Source: Erodium maritimum
Lineage: Eukaryota; Streptophyta; Magnoliopsida; Geraniales; Geraniaceae
Length of the DNA: 64,000 bases
Reading direction: 5' to 3'
Assembly: GCA_963921825.1 (NCBI GenBank)
Contig: OY997589.1
Span: forward strand, 52,694,546-52,758,545
The translations under genes were made by a program, and so were the position numbers. The notes below the pieces were generated by a model, which worked only from the letters and a program-made list of their open reading frames with translations, did no database searches and was not told the DNA's origin. Positions 1-64,000 of this stretch are shown in pieces (position 1 is the first letter of the stretch; every line of letters begins with the position of its first letter).

Positions 1-123
1 GCTGAATTTTTCTCTTGTGAATCCATTCTTTGTTAGTTGTTTCATGGTTTTAATCGTCTCTTGGTTTTCATTGATTTTCCGCTGCGAGTTGGTTCATCTC
101 CAACCCTACCTCGAGACCCAACA
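1..123 (+). mobile_element. Right end of a copia LTR (copy 1/copy 3 family), + orientation
   Basis: The sequence is the reverse complement of the first 123 bases of the LTRs at 8417 and 41983 and ends in CTCGAGACCCAACA, the 3' LTR terminus of this family. It carries CTCGAG as in copy 3, not CTCTAG as in copy 1, so it is closer to the copy 3 subfamily. The next base is satellite, so this is the right edge of a 3' LTR or of a solo LTR whose body lies left of the window. Its orientation is opposite to the other three copies of the family here. The target duplication cannot be confirmed because the other flank is outside the window. Confidence 0.9.
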
Positions 124-502
124 GGTCTATCTTGCAGGTTGGTCTCGACACGTTTGAGTTTGGCCGGCCGATACCTCGCATCGACCGACATGTTTTCCAG
201 CACATTATGGCGCGGTCGGCCTCTTTTTCGGAAGACCGACCAATATTTGACTAGGCGACCTTTCAATTCTAATGAAACAAATTACATGTCTGGATATCTT
301 ACCACTAATAACGTGTTCTCTACCCTTAAACCTATGAAATTTATAAGTACGCTTGGGACTTGGGATGAGGCATTTGCATTTTGGAGGTGGACTAGTGCAT
401 GTGGGTGGTAGTGGATCCGCGAAATAGATCATACAGGAGGAGGATGTCATGGAGGAGGGTTCGAAGGTTTGTTTTGGAGGATAGGTTGGATGGAAAGGGA
501 TG

Positions 503-1320
503 ATGTGGAGTAGTTTTCATGGAGAATCAGCGGTGGACGACCGTTGTTTTGAGGTTGGTCGAGGCATACTAGAGGTGGGCCAACTAATACTTTATGTCGG
601 TCGGTCTATCTTGCCGGTTGGTCTCGACACGTTTGAAATGGGCCGGCCGATATCTCGCATCGTTCGACATGTTATGCAGCACATTATTTCGCGGTTAGCC
701 TTTTTCTCGGAAGCCCGACCTATATTTGACTAGGCGACCTTTCAATTCTAATGAAACAAATTACTTGTCTGGATATCTTACCCCTAATAACGTGTTCTCT
801 ACCCTTACACCCATGAAATTTATAAGTACGCTTGGGACTTGGGATGAGGTATTTCCACTTTGGAGTTGGACTAGTGCATGTGGGTAGTAGTGGATTCGAG
901 AAAGAGATCATACAGGAGGAGGATGTCATGGAGGAGGGTCGGAAGGTTTGTTTTTGAGGATAGGTTGGATGGAAAGGGATAAGGTGTAGTAGTTTTCATG
1001 GAGGATTATCGGTGGACGACCGTTGTTTTGAGGTTGGTCGAGACAGACTAGAGGTGGACCGGCTAATATTTATTGTCGGTCGGTCTGTCTTGTTGGTTAG
1101 TCTCGACCCCATTGAGATGGGCCGGCCGATACCTCGCGTCGGTCGACATGTTTCGCAGCACATTATGGCGCGAGTGGCCTCTTTTTCGAAAGACCGACTA
1201 ATATTTGAGTAGGCGACCTTACAATTCTAATGAAACAAATTACTTGTCTGGATATCTTACACGTAATAATGTGTTCTCTACCCTTACACCTATGAAATTT
1301 ATAAGTACACTAGGGACTTG
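503..1320. repeat. Satellite block shared with 4335-5152 (eight-monomer spacing)
   Basis: This block and 4335-5152 share private variants absent from the neighbours: GCACATTATTTCGCGGTTAG, GTGGGTAGTAG, GATAAGGTGTAGTAG and CGACCCCATTGAG. The offset is 3832 bp, which is eight monomers of 479. The copies differ at several sites, so this higher-order relation is older than those in array II, or it reflects gene conversion. Confidence 0.7.
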
Positions 1321-4300
1321 GGATGATGTATATCCATTTTGGAGTTGGACTAGTGCATGTGGGTGGTAGTGTATTCACGAAAGAGATCATACAGGAGGAG
1401 GATGTCATGGAGGTGGGTCGGAGGGTTAGTTTTTGAGGATAGGTTGGATGGAAAGGGATAATGTGGAGTAGTTTTCATGGAGAATCATCGGTGGACGACC
1501 GTTGTTTTGAGGTTGGTCGAGACATACTAGAGGTGGACCGGCTAATATTTATTGCCGGTCGGTCTCTCTTGCTGGTTGGTCTCGACACGTTTGAGATGGG
1601 CCGGCCGATACCTCACGTCGTTCGACATGTTTTCCAGCACATTATGCCGCGGTCGGCCTCCTTTTCGGAAGACTGACCAATATTTGACTAGACGACCTTT
1701 CAATTCTAATGAAACAAATTACTTCTCTGGGTATCTTTCCCGTAATAACGTGTTCTCTACCCTTATACCTATGAAATTTATAAGTACACTTGGGACTTGG
1801 GATGAGGTATTTCCACTTTAGAGTTCGACTAGTGCATGTGGGTGGTAGTGGATTCGCAAAAGAGATCATACAGGAGGAGGATGTCATGGAGGTGGGTCGG
1901 AGAGTTAGTTTTTGAGGATAGGTTGGATGGAAAGGGATAATGTGGAGTAGTTTTCATGGAGAATCAGCGGTGGACGACCGTTGTTTTGAGGTTGGTCGAG
2001 ACATACTAGAGGTGGGCCAACTAATACTTAATGTCGGTCGGTCTATCTTGCAGGTTGGTCTCGACACGTTTGAGCTGGGCCGGCCGATACCTCGCATCGT
2101 TCGACATCTTTTGCAGCACATTATGGCGCGGTCAGCCTTTTTCTCGGAAGCCCGACCAGTATTTGACTAGGCGATCTTTCAATTCTAATGAAACAAATTA
2201 CTTGTCTGGATATCTTAATCCTAATAACGTGTTCTCTAGCCTTATACCTATGAAATTTATAAGTACGCTTGGGACTTGGGATGAGGTATTTCCTCTTTGG
2301 AGTTGGACTAGTGCCTGTGGGTGGTAGTGGATTCGCGAAAGAGATCATACAGGAGGAGGATGTCATGGAGGTGGGTCAGAGAGTTAGTTTTTGAGGATAG
2401 GTTGGATGGAAAGGGATAATGTGGAGTAGTTTTCATGGAGAATCAGCGGTGGACGACCGTTGTTTTGAGGTTGGTCGAGACATACTAGAGGTGGGCCAAC
2501 TAATACTTAATGTCGGTCGGTCTATCTTGCAGGTTGGTCTCGACACGTTTGAGCTGGGCCGGCCGATACCTCGCATCGTTCGACATCTTTTGCAGCACAT
2601 TATGGCGCGTTCAGCCTTTTTCTCGGAAGCCCGACCAATATTTCACTAGGCGACCTTTCAATTCTAATGAAACAAATTACTTGTCTGGATATCTTAATCC
2701 TAATAACGTGTTCTCTACCCTTATACCTATGAAATTTAGAAGTACGCTTGGGACATGGGATGAGGTATTTCCACTTTGGAGTTGGACTAGTGCATGTGGC
2801 TGGTAGTGGATTCGCGAAAGAGATCATACAGGAGGAGGATGTCATGGAGGTGGGTCGGAGGGTTAGTTTTTGAGGATAGGTTGGATGGAAAAGGATAATG
2901 TGGAGAAGTTTGCATGGAGAATCATCGGTGGACGACCGTTATTTTGATGTTGGTCGAGACAGACTTGAGGTGGACCGGCTAACATTTTTTGTCGATCGGT
3001 CAGTCTTGCTGGTTGGTCTCGACACGTTTGAGATGGGCCGGCCGATACATCGCATCGGCCGACATGTTTTCCATCACATTATGGCGCGGTCGGCCTCTTT
3101 TTCGGAAGACCGACCAATATTTGACTAGGCGACCTTTCAATTCTAATGAAACAAATTACTTGTCTGGATATCTTACCATTAATAACGTGTTCTCTACCCT
3201 TACACCTATGAAATTTATAAGTACGCTTGGGACTTGGGATGAGGCATTTCCATTTTGGAGTTGGACTAGTGCATGTGGGTGGTAGTGGATCCGCGAAAGA
3301 GATCATACAGGAGGAGGATGTCATGGAGGTGGGTCGGAGGGTTAGTTTTTGAGGATAGGTTGGATGGAAAAGGATAATGTGGAGTAGTTTGCATGGAGAA
3401 TCATCGGTGGACGACCGTTGTTTTGATGTTGGTCGAGACAGACTAGAGGTGGACCGGCTAACATTTATTGTCGATCGGTCAGTCTTGCTCGTTGGTCTCG
3501 ACACGTTTGAGATGGGCCGGCCGATACATCGCATCGGCCGACATGTTTTCCAGCACATTATGGCGCGGTCGGCCTCTTTTCTCGGAAGCCCGACCAATAT
3601 TTGACTAGGCGACCTTTCAATTCTAATGAAACAAATTACTTGTCTGGTTATCTTAATCCTAATAACGTGTTCTCTACCCTTATACCTATGAAATTTATAA
3701 GTACGCTTGGGACTTTGGATGAGGTATTTCCACTTTGGAGTTGGACTAGTGCCTGTGGGTGGTAGTGGATTCGCGAAAGAGATCATACAGGAGGAGGATG
3801 TCATGGAGGTGGGTCGGAGAGTTAGTTTTTGAGGATAGGTTGGATGGAAAGGGATAATGTGGAGTAGTTTTCATGGAGAATCAGCGGTGGACGACCGTTG
3901 TTTTGAGGTTGGTCGAGACATACTAGAGGTGGGCCAACTAATACTTAATGTCGGTCGGTCTATCTTGCAGGTTGGTCTCGACACGTTTGAGTTGGGCCGG
4001 CCGATACCTCGCATCGACCGACATGTTTTCCAGCACATTATGGCGCGACGGCCTCTTTTTCGGAAGCTCGTCCATTATTTGACAAGGCGACCTTTCAATT
4101 ATAATGAAAAAAATTACTTGTCTGGATATCTTAAACGTAATAACGTGTTCTCTACCCTTACACCTATGAAGTTTATAAGTACGCTTGGGACTTGGGATGA
4201 TGTATTTCCATTTTTGAGTTGGACTAGTGCATGTGGGTGGTAGTGTATTCGCGAAAGAGATCATACAGGAGGAGGATGTCATGGAGGAGGGTCGGAAGGT

Positions 4301-5532
4301 TTGTTTTGGAGGATAGGTTGGATGGAAAGGGATGATGTGGAGTAGTTTTCATGGAGAATCAGCGGTGGACGACCGTTGTTTTGAGGTTGATCGAGACATA
4401 CTAGAGGTGGGCCGGCTAATATTTATTGTCGGTCGGTCAGTCTTGCAGGTTGGTCTCGACACGTTTGAGATGGGCCGGCCGATACCTCGCATCGTTCGAC
4501 ATGTTATGCAACACATTATTTCGCGGTTAGCCTTTTTCTCGGAAGCCCGACCTATATTTGACTAGGCGACCTTTCAATTCTAATGAAACAAATTACTTGT
4601 CTGGATATCTTACCCCTAATAACGTGTTCTCTACCCTTACACCCATGAAATTTATAAGTACGCTTGGGACTTGGGATGAGGTATATCAACTTTGGAGTTG
4701 GACTAGTGCATGTGGGTAGTAGTGGATTCGAGAAAGAGATCATACAGGAGGAGGATGTCATGGAGGTGTGTCGGAAGGTTTGTTTTTGAGGATTGGTTGG
4801 ATGGAAAGGGATAAGGTGTAGTAGTTTTCATGGAGGATTATCGGTGGACGACCGTTGTTTTGAGGTTGGTCGAGACAGACTAGAGGTGGACCGGCTAATA
4901 TTTATTGTCGGTCGGTCTGTCTTGTTGGTTAGTCTCGACCCCATTGAGATGGGCCGGCCGATACCTCGCGTCGGTCGACATGTTTCGCAGCACATTATGG
5001 CGCGAGTGGCCTCTTTTTCGGAAGACCGACCAATATTTGAGTAGGCGACCTTACAATTCTAATGAAACAAATTACTTGTCTGGATATCTTACACGTAATA
5101 ACGTGTTCTCTACCCTTACACCTATGAAATTTATAAGTACACTTTGGACTTGGGATGAGGTATTTCCATTTTGGAGTTGGACTAGTGCATGTGGGTGGTA
5201 GTGGATTCGCGAAAGAGATCATACAGGAGGAGGATGTCATGGAGGAGGGTTCGAAGGTTTGTTTTGCAGGATAGGTTGGATGGAAAGGGATGATGTGTAG
5301 TAGTTTTCATGGAGAATCTACGGTGGACGACCGTTGTTTTGAGGTTGGTCGAGACAAACTAGAGGTGGGCCGGCTAATATTTATTGTCGGTCGGTCTGTC
5401 TTGCTGGTTGGTCTCGACACGTTTGAGATGGGTCGGCCGATACCTCGCGTCGGTCGACATGTTTTGCGGCACATTATGCCGCGGTCGGCCTCCTTTTCGG
5501 AAGACCGACCAATATTTGACTAGACGACCTTT

Positions 5533-5632
5533 CAATATTTGACTAATGTTGTGCGGCACATTATGGCGCGGTCGTTCTCTTTTTCGGAAGCCTGACCAAT
5601 ATTTGACTAGGCGACCAATATTTGCAGGATAG
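5533..5632. repeat. Irregular satellite junction with partial repeat fragments
   Basis: Between two monomers the phrase 'AATATTTGACTA' recurs three times in about 90 bases, with a partial GCACATTATGGCGCGG segment between. The monomer starting at 5293 is only about 358 bp as a result. This looks like an unequal-exchange or deletion scar within the array. Confidence 0.7.
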
Positions 5633-8411
5633 GTTGGATGGAAAGGGATGATGTGTAGTAGTTTTCATGGAGAATCTACGGTGGACGACCGTTGTTTTGA
5701 GGTTGGTCGAGACAAACTAGAGGTGGGCCGGCTAATATTTATTGTCGGTCGGTCAGTCTTGCTAGTTGGTCTCGACACGTTTGAGATGGGTCGGCCGATA
5801 CCTCGCGTCGTTCGACATCTTTTGCAGCACATTATGGCGCGGTCGGCCTCTTTTTTCGGAAGCCCGACCAATATTTGACTAGGCGACCTTTCAATTCTAA
5901 TGAAACAAATTACTTTTCTGGATATCTTACCCCTAATAACGTGTTCTCTACCCTTATACCAATGAAATTTATAAGTACGCTTGGGACTTGGGATGAGGTA
6001 TATCAACTTTGGAGTTGGACTAGTGCATGTGGGTGGTAGTGGATTCGCGAAAGAGATCTTACAGGAGGAGGATGTCATGGAGGTGGGTCGGAGAGTTAGT
6101 TTTTGAGGATAGGTTGGATGGAAAGGGATAATGTGGAGTAGTTTTCATGGAGAATCAGCGGTGGACGACCGTTGTTTTGAGGTTGGTCGAGACATACTAG
6201 AGGTGGGCCAACTAATACTTAATGTCGGTCGGTCTATCTTGCAGGTTGGTCTCGACACGTTTGAGTTGGGCCGGCCGATACATCGCATCGGCCGACATGT
6301 TTTCCAGCACATTATGGCGCGGTCGGCCTCTTTTTCGGAAGACCGACCAATATTTGACTAGGCGACCTTTCAATTCTAATGAAACAAATTACTTGTCTGG
6401 ATATCTTACCATTAATAACGTGTTCTCTACCCTTACACCTATGAACGCTTGGGACTTGGGATGAGGCATTTCCATTTTGGAGTTGGACTAGTGCATGTGG
6501 GTGGTAGTGGATCCGCGAAAGAGATCATACAGGAGGAGGATGTCATGGAGGAGGGTTCGAAGTTTTATTTTGGAGGATAGGTTGGATGGAAAGGGATGAT
6601 GTGGAGTAGTTTTCATGGAGAATCAGCGGTGGACGACCGTTGTTTTGAGGTTGGTCGAGACATACTAGAGGTGGGCCAACTAATACTTAATGTCGGTCGG
6701 TATATCTTGCAGGTTGGTCTCGACACGTTTGAGCTGGGCCGGCCGATACCTCGCGTCGGTCGACATGTTTTGCCGCACATTATGGCGCGTTCAGCCTTTT
6801 TCTCGGAAGCCCGACCAATATTTGACTAGGCGACCTTTCAATTCTAATGAAACAAATTACTTGTCTGGATATCTTAATCCTAATAACGTGTTCTCTACCC
6901 TTATACCTATGAAATTTATAAGTACGCTTGGGACTTGGGATGAGGTATTTCCACTTTGGAGATGGACTATTGCCTGTGGGTGGTAGTGGATTCGCGAAAG
7001 AGATCATACAGGAGGAGGATGTCATGGAGGTGGGTCGGAGAGTTAGTTTTTGAGGATAGGTTGGATGGAAAGGGATAATGTGGAGTAGTTTTCATGGAGA
7101 ATCAGCGGTGGACGACCGTTGTTTTGAGGTTGGTCGAGACATACTAGAGGTGGGCCAACTAATACTTAATGTCGGTCGGTCTATCTTGCAGGTTGGTCTC
7201 GACACGTTTGAGTTGGGCCGGCCGATACCTCGCATCGTTCGACATGTTTTGCAGCACATTATGGCGCGGTCAGCCTTTCTCTCGGAAGCCCGACCAATAT
7301 TTGACTAGGCGACCTTTCAATTCTAATGAAACAAATTACTTGTCTGGATATCTTAATCCTAATAACGTGTTCTCTAGCCTTATACCTATGAAATTTATAA
7401 GTACGCTTGGGACTTGGGATGAGGTATTTCCTCTTTGGAGTTGGACTAGTGCCTGTGGGTGGTAGTGGATTCGCGAAAGAGATCATACAGGAGGAGGATG
7501 TCATGGAGGTGGGTCGGAGAGTTAGTTTTTGAGGATAGGTTGGATGGAAAGGGATAATGTGGAGTAGTTTTCATGGAGAATCAGCGGTGGACGACCGTTG
7601 TTTTGAGGTTGGTCGAGACATATTAGAGGTGGGCCAACTAATACTTAATGTCGGTCGGTCTATCTTGCAGGTTGGTCTCGACACGTTTGAGCTGGGCCGG
7701 CCGATACCTCGCATCGTTCGACATCTTTTGCAGCACATTATGGCGCGTTCAGCCTTTTTCTCGGAAGCCCGACCAATATTTGACTAGGCGACCTTTCAAT
7801 TCTAATGAAACAAATTACTTTTCTGGATATCTTAATCCTAATAACGTGTTCTCTACCCTTATACCTATGAAATTTAGAAGTACGCTTGGGACATGGGATG
7901 AGGTATTTCCACTTTGGAGTTGGACTAGTGCATGTGGCTGGTAGTGGATTCGCGAAAGAGATCATACAGGAGGAGGATGTCATGGAGGTGGGTCGGAGGG
8001 TTAGTTTTTGAGGATATGTTGGATGGAAAAGGATAATGTGGAGTAGTTTGCATGGAGAATCATCGGTGGACGACCGTTATTTTGATGTTGGTCGAGACAG
8101 ACTAGAGGTGGACCGGCTAACATTTTTTGTCGATCGGTCAGTCTTCCTGGTTGGTCTCGATACGTTTGAGATGGGCCGGCTGATACCTCGCATCGGCCGA
8201 CATGTTTTCCAGCACATTATGGCGCGGTCGGCCTCTTTTTCGGAAGACCGACCAATATTTGACTAGGCGACCTTTCAATTCTAATGAAACAAATTACTTG
8301 TCTGGATATCTTACCACTAATAACGTGTTCTCTACCCTTACACCTATAAAATTTATAAGTACGCTTGGGACTTGGGATGAGGCATTTTCATTTTGGAGTT
8401 GGACTAGTGCA

Positions 8412-8416
8412 TGTGG
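8412..8416. repeat. Target site duplication of copia copy 1 (left), TGTGG
   Basis: TGTGG directly precedes the LTR terminus at 8417 and is repeated at 16878-16882 directly after the other LTR. The uninterrupted satellite reads GCATGTGGGTGGTAG here, so the duplication is of satellite sequence. Confidence 0.97.
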
Positions 8417-10104
8417 TGTTGGGTCTCTAGGTAGGGTTGGAGATGAACCAACTCGCAGCGGAAAATCAATGAAAACCAAGAGACAATTAGAACCATGAAA
8501 CAACTAACAAAGAATGGATTAACAAGAGAAAAATTTCAGCACTAGTTCTTACCAAAACAAGAACACCGGTTAACGAATGATTGGCTTGAGTCTCCAAGAC
8601 GCCTACGTATCCACATGGGAATCAAAGCCACGTAGTTCTTCTCTTTGAGTACTCAAGAACACAAACATGGAGGTGGAAACTAGCCAAACCCGAAATGGCC
8701 ATGGAAGAGGGAGAGAAAATGTGTTTCCTATTCTTGTCTTGTGTTTGTTATGTTGAAAAAAGATGACTTAAACATAACAAAACCCATACTTGTCCAACTA
8801 AAGGCATGGGACAAGTATGGTGTCAAGTAAGGTGTAAATAGGACAAAGTATGGCAAGACAAGATTGGGTTAGGTGGTGAATCACCAACACCTTAATCCTT
8901 GTCTTGCTTACTTAGTACTAATTAATCAAGACTTGATTAATTAGTTCCATGGGCCTTGGTTGCATGGGCCTTTCATGGGCCTCTTGGAACATGGCCCGTG
9001 GCCATTTCCAACGAGGTCCCGTGATTCACTCATCGCCTCCAAGCCTTCCATACCGGAAATGTCCAACATTATCCGACGCGATCAATCCCAAGACTCCAAG
9101 CCTTGTCTCGATCCGTAAAGTCCTATTCACTTACGGGCACATGACCCAAAACCCAGTTTGGTCATGTCCCGAGACAACTCCCTTTTGGCCATTCTCCATA
9201 AATGTGTCAATGAGTTTCATCCTCCGGTGTGACCCTTAGGTTTATGCATGTCAATAGATCAACATAAAATCCCATTTTACTTGATCCTATTTAAGTGGCA
9301 ACTAACGAGACTTTAGTATTGCCCGACATTACATAACGAATCGACCCTGTCGATTCTAACCTTTCCGTCGTCCCTGTCATTATCCTTTTATCTCCGATAT
9401 CCTGATTGAGATAAGGCATAGAGCCGTCATCCTTATTATTCTCAATCACCGTTCCTTGATATGTGAGATGACTGAAGATATGATACCCAGTATCATGTGC
9501 ATGGCCATGCTATTCTTCCAGTCACTCTCGATCAAGTGGCCGAGAACCGATATCTTTCCCATACCTTAGTATGAGGGATAAATCCCTTAGCCGTCTTTCG
9601 TGTCACTCATGTAGCCCGTCCCCAAGCCAATCCTGGCCGTTATGGAAGCCCTGTTACGGACAACGTTAGGCTCAGGTCAAACTCAGTTGTTGACTACATA
9701 GCGATCACAAAGACTCCTTGGTCTAAGGATACATGACAAGCTACAACACTGAATATGTTCATGACTTAATCTATGGCACATATTCAGGGCGGGTCGTCCA
9801 ATATCATGTCCCACATGATATCTATGATCAGACTCCGGAATCCCATTCCAATGACTAACAGAACGTAAGCCATAAAGAGCCATCTTTCATACTAGTCGCT
9901 TCTAGTGAAGCTTTGTTGACTAGGGACCCATCGAGTGTGATCTATCTCGATCTATGGTTCTATTCGCATGGTGGGCATAGATCAGAGCACACATCGATAT
10001 ATTACTCCAACACATAAGTAATATAAAGCCGCTTTAATTTTATTGCTAACGATGATATATACATTTGGACATTTAGGATTGAACTACGGGCACTAAGACT
10101 AACA
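8417..10104 (-). mobile_element. 3' LTR of copia copy 1
   Basis: Begins TGTTGGGTCTC and ends CTAAGACTAACA on the + strand. It has the same length (1688 bp) as the LTR at 15190, and all blocks I compared match. It contains no gene; the short ORFs at 8949-9239 and 9683-9883 recur in the other LTR at the constant offset of 6773 and match no family. A 27-nt near-perfect palindrome lies at 8918-8944. Confidence 0.96.
8918..8944. other. Palindrome conserved in the copia LTRs
   Basis: CTAATTAATCAAG, a single A, then CTTGATTAATTAG: 13-bp perfect arms around one base. It is unchanged in the LTRs at 15691-15717, about 35743, about 42480 and about 50459, including the diverged LTR at 35233. The transcript could fold a hairpin here; function is not known. 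Confidence 0.75.
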
Positions 10105-10121
10105 ATCTCCCACTTGCCCTA
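10105..10121 (-). other. Polypurine tract of copia copy 1
   Basis: On the minus strand the bases just before the 3' LTR read TAGGGCAAGTGGGAGAT, a purine-rich tract that ends at the LTR boundary. This is the expected plus-strand primer position. Confidence 0.85.
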
Positions 10122-10255
10122 GTTCCAATCTAAACTCCAATATGTCCCCATCGACTTTACATGTCTAACATGTTCAGGCAGTGACACTGCCTTAGTCAAA
10201 GGGTTGGCTATGTTATCATCTATTGCAATATCGGTTATCTTCACTTCACCTCAGT

Positions 10256-10453
10256 TCAGTATTTATCTGATGAGGTGGATACGCCGCAGTACATGTTTGG
10301 ATTTGTTATGCGATCTAGGCTTTTAGCTTGCGCAATGGCCCTTGTGTTGTCGCAAAATGGATTCACCGGACTGGATGGGTTTTTAATTACACCCAGCCCT
10401 GCCATGAATTTCCAAATCCACATAGCCTCCTTAGCTGCCTCTGCAGCATCCAT
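10256..10453 (-). pseudogene. Copia RNase H remnant, copy 1
   Basis: A 65-residue minus-strand reading with the copia RNase H pattern: MDAAEAAKEAMWIWKF (the block after the catalytic Glu of EAEYMDAAEAAKEA), then PFCDNTRAIAQAK, the CDN(T)xAI motif holding a catalytic Asp. The C-terminal His block is degraded (NPNMYCG in place of the usual RTKHV-like block), and the N-terminal half between here and 10772 is broken by stops. The enzyme would remove RNA from RNA:DNA hybrids during reverse transcription in the particle. The copy is not functional as read. Confidence 0.88.
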
Positions 10454-10772
10454 GTACTTGGCCTCTGTCGTAGATTCGGCAATGGTATCTTGCTTTACGC
10501 TTTCCCAGCTAAAGCTCTGCCATTCAGCGTAAACACATATCCTGATTGACTTCTAAAGTCATCTGGATTTGTCTTGGAAAACTAGCGTCTACTCATCCTT
10601 CGACGACTAGTTCAGCATCATCTTTCCCCCAGGTTAGAATGATGTCTACTGGTACAACATAAGGCTTACGAGACGTCTGGTCTCATACATGTCATGGCAT
10701 ATATGATCGATCCTGCCCCCAGGCGCATAGGATTCTCATCATCCTTTTTAGCTCATCAGGTGTCTTAGGACA

Positions 10773-11679
10773 CTAAGTCTTGCTGAGATGAATGCCATGA
10801 CTAGTGGGTAAGAGTCCTTTCTTTGAATCGAGCATTAAGAACCTACTCAATGCCTTGTTCACATAGGTTCCCTGACTTAAATCCAAGACCCTCTTGGTGC
10901 GATCTCTACATATCTTAATCCTTAAGATATGAGAAGCATCGCCTAAGTCCTTTATTGAAAAACACTTCCTCAACCAAGCTTTAGTCTCGTGCAAGGTTGG
11001 GATGTCGTTTTCAATGAGAACCAGAAAGGTAATATTGCTCCCACTAGCCTTCTTATAAACGCAAGATTCATCCTCGTTCTTGATTAAGCCAAATCCAATT
11101 ACAGCTTCATCAAAACGAAGGATCCAACTCCGAGAAGTTCGTTTCAATCCATAAATGGATTTCAACAACTTATAAATCTTTCCCTTATTCTTCGGATCGT
11201 CAAAACCTTTGGGCCGAGACATACAAACGTACTCAGTCAAATTTCCATTTAGGAAAGCGGTTTTGACATCCACTTGCCATATCTCGTAATTATGATACGC
11301 AGTTATGTCAAGAAGAATTTGGATCGATTTTGACCATAGCCACTAAGGAGAAGGTTTCCTCATAGTCAATCCATTGGATCTGCCTATAACCTTTCGCCAC
11401 CAGTTGAGCTTTGTAGGTCAGAGGGTTGCCGTCCATGTCCATCTTCACCTTGAAGATCCATTTGCATCCTATGGTCCTCACACCATTGATGGGATCAACC
11501 GGTTCCCAGACTCGGTTGTCCGACATGGATTGCATTTCCTCCCTCATGGCTCCCAGCCATAACTCGGAGTTGGGCCCATCCACGACTTCCTGAAAGGTGG
11601 CTGGATCATCGTGATCCACCATGACTTCATTGTCACCTCCGGATACCATATCTTGGAGGTGGAAGATTGATCCTTTCAA
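10773..11679 (-). pseudogene. Copia reverse transcriptase (RVT_2) remnant lacking YVDD, copy 1
   Basis: Two minus-strand frames. 11679-11308 gives the N-terminal RVT_2 part: FQEVVDGPNSELWLGAMREE, then GCKWIFKVKMDMDG and AQLVAKGYRQ. 11273-10773 gives MDVKTAFLNGNL, which has the first catalytic Asp, then SIYGLKRTSRSW and DLGDASHILRIKI. The catalytic YVDD block should stand between FLVL and IENDIP, but these are directly joined at 11015/11016, so seven residues (the YVDDILL block of copia) are missing. A C-to-T change makes a TAG shortly after SKT, where copy 2 still reads CAG. The protein could not polymerise DNA. Confidence 0.93.
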
Positions 11680-11767
11680 ATCGCCTTGGACCTTCCGGAA
11701 TTGTAACAGGAATTGGTTCTTACTCTACGACAATCTCTGGCTCCTTTCTACTGGGTTGCCAATTGGT

Positions 11768-12037
11768 TTAGACAGATCTGTACCATCCTGAATTTCTTCG
11801 AGATGCACAGTCCTCCCAATGACGTCTTTGGAAACAAAACTTCTTTTCCATAAAGACCCCACCCCAAGCGACGAACACCATGTTCTCACTGGGATTGTAG
11901 AAATAGTATCCCCTTGTTGCTTTGGGATACCACACGAAGGTGCATATCTCAGATCTTGGTTCGAGCTTAGTCGAAACCAAATGTTTCACATAAGCCTCGC
12001 AACCACAAATCTTTAGGAAGGACAAAGCGGGCATCAT
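11768..12037 (-). pseudogene. Copia integrase C-terminal (SH3-like) region, copy 1
   Basis: The minus strand gives PALSFLKICGCEAYVKHL, then FVWYPKATRGYYFYNPSEN and MVFVAWGGVFMEKKF. This is the region after the integrase core in plant copia Pol (usual pattern: K.WGCEAYVK, F.GYP..T.GYYFY.P, VFVAR...FLE). Trp of KIWGCEAY is Cys here. It sits between the integrase core and reverse transcriptase, as expected, and is separated from both by frameshifts and stops. Confidence 0.88.
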
Positions 12038-12215
12038 CCCGTACCATTTTTAAAATGGTGTCCCTTCCACACCATTCGTCGAAGCCCGATTCACTATGAA
12101 TGCGGTCGTCTCTAGAGCAAAACCCCTAAAAGAGATTGGGAGATCAGTCCAACTAATCATGGAACAGACCATTGTCTAACAATGTCCGATTTCTCCGTTT
12201 GGCTACACCTTTCAA
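12038..12215 (-). pseudogene. Frameshifted integrase segment, copy 1
   Basis: No open frame spans this stretch, but minus-strand pieces read VVER, RNRTLLD-like and FRGFALETT-like residues in alternating frames. That is the part of copia integrase with the third catalytic residue (Glu of VVER) and the helix after it. At least two frameshifts separate it from the upstream integrase core. Confidence 0.6.
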
Positions 12216-13004
12216 CTACAGTGACCTAGGAGGAGTCCATTCCAAAAGGATCCCATTCTCTTTTAGATGATCTAATAACTCTGTGGTCAAGTATTTTCCA
12301 CCTCGATCCAATCGAAGTGCCTTAATACCTTTGTCGAGCTGGTTTTCTACTATAGTCTTAAACTCTTTGAATTTATCAAAAGCTTCAGACTTATGTCTCA
12401 CCGAAGAGACATAACCATATTTACTGTAATCATCAGTAAATGTGATAAAGTAGTTAAAACCCCTCCTGGCAAGTGAACTTATTGGTCTACACACATTCGA
12501 GTGTATCAGCCCCAATAATTCACCCGCCCTTTCATCGCGATCGATAAAGGGCACTTTAGTCATTTTGCCCATCAAACAAACCTTGCACCTATCGATCGAA
12601 TGGAATTCGAATGAACCTGAAAGCCCGCACTTCTGAAGTGTTGATAGGCGCTTCTTGTTTATGCGACCCAAATGACAGTACCATAACAGAGTTAGGTTTA
12701 AATCGTTGGATTTAGACCTCTTGGTATTAACGGAATATATAGAACTTGAGGCATTGTTACCCATATCTAATATGTACAATCCTCCAACCATGTCAGTACT
12801 GGTATAAAACATATCATTGCATAGAACATTGAAAACTCCATTTCCAATATTAACATTATATCCTTCCTTGTCAAACACGGATACAGATATAATATTCCTA
12901 CTAAAAGTAGGTATGCAATATACATTATACAATACTAAGACAAGGCCTCTTGGCAAAGCAAGACTCATGGATCCTACAGCAGTTGCCACAACTCTGAGGT
13001 CCAT
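12216..13004 (-). pseudogene. Copia GAG-pre-integrase and integrase core remnant, copy 1
   Basis: A 262-residue minus-strand frame. Residues 24-45 (VLYNVYCIPTFSRNIISVS) are the end of the protease region. Residues 105-145 are the HHCC zinc region, where the two His are Tyr109 and Arg114 (LLWYCHLGRINKKR), while Cys140 and Cys143 remain. Residues 160-250 are the core: GLIHSNVCRPIS, where the first catalytic Asp is Asn170; FTDDYSKYGYV; and ALRLDRGGKY with the second Asp. The frame stops just before the third catalytic residue. The loss of both His and one Asp means no integrase activity. The same Asn is present in copies 2 and 3. Confidence 0.93.
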
Positions 13005-13143
13005 TTCGTGCTTTCCAAATCTCTCCTACTTTCAGCCACCATATATTAGTGCATGTGTGAGATTCAGTCATGGTATCTAATACCCATGAATCTTTGGAAG
13101 TAGATAGATGTAGCTCTATAGAGTTAATACCGAATGAAGGCAC
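13005..13143 (-). pseudogene. Copia aspartic protease remnant, copy 1
   Basis: The minus strand reads STSKDSWVLDT, the copia protease active-site region, where the family has WVLDTG.(S/A)SH. The following residues are M-T-E-SHTCTN, so the catalytic Asp is kept but the Gly after Thr is lost. Frame then shifts before the Cys-Ile-Pro block continues in the next frame (13004 downward). Confidence 0.8.
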
Positions 13144-13326
13144 GATCCCACCGCCCTTCCTTAGATCATCCAGGTTTCCTGATGAAGGCGCAGTCCTACT
13201 GCCCTTCTTCAGATCATCCAGGCTATTTGATGAAGGCGCAGTCCCACTGCCCTTCTTCAGATCAGCCGTGAACTTCCTGTAATCCCGGTTCCAATGATCA
13301 GGCTGTTGGCAGTAGAAGCAGACATT
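13130..13326 (-). pseudogene. Gag zinc knuckle with three 16-residue repeats, copy 1
   Basis: The minus strand reads NVCFYCQQPDHWNRDY, a CX2CX4HX4C knuckle whose last Cys is Tyr. It is followed by three near-identical 48-bp units reading D-L-K/R-K-G-S/G-x-x-x-P-S-S (13140-13275), then FGINSIELHLS leading into protease. The knuckle normally binds packaged RNA. It stands in another frame than the Gag start at 13633. Confidence 0.8.
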
Positions 13327-13399
13327 CTCAGGTGTCTCATCTTTCCTGCCAAGTGCGCATGGGCCCAGCCCTTGCCACTTCCAATTCCCTTGTTGACCA

Positions 13400-13633
13400 T
13401 CAGAATATCCTTGGATCCCAGATCCCTGAGATATTCTTCTCAGCAGTTAATGACACTTCATGTAACTCTGATATGGTCTTAGAGACAGCCTTGTCAAGGA
13501 CATATTCTTTGCGTTCAGACTTGAGGACTATCCTCAAAATTCTGTACCAGTCCAAATAGTTTGTCCCATTTAGCTTGACCCTGTCAAGAATGGTTTTTAA
13601 TGACAAACTATTAATGTTCGCTGAATTTGCCAT
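13400..13633 (-). pseudogene. Copia Gag N-terminal fragment, copy 1
   Basis: 77 residues starting MANSANINSLSLKTILDR. The pattern KLNGTNYLDWYRILRIVLKSE followed by YVLD is that of the plant copia Gag N-terminus (F/L.G.NY..W...M...L). It ends at a stop after 77 residues, and the zinc knuckle follows only about 75 bases later. Most of the capsid domain, normally a few hundred residues, is therefore missing. The copy 3 Gag at 48203-48436 has the same length and the same end, so the loss is ancestral. Confidence 0.87.
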
Positions 13634-15176
13634 TTGATCTACAACAGATAAAATTCAATCAGTAAACTGAATAAATTTTATGAAGATCAAGCTTAAACAC
13701 CAACAATCAATTCTAAACCTTTAGAATCTGAAACCAAGATCCTTGATTCACTCGATTAAGCTGAACTAATGCTCACCACTTAATCGAGCTATGTAGGTAG
13801 GACTCCATCCAATCACATCCAATGTGACTCTTGGCTAGGGTATGCACTTTTGTACACGGCTTACCCTATCTGTTACCCTAGCTCAACCTCAGGCTGAGAA
13901 TCGTAGTCGGGTCCACCAATTTTCAACTATGGCCCGTCACTATGTAGGTGCTCCGCTAATGCGCACGACACCCACATATGTCGTCCAAACCTACTACCCC
14001 GCTTCCCCATGGATGCTCCGCTAATGCGCACGACACCCATAGGACGGGGAGGTAGTAAGGTGTTGATGATTGGGAGGTATCGGACATGACCCGCTTTTAC
14101 TTGTCCAGTTGTGTTCAAAACTTTGGCACATCCTAGATGCGATGAGCACATCAACTACATTCCAAATGCAATGATGCCTCAAATTACATCCAATGTAATT
14201 CTTCCTTTGAACCCGTCAACTACATACAATGCAATGACGGTTCTAAGGGTTCACACACAAGGATTAAAATTCCAATTTTATCTTTGCATGTGAGGTGATA
14301 TGCTCGGTAAATAAAGTTAAGCATGCAATTCTAAAACACATAGAATTAATCATGCATAAACTAAACCAAGCATAAAGCGATAAATGTGCACATAATAGCC
14401 CCCTAAACTAACTCCCACTAGCTTCTTGAGCTCCACCGACTCCAAGCCGATGCCAACACCCGAAAAGCCACCAAATGACCTTTTCGCCCTTTCTTCGTCT
14501 TGAGTAAAATATTACAATTTAATACACGACTCGCAGGTCGGGAATAAATAAATATTACAAACAAGTGGTTCGACGACCACACCTTGAAAGAATAATTACA
14601 CGCTAACTCTAACGGCTCGCAGGCCGTGAAAAGCGATAAATAATTAAATCGAGCTCGGGGCTATTATGTACACCATGCCAACATCACATCACACATCGTG
14701 TTATCAAACAAGCATGTTATCAAACATCATGTGATTTTCCGGTTTTAATTAATAGCCAAGTTTCGAAATTTTTTGATGCTCGGTTTATCGAAACCGTTCA
14801 AAAATGAAACTTTTGAACATTTGATCTTCGAGTTCATCATGACGGTTCCAAACTCGTCATAACTAACAAAACGGTTTAGCCTTGGCATATCAACCATCTA
14901 ATGGTCATGCTTGGCCTAGCTCCGTCCAACGGAGCCCCGTTCGGTCCCGGTTTCGGCTCCCCGAGAGTCCCGCTCCCGAGACCCGAAAAATCAAATTTTT
15001 TTCAAAATTTCCAGATTTGAAATAATTTTCAAAAATTCATTTTACATGCATTAAATCCATAAACAAGAATTTAAAACATGTTATCAAACAATTTAGCAAA
15101 ACAACATGCCAAAAACGAAACTTTCAAGCAAAACCGAAACTATGAACACCGTCTTGTGAATCCCGAAGGTAGCACG
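13634..15176 (-). other. Untranslated leader of copia copy 1
   Basis: About 1.5 kb between primer site and Gag with no coding trace on either strand. It holds a 26-nt direct repeat (starting TGCTCCGCTAATGCG at 13949 and 14014) and several ACATCCAATGTAAT-type dyads (13808-13830, 14188-14200). Copy 3 has the corresponding leader at 48437-49947. Confidence 0.75.
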
Positions 15177-15188
15177 GCTCTGATACCA
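15177..15188 (-). other. Primer binding site (iMet tRNA), copia copy 1
   Basis: The minus strand reads TGGTATCAGAGC, one base after the 5' LTR. This is the standard plant copia primer site, complementary to the 3' end of initiator methionine tRNA. Confidence 0.95.
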
Positions 15189-15189
15189 C

Positions 15190-16877
15190 TGTTGGGTCTC
15201 TAGGTAGGGTTGGAGATGAACCAACTCGCAGCGGAAAATCAATGAAAACCAAGAGACAATTAGAACCATGAAACAACTAACAAAGAATGGATTAACAAGA
15301 GAAAAATTTCAGCACTAGTTCTTACCAAAACAAGAACACCGGTTAACGAATGATTGGCTTGAGTCTCCAAGACGCCTACGTATCCACATGGGAATCAAAG
15401 CCACGTAGTTCTTCTCTTTGAGTACTCAAGAACACAAACATGGAGGTGGAAACTAGCCAAACCCGAAATGGCCATGGAAGAGGGAGAGAAAATGTGTTTC
15501 CTATTCTTGTCTTGTGTTTGTTATGTTGAAAAAAGATGACTTAAACATAACAAAACCCATACTTGTCCAACTAAAGGCATGGGACAAGTATGGTGTCAAG
15601 TAAGGTGTAAATAGGACAAAGTATGGCAAGACAAGATTGGGTTAGGTGGTGAATCACCAACACCTTAATCCTTGTCTTGCTTACTTAGTACTAATTAATC
15701 AAGACTTGATTAATTAGTTCCATGGGCCTTGGTTGCATGGGCCTTTCATGGGCCTCTTGGAACATGGCCCGTGGCCATTTCCAACGAGGTCCCGTGATTC
15801 ACTCATCGCCTCCAAGCCTTCCATACCGGAAATGTCCAACATTATCCGACGCGATCAATCCCAAGACTCCAAGCCTTGTCTCGATCCGTAAAGTCCTATT
15901 CACTTACGGGCACATGACCCAAAACCCAGTTTGGTCATGTCCCGAGACAACTCCCTTTTGGCCATTCTCCATAAATGTGTCAATGAGTTTCATCCTCCGG
16001 TGTGACCCTTAGGTTTATGCATGTCAATAGATCAACATAAAATCCCATTTTACTTGATCCTATTTAAGTGGCAACTAACGAGACTTTAGTATTGCCCGAC
16101 ATTACATAACGAATCGACCCTGTCGATTCTAACCTTTCCGTCGTCCCTGTCATTATCCTTTTATCTCCGATATCCTGATTGAGATAAGGCATAGAGCCGT
16201 CATCCTTATTATTCTCAATCACCGTTCCTTGATATGTGAGATGACTGAAGATATGATACCCAGTATCATGTGCATGGCCATGCTATTCTTCCAGTCACTC
16301 TCGATCAAGTGGCCGAGAACCGATATCTTTCCCATACCTTAGTATGAGGGATAAATCCCTTAGCCGTCTTTCGTGTCACTCATGTAGCCCGTCCCCAAGC
16401 CAATCCTGGCCGTTATGGAAGCCCTGTTACGGACAACGTTAGGCTCAGGTCAAACTCAGTTGTTGACTACATAGCGATCACAAAGACTCCTTGGTCTAAG
16501 GATACATGACAAGCTACAACACTGAATATGTTCATGACTTAATCTATGGCACATATTCAGGGCGGGTCGTCCAATATCATGTCCCACATGATATCTATGA
16601 TCAGACTCCGGAATCCCATTCCAATGACTAACAGAACGTAAGCCATAAAGAGCCATCTTTCATACTAGTCGCTTCTAGTGAAGCTTTGTTGACTAGGGAC
16701 CCATCGAGTGTGATCTATCTCGATCTATGGTTCTATTCGCATGGTGGGCATAGATCAGAGCACACATCGATATATTACTCCAACACATAAGTAATATAAA
16801 GCCGCTTTAATTTTATTGCTAACGATGATATATACATTTGGACATTTAGGATTGAACTACGGGCACTAAGACTAACA
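15190..16877 (-). mobile_element. 5' LTR of copia copy 1
   Basis: TGTTGGGTCTC to GACTAACA on the + strand, 1688 bp, matching the LTR at 8417 in every block compared. In minus orientation this LTR is upstream of the primer site and would drive transcription. No gene lies inside. Confidence 0.96.
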
Positions 16878-16882
16878 TGTGG
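16878..16882. repeat. Target site duplication of copia copy 1 (right), TGTGG
   Basis: Same five bases as 8412-8416; satellite resumes in the correct phase immediately after. Confidence 0.97.
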
Positions 16883-17939
16883 GTGGTAGTGGATCCGGGA
16901 AAGAGATCATACAGGAGGAGGATGTCATGGAGGAGGGTTCGAAGATTTGTTTTGGAGGATAGGTTGGATGGAAAGGGATGATGTGGAGTAGTTTTCATGG
17001 AGAATCAGCGGTGGACGACCGTTGTTTTGAGGTTAGGTCGAGACATACTAGAGGTGGGCCAACTAATACTTAATGTCGGTCGGTCTATCTTGCAGGTTGG
17101 TCTCGACACGTTTGAGCTGGGCCGGCCGATACCCCGCATCGTTCGACATGTTTTGCAGCACATTATGGCGCGGTCAGCCTTTTTCTCGGAAGCCCGACCA
17201 ATATTTGACTAGGCGACCTTTCAATTCTAATGAAACAAATTACTTGTCTGGATATCTTAATCCTAATAACGTGTTCTCTACCCTTATACCTATGAAATTT
17301 ATAAGTACGCTTGGGATTTCGGATGAGGTATTTCCACTTTGGAGTTGGACTAGTGCCTGTGGGTGGTAGTGGATTCGCGAAAGAGATCATACAGGAGGAG
17401 GATGTCATGGAGGTGGGTCGGAGAGTTAGTTTTTGAGGATAGGCTGGATGGAAAGGGATGATGTGGAGTAGTTTTCATGGAGAATCAGCGGTGGACGACA
17501 GTTGTTTTGAGGTTGGTCGAGACATACTAGAGGTGGGCCAACTAATACTTAATGTCGGTCGGTCTATCTTGCAGGTTGGTCTCGACACGTTTGAGCTGGG
17601 CCGGCCGATACCACGCATCGTTCGACATGTTTTGCAGCACATTATGGCGCGGTCAGCCTTTTTCTCGGAAGCCCGACCAATATATGACTAGGCGACCTTT
17701 CAATTCTAATGAAACAAATTACTTGTCTGGATATCTTGATCCTAATAACGTGTTCTCTACCCTTATACCTATGAAATTTATAAGTACGCTTGGGACTTCG
17801 GATGAGGTATTTCCACTTTGGAGTTGGACTAGTGCCTGTGGGTGGTAGTGGATTCGCGAAAGAGATCATACAGGAGGAGGATGTCATGGAGGTGGGTCGG
17901 AGAGTTAGTTTTTGAGGATAGGTTGGATGGAAAGGGATA

Positions 17940-18527
17940 ATGTGGAGTAGTTTTCATGGAGAATCAGCGGTGGACGACCGTTGTTTTGAAGTTGGTCGAG
18001 ACATACTAGAGGTGGGCCAACTAATACTTAATGTCGGTCGGTCTATCTTGCAGGTTGGTCTCGACACGTTTGAGCTGGGCCGGCCGATACCTCGCGTCAT
18101 TCGGCATGTTTTGCAGCACATTATGGCGCGGTCGTCCTCTTTTGTCGATCGGTCAGTCCTGCTGGTTGGTCTCGATACGTTTGAGATGGGCCGACCGATA
18201 CCTCGCATCGACCGACATGTTTTCCAGCACATTATGGCGCGGTCGGCCTCTTTTTCGGAAGACCGGCCAATATTTGACTAAGCAACCTTTCAATTCTAAT
18301 GAAACAAATTACTTGTCTGGATATCTTACCACTAATAACGTGTTCTCTACACTTACACCTATGAAATTTATATGTACGATTGGGACTTGGGATGAGGCAT
18401 TTCCATTTTGGAGTTGGACTAGCATGTGGGTGGTAGTGGATCCGCGAAAGAGATCATACAGGAGGAGGATGTCATGGAGGAGGGTTCGAAGGTTTGTTTT
18501 GGAGGATAGGTTGGATGGAAAGGGATG
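17940..18527. repeat. Extended satellite monomer, 588 bp
   Basis: After GCGCGGTCGTCCTCTTTTGTCG the monomer repeats its own middle part (TGGTTGGTCTCGATACGTTT to CGGAAGACCG), adding about 109 bp. The same extended monomer stands at 21403-21990, as expected from the 3463-bp duplication. Confidence 0.88.
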
Positions 18528-21500
18528 ATGTGGAGTAGTTTTCATGGAGAATCAGCGGTGGACGACCGTTGTTTTGAGGTTGGTCGAGACATACTAGAGG
18601 TGGGCCAACTAATACTTAATGTCGGTCGGTCTATCTTGCAGGTTGGTCTCGACACGTTTGAGCTGGGCCGGCCGATACCCCGCATCGTTCGACATGTTTT
18701 GCAGCACATTATGGCGCGGTCAGCCTTTTTCTCGGAAGCCCGACCAATATTTGACTAGGCGACCTTTCAATTCTAATGAAACAAATTACTTGTCTGGATA
18801 TCTTAATCCTAATAACGTGTTCTCTACCCTTATACCTATGAAATTTATAAGTACGCTTGGGAATTCGGATGAGGTATTTCCACTTTGAAGTTGGACTAGT
18901 GCCTGTGGGTGTTAGTGGATTCGCGAAAGAGATCATACAGGAGGAGGATGTCATGGAGGTGGGTCGGAGAGTTAGTTTTTGAGGATAGGTTGGATGGAAA
19001 GGGATAATGTCGAGTAGTTTTCATGGAGAATCAGCGGTGGACGACCGTTGTTTTGAGGTTGGTCGAGACATACTAGAGGTGGGCCAACTAATACTTAATG
19101 TCGGTCGGTCTATCTTGCAGGTTGGTCTCGACACGTTTGAGCTGGGCCGGCCGATACCTCGCATCGTTCGACATCTTTTGCAGCACATTATGGCGCGTTC
19201 AGCCTTTTTCTCGGAAGCCCGACCAATATTTGACTAGGCGACCTTTCAATTCTAATGAAACAAATTACTTGTCTGGATATCTTAATCCTAATAACGTGTT
19301 CTCTAGCCTTATACCTATGAAATTTATAAGTACGCTTGGGACTTGGGATGAGGTATTTCCTCTTTGGAGTTGAACTAGTGCCTGTGGGTGGTAGTGGATT
19401 CGCGAAAGAGATCATACAGGAGGAGGATGTCATGGAGGTGGGTCGGAGAGTTAGTTTTTGAGGATAGGTTGGATGGAAAGGGATAATGTGGAGTAGTTTT
19501 CATGGAGAATCAGCGGTGGACGACCGTTGTTTTGAGGTTGGTCGAGACATATTAGAGGTGGGCCAACTAATACTTAATGTCGGTCGGTCTATCTTGCAGG
19601 TTGGTCTCGACACGTTTGAGCTGGGCCGGCCGATACCTCGCATCGTTCGACATCTTTTGCAGCACATTATGGCGCGTTCAGCCTTTTTCTCGGAAGCCCG
19701 ACCAATATTTGACTAGGCGACCTTTCAATTCTAATGAAACAAATTACTTTTCTGGATATCTTAATCCTAATAACGTGTTCTCTACCCTTATACCTATGAA
19801 ATTTAGAAGTACGCTTGGGACATGGGATGAGGTATTTCCACTTTGGAGTTGGACTAGTGCATGTGGCTGGTAGTGGATTCGCGAAAGAGATCATACAGGA
19901 GGAGGATGTCATGGAGGTGGGTCGGAGGGTTAGTTTTTGAGGATATGTTGGATGGAAAAGGATAATGTGGAGTAGTTTGCATGGAGAATCATCGGTGGAC
20001 GACCGTTATTTTGATGTTGGTCGAGACAGACTAGAGGTGGACCGGCTAACATTTTTTGTCGATCGGTCAGTCTTCCTGGTTGGTCTCGATACGTTTGAGA
20101 TGGGCCGGCTGATACCTCGCATCGGCCGACATGTTTTCCAGCACATTATGGCGCGGTCGGCCTCTTTTTCGGAAGACCGACCAATATTTGACTAGGCGAC
20201 CTTTCAATTCTAATGAAACAAATTACTTGTCTGGATATCTTACCACTAATAACGTGTTCTCTACCCTTACACCTATAAAATTTATAAGTACGCTTGGGAC
20301 TTGGGATGAGGCATTTTCATTTTGGAGTTGGACTAGTGCATGTGGGTGGTAGTGGATCCGGGAAAGAGATCATACAGGAGGAGGATGTCATGGAGGAGGG
20401 TTCGAAGATTTGTTTTGGAGGATAGGTTGGATGGAAAGGGATGATGTGGAGTAGTTTTCATGGAGAATCAGCGGTGGACGACCGTTGTTTTGAGGTTAGG
20501 TCGAGACATACTAGAGGTGGGCCAACTAATACTTAATGTCGGTCGGTCTATCTTGCAGGTTGGTCTCGACACGTTTGAGCTGGGCCGGCCGATACCCCGC
20601 ATCGTTCGACATGTTTTGCAGCACATTATGGCGCGGTCAACCTTTTTCTCGGAAGCCCGACCAATATTTGACTAGGCGACCTTTCAATTCTAATGAAACA
20701 AATTACTTGTCTGGATATCTTAATCCTAATAACGTGTTCTCTACCCTTATACCTATGAAATTTATAAGTACGCTTGGGATTTCGGATGAGGTATTTCCAC
20801 TTTGGAGTTGGACTAGTGCCTGTGGGTGGTAGTGGATTCGCGAAAGAGATCATACAGGAGGAGGATGTCATGGAGGTGGGTCGGAGAGTTAGTTTTTGAG
20901 GATAGGCTGGATGGAAAGGGATGATGTGGAGTAGTTTTCATGGAGAATCAGCGGTGGACGACAGTTGTTTTGAGGTTGGTCGAGACATACTAGAGGTGGG
21001 CCAACTAATACTTAATGTCGGTCGGTCTATCTTGCAGGTTGGTCTCGACACGTTTGAGCTGGGCCGGCCGATACCACGCATCGTTCGACATGTTTTGCAG
21101 CACATTATGGCGCGGTCAGCCTTTTTCTCGGAAGCCCGACCAATATATGACTAGGCGACCTTTCAATTCTAATGAAACAAATTACTTGTCTGGATATCTT
21201 GATCCTAATAACGTGTTCTCTACCCTTATACCTATGAAATTTATAAGTACGCTTGGGACTTCGGATGAGGTATTTCCACTTTGGAGTTGGACTAGTGCCT
21301 GTGGGTGGTAGTGGATTCGCGAAAGAGATCATACAGGAGGAGGATGTCATGGAGGTGGGTCGGAGAGTTAGTTTTTGAGGATAGGTTGGATGGAAAGGGA
21401 TAATGTGGAGTAGTTTTCATGGAGAATCAGCGGTGGACGACCGTTGTTTTGAAGTTGGTCGAGACATACTAGAGGTGGGCCAACTAATACTTAATGTCGG

Positions 21501-21952
21501 TCGGTCTATCTTGCAGGTTGGTCTCGACACGTTTGAGCTGGGCCGGCCGATACCTCGCGTCATTCGGCATGTTTTGCAGCACATTATGGCGCGGTCGTCC
21601 TCTTTTGTCGATCGGTCAGTCCTGCTGGTTGGTCTCGATACGTTTGAGATGGGCCGACCGATACCTCGCATCGACCGACATGTTTTCCAGCACATTATGG
21701 CGCGGTCGGCCTCTTTTTCGGAAGACCGGCCAATATTTGACTAAGCGACCTTTCAATTCTAATGAAACAAATTACTTGTCTGGATATCTTACCACTAATA
21801 ACGTGTTCTCTACACTTACACCTATGAAATTTATATGTACGATTGGGACTTGGGATGAGGCATTTCCATTTTGGAGTTGGACTAGCATGTGGGTGGTAGT
21901 GGATCCGCGAAAGAGATCATACAGGAGGAGGATGTCATGGAGGAGGGTTCGA

Positions 21953-24900
21953 AGGTTTGTTTTGGAGGATAGGTTGGATGGAAAGGGATGATGTGGAGTA
22001 GTTTTCATGGAGAATCAGCGGTGGACGACCGTTGTTTTGAGGTTGGTCGAGACATACTAGAGGTGGGCCAACTAATACTTAATGTCGGTCGGTCTATCTT
22101 GCAGGTTGGTCTCGACACGTTTGAGCTGGGCCGGCCGATACCCCGCATCGTTCGACATGTTTTGCAGCACATTATGGCGCGGTCAGCCTTTTTCTCGGAA
22201 GCCCGACCAATATTTGACTAGGCGACCTTTCAATTCTAATGAAACAAATTACTTGTCTGGATATCTTAATCCTAATAACGTGTTCTCTACCCTTATACCT
22301 ATGAAATTTATAAGTACGCTTGGGAATTCGGATGAGGTATTTCCACTTTGAAGTTGGACTAGTGCCTGTGGGTGTTAGTGGATTCGCGAAAGAGATCATA
22401 CAGGAGGAGGATGTCATGGAGGTGGGTCGGAGAGTTAGTTTTTGAGGATAGGTTGGATGGAAAGGGATAATGTCGAGTAGTTTTCATGGAGAATCAGCGG
22501 TGGACGACCGTTGTTTTGAGGTTGGTCGAGACATACTAGAGGTGGGCCAACTAATACTTAATGTCGGTCGGTCTATCTTGCAGGTTGGTCTCGACACGTT
22601 TGAGCTGGGCCGGCCGATACCTCGCGTCGGTCGACATGTTTTGCCGCACATTATGGCGCGGTCGTCCTCTTTTTCAGAAGACCGACCAATATTTGACTAA
22701 GCGACCTTTCAATTCTAATGAAACAAATTACTTGTCTGGATATCTTACCACTAATAACGTGTTCTCTACCCTTACACCTATGAAATTTATAAGTACGCTT
22801 GGGACTTGGGATGAGGCATTTCCATTTTGGAATTGGACTAGTGCATGTGGATGTTAGTGGATCCGCGAAAGAGATCATACAGGAGGCGGATGTCATGGAG
22901 GAGGGTTCGAAGGTTTGTTTTTGAGGATAGGTTGGATGGAAAGGGATAATGTGGAGTAGTTTTCATGGAGAATCATCGGTGGACGACCGTTGTTTTGAGA
23001 TTGGTCGAGACAGACTAGAGGTGGACCAGCTAATATTTATTGTCGGTAGGTCTGTCTTGCTGGTTGGTCTCCACACGTTTGAGATGGGCCGGCCGATACC
23101 TCGCGTCAGTCGACATGTTTTGCAGCACATTATGGCGCGGTCGGCCTCTTTTTCAGAAGACCGACCAATATTTGACTAAGCGACCTTTCAATTCTAATGA
23201 AACAAATTACTTGTCTGGATATCTTACCCCTAATAACGTGTTCTCTACCCTTATACATATGAAATTTATAAGTACGCTTGGGACTTGGGATGAGGTATTT
23301 CCACTTTAGAGTTTGACTGGTGCATGTGGGTGGTAGTGGATTCGCGAAAGAGATCATACAGGAGGAGGATGTCATGGAGGTGGGTCGGAGGGTTAGTTTT
23401 TGAAGATAGGTTGGATGGAAAGGGATAATGTGGAGTAGTTTGCATGGTGAATCATCGGTGGACGACCGTTGTTTTGAGGTTGGTCGAGACAGACTAGAGG
23501 TGGACCGGCTAATATTTGTTGTCGGTCGGTTTGTCTTGCTGGTTGGTCTCGACACGTTTGAGATGGGCCGGCCGATACCTCGCGTCGGTCGACATGTTTT
23601 GCAGCACATTATGGCGCGGTCGGACTCTTTTTCAGAAGACTTACCAATATTTGACTAAGCGACCTTTCAATTCTAATGAAACAAATTACTTGTCTTGATA
23701 TCTTACCCCTAATAACGTGTTCTCTACCCTTATACCAATGAAATTTATAATTACGCTTGGGACTTGGGATGAGGTATTTCCACTTAAGAGTTGGACTGGT
23801 GCATGTGGGTGGTAGTGGTTCGCGAAAGAGATCATACAGGAGGAGGATGTCATGGAGGTGGGTCGGAGGGTTAGTTTTTGAGGATAGGTTAGATGGAAAG
23901 GGATAACGTTGAGTAGTTTGCATGGAGAATCATCGGTGGATGACCGTTGTTTTGATGTTGGTCGAGACAGACTAGAGGTGGACCGGCTAACATTTATTGT
24001 CGATCGGTCAGTCTTGCTGGTTGGTCTCGACACGTTTGAGATGAGCCGGCCGATACATCGCATCGGCCGACATGTTTTCCTGCACATTATGGCGCGGTCG
24101 GCCTCTTTTTCGGAAGACCGACCAATATTTGACTAGGCGACCTTTCAATTCTAATGAAAAAAATTACTTGTCTGGATATCTTACCACTAATAACGTGTTC
24201 TCTACCCTTACACCTATGAAATTTATAAGTACGCTTGGGACTTAGGATGAGGTATTTCCATTTTGGAGTTGGACTAGTGCATGTGGGTGGTAGTGGATCC
24301 GCGAAAGAGATCATACAGGAGGAGGATGTCATGGAGGAGAGTTGGAAGGTTTGTTTTGGAGGATAGGTTGGATGGAAAGGGATGATGTGGAGTAGTTTTC
24401 ATGGAGAATCAGCGGTGGACGACCGTTGTTTTGAGGTTGGTCGAGACATACTAGAGGTGGGCCAACTAATACTTAATGTCGGTCGGTCTATCTTGCAGGT
24501 TGGTCTCGACACGTTTGAGCTGGGCCGGCCGATACCCCGCATCGTTCGACATGTTTTGCAGCACATTATGGCGCGGTCAGCCTTTTTCTCGGAAGCCCGA
24601 CCAATATTTGACTAGGCGACCTTTCAATTCTAATGAAACAAATTACTTGTCTGGATATCTTAATCCTATTATAGTGTTCTCTACCCTTATACCTATGAAA
24701 TTTATAAGTACGCTTGGGAATTCGGATGAGGTATTTCCACTTTGAAGTTGGACTAGTGCCTGTGGGTGGTAGTGGATTCGCGAAAGAGATCATACAGGAG
24801 GAGGATGTCATGGAGGTGGGTCGGAGAGTTAGTTTTTGAGGATAGGTTGGATGGAAAGGGATAATGTCGAGTAGTTTTCATGGAGAATCAGCGGTGGACG

Positions 24901-26740
24901 ACCGTTGTTTTGAGGTTGGTCGAGACATACTAGAGGTGGGCCAACTAATACTTAATGTCGGTCGGTCTATCTTGCAGGTTGGTCTCGACACGTTTGAGCT
25001 GGGCCGGCCGATACCTCGCGTCGGTCGACATGTTTTGCCGCACATTATGGCGCGGTCGTCCTCTTTTTCAGAAGACCGACCAATATTTGACTAAGCGACC
25101 TTTCAATTCTAATGAAACAAATTACTTGTCTGGATATCTTACCACTAATAACGTGTTCTCTACCCTTACACCTATGAAATTTATAAGTACGCTTGGGACT
25201 TGGGATGAGGCATTTCCATTTTGGAATTGGACTAGTGCATGTGGATGTTAGTGGATCCGCGAAAGAGATCATACAGGAGGCGGATGTCATGGAGGAGGGT
25301 TCGAAGGTTTGTTTTTGAGGATAGGTTGGATGGAAAGGGATAATGTGGAGTAGTTTTCATGGAGAATCATCGGTGGACGACCGTTGTTTTGAGATTGGTC
25401 GAGACAGACTAGAGGTGGACCAGCTAATATTTATTGTCGGTAGGTCTGTCTTGCTGGTTGGCCTCCACACGTTTGAGATGGGCCGGCCGATACCTCGCGT
25501 CAGTCGACATGTTTTGCAGCACATTATGGCGCGGTCGGCCTCTTTTTCAGAAGACCGACCAATATTTGACTAAGCGACCTTTCAATTCTAATGAAACAAA
25601 TTACTTGTCTGGATATCTTACCCCTAATAACGTGTTCTCTACCCTTATACATATGAAATTTATAAGTACGCTTGGGACTTGGGATGAGGTATTTCCACTT
25701 TAGAGTTTGACTGGTGCATGTGGGTGGTAGTGGATTCGCGAAAGAGATCATACAGGAGGAGGATGTCATGGAGGTGGGTCGGAGGGTTAGTTTTTGAGGA
25801 TAGGTTGGATGGAAAGGGATAATGTGGAGTAGTTTGCATGGTGAATCATCGGTGGACGACCGTTGTTTTGAGGTTGGTCGAGACAGACTAGAGGTGGACC
25901 GGCTAATATTTGTTGTCGGTCGGTTTGTCTTGCTGGTTGGTCTCGACACGTTTGAGATGGGCCGGCCGATACCTCGCGTCGGTCGACATGTTTTGCAGCA
26001 TATTATGGCGCGGTCGGACTCTTTTTCAGAAGACTTACCAATATTTGACTAAGCGACCTTTCAATTCTAATGAAACAAATTACTTGTCTTGATATCTTAC
26101 CCCTAATAACGTGTTCTCTACCCTTATACCAATGAAATTTATAATTACGCTTGGGACTTGGGATGAGGTATTTCCACTTAAGAGTTGGACTGGTGCATGT
26201 GGGTGGTAGTGGTTCGCGAAAGAGATCATACAGGAGGAGGATGTCATGGAGGTGGGTCGGAGGGTTAGTTTTTGAGGATAGGTTAGATGGAAAGGGATAA
26301 CGTTGAGTAGTTTGCATGGAGAATCATCGGTGGATGACCGTTGTTTTGATGTTGGTCGAGACAGACTAGAGGTGGATCGGCTAACATTTATTGTCGATCG
26401 GTCAGTCTTGCTGGTTGGTCTCGACACGTTTGAGATGAGCCGGCCGATACATCGCATCGGCCGACATGTTTTCCTGCACATTATGGCGCGGTCGGCCTCT
26501 TTTTCGGAAGACCGACCAATATTTGACTAGGCGACCTTTCAATTCTAATGAAAAAAATTACTTGTCTCGATATCTTACCACTAATAACGTGTTCTCTACC
26601 CTTACACCTATGAAATTTATAAGTACGCTTGGGACTTAGGATGAGGTATTTCCATTTTGGAGTTGGACTAGTGCATGTGGGTGGTAGTGGATCCGCGAAA
26701 GAGATCGTACAGGAGGAGGATGTCATGGAGGAGAGTTGGA
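21953..26740. repeat. Five-monomer higher-order repeat, period 2394 bp
   Basis: About 21953-24346 matches about 24347-26740 at a constant offset of 2394 (for example 22470/24864, 22949/25343, 23428/25822, 23909/26303). Shared private marks include GTGGATGTTAGTGG, GGAGGCGGATG and the GTTGAGTAGTTTGCATGG monomer. A few point differences exist, as at 24668-24674. Confidence 0.9.
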
Positions 26741-26844
26741 AGGTTTGTTTTGGAGGATAGGTTGGATGGAAAGGGATGATGTGGAGTAGTTTTCATGGAG
26801 AATGAGCGGTGGAGGACCGTTGTTTTGAGGTTGGTCGAGACATA

Positions 26845-29590
26845 CTAGAGGTGGACCGGCTAATATTTATTGTCGGTCGGTCTGTCTTGCTGGTTGGTCT
26901 CGACACGTTTGAGATGGCCGGCCGATACCTCGCGTCGGTCGACATTTTTTGTAGCACATTATGGCGTGGTCGACCTCTTTTACAGAAGACCGACCAATAT
27001 TTGACTAGGCGACCTTTCAATTCTAATGAAACAAATTACTTGTCTGGATATCTTACACGTAATAACGTGTTCTCTACCCTTACACCTATGAAGTTTATAA
27101 GTACGCTTGGGACTTGGGATGAGGTATTTCCACTTTGGAGTTGAACTAGTGCATGTGGGTGGTAGTGGATTCGCGAAAGAGATCATACAGGAGGAGGATG
27201 TCATGGAGTAGGGTCGGAAGGGTTGTTTTGGAGGATAGGTTGGATGGAAAGGGATAATATGGAGTAGTTTTCATGGAGAATCATCGGTGGACGGCCGTTG
27301 TTTTGAGGTTGGTCGAGACAGACTAGAGGTGGACCGGCTAATATTTATTGTCGGTCAGTCTGTCTTGCTGGTTGGTATCGACACGTTTGAGATGGGCCGG
27401 CCGATACCTCGCGTCGGTCGACATGTTTTGCAGCACATTAGGGCGCGGTCGGCCTCTTTTTCAGAAGACCGACCAATATTTGACTAGGCGACCTTTCAAT
27501 TATAATGAAAAACATTACTTTTCTGGGTATCTTACACATAATAACGTGTTCTCTACCCTTACACCTATGAAATTTATAAGTACGCTTGGGACTTGGGATG
27601 AGGTATTTCCATTTTGGAGTTGGACTAGTGCATGTGGGTGGTAGTGGATTCGCGAAAGAGATCATACAGGAGGAGGATGTCATGGAGTAGGGTCGGAAGG
27701 TTTGTTTTTTAGAATAGGTTGGATGGAAAGGATAATGTGGAGTATTTTTCATGGAGAATCATCGGTGGACGTCCGTTGTTTTGAGATTGGTCGAGACAGA
27801 CTAGAGGTGGACCGGCTAATATTTATTGTCGGTCGGTCTGTCTTGCTGGTTGGTCTCGACACGTTTGAGATGGCCGGCCGATACCTCGCGTCGGTCGACA
27901 TGTTTTGCAGCACATTATGGCGTGGTCGACCTCTTTTACAGAAGACCGACCAATATTTGACTAGGCGACCTTTCAATTCTAATGAAACAAATTACTTGTC
28001 TGGATATCTTACACGTAATAACGTGTTCTCTACCCTTACACCTATGAAGTTTATAAGTACGCTTGGGACTTGGGATGAGGTATTTCCACTTTGGAGTTGA
28101 ACTAGTGCATGTGGGTGGTAGTGGATTCGCGAAAGAGATCATACAGGAGGAGGATGTCATGGAGTAGGGTCGGAAGGGTTGTTTTGGAGGATAGGTTGGA
28201 TGGAAAGGGATAATATGGAGTAGTTTTCATGGAGAATCATCGGTGGACGGCCGTTGTTTTGAGGTTGGTCGAGACAGACTAGAGGTGGACCGGCTAATAT
28301 TTATTGTCGGTCAGTCTGTCTTGCTGGTTGGTCTCGACACGTTTGAGATGGGCCGGCCGATACCTCGCGTCGGTCGATGTGTTTTGCAGCACATTAGGGC
28401 GCGGTCGGCCTCTTTTTCAGAAGACCGACCAATATTTGACTAGGCGACCTTTCAATTCTAATGAAACAAATTACTTGTCTGGATATCTTACCCCTAATAA
28501 CGTGTTCTCTACCCTTATACCTATGAAATTTATAAGTACGCTTGGGACTTGGGATGAGGTATTTCCATTTTGGAGTTGGACTAGTGCATGTGGGTGGTAG
28601 TGGATTCGCGAAAGAGATCATACAGGAGGAGGATGTCATGGAGTAGGGTCGGAAGGTTTGTTTTTTAGAATAGGTTGGATGGAAAGGATAATGTGGAGTA
28701 TTTTTCATGGAGAATCATCGGTGGACGTCCGTTGTTTTGAGATTGGTCGAGACAGACTAGAGGTGGACCGGCTAATATTTATTGTCGGTCGGTCTGTCTT
28801 GCTGGTTGGTCTCGACACGTTTGAGATGGCCGTCCGATACCTCGCGTCGGTCGACATGTTTTGCAGCACATTATGGCGTGGTCGACCTCTTTTACAGAAG
28901 ACCGACCAATATTTGACTAGGCGACCTTTCAATTCTAATGAAACAAATTACTTGTCTGGATATCTTACACGTAATAACGTGTTCTCTACCCTTACACCTA
29001 TGAAGTTTATAAGTACGCTTGGGACTTGGGATGAGGTATTTCCACTTTGGAGTTGAACTAGTGCATGTGGGTGGTAGTGGATTCGCGAAAGAGATCATAC
29101 AGGAGGAGGATGTCATGGAGTAGGGTCGGAAGGGTTGTTTTGGAGGATAGGTTGGATGGAAAGGGATAATATGGAGTAGTTTTCATGGAGAATCATCGGT
29201 GGACGGCCGTTGTTTTGAGGTTGGTCGAGACAGACTAGAGGTGGACCGGCTAATATTTATTGTCGGTCAGTCTGTCTTGCTGGTTGGTCTCGACACGTTT
29301 GAGATGGGCCGGCCGATACCTCGCGTCGGTCGATGTGTTTTGCAGCACATTAGGGCGCGGTCGGCCTCTTTTTCAGAAGACCGACCAATATTTGACTAGG
29401 CGACCTTTCAATTCTAATGAAACAAATTACTTGTCTGGATATCTTACCCCTAATAACGTGTTCTCTACCCTTATACCTATGAAATTTATAAGTACGCTTG
29501 GGACTTGGGATGAGGTATTTCCACTTTGGAGTTGGACTAGTGCATGTGGGTGGTAGTGGATTCGTGAAAGAGATCATACAGGAGGAGGAT
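26845..29590. repeat. Two-monomer higher-order repeat, period 956 bp
   Basis: Almost three units: 26980, 27936 and 28892 begin equivalent segments, as do 27287, 28243 and 29199. Alternating monomers carry GAGATGGCCG (one base shorter) with GTGGTCGACC, and GGACGGCCG with ATTAGGGCGC. The second and third units are closest to each other. Confidence 0.9.
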
Positions 29591-31608
29591 GTCATGGAGG
29601 TGGGTCGGAGGGTAAGTTTTTGAGGATAGGTTGGATGGAAAGGGATAATGTGGAGCAGTTTGCATGGAGAATCATCGGTGGACGACCGTTGTTTTGAGGT
29701 AGCTCGAGACAGACTAGAGGTGGACCGCCTAATATTTATTGTCGGTCGGTCAGTCTTGCTGGGTTGTCTTGACACGTTCGAGATGGGCCGGCCGATACCT
29801 CGCGTTGGTCGACATGTTTTCCAGCACATTATGGCGCAGTCAGCCTCTTTTTCGGAAGACCGACCAATATTTTACTAGGCAACCTTTCAATTCTAATGAA
29901 ACAAATTACTTGTCTAAATATCTTACCACTAATAACGTGTTCTCTACCCTTACACCTATGAAATTTATAAGTATGCTTGGGACTTGGGATGAGATATTTC
30001 AACTTTGGAGTTGGACTAGTGCATGTGGGTGGTAGTGGATTCGCGAAAGAGGTCATACAGGAGGAGGATGTCATGGACTAGGGTCGGAAGGTTTGTTTTG
30101 GAGGATAGGTTGGATGGAAAAGGATAATATGGAGTAGTTTTCATGGAGAATCATCGGTGGACGACTATTGTTTTGAGATTGGTCGAGACAGACTAGAGGT
30201 GGACCGGCTAATATTTATTGTCGGTCGGTCTGTCTTGCTGGTTGGTCTCGACACTTTTGAGATGGGCCGGCCGATACCTCGCGTCGGTCGACATGTTTTG
30301 CACCACATTATGGCGTGGTCGGCCTCTTTTTCAAAAGACCGACCAATATTTGACTAGGCGACCTTTCAATTCTAATGAAACAAATTACTTGTCTTGATAT
30401 CGTACACGTAATACGTGTTCTCTACCCTTACACCTATGAAATTTATAAGTAGGCTTGGGACTTGGGATGAGGTATTTCCATTTTGGAGTTGGACTAGTGC
30501 ATGTGGGTGGTAGTGGATTCGCGAAAGAGATCATACAGGAGGAGGATGTCATGGAGTATGGTCGGAAGGTTAGTTTTGGAGGATAGGTTGGATGGAAAGG
30601 GATAATATGGAGTAGTTTTCATGGAGAAGGTTCGTCGAGACAGACTAGAGGTGGACCGGCTAATATTTATTGTCGGTCGATCTATCTTGCTGGTTGGTCT
30701 CGACACGTTTCAGATGGGCCGGCCGATACCTCGCGCCGGTCGACATGTTTTGCAGCACATTATGGCGCGGTCGGCCTCTTTTTCAAAAGACCGACCAATA
30801 TTTGACTAGGCGACCTTTCAATTCTAATGAAACAAATTACTTGTCTGGATATCTTACCCCTAATAACGTGTTCACTACATAACGAATCGACCCTGTCGAT
30901 TCTAACCTTTCCGTCGTCCCTGTCATTATCCTTTTATCTCCGATATCCTGATTGAGATAAGGCATAGAGCCGTCATCCTTATTATTCTCAATCACCGTTC
31001 CTTGATATGTGAGATGACTGAAGATATGATACCCAGTATCATGTGCATGGCCATGCTATTCTTCCAGTCACTCTCGATCAAGTGGCCGAGAACCGATATC
31101 TTTCCCATACCTTAGTATGAGGGATAAATCCCTTAGCCGTCTTTCGTGTCACTCATGTAGCCCGTCCCCAAGCCAATCCTGGCCGTTATGGAAGCCCTGT
31201 TACGGACAACGTTAGGCTCAGGTCAAACTCAGTTGTTGACTACATAGCGATCACAAAGACTCCTTGGTCTAAGGATACATGACAAGCTACAACACTGAAT
31301 ATGTTCATGACTTAATCTATGGCACATATTCAGGGCGGGTCATCCAATATCATGTCCCACATGATATCTATGATCAGACTCCGGAATCCCATTCCTATGA
31401 CTAACAGAACGTAAGCCATAAAGAGCCATCTTTCATACTAGTCGCTTCTAGTGAAGCTTTGTTGACTAGGGACCCATCGAGTGTGATCTATCTTGATCTA
31501 TGGTTCTATTCGCATGGTGGGCATAGATCAGAGCACACACTGCCTTAGTCAAAGGGTTGGCTATGTTATCATCTGTTGCAATATCGGTTATCTTCACTTC
31601 ACCTCAGT

Positions 31609-31806
31609 TCAGTATTTATCTGATGAGGTGGATACGCCGCAGTACATGTTTGGATTTGTTATGCGATCTAGGCTTTTAGCTTGCGCAATGGCCCTTGTGT
31701 TGTCGCAAAATGGATTCACCGGACTGGATGGGTTTTTAATTACACCCAGCCCTGCCATGAATTTCCAAATCCACATAGCCTCCTTAGCTGCCTCTGCAGC
31801 ATCCAT
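31609..31806 (-). pseudogene. Copia RNase H remnant, copy 2
   Basis: Same 65-residue reading as 10256-10453 (MDAAEAAKEAMW, then PFCDNTRAIAQAK), with the same degraded C-terminal block. It lies about 70 bp from the LTR deletion junction. Confidence 0.87.
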
Positions 31807-32044
31807 GTACTTGGCCTCTTTCGTAGATTCGGCAATGGTATCTTGCTTTACGCTTTCCCAGCTAAAGCTCTGCCATTCAGCGTAAACACATATCCTGATT
31901 GACTTCTAAAGTCATCTGGATTTGTCTTGGAAAACTAGCGTCTACTCATCCTTCGACGACTAGTTCAGCATCATCTTTCCCCCGGGTTAGAATGATGTCT
32001 ACTGGTATAACATAAGGCTTACGAGACGTCTGGTCTCATACATG

Positions 32045-32626
32045 TCATGGCATATATGATCGATCCTGCCCCCAGGCGCATAGGATTCTCATCATCCTTT
32101 TCAGCTCATCAGGTGTCTTAGGACACTGAGTCTTGCTGAGATGAATGCCATGACTAGTGGGTAAGAGTCCTTTCTTTGAATCGAGCATTAAGAACCTACT
32201 CAATGCCTTGTTCACATAGGTTCCCTGACTTAAATCCAAGACCCTCTTGGTGCGATCTCTACATATCTTAATCCTTAAGATATGAGAAGCATCACCTAAG
32301 TCCTTTATTGAAAAACACTTCCTCAACCAAGCTTTAGTCTCGTGCAAGGTTGGGATGTCGTTTTCAATGAGAACCAGAAAGGTAATATTGCTCCCACTAG
32401 CCTTCTTATAAACGCAAGATTCATCCTCGTTCTTGATTAAGCCAAACCCAATTACAGCTTCATCAAAACGAAGGATCCAACTCCGAGAAGTTCGTTTCAA
32501 TCCAGAAATGGATTTCAACAACTTATAAATCTTTCCTTTATTCTTCGGATCGTCAAAACCTTTGGGCCGAGACATACAAACGTACTCAGTCAAATTTCCA
32601 TTTAGGAAAGCGGTTTTGACATCCAC
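32045..32626 (-). pseudogene. Copia reverse transcriptase remnant lacking YVDD, copy 2
   Basis: 193 residues from MDVKTAFLNG through DLGDASHILRIKI, extending further than copy 1 because CAG stands where copy 1 has TAG. FLVL is joined to IENDIP at 32368/32369, so the YVDDILL block is absent exactly as in copy 1. The N-terminal part of the domain is at 32661-33062 in another frame (GCKWIFKVKMDMDG, LVAKGYRQ). Confidence 0.92.
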
Positions 32627-32660
32627 TTGCCATATCTCGTAATTATGATACGCAGTTATG

Positions 32661-33062
32661 TCAAGAAGAATTTGGATCGATTTTGACCATAGCCACTAAG
32701 GAGAAGGTTTCCTCATAGTCAATCCATTGGATCTGCCTATAACCTTTCGCCACCAGTTGAGCTTTGTAGGTCAGAGGGTTGCCGTCCATGTCCATCTTCA
32801 CCTTGAAGATCCATTTGCATCCTATGGTCCTCACACCATTGATGGGATCAACCGGTTCCCAGACTCGGTTGTCCGACATGGATTGCATTTCCTCCCTCAT
32901 GGCTCCCAGCCATAACTCGGAGTTGGGCCCATCCACGACTTCCTGAAAGGTGGCTGGATCATCGTGATCCACCATGACTTCATTGTCACCTCCGGATACC
33001 ATATCTTGGAGGTGGAAGATTGATCCTTTCAAATCGCCTTGGACCTTCCAGAATTGTAACAT
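32661..33062 (-). pseudogene. Copia reverse transcriptase N-terminal part, copy 2
   Basis: Minus-strand frame with FQEVVDGPNSELWLGAMREE, NRVWEPVDPINGVRTIGCKW and YEETFSLVAMV, the standard RVT_2 opening. A frameshift separates it from the MDVKTAFLNG part. Confidence 0.88.
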
Positions 33063-33132
33063 GAATTGGTTCTTACTCTACGACAATCTCTGGCTCCTTT
33101 CTACTGGGTTGCCAATTGGTTTAGACAGATCT

Positions 33133-33390
33133 TTACCATCCTGAATTTCTTCGAGATGCACAGTCCTCCCAATGACGTCTTTGGAAACAAAACTTCTTTT
33201 CCATAAAGACCCCACCCCAAGCGACAAACACCATGTTCTCACTGGGATTGTAGAAATAGTATCCCCTTGTTGCTTTGGGATACCACACGAAGGTGCATAT
33301 CTCAGATCTTGGTTCGAGCTTAGTCGAAACCAAATGTTTCACATAAGCCTCGCAACCACAAATCTTTAGGAAGGACAAAGCGGGCATCAT
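33133..33390 (-). pseudogene. Copia integrase C-terminal region, copy 2
   Basis: Reads LKICGCEAYVKHLVSTKLEP, then YYFYNPSENMVFVAWGG and FMEKKF, as in copy 1. Out of frame with the integrase core to its right. Confidence 0.87.
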
Positions 33391-33568
33391 CCCGTACCAT
33401 TTTTAAAATGGTGTCCCTTCCACACCATTCGTCGAAGCCCGATTCACTATGAATGCGGTCGTCTCTAGAGCAAAACCCCTAAAAGAGATTGGGAGATCAG
33501 TCCAACTAATCATGGAACAGACCATTGTCTAACAATGTCCGATTTCTCCGTTTGGCTACACCTTTCAA

Positions 33569-34165
33569 CTACAGTGACCTAGGAGGAGTCCATTCCAAAA
33601 GGATCCCATTCTCTTTTAGATGATCTAATAACTCTGTGGTCAAGTATTTTCCACCTCGATCCAATCGAAGTGCCTTAATACCTTTGTCGAGCTGGTTTTC
33701 TACTATAGTCTTAAACTCTTTGAATTTATCAAAAGTTTCAGACTTATGTCTCACCGAATAGACATAACCATATTTACTGTAATCATCAGTAAATGTGATA
33801 AAGTAGCTAAAACCCCTCCTGGCAAGTGAACTTATTGCTCTACACACATTCGAGTGTATCAGCCCCAATAATTCACCCGCCCTTTCATCGCGATCGATAA
33901 AGGGCACTTTAGTCATTTTGCCCATCAAACAAACCTTGCACCTATCGATCGAATGGAATTCGAATGAACCTGAAAGCCCGCACTTCTGAAGTGCTGATGG
34001 GCGCTTCTTGTTTATGCGACCCAAATGACAGTACCATAACAGAGTTAGGTTTAAATCGTTGGATTTAGACCTCTTGGTATTAACGGAATATATAGAACTT
34101 GAGGCATTGTTACCCATATCTAATATGTACAATCCTCCAACCATGTCAGTACTGGTATAAAACAT
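33569..34165 (-). pseudogene. Copia GAG-pre-integrase and integrase core, copy 2
   Basis: 198 residues: LLWYCHLGRINKK zinc region with both His replaced, CKVCLMGK, GLIHSNVCRAIS (first catalytic Asp is Asn), FTDDYSKYGYVYSV and ALRLDRGGKY. The upstream protease part (34166-34485) is broken by one or more frameshifts. Confidence 0.92.
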
Positions 34166-34485
34166 ATCATTGCATAGAACATTGAAAACTCCATTTCCAA
34201 TATTAACATTATATCATTCCTTGTCAAACACGGATACAGATATAATATTCCTACTAAAAGTAGGTATGCAATATACATTATACAATACTAAGACAATGCC
34301 TCTTGGCAAAGCAAGACTCATGGATCCTACAGCAGTTGCCACAACTCTGATGTCCATTTCGTGCTTTCCAAATCTCTCCTACTTTCAGCCACCATATATT
34401 AGTGCATGTGTGAGATTCAGTCATGGTATCTAATACCCATGAATCTTTGGAAGTAGAGAGATGTAGCTCTATAGAGTTAATACCG

Positions 34486-35232
34486 GAATTGTTATGAGTA
34501 GTACTTCTCAAGTAAAAAGTGAATCCTTAGTCCTTCTCAAGTACTTAAGGATCTTTTAAATACCGTCTAGTGATCTTCACCTAGACCTGTCTGGTATCTG
34601 CTCGTTGCATTTAATGCACACGAGACCTCTGGTTTGGTACACAACATCACATATATGATAAATCCAATATCAAAAGCATATGAGATCTTACTCATGCGGT
34701 CTCGCTCATCAAGTGTCATGGGACACAAAGTCTTGCTAAGACTAATGCCACGGGACATTTGCATAAACCCTCTTTTAGAGTCTTTGCATACTAAACCTTA
34801 ACAACACCTTGTCAATGTAAGTGCTCTGACTTAGGTCCATAAGCTTTCTAGATCTATCTCCATAGATTGTGATACCTTATACATATGCAACTTCACCTAA
34901 GTCCTTCATTGAAAACATTTCCTTAACCATTCCATAACTTCTTGTAAGATAGGGATGTTATTTTCAATGAGCAGTATATGATCTATATACAACACTAAGA
35001 GTACGACCGCACTCCCACTGACCTTTTGTACACATAAAACTTATCTTCGTTCTTGATGAAGTCAAACTCTTTGACCGATTCATCAAAACAAAGATTCCAA
35101 CTCCGATGAGTCTGTTTCATTCCATGAATAGATCTCTACAACTCATTAATGGCTTCTTGATAGGATGTGGGTTCATCTTGATTCACAACTATCATGTCAT
35201 TATCCTCCGAATGTGAAACCCATATCTCATAA
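34486..35232 (-). mobile_element. Internally deleted copia of a related family (reverse transcriptase / RNase H part)
   Basis: Minus-strand traces from right to left: SHSEDNDMIVVNQDEPTSYQ (reverse transcriptase opening), then directly RSIHGMKQTHRSWNLCFDES and FDFIKNED, then LVLYIDHILLIENNIP, which is the YxDD block with His for the second Asp. After that come SLSKTLCPMTLDERDRMSKI and VSCALNATSRYQTGLGEDH, ending KILKYLRRTKDSL. The reverse transcriptase opening abuts the LTR at 35233, so the primer site, Gag, protease and integrase are deleted. This relative keeps the YxDD segment that copies 1 to 3 lack. It joins copy 2 at 34485/34486. Confidence 0.85.
34567..34764 (-). pseudogene. Copia Pol fragment between reverse transcriptase and RNase H
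   Basis: 65 residues: ISLSKTLCPMTLDERDRMSK, then GFIIYVMLCTKPEVSCALNA and TSRYQTGLGEDH. This is the conserved MYAM.CTRPD...A....SRY region of copia Pol. Only this piece is open; neighbours are in other frames. Confidence 0.83.
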
Positions 35233-36373
35233 TGTTAGGTCTCGATGGAGGGTATGAACACATATTCGCAACGGAAGCAAATAAAACTCGAAACCATGTA
35301 ATGGATTTACTACCAAATATTAGACACATAAGAGAATAAATCAACACAAGTGTTCTTACCAATTCCTCAAGAACACGAGAAGAGAAGTGAACACCAAGGA
35401 AAGGATGATCGGGTTGAGTCTTCAAGACGCCTACGTATCCACCCTGGGAATCAAAGCCACGTAGTTCTTGTATTTAGAACTCAATAACACAAATTTTAGG
35501 AGAAAGTGATACCTTGGCCGAAACCTAGAGAGAGAGAGAAGTGTTGGAATTGTTCATATTCTTGTCTTGTGTTTTGATATATAATATGATGACTTAAACA
35601 ATCAAAATAATCAACAACCATCAAGGACGTAAGGTGTGAAATATGGTGTAAACTAGGACAAGTATGGTGGTAAGTATGACTAGACAAGATGGGGTTAGGT
35701 GGTGAATCACCAACACCTTAATCCTTGTCTTGCTTACTTAGTACTAATTAATCAAGACTTGATTAATTAGTTCCATGGGCCTTCGTTGCATGGGCCTATT
35801 GGAAATATGGCCCATCGCCATTTCCAACGAGGTCCCGTGACGTGCTTATCGCTTCCAAGCCTTCCATACCGGAAATGTCCAACATCATCCGACGTGATCA
35901 ATCCTGAGACTCCAAGTCTTATCTCGATCCGTTAAGTCCTATTCACCTACGGGCACATGACCCAAAACCTAGTTTTGTTCATGTTCCGTGGAAACTTCCC
36001 GGCTGGCCATTCTCCATAAATGTGTAAATTAGTTTCATCCTCCGGTGTGACCCTTAGGTTTATGCATGTCTGTAGATCAACGTACAATCTAATTTTACTT
36101 GATCCTACATAAGTGGCAAGTAACGAGACTTTAGGATTTCCTGACACTGCATAACGAATCGACCAGTCGATTCTAACCTTTCCGTCGTCCCTGTCATTAT
36201 CCTTTTATCACCGATGTCCTGATTAAGATAAGACATAGAGTCATCATCCTTATTATTCTCAATCACTGTTCCTTGATATGTGAGATGATTGAATATATTA
36301 TACCTAGTTCATGTGCATGTCCATGCTATTCTTTTAGTCACTCTTAATCAAGCGGCCGAAAACCGATATCTTT
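35233..36373 (-). mobile_element. LTR of the related copia family, right end truncated
   Basis: Begins TGTTAGGTCTCGATGGAGGG and runs in parallel with the copy 1 LTR, with many substitutions; blocks such as GACGCCTACGTATCCAC and the conserved palindrome (about 35743) are kept. It stops at CCGATATCTTTCTCAGG, about three quarters through the LTR, where gypsy LTR repeats start. No gene lies inside. Confidence 0.87.
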
Positions 36374-37203
36374 CTCAGGTTCCGTGATAAGGTGCGCCTG
36401 CCTTCCGACTAGGTGTCGGTAAAATGTGCTCAGGTACTGTGATAAGGTGTGCATGCCTTCCGACTAGGTGTCGGTAAAATGTGCTCAGGTTATGTGATAA
36501 GGTGCGCCTGCCTTCCGACTAGGTGTCGGTAAAATGTGCTTAGGTTCCGTGATAAGGTGTGCCTGCCTTCCGACTAGGTGTCTGTAAAATATGCTATAAC
36601 TGTGTGCTCCCTATTGATGTGTGCTCCTTATCGCTATGCGATTACTATTGTCTTACTGTGTGTATTACTCTATGGTTCTTTGAAATGTGGTCGTCTATGG
36701 ATAATGAGTAATCGATAATTGTTGAGCAGGATTGATTTCACACGTGAAGTGTGGTGATTGGGTAAGAGGTGTGATCAAACGATGTTATGGTTATGTAAGG
36801 TTGGTTATGAGTGTGACTGTGATTCGGTTTTTTCATGTTTGATTTCGGTAGTCGTCGTTTCTTTATTAGTATGCCATAATTGGACGGGTGTCCGTGGGGT
36901 GAGCGACTTGCTCATGCTCACCCCCTTCTTTACTGCTCTACAGGTTTTGAGCAGGATTTGATTTAGAGGACGTCTCAAAGCTTGGGAGCTTAGTGAGAGT
37001 CCTAGTTTGGATGGTCTAGAGACGTTCTTTCCTTTTTGTACTAAACTTCGTATTACTTGGATTTCGAGCATTTGAATCTTGTTGTCGGAATTTTTGGTTT
37101 GAAATATTATTATTGGAGACTTACTTCGTTTAAATTTTCTTTTATTATTATTACTTTTAGCTCACGTCTCGAGTCCGGTCAAAACCGGATTTAGGGCGTG
37201 ACA
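36374..37203 (+). mobile_element. 5' LTR (left-truncated) of the Ty3/gypsy element
   Basis: Matches the last part of the 3' LTR (about 55600-56483): 55-bp repeats, then TGTGTGCTCCCTATTGATGT, GGACGGGTGTCCGTGGGGTG, and the end GGGCGTGACA. The primer site follows directly. The first two thirds of the LTR are missing through the junction with the copia LTR at 36374. The short ORF at 36758 recurs in the 3' LTR at 56008 and is not a gene. Confidence 0.9.
36384..36600 (+). repeat. 55-bp tandem repeat in the gypsy LTR
   Basis: About four copies of a unit starting GTGATAAGGTGCGCCTGCC at 36384, 36439, 36494 and 36549. The same array stands in the 3' LTR (52230-52411 and 55540-55850) with more copies. 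Confidence 0.92.
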
Positions 37204-37206
37204 ATT

Positions 37207-37218
37207 TGGTATAAGAGC
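37207..37218 (+). other. Primer binding site of the gypsy element
   Basis: TGGTATAAGAGC, three bases after the LTR end at 37203. It differs from the iMet-tRNA complement (TGGTATCAGAGC) by one base. Confidence 0.8.
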
Positions 37219-38175
37219 CAGGTTTTTCAAACTTCGGACCGTACGTCAGTTAAATGGGTAGTGGGTCACTAAGTTTCCGTAGTGTGTCGGTTACGCAAGT
37301 CGGAAATGTCCTGCGCGTAGATCCGAGACGACGAGAGTCTCGGGTAGTGAAGTGATTTGTTAGTGATTTTCCTTGTCCAGTGTTGTGCTATATGCCTTCG
37401 TTGAGCTGCTGTGCCGATCGATTGAGATCGAGGTTGACTTAGCGAGTGATACTCGAGCTGTGTGATGACTTGCTTGTCTTGGTTGAATGATCGTTTTAGT
37501 GGGTTTGCTGCCTTGTTCGGCCGTTGATCGATTGGTTAAGTTTGAAGTGTTGACTTGTTCGGGTGGTGCTCGTGTATTTACCGAGACCCTGAGGGGTGTT
37601 GACGCGATGACTTGCTGTGTGCTATGATTGTGTACTGAGTGCTGTGCAGGGTGTGAATTGAATGTCCCGCAATTGCGGATGGTTTGTAAGTTTTTCAAAC
37701 GGGTCATGCCCAAATTTCTGCAAAATTGAAGTGTTTGTACCGTCATGACTCGACCCAGTGGCCACTGCAGTCGAACGTGACGGTGGGATGTCAAGTGGTT
37801 ACAACGTAGTTCGGGGACGCCTGAACCGAGTTGTAACGACATGATGTCGACATGGAATGTTATGTTAGAAAGAGAAAAGTATTAAAGACCTTTGAAATTA
37901 AGTTGATGTTGAGACCTTGTGGAATTGCTGGGTGAAGTGAACTGTGGACTGTGTGGCTTTTGTTTGCAATTGTTGAACCGTATGGTTGACTTTTTGTGGC
38001 GCACAAATGTGCGGGTTTCCCTAGTTATGTTAAGACTAGTTATGACTGTACTAAGATTAGGCATGTTGTTTGGTTCGGGTGCAACCTTTGTGAAATGTGT
38101 GTGAACGCTAGTAACCTAAGCGCGTCGCTTTATGAAATTTTAAGAACTGAACATGTGCGTTATCCATGAGCGGGT
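37219..38175 (+). other. Leader of the gypsy element
   Basis: About 950 bases between primer site and Gag. No plus-strand coding trace is seen; the minus-strand ORF at 37360-37842 has no recognisable family and lies against the element's direction. Confidence 0.65.
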
Positions 38176-39555
38176 ATGGACGTCATGGACGGTGTTAGAG
38201 TACCACGAGGCATTAGAGGTCGGCCAACTGGGGGACGAGGGCAGCTCCCTGCCATTGAGCCGGTAAGAGCAGCGAGTAACCAAAGTACCTCCATTGAGGA
38301 GCTTGGAGGAGGCGACGCCAGACCATCAAGGCTTCCTCCCAGAGTTCCGCCAGTCGCAGAGCCGACCCAGGCGACAGTCTTGGAGGAGTTGTTTCGCATA
38401 GTTCAGGGCTTAGCGGCGATCATCGCCCAGAGAGAGACTACGGCCCCGACACGAGAGTCTGTGCCTGCTGCCACTACAGCCGCCACTGTGAGGCCTAGCC
38501 AGGTTGATAGCTACACAGCTCAGGCGCTAAGAGACTTTCTTAGGCTGGGCACGCTTGTCTATTCTAGGGAGCCAGACCCCGATGCAGCCGAGAGATGGCT
38601 GGAGCAGATTACCCGAAACCTAGATACATCGGGGATCGTGGATGGTCACATGAGGGTATCCTTTGCAGCGTTCCAACTGAAGGATGATGCATACGAATTG
38701 AGGCAGCGCGAGCAACTCATAGTTGGGGATGACTTTCAGAAGCTCGGAGAGTTGTTCCTGGAGTAGTACTTCCCGGGGTCAGCCCGAGATGATAGACACC
38801 AGCAGTTCCTAGAGCTGCGTCAGGGTGGGATGACGGTATCGGAGTATGAGGCAAGATTCACGTCACTGTCCCCCTTTGCACCGGTGATGGTGCAGACTGA
38901 GGCGCACCGATGCAGGCAGTTTGAGGGGGGACTCATCCCTTCGATCGAGGACCGAGTCACAGCCCTGAGGACTCCTAGTTTTGGCGGTGGAGCGACACTT
39001 CCGAGAGACCGCAGGTCTCGGGAGAGTAGGCAGAGACCGAGTGGGTTCTTGAGGCCGTCTGAGGTCCGTGACCCGAGGAGGCAGAGGGCCTAAAGGTCTG
39101 TGCACCGATGCAGGCAGTCTGGTGGGGCGAGACAGGACGGGTCGGCAGCGTCGGAGCGACTGCTAGTGTGTTACGTCTGCCACCAGTCAGGCCATCGGAG
39201 TCAAGAGTGTCTGAGGGGCGGAGGGCCCGAAGCTCGTCCAGCGAGCAGTCAGACTGGACCAGAGAGGAGGCCGGGTGGCAACAAGCGTAGGTGTTATACT
39301 TGGGACCAGGTCGGGCACTTGGCTATGTAGTGCCCTGTACCGGGCAGCGAGATGTCAGTGCAGCAACCGCAACAGTCGCACACGGTACAGTCACCACAGT
39401 TCCACCAGCGTCAGGCCCAGCAGCCGAGATTCTCACAGCCGTCCGTGAGCGCACCGTCGCGGGGCAGAGTGTACGCACTGACCAACTCGCGAGTCACGGA
39501 TCCTCCTTTCGATCATGAGACCGCTCAGGGTACGTACTTCCGGTATAAATTTTAA
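38176..39555 (+). pseudogene. Ty3/gypsy Gag with in-frame stops
   Basis: One frame of about 460 codons starting MDVMDGVRVPRGIRGRP and interrupted by TAG at 38764, TAA at 39091 and TAG at 39328. Residues about 110-300 show the retrotransposon Gag (capsid) pattern: FLRLGTLVYSREPDPDAAERW, FAAFQLKDDAYE, YFPGSARDD, FLELRQGGMTVSEYEARF. A perfect zinc knuckle CYVCHQSGHRSQEC follows at 39169-39210. A second one is damaged: CYTW instead of CYTC, then a stop. The end (VTDPPFDHETAQGTYFRY) leads toward protease. Gag would form the particle and bind RNA. The kept frame with only point stops points to decay after insertion. Confidence 0.9.
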
Positions 39556-39934
39556 ATGCCGTTTTAATTGATACCGGGGTGTCACGCTTGTTTACTTCTT
39601 CGTGTTTGCTGAAATGTTGGAACTGAAATCGGAACTTTTGAACCCACTCTGTGCCTTGGCACGCCAGTTGGGGGTGTAGTGGTGTCGAATAGTGACAGTC
39701 GTGAGTTTGAAATTAGAGTAGCAGGCCGTCGTGCCTTTGACGACCTTCCCGTACTAGACTTTCTTTCTTCGATTGTGATGAGAGAGTATTGAGATCCAAA
39801 TTGTGGCTTATCAAGTGTTCATCGATTGTTATCAGTGACGAGTGTCGACGTTCAGCAGAATTTTAGAAGAAAAGTGCCATCAGTGGCGATGCCGAAGGCT
39901 GTGAGCCTGTAACGGATCGAGGAGGGTTGTTCTT
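39556..39934 (+). pseudogene. Gypsy protease-region remnant
   Basis: After the Gag frame, LIPGCHACLL resembles a decayed protease Asp-Thr-Gly block, and later REFEIRVAGRRAFDDLPVLD resembles the segment between protease and reverse transcriptase. Stops occur in every frame. This is a weak call that rests on position. Confidence 0.45.
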
Positions 39935-40470
39935 GCCGCGTGGCGGTAGATACGAGGTGTTACGAGAGTCACATCAGTCGCGTCTTAGGGTGCAGATGGA
40001 TAAGCCTGAGAGGTACCGCGACATCAGGCGGCATCCCCGGTGGACCGGGATGCGGAGTTCATATCGAGGCGTATCACTTGTCAAGAAGTGAAGGCCGAAC
40101 GCCAGCATCCCACGGGGACTAGTACGACCACTACGATTGCACAATAGAAGTGAGAACACCTCACGACGGAGTCTGGAAACAGTTAGCCGAGTGCGACTAC
40201 CATAAAGCTTCCAAGCCAGTAACAAGATGGCACCGTATGAAGCATTGTAGGGTAGGTCGGGTCAATTGCCCACGCGGGGCACAAGTGGGTGTTAAGAGTT
40301 GACTCCTGATTGGTCCTGGGTTACTCGAGAGACGATCGAGGGGTCGCACGAATCGTGAGCGGTTGAGGACCGCGTAGCGTCAACCTGGGAGTGCGAGGTT
40401 GAGGTTCGCGCGAAGTACCCAGCATGTTCGACCGTTGAAGTACGTTCGTTTTAAATTTTGCGGACAATAT
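39935..40470 (+). pseudogene. Gypsy integrase N-terminal remnant
   Basis: The + strand gives, in shifting frames, YEVLRESHQSRLRVQ, RYRDIRRHPRWTGMR and ITCQEVKAERQHPTG (about 40072-40116). These match the HHCC region and the C..CQ..K.E...P.G block of gypsy integrase. It is followed by decayed sequence only. Reverse transcriptase and RNase H, which should lie between protease and integrase, are entirely missing; a deletion of about 2-3 kb is inferred. Confidence 0.7.
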
Positions 40471-40488
40471 TTCTTTAAGGGGGTAGAT
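40471..40488 (+). other. Polypurine tract of the gypsy element
   Basis: TTCTTTAAGGGGGTAGAT directly before the LTR start TGTAAGAACCG at 40489, the expected plus-strand primer position. Confidence 0.82.
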
Positions 40489-41254
40489 TGTAAGAACCGC
40501 CCCCGGTCGACACCGGTCGAACCGGTGAAATTTGGGAAAAGTTGACTTTCCGCCGGAAAAGTCAACCGATGACTCCGGGAGTCATTCGAGACCTTTCCGG
40601 GACCCAAAAAGTTTAGCCGTCGTTACGGTTAGCTTAGTTGGGTCGTTTCCTTTCAAATAACTACTTTTGTGAAAAAGTCAAATTCGGGTCAAACGGGGCC
40701 AAATTAGGGGCTTTATCGGATTAATTTAATAGGGCTGGAAAAATTATGAGAGCAGGTGGACCCCATATGGACACATATCCATGAGTCTTGGAGGAGAAGA
40801 AAAGGGTGAGAAATGACCTAATTGACCTTATTTTTGGGCCTAAAGAGGAAAGTGACACAAGGGGCAAAGTGGACCATCACAAAACTTCTCAAAATCTACT
40901 TATTTCTCATCCCATCTTCATTTCCTAAACTGAGTAACCATTTAAACCCTCTTTTGTTGATTTCCTATTGGTGGGTTTTTGTAGAAATGCATGAACTAGG
41001 CATGGGTGTCTTGGATTCGAGGTTCTTCATGTTTAATTGAATGATTTGTGGAGGAAAGTGGAGGATTATGTTGGACATGGATTGGGTTTTGTTGTGTTGA
41101 TGAAACCCAACTTTGGGTAGTGAAGTTTGGGGGTTTTGGGACTGAAATTAGAGGTCTTGGAGGTTAACAATGGAGTTTTGGAGGTATGGATTCGTGAGGA
41201 CGAAGTTGAGGGAATAAGAAGAAGGAGGCTGCCCAGAACGGTACAGAAAGGGCC

Positions 41255-41680
41255 TATGGCCGACCCTCTAAGGAGCACGGAGAGGGCCTCTAGCCGGCCC
41301 TCTGAGGGGCACGGAGAGGGCCTCTGGCCGGCCCTCTGGCCGGCCCTCTGAGAGGCACGGAACATGCCTCTGACCGGCCCTCTAAGCGACCCAGAATAGG
41401 TTTCTGAAAGGCCCTCTGAGTGGCATGAAACATGTCTCTAAAAGGCCCTCTGAGTGGCAAGAAACATGTCTTTGAAAGGCCCTCTGAGTGTCATGGAACA
41501 TGCCTCTGGAAGACCCTCTGAGTGGCATGGAACATGTCTCTGAAACGCCCTCTGAGTTGCATGAAACATGTCTTTGAAAGGCCCTCTGAGTGTCATGGAA
41601 CATGCCACTGGAAGACCCTCTGAGTGGCATGGAACATGCCTTTGGAAGGCCCTCTGAGCGGCCCGAAATGGGCCTTGTTT
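41255..41680 (+). repeat. 34-bp tandem repeat in the gypsy 3' LTR
   Basis: About twelve degenerate copies of GGCCCTCTGAGTGGCATG plus 16 further bases (unit 34 bp measured at 41411-41445). The minus-strand ORF over it (41382-41630) is a by-product of the repeat. Confidence 0.88.
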
Positions 41681-41977
41681 TGGCCCGGTTTACTTTACGG
41701 TCCGTATTTTCTTGTCGGGGATAATTTGGGTGTTTCCTCTTTAAATCACCATCAATTATTATTAATTCTCGTATTACTTTCTGATCCTAGACGTTGTTCC
41801 TGAGCACGGTGGAGGAGGCTACTAGGCGACTCGTGGTCGCTCGTGTTGGATAGCGGTTGAGGTAGGGAAAAGTAGCGAATACCGGTTTAAATGCGGAAAA
41901 TTACTAGAATTGCATACATGTTAAGTAATCGAAATAATTGTATAATAACATGTAGGATATGAATAACTAGGATAGTC

Positions 41978-41982
41978 CTTTA
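41978..41982. repeat. Target site duplication of copia copy 3 (left), CTTTA
   Basis: CTTTA stands directly before TGTTGGG at 41983 and directly after the right LTR at 51636-51640. Confidence 0.96.
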
Positions 41983-43645
41983 TGTTGGGTCTCGAGGTAG
42001 GGTTGGAGATGAACCAACTTAGAGCGGAAAAATAATGAAAACCAAGAGACGATTAAAACCATGAAACAACTAACAAAGAATGGATTCACAAGAGAAAAAT
42101 TCAGCACTATTTCTTACCAAAACAAGAACACCGGTTAACGAATGATTGGCTTGAGTCTCCAAGATGCCTACGTATCCACATGGGAATTAAAGCCACGTAG
42201 TTCTTCTCTTTGAGGACTCAAGAACACAAAAATGAACGTGGGAGCTTGCCAAACCCAAAATTTTAGGGAGAGAGGGAGATAAGTTGTGTTTCCTATTCTT
42301 GTCTTGTGTTTGTTATGTTGAAAAAGGATGACTTAAACATAACAAACCCCATACTTTTCCAACTAAAGGCATGAGACAAGCACGGTGACAAGTAAGGTGT
42401 AAATAGGACAAAGTATGGCAAGACAAGATTGGGTTAGTTGGTGAATCACCAACACCTTAATCCTTGTCTTGCTCACTTAGTACTAATTAATCAAGACTTG
42501 ATTAATTAGTTCCATGGGCCTCTTGGAACATGGCCCGTGGCCATTTCCAACGAGGTCCCGTGATTCGCTCATCGCCTCCAAGCTTTCCATACCGGAAATG
42601 TCCAACATTATCCGACGCGATCAATCCCAAGAATCCAAGCCTTGTCTTGATCCGTAAAGTCCTATTCACATACACGCACATGACCCAAAACCCAGTTTTG
42701 GTCATGTCCCGAGACAACTCCCTTTTGGCCATACTCCATAAATGTGTCAATGAGTTTCACACTCCGGTGTGACCCTTAGGTTTATGCATGTCAATAGATC
42801 AACGAAAAAACCCATTTTACTTGATCCTATTTAAGTGGAAACTAACGAGAATTTAGTATTGCCTGACACTGCATAACAAATCGACCTTGTCGATTTTAAC
42901 CTTTCCGTCGTCCCTGTCATTATCCTTTTATCTCTGATATCCTGATTGAGATAAGGCATAGAGCCGTCATCCTTATTATTCTCAATCACTGTTCCTTGAT
43001 ATGTGAGATGACTGAATATATGATACCCAGTATCATGTGCATGACCATGCTATTCTTTCAGTCATTCTCGATCAAGCGGCCGAGAACCGATATGTTACCC
43101 ATACCGTAGTATGAGGGATAAATCCCTTAGCCGGCTTTCGTGTCAATCATGCAGTCTGTCCCCAAACCAATCCTGGGCGTTATGGAAGCCCTGTTACGGA
43201 CAACTTTAGGCTCCGGTAAAACTCAGTTGTTTACTGCATAGCGATCACAAAGACTCCTTGGTCTAAGGATACATGACAAGCTACGAGAATGAATATGTTC
43301 ATGACTTGATCTATGGCACATATTCATGTCGGGTCTTCCAATATCATGTCCCACATGATATCTATGATCAGACTCCGGAATCCCTATCCAATGACTAACA
43401 GAACGTAAGCCATAAAGAGCCATCTTCCATTACTAGTCGCTTCTAGTGAAGCTTTGTTGACTAGGGACCCATCGAGTGTGATCTATCTCGATCTATGGTT
43501 CTATTCGCATTGTGGGCATAGTTCAGAGCACACATCGATATATTACTCCAACACATAATTAATATAAAGCCACTTTAATTTTATTGCTAACGATGATATA
43601 TACATTTGGACATTTAGGATTGAACTACGGACATTAAGGCTAACA
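41983..43645 (-). mobile_element. 3' LTR of copia copy 3
   Basis: TGTTGGGTCTCGAGG to AAGGCTAACA, 1663 bp. It lacks the TTGGTTGCATGGGCC segment present in the copy's other LTR near 50497, which explains part of the length difference. The conserved palindrome is at about 42480. No gene. Confidence 0.94.
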
Positions 43646-43663
43646 ATCTCCTACTTGCCCTAG
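43646..43663 (-). other. Polypurine tract of copia copy 3
   Basis: Minus strand TAGGGCAAGTAGGAGAT directly before the 3' LTR; one base differs from copy 1. Confidence 0.8.
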
Positions 43664-43796
43664 TTCCAATCTAAACTCCAATATGTCCTCGTCATCTTTA
43701 CATGTTTAACATGTTTAGGCAGCGACACTACCTTAGTTAAAGGGTTGGCTATGTTATCATCTGTTGCAATATAGGTTATCTTCACTTCAACTCGGT

Positions 43797-43994
43797 TCAG
43801 TATTTCTCTGATAAGGTGGATACGCCGCAGTACATGTGTTGATTTGTTATGCGATCTAGGCTTTTAGCTTGCGCAATGGACCTTGTGTTGTCGCAAAATG
43901 GATTCACCGGGCCGGATGGGTTTTTAATTACACCCAACCCTGCCGTGAATTTCCAAATCCACATAGCCTCCTTAGCTGCCTCTGCAGCATCCAT
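43797..43994 (-). pseudogene. Copia RNase H remnant, copy 3
   Basis: MDAAEAAKEAMWIWKFTAGL, then PVNPFCDNTRSIAQAK, as in copies 1 and 2. Position and frame correspond to 10256-10453. Confidence 0.86.
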
Positions 43995-44312
43995 GTACTT
44001 GGCCTCTGTCGTAGATTCGGCGACGGTATCTTTCTTTACGCTTTCCCAGCTAAAGGTCCATCATTCAGCGTAGACACATATCCTGACTGACTTCTAAAGT
44101 CATCTCGATTTCTCTTGGGAAACTAACGTCTACTCATCCTTCGACGACTAGTATAGCATCATCTATCCCCAGGTTAGACTGATGTCTACTGGTACAACAT
44201 AAGGCTTACGAGACGTCCGGTCTCGTACATGTCATGGCATATATGATCGATCTTACCTCTAGGCGCATGGGATTCGCATCATCCGTTTTAGCTCATCAGG
44301 TGTCTTAGGACA

Positions 44313-45223
44313 CTAAGTCTTGTTGAGATGAATGCCATGACTAGTGGGTAAGAGTCCTTTCTTTGAATCGAGCATTGAGAACCTACTCAATACCTTGTTC
44401 ACATAGGTTCCCTGACTTAAATCCAAGACCGTCTTGGTGCGATCTCTACATATCTTAATCCGTAAGATATAAGAAGCATCACCTAAGTCCTTTATTGAAA
44501 AACACTTCCTCAACCAATCTTTAGTCTCGTGCAAGGTTGGGATGTCGTTTTCAATGAGAACCAGAAAGGTAATCTTGCTCCCACTAGCCTTCTTATAAAT
44601 GCAAGATTCATCATCGTTCTTGATTAAGACAAATCCATTTACAGCTTCATCAAAACAAAGGTTTCAACTCCGAGAAGTTTCGTTTCAATCCATACAAAAT
44701 GGATTTCAACAACTTATAAATCTTTCCCTTATTCTTCGGATCTTCAAAACCTTTGGGCTGAGACATACAAACGTAATTAGTCAAATTTCCATTTAGGAAA
44801 GCGGTTTCGACATCCACTTGCCATATCTCGTAATTATGATACGCAGTTATGTCAAGAAGAATTCAGATCGATTTTGACCATAGCCACTAGGGAGAAGGTT
44901 TCATCTTAGTCAATTCATTGGTTCTGCCTATAACTTTTCGCCACAAGTTGAGCTTTGTAGGTCAGAGGGTTTCCGTCCATGTCCATCTTCACCTTGAAGA
45001 TCTAATTGCATCCGATCGCCCTAACACCATTGATGGGATCAACCAGTTCCCAGACTCGGTTGTCCGACATGGATTGCATTTCCTCCCTCATGGCTCCCAG
45101 CCATAACTCGGAGTCGGGCCCATCCACGAGTTCTTGAAAGGTGGTTGGATCATCGTGATCCACCATGAATTCATTGTCACCTCCGGATACCATATCTTGG
45201 AGGTGGAAGATTGATCCTTTCAA
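44313..45223 (-). pseudogene. Copia reverse transcriptase remnant lacking YVDD, copy 3
   Basis: Pieces in several frames. 45223-45002 gives FQELVDGPDSELWLGAMREE and RVWELVDPINGVRAIGC; around 44850-44700 the MDVETAFLNGNL-like and PKGFEDPKNKGKIYKLLK blocks; 44534-44313 gives HETKDWLRKCFSIKDLGDAS and YILRIKI. The gap that removes YVDDILL lies at 44555/44556, at the same bases as in copies 1 and 2. The frame is more broken than in copy 1, in keeping with greater age. Confidence 0.9.
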
Positions 45224-45278
45224 ATCGCCTTGGACCTTCCAGAATTGTAACAGGAATTGGTTCTTACTCTACGACAAT

Positions 45279-45449
45279 CTATGGCTCCCTTTCTACAGGG
45301 TTGTCAATTGGTTTAGACAGATCTTTACCATCCTGAAATTCTTCGGGATGCACAGTCCTCCCAATGACGTCTTTGGAAACAAAACTCCTTTTCCATAAAG
45401 AACCCACCCCAAGCGACGAACACCATGTTCTCACTGGGATTGTAGAAGT
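45279..45449 (-). pseudogene. Copia integrase C-terminal region, copy 3, part 1
   Basis: Minus-strand remnant of the GGVF.EK.F and following residues (compare 11768-11890 in copy 1). It is separated from its other half (46760-46900) by the solo LTR at 45455. Confidence 0.75.
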
Positions 45450-45454
45450 GGTAC
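45450..45454. repeat. Target site duplication of the nested solo LTR (left), GGTAC
   Basis: GGTAC at 45450-45454 and again at 46755-46759, on both sides of a TG...CA unit. Confidence 0.94.
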
Positions 45455-46754
45455 TGTAAGAACCGCTCCCGGTCAACGCTGGTCAAATCGGCGGAAGAAA
45501 CGGAAAAATTTAAAAATTTTGGGCATACACCTAAATGAACATAAAATTGACCCCGAGGGTCATATCGGACTTAAGTTGACCCCGATATCGACCAAAGTGA
45601 GTTCTGGGTGACTCATGGCAACTTTTTGACCAATTCGGGAAGAGTTGACTTTTTGCCGAAAAAGTTAACCGAGCGACGTTTTGGTCCGTTCGAGGTCCGT
45701 TTTGGCTCCAAAAAGCTTAGCCGTCCTTACCGTGGTCTTAGCTGGGCCGTTTCCTTGTAGCACGTGAAATTTCGTAATTTCTTGGAAAATGGGCCCGCGC
45801 GGGGCCCGAAACGATCGAATTTCGCGAATCTAATGGGACCCACATGACACATGTCATGAATGTGGTGGAAGGAAGAAGGGAGGACAACTTTTCCCTTTGA
45901 CTTAAAAATAAAAACAAAGGGGTAAGAGGGTATTTTTGTCTTTTTGATGTATGGTTTGATTTTTAAAACACAACAAAAGGGGAAGAGAGTGGGAAGTCTC
46001 GGAAATTTTCAGAAAATAGGAGAGAGAAGAGAGAGAAAGAAGAGAGAAGAAGGAGAAGGAAAAAAAAGAGAAGTTGGACTCGATTTCCCGACGATCCGAC
46101 CGACGGATCGTCTCAATTCTCGCGTATTCGTCATCCCCTCGTCATTCCCTACGGTGAGAACCCATTCTTTTCTCGTTTCGGTACGTTTGAAAATTAGGGT
46201 TTGAGTTTGAACGAGTCAAATATGGTTGGGTTTTGGTTAGAATTGGTTTAAAGATGAATGGTTGAGGTTTGGAGTTCGTTAGGAACGTTTTGGGGCGAAA
46301 AGGAACGTTTTCCGTCGTGGCCGTGTGGGGCCCACTTGCCCGGGCCTCGGGTTTTTCGTGTTCGGGTGGTTTTGGACGATCCCCGAATCGATAATTCACA
46401 CCCGGAACGAATTATGGCATTTCTGCTGGTATGTCGTGGTCAACCCGGTATCCGTGGCGGTGAGTGAAATGCTCACCCCTGCTACTTTTCCTGCAGGTAC
46501 TGATCGTGAGACGGACTAGGAGAGCCCTCGAAGCTTGAAGAGCTGGGAGCGGAAGTCCGGGTCTCTGGGTAGTTAGTGACTTACCTTGTAGCTCGTTTGT
46601 ACATCGTTTTGAACGTTTTTTTTCCGCTGTAAAATTATCGTTTTTGTTTAACTTAAGTGTTGATTTAAAGAGGTTTATTAAAATGTTTGAAAATTGTTTT
46701 ATTGTTTCACCGTTCGCGTTCCGGGTTCGGTCCTACCGAATTCGGGGTGTGACA
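45455..46754 (+). mobile_element. Solo Ty3/gypsy-type LTR, 1300 bp, inside copia copy 3
   Basis: Starts TGTAAGAACCGCTCCCGGTC and ends TCGGGGTGTGACA, flanked by GGTAC. Start and end resemble the gypsy LTR at 40489 (TGTAAGAACCGCCCCCGGTC...GGGCGTGACA), but the interior differs, so it is another family of the same group. It has a purine-rich stretch (46020-46075) and no coding trace, and copy 1 shows the uninterrupted site. A solo LTR arises when the two LTRs of a full element recombine. Confidence 0.93.
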
Positions 46755-47001
46755 GGTACCCCCTGTTGCTTTGGGATACCACACGAAGGTGCATATCTCA
46801 GATCTTGGTTCGAGCTTAGTCGAAACCAAATGTTTCACATAAGCCTCGCAACCACAAATCTTTAGGAAGGACAAAGCGGGTATCATCTCGTACCATTTTT
46901 AAAATTGTTTCCCTTCCACACCCTTCGCCGAAGCCCGATTTACTATGAATGCGGTCGTCTCTAGAGCATAACCCCAGAAAGAGATTGGGAGACCAGTCCA
47001 A
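46755..47001 (-). pseudogene. Copia integrase C-terminal region, copy 3, part 2
   Basis: Continues the integrase C-terminal region after the solo LTR: F.WYPKATGG-like and YEMIPALSFLKICGCEAY-like minus-strand residues, in broken frames. It corresponds to 11890-12100 of copy 1. Confidence 0.75.
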
Positions 47002-47064
47002 CTAATCATGGAACGGACCATTGTCTAACAATGTCCGTTTTCTCCGTTTGGCTACACCTTTCAA

Positions 47065-47781
47065 CTACAGTGTCCCAGGATGAGTCCATTCCAAACGGAT
47101 CCCATTCTCTTTTAGATGATACAATAACTTTGTGGTCAAGTATTTTCCACCTCGATCCAATCGAAGCGCCTTAATACCTTTGTCGAGCTGGTTTTCTACT
47201 TTAGTCTTAAACTCTTTGAATTTATCAAAAGCTTTAGACTTGTGTCTCATCGAATAGACATAACCATATTTACTGTAATCATCAGTAAATATGATAAAGT
47301 AGCTAAAACCCCTCCTGGCAAGTGAACTTATTGGTCTACACACATTCGAGTGTACCAGCCTCAATAATTCACCCGTCCTTTCACCGCGATCGATAAAGGG
47401 CGCTTTAGTCATTTTTCCCATCAAACAAACCTTGCACCTATCGATCGAATGGAATTCGAATGGACCTGAAAGCCCGCACATCTGAAGTGCTGATAGGCAC
47501 TTCTTGTTTATGCAGCCCAAATGATAGTTCCATAACAAAGTTAGGTTTAAATCGTTGGATTTAGACCTCTTGGTATTAACATAATATATAGAACTTGAGG
47601 CATTGTTACCCATATCTAATATGCACAATCCGCCAACCAAGTTAGTACTAGTATAAAACATATCATTGCATAGAACATTGAAAACTCCATTTCCAATATT
47701 AACATTATATCCTTCCTTGTAAAAAACGGATACAGATATAATATTCCTACTAAAAGTAGGTATGCAATATACATTATACAA
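47065..47781 (-). pseudogene. Copia GAG-pre-integrase and integrase core, copy 3
   Basis: 238 residues from MYNVYCIPTFSRNIISVSVF to GIRLEWTHPGTL. In the zinc region the His positions are Asn and Cys (LLWNYHLGCINKK), unlike the Tyr and Arg of copy 1. RLVHSNVCRPIS has the shared Asn for the first Asp, followed by FTDDYSKYGYVYSM and ALRLDRGGKY. Not functional. Confidence 0.91.
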
Positions 47782-48135
47782 TACTAAGACAAGGCCATTT
47801 GGTGCACTTCGTGCTTTCCAAACCTCTCCTACTTTCAGCCACTATATGTTAGTGCATGTGTGAGATTCAGTCCTGGTATCTAATACCCATGAATCTTTGC
47901 AAGTAGAGAGATGTAGCTCTATAGAGTCAATACAGGATGAAGACACGGTCCCACCACCCTTCCTTAGATCATCCAGGTTTCCTGATGAAGGCACAGTCCT
48001 ACTGACCTTCTTCAGATCATCCAGGCTATTTGATGAAGGCGCAGTCCCACTGCCCTTCTTCAGATCAGCCGTGAACTTCCTGTAATCCCTGTTCCAATGA
48101 CCAAGCTATTGGCAGTAGAAGCAGACATTCTCAGG
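47782..48135 (-). pseudogene. Protease remnant, 16-residue repeats and zinc knuckle, copy 3
   Basis: Corresponds to 12960-13326 of copy 1 with a further deletion of roughly 60 bp near 47800 that removes part of protease. The 48-bp repeats are at 47940-48070. The knuckle is more decayed than in copy 1. Confidence 0.7.
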
Positions 48136-48202
48136 TGTCTCATCTTTCTCGCCAAATGCGCATGGGCCCCGCCCTTGCCACTTCCAATTCCCTTGTTGAC
48201 CA

Positions 48203-48436
48203 TCAGAGTATTCTTGGATCCCAGATCCCTGATATATTCTTCTCAGTAGTTAATGACACTTCATGTAACTCTGATATGGTCTTAGAGACAGCCTTGTAAA
48301 TGACATATTCTTTGCGTTCAGACTTGAGGACTATCCTCAAAATTCTGTACCAGTCCAAATAGTTTGTCCCATTTAGCTTGACCCTGTCAAAAATGGTTTT
48401 TAATGACAAACTATTAATGTTCGCTGAATTTTCCAT
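48203..48436 (-). pseudogene. Copia Gag N-terminal fragment, copy 3
   Basis: 77 residues starting MENSANINSLSLKTIFDR, with VKLNGTNYLDWYRILRIVLK, and the same premature end as copy 1. Only scattered substitutions separate the two. Confidence 0.86.
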
Positions 48437-49947
48437 TTGACCTACAACAAATAAAATTCAATCAGTGAACTGAATAAATTTTATGAAGATCAAGCTTTAA
48501 CACCACCAAGATCCTTGATTCGCTCGATCAAGCTGAACGAAGGCTCACCACTCAATCGAGCTATGTAGGTAGGACGCCGTCCAATCACATCCAATGTGAC
48601 TCTTGGCTAGGGTATGTACTTAAGTACACGGCTTACCCTATCTAATACCCTAGCCCAACCCTAGCTGAGAGTCGTAGTCCGGTCCACCAATTTTCAACTA
48701 TGACCCGCCACTATGTAGATGCTCCGCTAAGGCGCACGACACCCACATATGTCGTCCAAACCTACTACACCGCTTTTCCATGGATGCTCCGCCAAGGCGC
48801 ACGACACCCATAGGACGGGGAGGTAGTAAGGTGTTGAGAATTGGGAGGTATCGGACATTACCCTTTTTTACTTGACCGGTTGTGTTTAAAACTTTTGGCA
48901 CATCCTAGATGCGATGAGTACATCAACTACATTCCAAATGTAATGATGCCACCAATTACATCCAATGTAATTTTTCCTTCAAACCGTCAACTACATCCAA
49001 TGTAATGACGATTCTAAGGGCTCACACACAAGGATGAAAATTCCAATTTTATCTTTACATGTGAGGTGGTATGCTTGGGAAATAAAGTTAAAGCATGCAA
49101 TTCTAAAACACGTAGAATTAATCATGTATAAACTAAACAAGCATAAAGCTATAAATGTGCACATAAAAGTCCCCTAAACTAACTCCCACTAGCTTCTTGA
49201 CCTCCACCGACTCCAAGCCGATGTCAACACCCGAAAACCCACCAAATGTCCTTTTCGCCCTTTCTTCGTCTCGAGCAAAAGATTACAATTGAATACACGA
49301 CTCGCAGGTCGGGAATAAATAAATATTATAAATAAGTGGTTCGACGACCACACCTTGAAAGAATAATTACACGCTAACTCTAACGGCTCGCATGCCGTGA
49401 AAAGAGATAAATAATTAGAACGAGCTCAAGGCTATAATGTGCACCATGCCAACATCACATCACACATCGTGTTATCAAAAAATCATGTTATCAAACATCA
49501 TGTGATTTTCCTGTTTTATTTAATAGCCAAGCTTCGAAAATTTTTGATGCTCGGTTTTTCGAAACCGTTCAAAAATGAAACAATTGAACATTTGATCTTC
49601 GAGTTCGTCATGACAGTTCCATACTCGTCATAACTAAAAAAACGGTTTAGCCTTGGCATAACAACCATCCAATAGTCATGTTTGGCCTAGCTCCGTCCAA
49701 CGGATCCCCGTTCGGTCCCGAATTCGGCTCCCCGAGAGTCCCGCTCCCGAGACCCTAAAATTCAGATTTTTTTCAAAATTTCCAGATTTGAAATAATTTT
49801 CAAAAATTCATTTTACATGCATTATATCCATACTCAAGAACTGAAAACTTGTTATCAAACAATTTAGCAAAACAACATACCAAAAAAGAAACTTTCAAGC
49901 AAAACCTAAACTTTGAACACCGTCTTGTGAATCCCGAAGGTAGCACG
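48437..49947 (-). other. Untranslated leader of copia copy 3
   Basis: Matches 13634-15176 of copy 1 with small gaps. No coding trace. Confidence 0.72.
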
Positions 49948-49959
49948 ACTCTGATACCA
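49948..49959 (-). other. Primer binding site (iMet tRNA), copia copy 3
   Basis: Minus strand TGGTATCAGAGT, one base after the 5' LTR; the last base differs from the copy 1 site. Confidence 0.9.
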
Positions 49960-49960
49960 C

Positions 49961-51635
49961 TGTTGGGTCTCGAGGTAGGGTTGGAGATGAACCAACTCCC
50001 AGCGGAAAATTAATGAAAACCAAGAGACGATTAAAACCATGAAACAACTAACAAAGAATGAATTCACAAGAGAAAAATTCAGCACTATTTCTTACCAAAA
50101 CAAGAACACCGATTAACGAATGATTGGCTTGAGCTCCAAGACGCCTACGTATCCACATGGGAATCAAAGCCACGTAGTTCTTCTCTTTGAGGATTCAAGA
50201 ACACAAAAATGGAGGTGGGAGCTTGCCAAACCCAAAACTGTAGGGAGAGAGGGAGAGAAGTTGTGTTTCCTATTCCTGTCTTGTGTTTGTTATGTTGAAA
50301 AAAGATGACTTGAACATAACAAACCCCATACTTGTCCAACTAAAGGCATAGGACAAGCATGGTGACAAGTAAGGTGTAAATATGACAAAGTATGGCAAGA
50401 CAAGATTGAGTTAGGTGGTGAATCACCAACACCTTAATCCTTGTCTTGCTTACTTAGTACTAATTAATCAAGACTTGATTAATTAGTTCCATGGGCCTTG
50501 GTTGCATGGGCCTCTTGGAACATGGCCCATGCCCATTTCCAACGAGGTCCCTTGATTCGCTCATCGCCTCCAAGCTTTCCATACCGGAAATGTCCAACAT
50601 TATCCGACGCGATCAATCCCAAGACTCCAAGCCTTGTCTTGATCCGTAAAGTCCTATTCACATACGGGCACATGACCCAAAACGCAGTTTTGGTCATGTC
50701 CCGAGACAACTCCCTTTTGGCCAGCCTCCATAAATGTGTCAAAGAGTTTCACCCTCCGGTGTGACCCTTAGGTTTATGCATGTCAATAGATCAGCGAAAA
50801 ACCCCATTTTACTTGATCCTATTTAAGTGGAAACTAACGAGACTTTAGTATTGCCTGACACTGCATAACGAATCGACCCTGTCGATTCTAACCTTTCCGT
50901 CGTCCCTGTCATTATCCTTTTATCTCCGATATCCTGATTGAGATAAGGCATAGAGCCGTTATCCTTATTATTCTCAATCACTGTTCCTTGATATGTGAGA
51001 TGACTGAATATATGATACCCAGTATCATGTGCATGGCCATGCTATTCTTTTAGTCATTCTCGATCAAGCGGCCGAGAACCGATATGTTTCCCATACCGTA
51101 GTATGAGGGATAAATCCCTTAGCTGGCTTTCGTGTCACTCATGCAGTCCGTCCCCAAGCCAATCGTGGTCGTTATGGAAGCCCTGTTACGGACAACGTTA
51201 GGCTCAGGTCAAACTCAGTTGTTTACTGCATATAGATCACAAAGACTCCTTGGTCTAAGGATACATGACAAGCTACGACAAGAATATGTTCATAACTTGA
51301 TCTATGGCACATATTCATGTCGGGTCGTCCAATATCATGTACCACATGATATCTATGATCAGACTCCGGAATCCCATTCCAATGACTAAAAGAACATAAG
51401 CCATAAAGAGCCATCTTTCATACTAGTCGCTTCTAGTGAAGCTTTGTTGACTAGGGACCCATCGAGTGTGATCTATCTCGATCTATGGTTCTATTCGCAT
51501 TATGGGCATAGATCAGAGCACACATCGATATATTACTCCAACACATAAGTAATATAAAGTCGCTTTAATTTTATTGCTAACGATGATATATACATTTGGA
51601 CATTTATGATTGAACTATGGGCATTAAGGCTAACA
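49961..51635 (-). mobile_element. 5' LTR of copia copy 3
   Basis: TGTTGGGTCTCGAGG to AAGGCTAACA, 1675 bp, upstream in the minus direction. Conserved palindrome at about 50459. No gene. Confidence 0.94.
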
Positions 51636-51640
51636 CTTTA
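51636..51640. repeat. Target site duplication of copia copy 3 (right), CTTTA
   Basis: Matches 41978-41982; gypsy LTR sequence resumes after it. Confidence 0.96.
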
Positions 51641-52411
51641 AAATATGGAACCACTTGCGGGTCATGTCGTGCCCAATAGTGTGGGACTTGCTGTGCTGTA
51701 GAATTGTATATGGGCCATGTCGTGCCCGCAGGATTGTGTACTGATTGCGTTTGTTGGTGATTGGTAGATTGTCATGATAGTCTGTGGTACGTTTCGATGT
51801 TGAATTAATGATCATCATATACTATGAGAATGTGGTAAACGTTAGTATGAATTATTGTCTTGTGATGTGATCGGGTGAGTGATAAACCGATGTGAGTGTT
51901 CTGGTATGGTATGTGTGGTGTGATTTGTACCCCGTGCTATGGGAAGATACCCGACCGATGGAGGATTCCGGTTCGGTATGTTAGATATGAGTTACATCCC
52001 CATGCGGTGTGTTCAGGGAAGATATCTAGGCCGATGTCGAGGTCGGTACGATATGGTGGAGCTGGGCTATGGAATCCGACGTATTGCTCTGGGATATTTA
52101 GTGTGGAAGTGGTTGCTAATGATATTACTTTGTGTGTTGATCTGTTTTGGTTCGCTGTGGATACTTATGCCTGTTATGTGATCCTCTGTGATTTTGAATA
52201 CATTCAAATCTGAGTTCAGTGTATTGTCGTGTGATGAGGTGCGCCTGCCTTTCGACTTGGTGTCGGTAAAATGTGCTCAGGTTATGTGATAAGGTGCGCC
52301 TGCCTTCCATCTAGGTGTCGGTAAAATGTGCTCAGGTTCTGTGATAAGGTGCGCCTGCCATCGAACTAGGTGTCGGTAAAATGTGCTCAGGTTATGTGAC
52401 AAGGTGCGCCT
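51641..52411 (+). mobile_element. 3' LTR of the gypsy element, part 2
   Basis: Continues part 1 after copia copy 3 and enters the 55-bp array at about 52230 (AAGGTGCGCCTGCC boxes at 55-bp steps). It ends at the CGCCT target site of the solo LTR. No gene; the ORFs at 51896 and 51939 match nothing. Confidence 0.87.
52407..52411. repeat. Target site duplication of the 3.1-kb solo LTR (left), CGCCT
   Basis: CGCCT at 52407-52411 and at 55535-55539; joined, they restore the GGTGCGCCTGCC box of the 55-bp repeat. Confidence 0.93.
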
Positions 52412-53019
52412 TGTCACGCCCCAATTTCAGCGAATTGAACTCGGGACGCGAACTTTTAAAACATGAATACTTAAAACCTGTTTCGAATAAAAGCTTTGAC
52501 ATTTCCATTTATTTACCAAAATAATAGTAGTAATTACAATACAAAAACGTCCCAGCAAGTTGACAAGGTACACATCCGTCACTAGACTCAACAAAAGTAA
52601 AGACCAGACTGCGCTCCAAGCTCCATGAACTTCAAGAGCTAACCTAGTTCGTCCGGTGATCAGTACCTGTAGGAAAAGCAGCTAGGGGTGAGCGTTCGCT
52701 CACCTCCACGGATAACAGACTGGCTATGGCATAATTAGTAGATAAAGCCAGTAACACTAAAACCAAACCCAGCACTGGGACTACAGTCCCCAACTCAAGT
52801 ACCCAACTGACAAACACCCACGGTGACCTTCCTCGAACGACTCAACACTCAACCACGTAAGTAGACCCGACACAAAAATTGACGACCTCTCCCAAGGACT
52901 CCAACGACAGCTACACAACACCAAACAGATCACAAAGGATCGCACACCAAACAAGATCACGAAGGATCGCGTAACAGCTGCTCAGTAACCTCTCCCACTC
53001 ACACGAACACGGATCAGGC

Positions 53020-53235
53020 TAGCCAAAGAATGCTTACAACCTGTGATACTCAAACTCGGACCAGGCCAGCCAAAGAATGCTTGCAACCTGTGTTACTCAA
53101 ACTCGGACCAGGCCAGCCAAAGAATGCTTGCAACCCGTTGATACTCAAACTTGGTCAGGCCAGCCAAAGAATGCTTGCAACCTACCGGGATCCGCAATCA
53201 CAATCACAATCACAATCACAATCACAATCACAAGC
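53020..53235. repeat. 47-bp repeats and CAATCA microsatellite in the solo LTR
   Basis: Four copies of an approximately 47-bp unit containing CCAGCCAAAGAATGCTTGCA (53020-53180), then CACAAT repeated about seven times (53190-53233). Confidence 0.87.
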
Positions 53236-53429
53236 AAATTCAATCACACAGGCACTCAAGGCCACTCAAGACACTCCAACAGTCAAGACTCGGGTTCAAC
53301 AACCCCACGGGCACTCACTGCCACTCAAGACACACCAACGGTCAAGACTCGGGTTCAACAACCCCACGAGCACTCACTGCCACTCAAGACACCTCAACAG
53401 TCAGACACGGGCACTCATGGCCACCCAAG

Positions 53430-53670
53430 ACACCAATTTAAGTACACGGGCTCTCATGGCCACCCAAGACACCAACAATTAAATACACGGGCTCTCAAGG
53501 CCACCCAAACTCAACAATTAAACATGGGCTCTCAAGGCCACCCAAACTCAACAATTAAACACGGGCTCTCAAGGCCACCCAAACTCAACAATTAAACACG
53601 GGCTCTCAAGGCCACCCAACTCAACAATTAAACAGGGGCTCTCAAGGCCACCCAAACTCAACAATTAAAT
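53430..53670. repeat. 37-bp tandem repeat in the solo LTR
   Basis: About six copies of a unit with CGGGCTCTCAAGGCCACCCA and AACTCAACAATTAAACA. A related array with 38-bp spacing is in the LTR at 62820-62990. Confidence 0.88.
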
Positions 53671-55425
53671 ACGCACAACAACCTCCGGCATACTCGCTGC
53701 CTCCAACAGTTCTAAGATCACTAGTTTCACAAACAACCTCCGGGCATGGTCATATGCCTCCAGTAATTCAATTATCGCTAAGTTCTCTGTTCCTACGACA
53801 CTACTAAGTGTCACATGCTTTTCTCTTAAACGCTACAATCTCGTATCATGCATTTCTAATATTCGATAACCTACTCAACCCACGACACCCCGGTGTCACA
53901 TGCAATTCTACTGTTAACTTTCCCTAGTCAGGGCCGAGATCCGGCTACTTTTCCCTACCTCAACCGAAGAGCACTCGCTACGCTTCCTAGCTAATGACGT
54001 TCTGGCTCGCTACCTCCGGGCTTCACTTCGATCGAAGTCGGACGCTAAAGATAACACGAAAGCCATAAATTAGAGGCGGTTCCCAGGTTAATTTAAAGGT
54101 CACGCTTAAACCAGTTTAAAACCGACAGTTGTCCTTTAAACTCGAGCGGGATAAAAGTGGGGTCACGGTGAATCGGGTTTGAGTACCCGTGCACCGAAAC
54201 CGGTGCATGTTTCCGAGGCACGGTCCCAATGCACGAATCCCGAGGTCCGATTCAGCGGTCCACTTTTGTTCCTTTCTAAACCCAATTAGCAGTCCATTTT
54301 AACCAGAGTTCCAGCTTCGTTTAACTGCTCAAATTCCGTTTTAAATCGAACTGATTTTACTTCCCTTTTAATTTCAAATCTGTTTCTGTTCCGATCCTTT
54401 GAGCCCAAAATGATTTAAGTTCGGTTTTTGAACAACCGTCCCTAAATCCCGTTTAACAAAATTGATTCTCTACTCCTCGATTTACAACCGTTTTTAAAAC
54501 CAAATTGCTTGTAATTCCTTTTTATTTTAAATCCTTTTTTTCATTTTTCCTCAAATTCTGATTTTGATTCCACTAAACAGATCCAAAATTCACAGTTGTT
54601 TTCGTATTAACAGATTCAACATTTACAGATTCAACATTAACAGATTTAACATTGACAGATTTAACGTTAACAAATTTCAACATAAGTCGAAAACAATACA
54701 ACGAAAAGGGGGGCTCGGGTTTCGAGTCCGGCCGGCCAACCTCACGGTTAGGGCTCACCGTAGGGGAGATAAGGGCGGCGGGGCACGATGGCGGTGATGA
54801 TGGTGGTCGTGGGCTCGGCGGGGCACTCCGCCTCAGAACCGGACGGGTCTCACCAGATCCGGCGACGGCTCGGGACAAGGGCGTGGCCGGCGACTGGCTC
54901 GGGACGAGGGCGTGGCCGTCGATTGGCTCGGGACGAGGGCGTGGCCGTCGACGGCGAGGTAGCTCCGGTTGTGGGCGTGGCGGGCGCGGCTGAGGATTTC
55001 TCCTCAGATCTGAACGAATCCGGCTGTAACTCGCCGGATCTGGCGAGCGCGGCGGCGTTGGGGATGAGGACGGTACCGGCGGGGTGGGTTTCAACGCAGA
55101 AGAGAAGGACAGGGGGAAAGGGGACGGTGGTGAGTCGTTACTGACGAGGTAAGGGCGGAGGCGTGGCCGTGAGGGGAGGAGATCGGGCGGCGGCTCTGCG
55201 TGTGGTCGGAGACGAAGGAGACGGCGGTGGGACGGCCGATTCTGGACGGAGAAGAGGAGGGGCTCGGTGGTGGTCTGCGTGGTCTGGACGAGAGGAGGTG
55301 ACGGTGGCGAAGGGAGGTCGGAGGTGGGTGAACGAAGAAGACGAAGACGGGAGAGGGAGGGAGGTCGGATTCGGCGTGAGGGAAGAGGGAAGCAGAAATT
55401 TTAGGGTTTTAACCCTAAAATTGGG

Positions 55426-55433
55426 TATTTATA
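55426..55433 (-). promoter_or_regulatory. Probable TATA box of the solo LTR
   Basis: Minus strand TATAAATA inside GGGTATAAATACCC, about 100 bases into the LTR in its reading direction, followed by AACCCTAAAA-type sequence. Position and context fit the U3 promoter of a gypsy LTR (inference). Confidence 0.55.
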
Positions 55434-55539
55434 CCCAGGCCTGGGCCGGGTCGGTAATCTGGGCCGGGTCGCTAGTCGGGTCTGGCCCAGCCCGGTCCAG
55501 CTTCCTTTTTTTTTTTTTCGAAGCGGTCTTCACACGCCT

Positions 55540-56483
55540 GCCTTCCGACTAGGTATCAGTAAAATATGCTCAGGTTCTGTGATAAGGTGCGCTTGCCTTC
55601 CGACTAGGTGTCGGTAAAATGTGCTCAGGTTCTGTGATAAGGTGCGCCTGCCTTCCGACTAGGTGTCAATAAAATATGCTCAGTTTATATGATAAAGTGC
55701 GCCTGCCTTCCGACTAGGTGTCGTTAAAATGTGCTCAAGTTCTGTTATAAGGTGCGTCTGCCTTCCGACAAGGTGTCGGTAAAATGTGCTCAGGTTTCGT
55801 GATAAGGTGTGCCTGCCTTCCGACTAGGTGTTGGTAAAATGTGTTATAGCTGTGTTCTCCCTATTGATGTGTGTTCCTTATCTCTGTGCGATTACTATTG
55901 TCTTACTGTGTGTATTACTCTACGGTTCTTTGAAATGTGGTCGGGTATGGATAATGAGTAATCGATAATTGTTGAGCAAGATTGATTTCACACGCGAAGT
56001 GTGGTGATTGGGTAAGAGGTGTGATCAAACGATGTTATGGTTATGTAAGGTTGGTTATGAGTGTGACTGTGATTCGGGTTTTTCATGTTTGATTTCGGTA
56101 GTCGTCGTTGCTTTACTAGTATGCCATAATTGGACGGGTGTCCGTGGGGTGAGCGACTTGCTTATCCCCTTTACTACTTTTTCCTACTGAGCGAAAGCTC
56201 ACCCCTTCTCTAATGTTCTATAGGTTTTGAGCGGGATTTGATTTAGAGGACGTCTCGAAGCTTGGGAGCTTAGTGAGAGTCCTAGTTTGGATGGTTTAGA
56301 GACATACTTTCCTTTTTGTACTAAACTTCGTATTACTTGGATTTCGAGCATTTGACTCTTGTTGTCGGAATTTTTGGTTTGAACTATTATTATTGGAGAT
56401 TTACTTCGTTTAAATTTGCTTTTATTATTATTACTTTTAGCTCACGTCTCGAGTCTGGTCAAAACCAGATTTATGGCGTGACA
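55540..56483 (+). mobile_element. 3' LTR of the gypsy element, part 3
   Basis: Resumes the 55-bp array (about six copies to 55850), then matches 36600-37203 of the 5' LTR and ends GGCGTGACA at 56483. Relative to the 5' LTR it has an insert with CTACTTTTTCCTACTGAGCG near 56180 and many substitutions, so this element is old. Confidence 0.9.
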
Positions 56484-56847
56484 TATAGAATAAACACAAT
56501 GCCTCAATTACAATCAAGATATAAAGATGAAGTACAAATAAGCTATATATGATTTCAAGATATGTAAGGCTTAGCTCAAGATGATTTTGAGAGAAGATGA
56601 TTTAAAAATAGTTTGCCAAAAGAGCATAACATGTTCTTGAATAGATATAACAATAAGAATATATATTTTTCAAAGATCAAAAGATATGAAAGTTTAGTTC
56701 ATGACTTTGAAAACAAATTCTAGAACAAAGAAGAATAGAGCTCTCAAGATGACTTTTCTCTCAAAGATGAAGAAGAACTTTGTGTTGAAATTTTTGTATA
56801 GAAAGAGTAGAAGTATTGTGTCTTGAAATGAAGAAACAAATGAGGTC

Positions 56848-56855
56848 TTTTATAG
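56848..56855 (-). promoter_or_regulatory. Probable TATA box of the SIRE-like LTR
   Basis: Minus strand CTATAAAAGACC, followed about 30 bases on by TTTCAAGACACAATACTTC, a plausible start region. Placement is inferred from LTR orientation. Confidence 0.5.
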
Positions 56856-57544
56856 ACAAAAACTTGGCACTTGATAATTCAAAAAAAGAGTTGTTGGAAG
56901 AAATACTTGAGTGCAAAGTCAAGTGGCATATCTTGGCATTCAAGATTTAAATGATGACTTCTCTCTTTTCAAAATCAATTTGAATGAATAAAAAAGGATT
57001 AAATAATCAAGAGAAATCATACTTTTGAATAAGGGAAGAGAGATTGAGTGATGAGATAGCAAAACCATATCTTAAATATCATACTTACAAGAATCCTATT
57101 GGTAGGACTTGAACCCTTTCAAAGTAGACATTTTGAATCTTCCATAGCCTTCCTTAATCGTCATCGAAGGTTTAAAAATGTTCTTTGAGATTTAAAATTC
57201 GTGCACAACATTATTGGACACAAGTAGATGATGAGCATGCTTGTTGCCAGAAATTTCAACTTTGACCTTTGCTTGTTCAAATGAGCATAACTTTTTTGCA
57301 AAAGATTCCAAATCAAGTAAGGTCAGTTGGGTTAGAAAATAGACTCGTATATATTTCGAATGGTATAGCATAGGCCTATTATTACCTGGTAGATAATTCC
57401 AGTTTATTCAAGAAAGACAATTAAGAAAATCTACTTTACCTGTTCTAGCAGATTTGATGTCTACTCACTTTTCTGTCCATTACTCTCTGATAGAGTATGA
57501 AAATGGAGAACCAGTTTGTGCATTAAAAAGTAGACTCAAAGAGG

Positions 57545-57553
57545 TTTCTAAAA
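57545..57553. repeat. 9-bp target site duplication of MITE 1 (left)
   Basis: TTTCTAAAA, repeated exactly at 57995-58003. Nine bases is the Mutator-superfamily length. Confidence 0.92.
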
Positions 57554-57994
57554 GGGTAAACTACAAATGCATACCCTGAAGTTGACACGTTTAACCGATG
57601 ATTACCCTGAAGTTACAAACCTACTGATGCATACACTCAAGTTACAACTTGTAACTAAAAACCCCTTCAGTCAGTTAAAATGACGAAAATACCCTCAGTG
57701 ATTTTTGAAAATAATTTTTTTTAAATAAAACTGAAGTGATTTTTTAAATAAAAATGAGTCCTTTTAATTAGTAAATATATATATATATATATATATATAG
57801 TACAAAAGTGATTTTTAAATAATTTTTTTAAAATAATTATTGAAGTGTAGTTGAGGGTATTTTCGTCATTTTAGCTGACAAACGGGTTTCTAGTTGCAAA
57901 TTGTAACTTTAGGGTATGCATTAGTAGGTTTTGAACTTCAGGGTAATCATCGGTTAAACGTGCTAATTTCATGGTATGCATTTGTAGTTTTCCC
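57554..57994. mobile_element. Mutator-like MITE 1, 441 bp
   Basis: Inverted arms of about 143 bp (57554-57697 and 57852-57994): the left starts GGGTAAACTACAAATGCATA and the right, reverse complemented, GGGAAAACTACAAATGCATA. Both continue in parallel to ACGAAAATACCCTCA. The 9-bp TSD and long inverted ends mark a non-autonomous Mutator-like element. The middle is AT-rich with an (AT)n run. No transposase. Confidence 0.92.
57773..57799. repeat. (AT)n microsatellite in MITE 1
   Basis: Unbroken AT dinucleotides for about 26 bases in the spacer between the inverted arms. Confidence 0.9.
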
Positions 57995-58250
57995 TTTCTA
58001 AAACATCAAAGAAATCGTAATTTGATAAAGAATTGAATTTCATATGATTTTTCAAAGTTATCTCAAATGCAATCAAAGTTGTTGTCTTGAAAATTCCGTA
58101 AATCACATGTATCAAAAATATAAGAACTTTTGCAAAATGAGTTTGGTTTGAAAAAATAAACATATGGTAGAGTTATTTGATCTTGAACAAATATATGCAT
58201 ATTTGTTATGATCAAAACATATGGATTATTATGTTGACACAAGGTCACAA

Positions 58251-58262
58251 CATTCTCCCCCT
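58251..58262 (-). other. Polypurine tract of the SIRE-like copia
   Basis: Minus strand CTAGGGGGAGAA, directly before the LTR end at 58252 (exact boundary uncertain by a few bases). Confidence 0.7.
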
Positions 58263-58551
58263 AGTTGATGATGACAAACACACACTAAATATAAGCAAAA
58301 TTCAAGACAATCAAATAAGAAAATATCAAGTAACATTTCAAAAAGTCCCATTAACACTAAGCTCCCCCCTTAGTGAAAGAGTTATATTTTTTTCTCCCCG
58401 TTTTGGAATCATCAAAACACATTTTTGTAAAAAAGAATTGAAAGAAATCAGGCATCAATCAAGCCAATTTCTACCTTAGTTTTTATGAAAGAAATCGAAT
58501 CAAGGGGTTTTGTAAAAATATCGGCTAGTTGATCACTAGTAGGAAAATATT
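58263..58551 (-). other. Spacer between RNase H and 3' LTR of the SIRE-like copia
   Basis: AT-rich, no coding trace. It contains a second purine-type stretch on the minus strand (AGGGGGGAGCTTA near 58360). Confidence 0.55.
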
Positions 58552-59365
58552 TCATATCGATAAAACCTTTTGCACACAATCACGTAAAAAGTGATGTCTA
58601 ATTTCTATATGTTTTGTTCTACTATGATGCACGGGATTTAAAGAGAGATTAATTGCGGAAGTAATAGGAATAGAATCAAACTCTTGATTGTAGTCTCGTA
58701 AGGTTTGCTTCATCCAAAGAACTTGAGTGCAACACATAGCCGCCGAAATGTACTCCGCTTTGGCCGTTAATAATGCAACACTATTTTGCTTCTTTGAAAT
58801 CCAAGAGACCAAACAATTTTCAAGAAATTGACACATTCCGGATGTGCTTTTCCTATCATCCAAAGAACCCGCATAATTAGAATCAGAAAATCCAACTAAA
58901 TCAATATTAGAGTTCTTAGGATAAAATAGAGAAACATTAAGAGTCCCCCTCAAGTATCTAAAAATTCGCTTCACATCAGTGAGGTGTGACTCTTTTGGAA
59001 AATTTTGAACTCTTGCACATAAACATGTGGAAAATTGGATATCCGGTCTACTTGCCGTCAAGTACAAAAGACTTTCAATCATTCCTCTATACTTCGTTTG
59101 ATCCACACTCTTTCCATCTTCATCTTTGCTCAACTTCTCATTCGTACTAATAGGAGTTTTGACACTTCTTTTGCCACCAATGTTGTACTTCTTGAGTAAC
59201 TTCTTGACATATTTGGTTTGAGAAATATAGATATCATCCTTGACTTACTTTATTTGAAGACCAAGGAAGAAAGTTAGTTCTCCCATCATACTCATCTCAA
59301 ACTCACTTGTCATTAGTACTTCAACATCCTTGCACATAAGATTATTAGTAGATCCAAAAATAATA
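58552..59365 (-). pseudogene. SIRE-like copia reverse transcriptase C-terminal part and RNase H
   Basis: 58552-59133 is an open 193-residue frame: MIESLLYLTASRPDIQFSTC, RYLRGTLNVSLFYPKN, VGFSDSNYAGSLDDRKSTSG, AKAEYISAAMCCTQVLWMKQ, and RTKHIEIRHHFLRD. This is a nearly complete copia RNase H with its Asp, Glu and His blocks. Upstream, 59134-59356 reads FEMSMMGELTFFLGLQIK, a stop, then VKDDIYISQTKYVKKLLKKY. One nonsense codon and the MITE at 59366 break it from the rest of reverse transcriptase. Confidence 0.92.
59357..59365. repeat. 9-bp target site duplication of MITE 2 (left)
   Basis: AAAATAATA, repeated exactly at 59844-59852. Confidence 0.92.
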
Positions 59366-59843
59366 GGGAAAATATCAGATTGGTACCCTTAACTATACGT
59401 TTTTAACACATTGGTACCCTTAACTAATTTAATCACTAAAAAAGTACCTTAAGTTTCCAATCAGTAACACGTTAGTGTTTTCCGTCCATTTTTGGACGGA
59501 AAATGGTCATGTGCAATGCACATGACCTAAAACTTTCAAAAAATGACAAAAATACCCCTCTAAGTATAAACCCTAATTATTCTTTTACCTTATTTCTCCT
59601 ACGCAATCTTCATCTCCCCCACTTTATTTCATACATACGCCTCCTTCATTCTGTTTCTCCTTCATTTTGTTTCTTCCCCAGCCTTCATCTCCACCACCAT
59701 GACCATTATCCGTCCAAAAATATACGGAAAACACTAAAGTGTTACTGATTGGAAACTTAAGGTACCTTTTTAGTGATTAAATTAGTTAAGGGTAGCAATG
59801 TGTTAAAAACGTATAATTAAGGGTACCAATCTGATATTTTCCC
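59366..59843. mobile_element. Mutator-like MITE 2, 478 bp, inside reverse transcriptase
   Basis: Inverted arms of 134 bp (59366-59499 and 59710-59843) that differ at only a few bases; both begin GGGAAAATATCAGATTGGTA. Flanked by a 9-bp TSD. The family differs from MITE 1. It entered the copia codons just after the YVDD motif. The 81-codon + strand ORF inside (59503-59748) is low-complexity and not supported. Confidence 0.95.
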
Positions 59844-60440
59844 AAAATAATATCATCAACATAAATTTGAACCAAAAGAATATCATCATCTTTGTGTTTA
59901 ATAAAAAGGGTTTTGTCTACTTTTCCTCTTGGAAAACCATTGCCAATCAAGAAAATACTTAACCATTCATACCAATCTCTTGGTGCTTGTTTCAATCCAT
60001 ATAGTTCCTTCTTGAGCTTGAATACATGATTGAGCTTTGAGGAATCTTCAAAACTGGGAGGTTGAGCTACAAAAACTTCCTCATTTATTAGTCCATTCAA
60101 AAATTCGGATTTAACATCCATTTGACATAAAATAAAATCTCTAAAACAAGCAAAGGATAGAAGGATTCTTATCGATTCAAGATGGGCAACCGGTGCATAA
60201 GTCTCGTCATAGTCAATTCCTTCTTCTTGTGAGTATCGTTGAGCTACTAGTCTAGCCTTGTTTCTCACCACTTCTCCATCTTCATTGAGCTTATTCCAAA
60301 ACACCCATTTTGTACCAATAATGTTCTTTTCTTTCGGAATTGGAACTAAATCCCATACCTCATTTCTTCTGAATTGATTGAGCTCATCTTGGATTTCTTC
60401 AATCCAACAAGAATTTTTCTAGAGCCTCACCAATATTTTT
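59844..60440 (-). pseudogene. SIRE-like copia reverse transcriptase N-terminal part
   Basis: The frame at 60304-59853 reads FWNKLNEDGEVVRNKARLVA, YSQEEGIDYDETYAPVAHLE, QMDVKSEFLNGLINEEVFVA, ELYGLKQAPRDWYEW and VQIYVDDII, then the TSD and MITE. Both catalytic blocks (the Asp of MDVK and YVDD) are intact. Residues up to 60440 (EIQDELNQFRRNEVWDLVP-like) are in another frame. SEFLNG in place of the common SAFLNG is noted. The lineage resembles SIRE/Maximus. Confidence 0.92.
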
Positions 60441-60554
60441 AGGCTCTACTTGAGAGATGAAGGTCGTTTCAACAATTATCGTATGTTGACTCCGTGTCTT
60501 GATTTTATCTTCCACATCTCCAATTATTTGCTCCTTTGGATGAGAAGATTTGTA

Positions 60555-60815
60555 CTAGAAAGATGTAGGAAGTTCCTTTGGTTTCTCTCCACCTTCTTCT
60601 TGGACTTGCTTGGTAATGTCAAGAACAACTTGATCTTCATCATCATCACTTGCATCTTCAATTAGAGGTTGTCTTGGAAGCTCACTTTCATCAAACTTAA
60701 CATGGATGGATTCTTCGACCACTTGAGATCTCCGGTTATAGATGCGATAAGCTTTGTTTCTTGTTGAGTAACCAAGAAATATACATTCATCGGACTTAGG
60801 ATCAAGTTTATCCAA
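60555..60815 (-). pseudogene. SIRE-like copia region between integrase and reverse transcriptase
   Basis: LDKLDPKSDECIFLGYSTRN, then AYRIYNRRSQVVEESIHVKF, then an acidic stretch (DASDDDEDQ). It is in frame with the integrase to its right, separated by a single stop codon (NTKD, stop, LDKLD). Confidence 0.9.
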
Positions 60816-61505
60816 TTAGTCCTTTGTGTTCAAAATATAACACCTACACCCAAACACTTTTAAATAACTTATATTAGGTGCTCTACCATGCCATAATTCA
60901 TAAGATGTCTTACCCACACTTGGCCTTAAGTGTGCACGGTTGGTAATATAGCATGCGGTGTTAACCGCTTCGGCCCAAACGTACTTTGGAAGGTTGAACT
61001 CATTCAATATTGATCTACTCATCTCTTGAAAAGTTCGGTTCTTCCTCTCCACTACACCATTTTGTTGAGGAGTCCTTGGTGCAAATACTTCATGTTTGTA
61101 ACCTTGTGCATCACAATACTTTTCAAGATCACCCATAAACTCACCTCCTCTATCACTTCTTACCTTGATGATTCTATCCTCCTTTTCATTTTCTATTCTT
61201 CTACATGACTTAACAAACTCGTTAAAAGCATCACTTTTATGAGCAAGAAATAATGTCCAAGTATAACGAGTATAATCGTCTACAATAACAAAAATATAAT
61301 GTTTTCCACTTAGACAAGCTACACCAATATCCCCATACAAATCCATATGAAGTAATTGTAGAGGTTTGGTAGTGGAAATTTCACTTTTAGGTTTAAATGA
61401 GCTTCTTGTATGTTTACGTTTCATACAAGCATCACATAAAGTCATTTTGTCAACATTGATTGATGGTAGACCATGGACTAGAGATTGTTTTGAAAGTTTT
61501 TTCAA
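60816..61505 (-). pseudogene. SIRE-like copia integrase
   Basis: 229 residues, in good condition: CDACMKRKHTRSSFK (Cys pair of the zinc region), LQLLHMDLYGDIG (first Asp), FVIVDDYTRYTWTLFL, KVRSDRGGEF (second Asp), TPQQNGVVERKNRTFQEMSR (Glu), then YELWHGRAPNISYLKVFGCR. All three catalytic acids are present. A stop codon replaces Leu in the LWHRRLGH zinc block just upstream, which splits it from 61527-61812. Confidence 0.95.
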
Positions 61506-61812
61506 ATTTTTTGCTCCAGTATGGCCTCATCTTCGATGCCATAAGGTTTGAAAATCATTTCCCGCAATAAAACTTTTAACATTTTGAATATGCATGTCTT
61601 CAAGAGTTGCAACATAAACATTTTCAAATCTTTTTGCTTTAAAAATAATTGTATCATAAGATTTAACAACACATTTAAATTTGTCAAAAGTAACCGTCAA
61701 TCCAATGTCAAAAAGTTGACTAATGCTAATAAGATTTTCATTTAAACTTTCTAGAAGTAAAACATGCTTGATAACGGGGTTAGGATCCTTACCAACGGTA
61801 CCAATACCGGTT
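61506..61812 (-). pseudogene. SIRE-like copia GAG-pre-integrase segment
   Basis: 96 residues from RTGIGTVGKDPNPVIKHVLL through LNENLISISQLFDIGLTVTF to DFQTLWHRR, which is the end of protease region plus pre-integrase. It is cut on the right by the gypsy LTR at 61812, so Gag, protease and the other LTR are missing from the window. Confidence 0.9.
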
Positions 61813-62389
61813 CTCACGCCCCAATTTCAGCGAACCGAACTCGGGACGCGAACTTTTAAAAACATGAACACTTGAAACCTGTTTTCAATAAGAGCTTTGA
61901 CACTTCCATTTACTTCTCAAAATAATAGTATTTACAATACAAAAACGTCCCAACAAGTGGACAAGGTACAACATCCGTCACTAGACTCAACAAAAGTAAA
62001 GACCAGACTCCGCTCCAAGCTCCATGAACTTCAAGAGCTAACCTAGTCCGTCCGGTGATCAGTACCTGTAGGAAAAGCAGCTAGGGGTGAGCGTTCGCTC
62101 ACCTCCACGGATAACAGACTGACTATGGCATAATTAGCAGAAAAAGCCAGTAACACTAAAACCAAACCCAACGCCGGGACTACAGTCCCCAACTCAAGTA
62201 CTCAACTGACCCACAACCCGTCACCTTCCTCAACAGACTCGACACTCGATAAAAACAGTGTAGACCCGACACAACTATCGACGACCTCCTCAAGGACTCG
62301 AACGAAACGACACAACACCAAACAAGATCACAAAGGATCGCACACCAGCTGCTCAGTAACCAATCTCAATCAGGTCAGGGTTCGACCTA

Positions 62390-62635
62390 TCGCAATTCCT
62401 CGACACGAAGTCGGATCAGGCTGTCGACCTTTCAAACTCGCAATTCATCGACACTAAGTCGGATCAGGCTGTCGACCTTTAAAACTCGCAATTCCTCGAC
62501 ACTAAGTCGGATCAGGCTGTCGACCTTTAGAACTCGCAATTCATCGACACTAAGTCGGATCAGGCTGTCGACCTTTAGAACTCGCAATTCATCGACACTA
62601 AGTCGGATCAGGCTGTCGACCTTTAGAACTCACCA
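62390..62635. repeat. 48-bp tandem repeat in the right-end LTR
   Basis: Five copies of a unit containing CTAAGTCGGATCAGGCTGTC followed by GACCTTTAGAACTCGCAATT. Absent from the solo LTR at 52412, which has the 47-bp CCAGCCAAAG unit at that place. Confidence 0.88.
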
Positions 62636-62814
62636 CCCCAGGTAACCACAATCACAATCACAGGCAAGTTCAATCACACAGGCACTCAAGGCCACTTAAG
62701 ACTCCTCAACAGTCAAGACTCGGGTTCAACAACCCCACGGGCACTCACTGCCACTCAAGACACACCAACGGTCAAGACTCGGGTTCAACAACCCCACGGC
62801 ACTCATTGCCACTC

Positions 62815-62995
62815 AAGATACCAAAATAAATACACGGGCTCTCATGGCCACCCAAACTCAACAATAAAAAACACGGGCTCTCAAGGCCACCCAAACTCCA
62901 CAATAAATAACACGGGCTCTGAAGGCCACCCAAACTCAACAATAAATAACACGGGCTCTCAAGGCCACCCAAACTCAACAATAAAGAGCACACAA
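62815..62995. repeat. 38-bp tandem repeat in the right-end LTR
   Basis: Four to five copies of GGGCTCTCAAGGCCACCCAA plus ACTCAACAATAAATAACAC, a variant of the array at 53430-53670. Confidence 0.87.
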
Positions 62996-64000
62996 CAACC
63001 TCCGGCATACTCGATGCCTCCAACAGTCCTAAAATCACTAGTTTCACAAACAACCTCCGGGCATGGTCATATGCCTCCAGTAATTCAATTATCGCTAAGT
63101 TCTCTGTTCCTACGACACTACTAAGTGTCACATGCTTTTCTCTTAAACGCTACAATCCCTTATCATGCTTTTCTAATAATTAAATAAATCTACTCAACCC
63201 ACGACACCCCGGTGTCACATGCAATTCTACTATTAACTTTCCCTAATCAGGGCCGAGATCCGGCTACTTTTCCCTACCTCGTAGATAAATCCAAAAGCGC
63301 TCCAACAACACCCGAAGTACACCCACTCACTCGCCGAGCTTCCCTTTGCCTCGGTCCGTAGCACGATCTAAAAGAACACAAATTCAAAGTACTTTTAAAC
63401 TAGTACGAATAAACCGAAAATTAATAAACTTAACGCCCAAACGTAACCCCGACAATGCCGATCACTCCCAAACTTCCCAATTACTCGATATTGCCGATAA
63501 AGGACCCGTAAGGGCCAGATTCGCCCGACATGGCGAATCTGCCCGGTTTTGGTTAATTGCCTTCCGGGGCTCCGAAAGCCCCCGTTTTCGTTTCTACGGT
63601 CTTAGAATATTTCAAGGAACCCAACGCACTTGACGGAATTGAATTCCGACTTCTAAGTCAATTAATTAACGTTTAAAGTTTCCCAAAACCCGTTAATTAC
63701 AACTTCTCCAAATTAATTCTAAATTTCGATTCGATTAGGAAAAAGTGGTCCGGGGAACGTTTTACACTACCCGAGTAATTAAAACACGAACAATCGAGCA
63801 CGTGGGCCTCACCCAAAGGGCTTGGCCGTGCCCTAGGGTTTGAGGGAGGGGCTCGGCCACCAAGTGGTGGCTGCTGCCACCTCCGGCCAGCCACCACATG
63901 GCCGGCCGGCCACCACCCACGGTGGCCGGAGCTCCTCCCGAGCCTCCGGTCACCGGAAAGCGTGCCCTTACACCCCCAAACACCTCTAAAACGTCTCCAA

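Follow-up and report, generated by a model that had tools for sequence, protein, structure and literature searches.

The window, a stretch of 64,000 nucleotides of Erodium maritimum (contig OY997589.1, here C2:52694546-52758545), contains three copies of one LTR retrotransposon family, here family D, together with a more distant copia fragment. The features are listed below by position in the window.

8412-8416 and 16878-16882, unstranded: left and right target site duplication (TSD) TGTGG of copy 1
8417-16877, minus strand: copy 1, whole element with two full LTRs and TSD TGTGG
8417-10104, minus strand: 3' LTR of copy 1, 1688 bp, with 0/1688 differences from 15190-16877
10105-15189, minus strand: interior of copy 1, a broken gag-pol with a longest sense stop-free stretch of 269 codons
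11000-11027, minus strand: junction FLVL/IENDIP of copy 1 without the YVDD block, from exact match, translation and alignment
15190-16877, minus strand: 5' LTR of copy 1; the primer site TGGTATCAGAGC adjoins it just below 15190, on the minus strand
30873-34485, minus strand: copy 2, truncated on both sides, with an extra gap against copy 1 at 9994-10183 and 0.81% different from copy 1
32353-32380, minus strand: junction of copy 2, exact match
34612-35150, minus strand: distant copia fragment, 66.7% DNA identity, with a YIDHILL block present
41983-51635, minus strand: copy 3, whole element, with TSD CTTTA at 41978-41982 and 51636-51640
41983-43645, minus strand: 3' LTR of copy 3
43646-49960, minus strand: interior of copy 3, broken up by the insert at 45454-46758
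44540-44567, minus strand: junction of copy 3, exact match
45454-46758, unstranded: TG...CA insert inside copy 3 with TSD GGTAC, which is probably the solo LTR of a different element
49961-51635, minus strand: 5' LTR of copy 3, with 84/1675 differences from its own 3' LTR

Copy 1 has the hallmarks of a Ty1/copia element, namely LTRs with TG...CA ends, a primer site that we take to be of the tRNA-iMet type, a polypurine tract and a 5-bp TSD. A 72-residue piece of its translation matches PF07727 (RVT_2-type reverse transcriptase) with an E value of 2.1e-12, and an integrase-like stretch upstream of the reverse transcriptase (RT) was recognised by eye only. Its two LTRs, described as matching in an earlier note on this DNA, are identical over all 1688 positions. 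The element is inserted in a 479-bp satellite, and its flanks, when joined with one TSD, match the satellite unit at 20301-20390 in all 90 bases. Because this empty site is preserved uninterrupted in the satellite repeat, and given the LTR identity and the TSD, copy 1 is a real and recent insertion.

The earlier note had read the codons FLVL and IENDIP as directly joined in copies 1, 2 and 3, with the block that contains YVDD absent from all of them, and both observations hold. The 28-base junction is found exactly at the three window sites (minus strand, 11000-11027, 32353-32380 and 44540-44567), and each translates to FLVL directly joined to IENDIP, the position of the 21-bp gap being ambiguous by a few bases on either side. 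The statement that copies 1 and 3 entered different sites with different TSDs is likewise correct (TGTGG and CTTTA). The LTRs of copy 3 are 5.0% divergent (84/1675), and its interior, compared with that of copy 1 in two parts, has 5.7% (103/1803) and 6.3% (200/3201) mismatches with 11 indels, the broken interior state being common to both copies. The insert of approximately 1.3 kb, which has its own TSD, came later than copy 3 itself. Copy 2 differs from copy 1 at 24 of 2949 positions; no TSD was found for it, both of its ends being truncated.

The fragment near 34970 had been used as a reference for the ancestral state of the family. It does contain the block, reading LVLYIDHILLIENNIP at that position, but it is frame-broken and, at 66.7% identity, too distant to belong to the same family. 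A group of YVDD-bearing relatives found elsewhere in the genome, here family A, is better evidence for an ancestral YVDD block.

To count these elements we searched the 763-Mb assembly (40 contigs) by sequence patterns. The YVDD-less junction (28 bases, up to three mismatches) matches at 2416 + 2413 = 4829 places in the genome and its reversed control at 0, which rules out chance as the source of the matches. A 31-base anchor just downstream, which does not include the junction, has 4818 matches (reversed 0), some of which could belong to a further family, B, as the test of the anchor window covered D and A rows: all 23 D rows match its first 30 bases (the anchor minus its last base) with three mismatches at most, and all 28 A rows have five or more. 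Exact anchors within the range of the listed junctions have an exact junction at the expected distance in 70 of 80 cases, and the remaining 10 may have a junction with mismatches. By count, the YVDD-less state is that of nearly the whole of family D.

A pattern for the D-type LTR end with the primer site gives 6346 matches, with exact ones on each of contigs C1 to C9; it was designed against family B only, and other families may match. YVDD-bearing relatives number 618 with a left-anchored pattern (none at zero mismatches) and 660 with a right-anchored one (three at zero mismatches), and a 5' end pattern typical of family B has 919 matches. D therefore outnumbers its candidate helper approximately 5- to 7-fold (4829 against 660 or 919, and 6346 against 919), in a comparison of patterns that may differ in sensitivity. 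The share of the genome taken up by D is 4.3-5.4%, an upper estimate that assumes every copy to be full length.

We then read 20 loci of 10 kb, taken from the first 26 exact-junction places on C1. Of the six places skipped, five are array members and the sixth lies in L052, which holds two junctions and of which only the edge-near junction was read. Both LTRs are complete in 15 of the 20 loci; L036, L037, L042, L043 and L052, which do not have two full LTRs within the stretch, are left out of the LTR and TSD count. Perfect 5-bp TSDs flank all 15 full-length copies, no two of them alike, and the LTR pairs differ at 1, 0, 0, 1, 2, 1, 1, 5, 5, 4, 1, 1, 0, 14 and 3 positions (of approximately 1688). 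Because the 15 TSDs are perfect and all different, these copies are insertions rather than segmental duplicates, in a sample whose selection by exact junction on one contig gives the gap by construction and may bias youth, intactness and TSDs upward. The outcome named beforehand as contrary to the proposal was a genome in which most full-length copies have YVDD and the three window copies are segmental duplicates; the 4829 junctions, the 4818 anchors and the 15 distinct TSDs are the opposite of this.

It is very improbable that a single dead insertion gave rise to the copies by segmental or satellite duplication. Such an origin would fit the position of copies 1 and 2 in or beside the 479-bp satellite, which has higher-order duplication, and the 12 of 100 listed junction places (hand count) that stand in same-strand arrays, mostly at a spacing of approximately 6.77 kb, but it conflicts with the different TSDs of copies 1 and 3, with those of the 15 sampled copies (for which the five array members were passed over) and with the empty site of copy 1 in a repeat of the same satellite stretch. 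For copies 1 and 3, as for the 15 sampled copies, duplication is refuted; it is possible for copy 2 and likely for the array members. The view of the copies as insertions is upheld for copies 1 and 3 and the 15 full-length sampled ones, but it does not describe every copy, as recombination also adds copies and some D copies arose in this way, in arrays.

Ages were calculated with a substitution rate of 1.3e-8 per site and year, and 7e-9 as an alternative. The median of one LTR difference, with copy 1 included, corresponds to approximately 23 thousand years at 1.3e-8, while copy 3 would be approximately 2.0 million years old at this rate and 3.7 million at 7e-9. That the loss came before the insertions of copies 1 and 3, as had been proposed, is borne out by a shared state in separate insertions, and as the loss preceded copy 3 the family moved without YVDD over that whole span.

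Thirty YVDD-bearing loci of 3 kb were compared with copy 1. Their interiors are mostly 80-85% identical to it, and their LTR identity is mostly 84-89%. The YVDD block is kept in 28 of 28 aligned A relatives and absent in 23 of 23 D rows, both by construction, since the A loci were fetched by a block-holding pattern and the junction served to fetch 20 of the D rows. Subfamily A1 comprises 10 loci with a frame round YVDD of 138-835 codons (L007 and L008 are open for 835 codons from the locus edge), and A2 comprises 17 loci with 69-187 codons; L005, L017 and L031 fall in neither. The use of L001-L003 was confined to one single step. In a tree of 50 RT pieces, with bootstrap incompletely settled and an arbitrary root, the 22 D rows form one branch (100/100), as do A1 (10 loci, 100/98) and A2 (17 loci, 100/100). 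Copy 2 lies outside the tree, and L005 and L031, with fewer than 700 bases matched, lie outside both alignment and tree.

This tree also bears on whether the 21-bp block could have been lost independently in several copies via short flanking repeats. The deletion ends have a few bases in common, so that the gap can be placed in several ways, but independent loss is extremely improbable in view of the 4829 places that match the same junction within three mismatches, the single D branch at 100/100 and the rest of the broken interior, which copies 1 and 3 have in common and in which they differ by 11 indels.

Four of the five A1 loci inspected have the polypurine tract and LTR start in common with D, at 43-45 of 50 bases, while the fifth has no such match. 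Across the 10 chosen loci searched, the match to D is 43 of 50 bases in L007, L008, L030 and L028, 45 in L016, 40 in L019, 32 in L018 and 48 in L005, with none (14) in L029 or L017.

No long frame was found anywhere in the interior of D, either in copy 1 or in the 15 full-length sampled copies, where the longest sense stop-free stretch is 164-290 codons. Substitutions in D are spread almost evenly over the codon positions, at 44/43/35 between copies 1 and 3 and 133/155/124 between copy 1 and the 15 copies, as counted in the best alignment block of each open stretch of copy 1, two of which overlap so that some substitutions are counted twice. In A1, third-position substitutions are the most numerous in all 9 comparisons with L007 (12/13/18 and 9/7/14 for the closest, 22/22/95 and 29/25/98 for more distant ones). 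Because its codon-position counts are flat, unlike those of A1, and its frames broken, D has evolved as non-coding DNA. The loss of YVDD, presented in the earlier note as the defect of the family, is real but is one lesion among many, and with no long frame in the interior D would need help in trans even if it had YVDD. LARD and TRIM elements have an interior without recognisable coding sequence, and placing D in either class was rejected because its interior is still recognisable as a degenerate gag-pol.

Gene conversion is known to occur between LTR elements, and the family could in principle have spread with its own RT while intact, YVDD being replaced later by conversion from one dead copy. 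This is exceedingly unlikely, as separately inserted copies whose LTRs differ at 0-1 positions would be too young for thousands of conversions, and the sampled interiors are broken throughout and not at the YVDD site alone.

When a piece of L007 was used as a protein query, 125 of 20237 candidates were scored. Among these 125, 26 higher-scoring rows are 92-100% identical and have open frames of up to 1342 codons, a frame of 1342 codons being found in one A1 member, and 99 rows with one identical score, 92% identical, make up family B. A frame of exactly 1350 codons is present in 81 of the 99 B rows (hand count), and all 29 B rows on C1 overlap places of the right-anchored YVDD pattern (hand comparison). 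The 5' end pattern of B lies 3992 bp upstream in five compared C1 rows (41.9, 45.8, 48.3, 51.26 and 51.27 Mb) and 2887 bp upstream in another row (123.7 Mb).

One B copy, compared over a 1.5-kb stretch, agrees with D in its primer site and in the final 11 bases of the LTR. Its leader is 94.0% identical to that of copy 1 over 803 columns, 91.4-94.0% to those of other sampled D copies and 88.5% to that of the old copy 3, and its LTR is 86.4% identical to D over the aligning part only. In steps of 100 columns against copy 1, identity is 91-100% in the leader. Within the LTR stretch that was compared it is 88-97% further upstream and 54-78% over approximately the final 400 columns ahead of the primer site, which are probably U5. 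Intact relatives that have cis signals in common with D, namely B and A1, coexist with it in the genome. The search for a relative with intact YVDD, as the earlier note had suggested, was successful in that B has the primer site and leader of D and A1 has its polypurine tract and LTR start, as compared on the 5' side of one copy for B and on the 3' side for A1. On the basis of shared cis signals and intact frames, B would be the best candidate helper of D and A1 the next.

These sequence comparisons suggest, with a probability of about 0.93, that D is a non-autonomous, full-size Ty1/copia family that was broken in an ancestor and mobilised in trans by intact relatives. The state that copies 1 and 3 share shows that the 21-bp YVDD block was lost, and the gag-pol frames broken, in an ancestor of both; the LTR ends, primer site, leader and polypurine tract were kept. 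D RNA would be packaged, reverse transcribed and integrated by proteins that intact relatives encode elsewhere in this genome, and this trans mobilisation would have continued until very recently, over approximately 2 million years or longer. Spread by an RT supplied in trans, as originally proposed, is supported by the YVDD-less state by count, the distinct TSDs and the presence of intact relatives, from which we infer the trans step itself.

A more tentative and rather doubtful idea is that D may be a mosaic, able to keep up with its helper because the two have the helper's packaging leader in common. If so, either template switching with B or selection acting only on cis signals would allow an element with no functional protein to become 5- to 7-fold more numerous than its helper. 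Because D has no selected frame, its conserved stretches (leader, primer site and LTR ends) would mark what is needed for packaging and integration in trans. As an example of a non-coding LTR retrotransposon that far outnumbers its intact relatives, family D is clean, dated and countable.

D has the testable features of a known kind, that of non-autonomous copia families with intact partners. Other known systems include Athila, which is of the Gypsy type. Like D, many Athila families of Arabidopsis are exclusively non-autonomous, but many Athila elements keep frames under purifying selection, of which D shows none (PMC2410132). RLG_Quinta and RLG_Cereba of einkorn resemble the present case in that the partner was assigned by identical primer site and LTR termini, whereas Quinta is an RLG family with an intact GAG frame and D keeps none (PMC11302176). 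Among recently active Retand elements, 10 of 63 clusters are described as being without a typical domain (PMC11963269).

BARE2 of barley cannot make its own Gag, yet it is packaged and predominates over BARE1; D is similarly a defective, predominant copia population, whose RNA would likewise be packaged, but BARE2 loses Gag by a conserved start-codon deletion while D has neither the RT active site nor any long frame (PMC3735527). RLC_Angela of wheat is reported to include full-size non-autonomous copia sub-families with highly degenerate frames and autonomous partners more than 85% identical. D is like these in being non-autonomous and full-size with degenerate frames, and unlike them in having lost the RT catalytic block as a family-wide marker and in outnumbering its candidate helper approximately 5- to 7-fold, in a different host (PMC9744471). 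Among the papers listed by a literature search, none reports a YVDD-less family in its title or the start of its abstract, and one may exist in print. Three features of D stand out: it is in excess of the candidate helper, it has lost all long frames, and it combines a near-identical leader with a different LTR end. Trans parasitism is a known kind of relationship, most likely seen here at large scale, in thousands of copies.

At its polypurine tract and LTR start, L005 matches D, the high-copy YVDD-less Ty1/copia family, at 48 of 50 bases and is closer to it in this respect than the loci examined of A1, a YVDD-bearing relative and candidate helper. L005 carries YVDD in a broken frame and could be a remnant close to the intact ancestor of D, although its reverse transcriptase piece has an identity of only 83%. 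A further YVDD-bearing relative, A2 (L006, L009-L011, L013-L015, L018-L020 and L022-L028), retains the motif but has broken surrounding frames of 69-187 codons, and forms a second family that is probably non-autonomous.

On another contig of the assembly, C1, copies of D stand in tandem at 14735613-14749194 and 42503052-42528947, mostly spaced by ~6.77 kb, which equals the length of one LTR plus the interior. Pairs 7264 apart occur among the rows for B, the other candidate helper, and both these pairs and the D arrays look like products of unequal recombination. At L037 the 3' LTR of a D copy is directly adjoined by a second, partial LTR-like piece, which points to insertions that are nested or have recombined.

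The window itself holds two satellite arrays and an insert within copy 3 of D:

124-8416, first array of the 479-bp satellite
16876-30878, second array of the 479-bp satellite
45454-46758, 1.3-kb TG...CA insert within copy 3, target site duplication GGTAC

The spacing pattern of the second array suggests that a stretch of ~3.46 kb recurs as a higher-order unit. The insert is probably a solo LTR from a different element.
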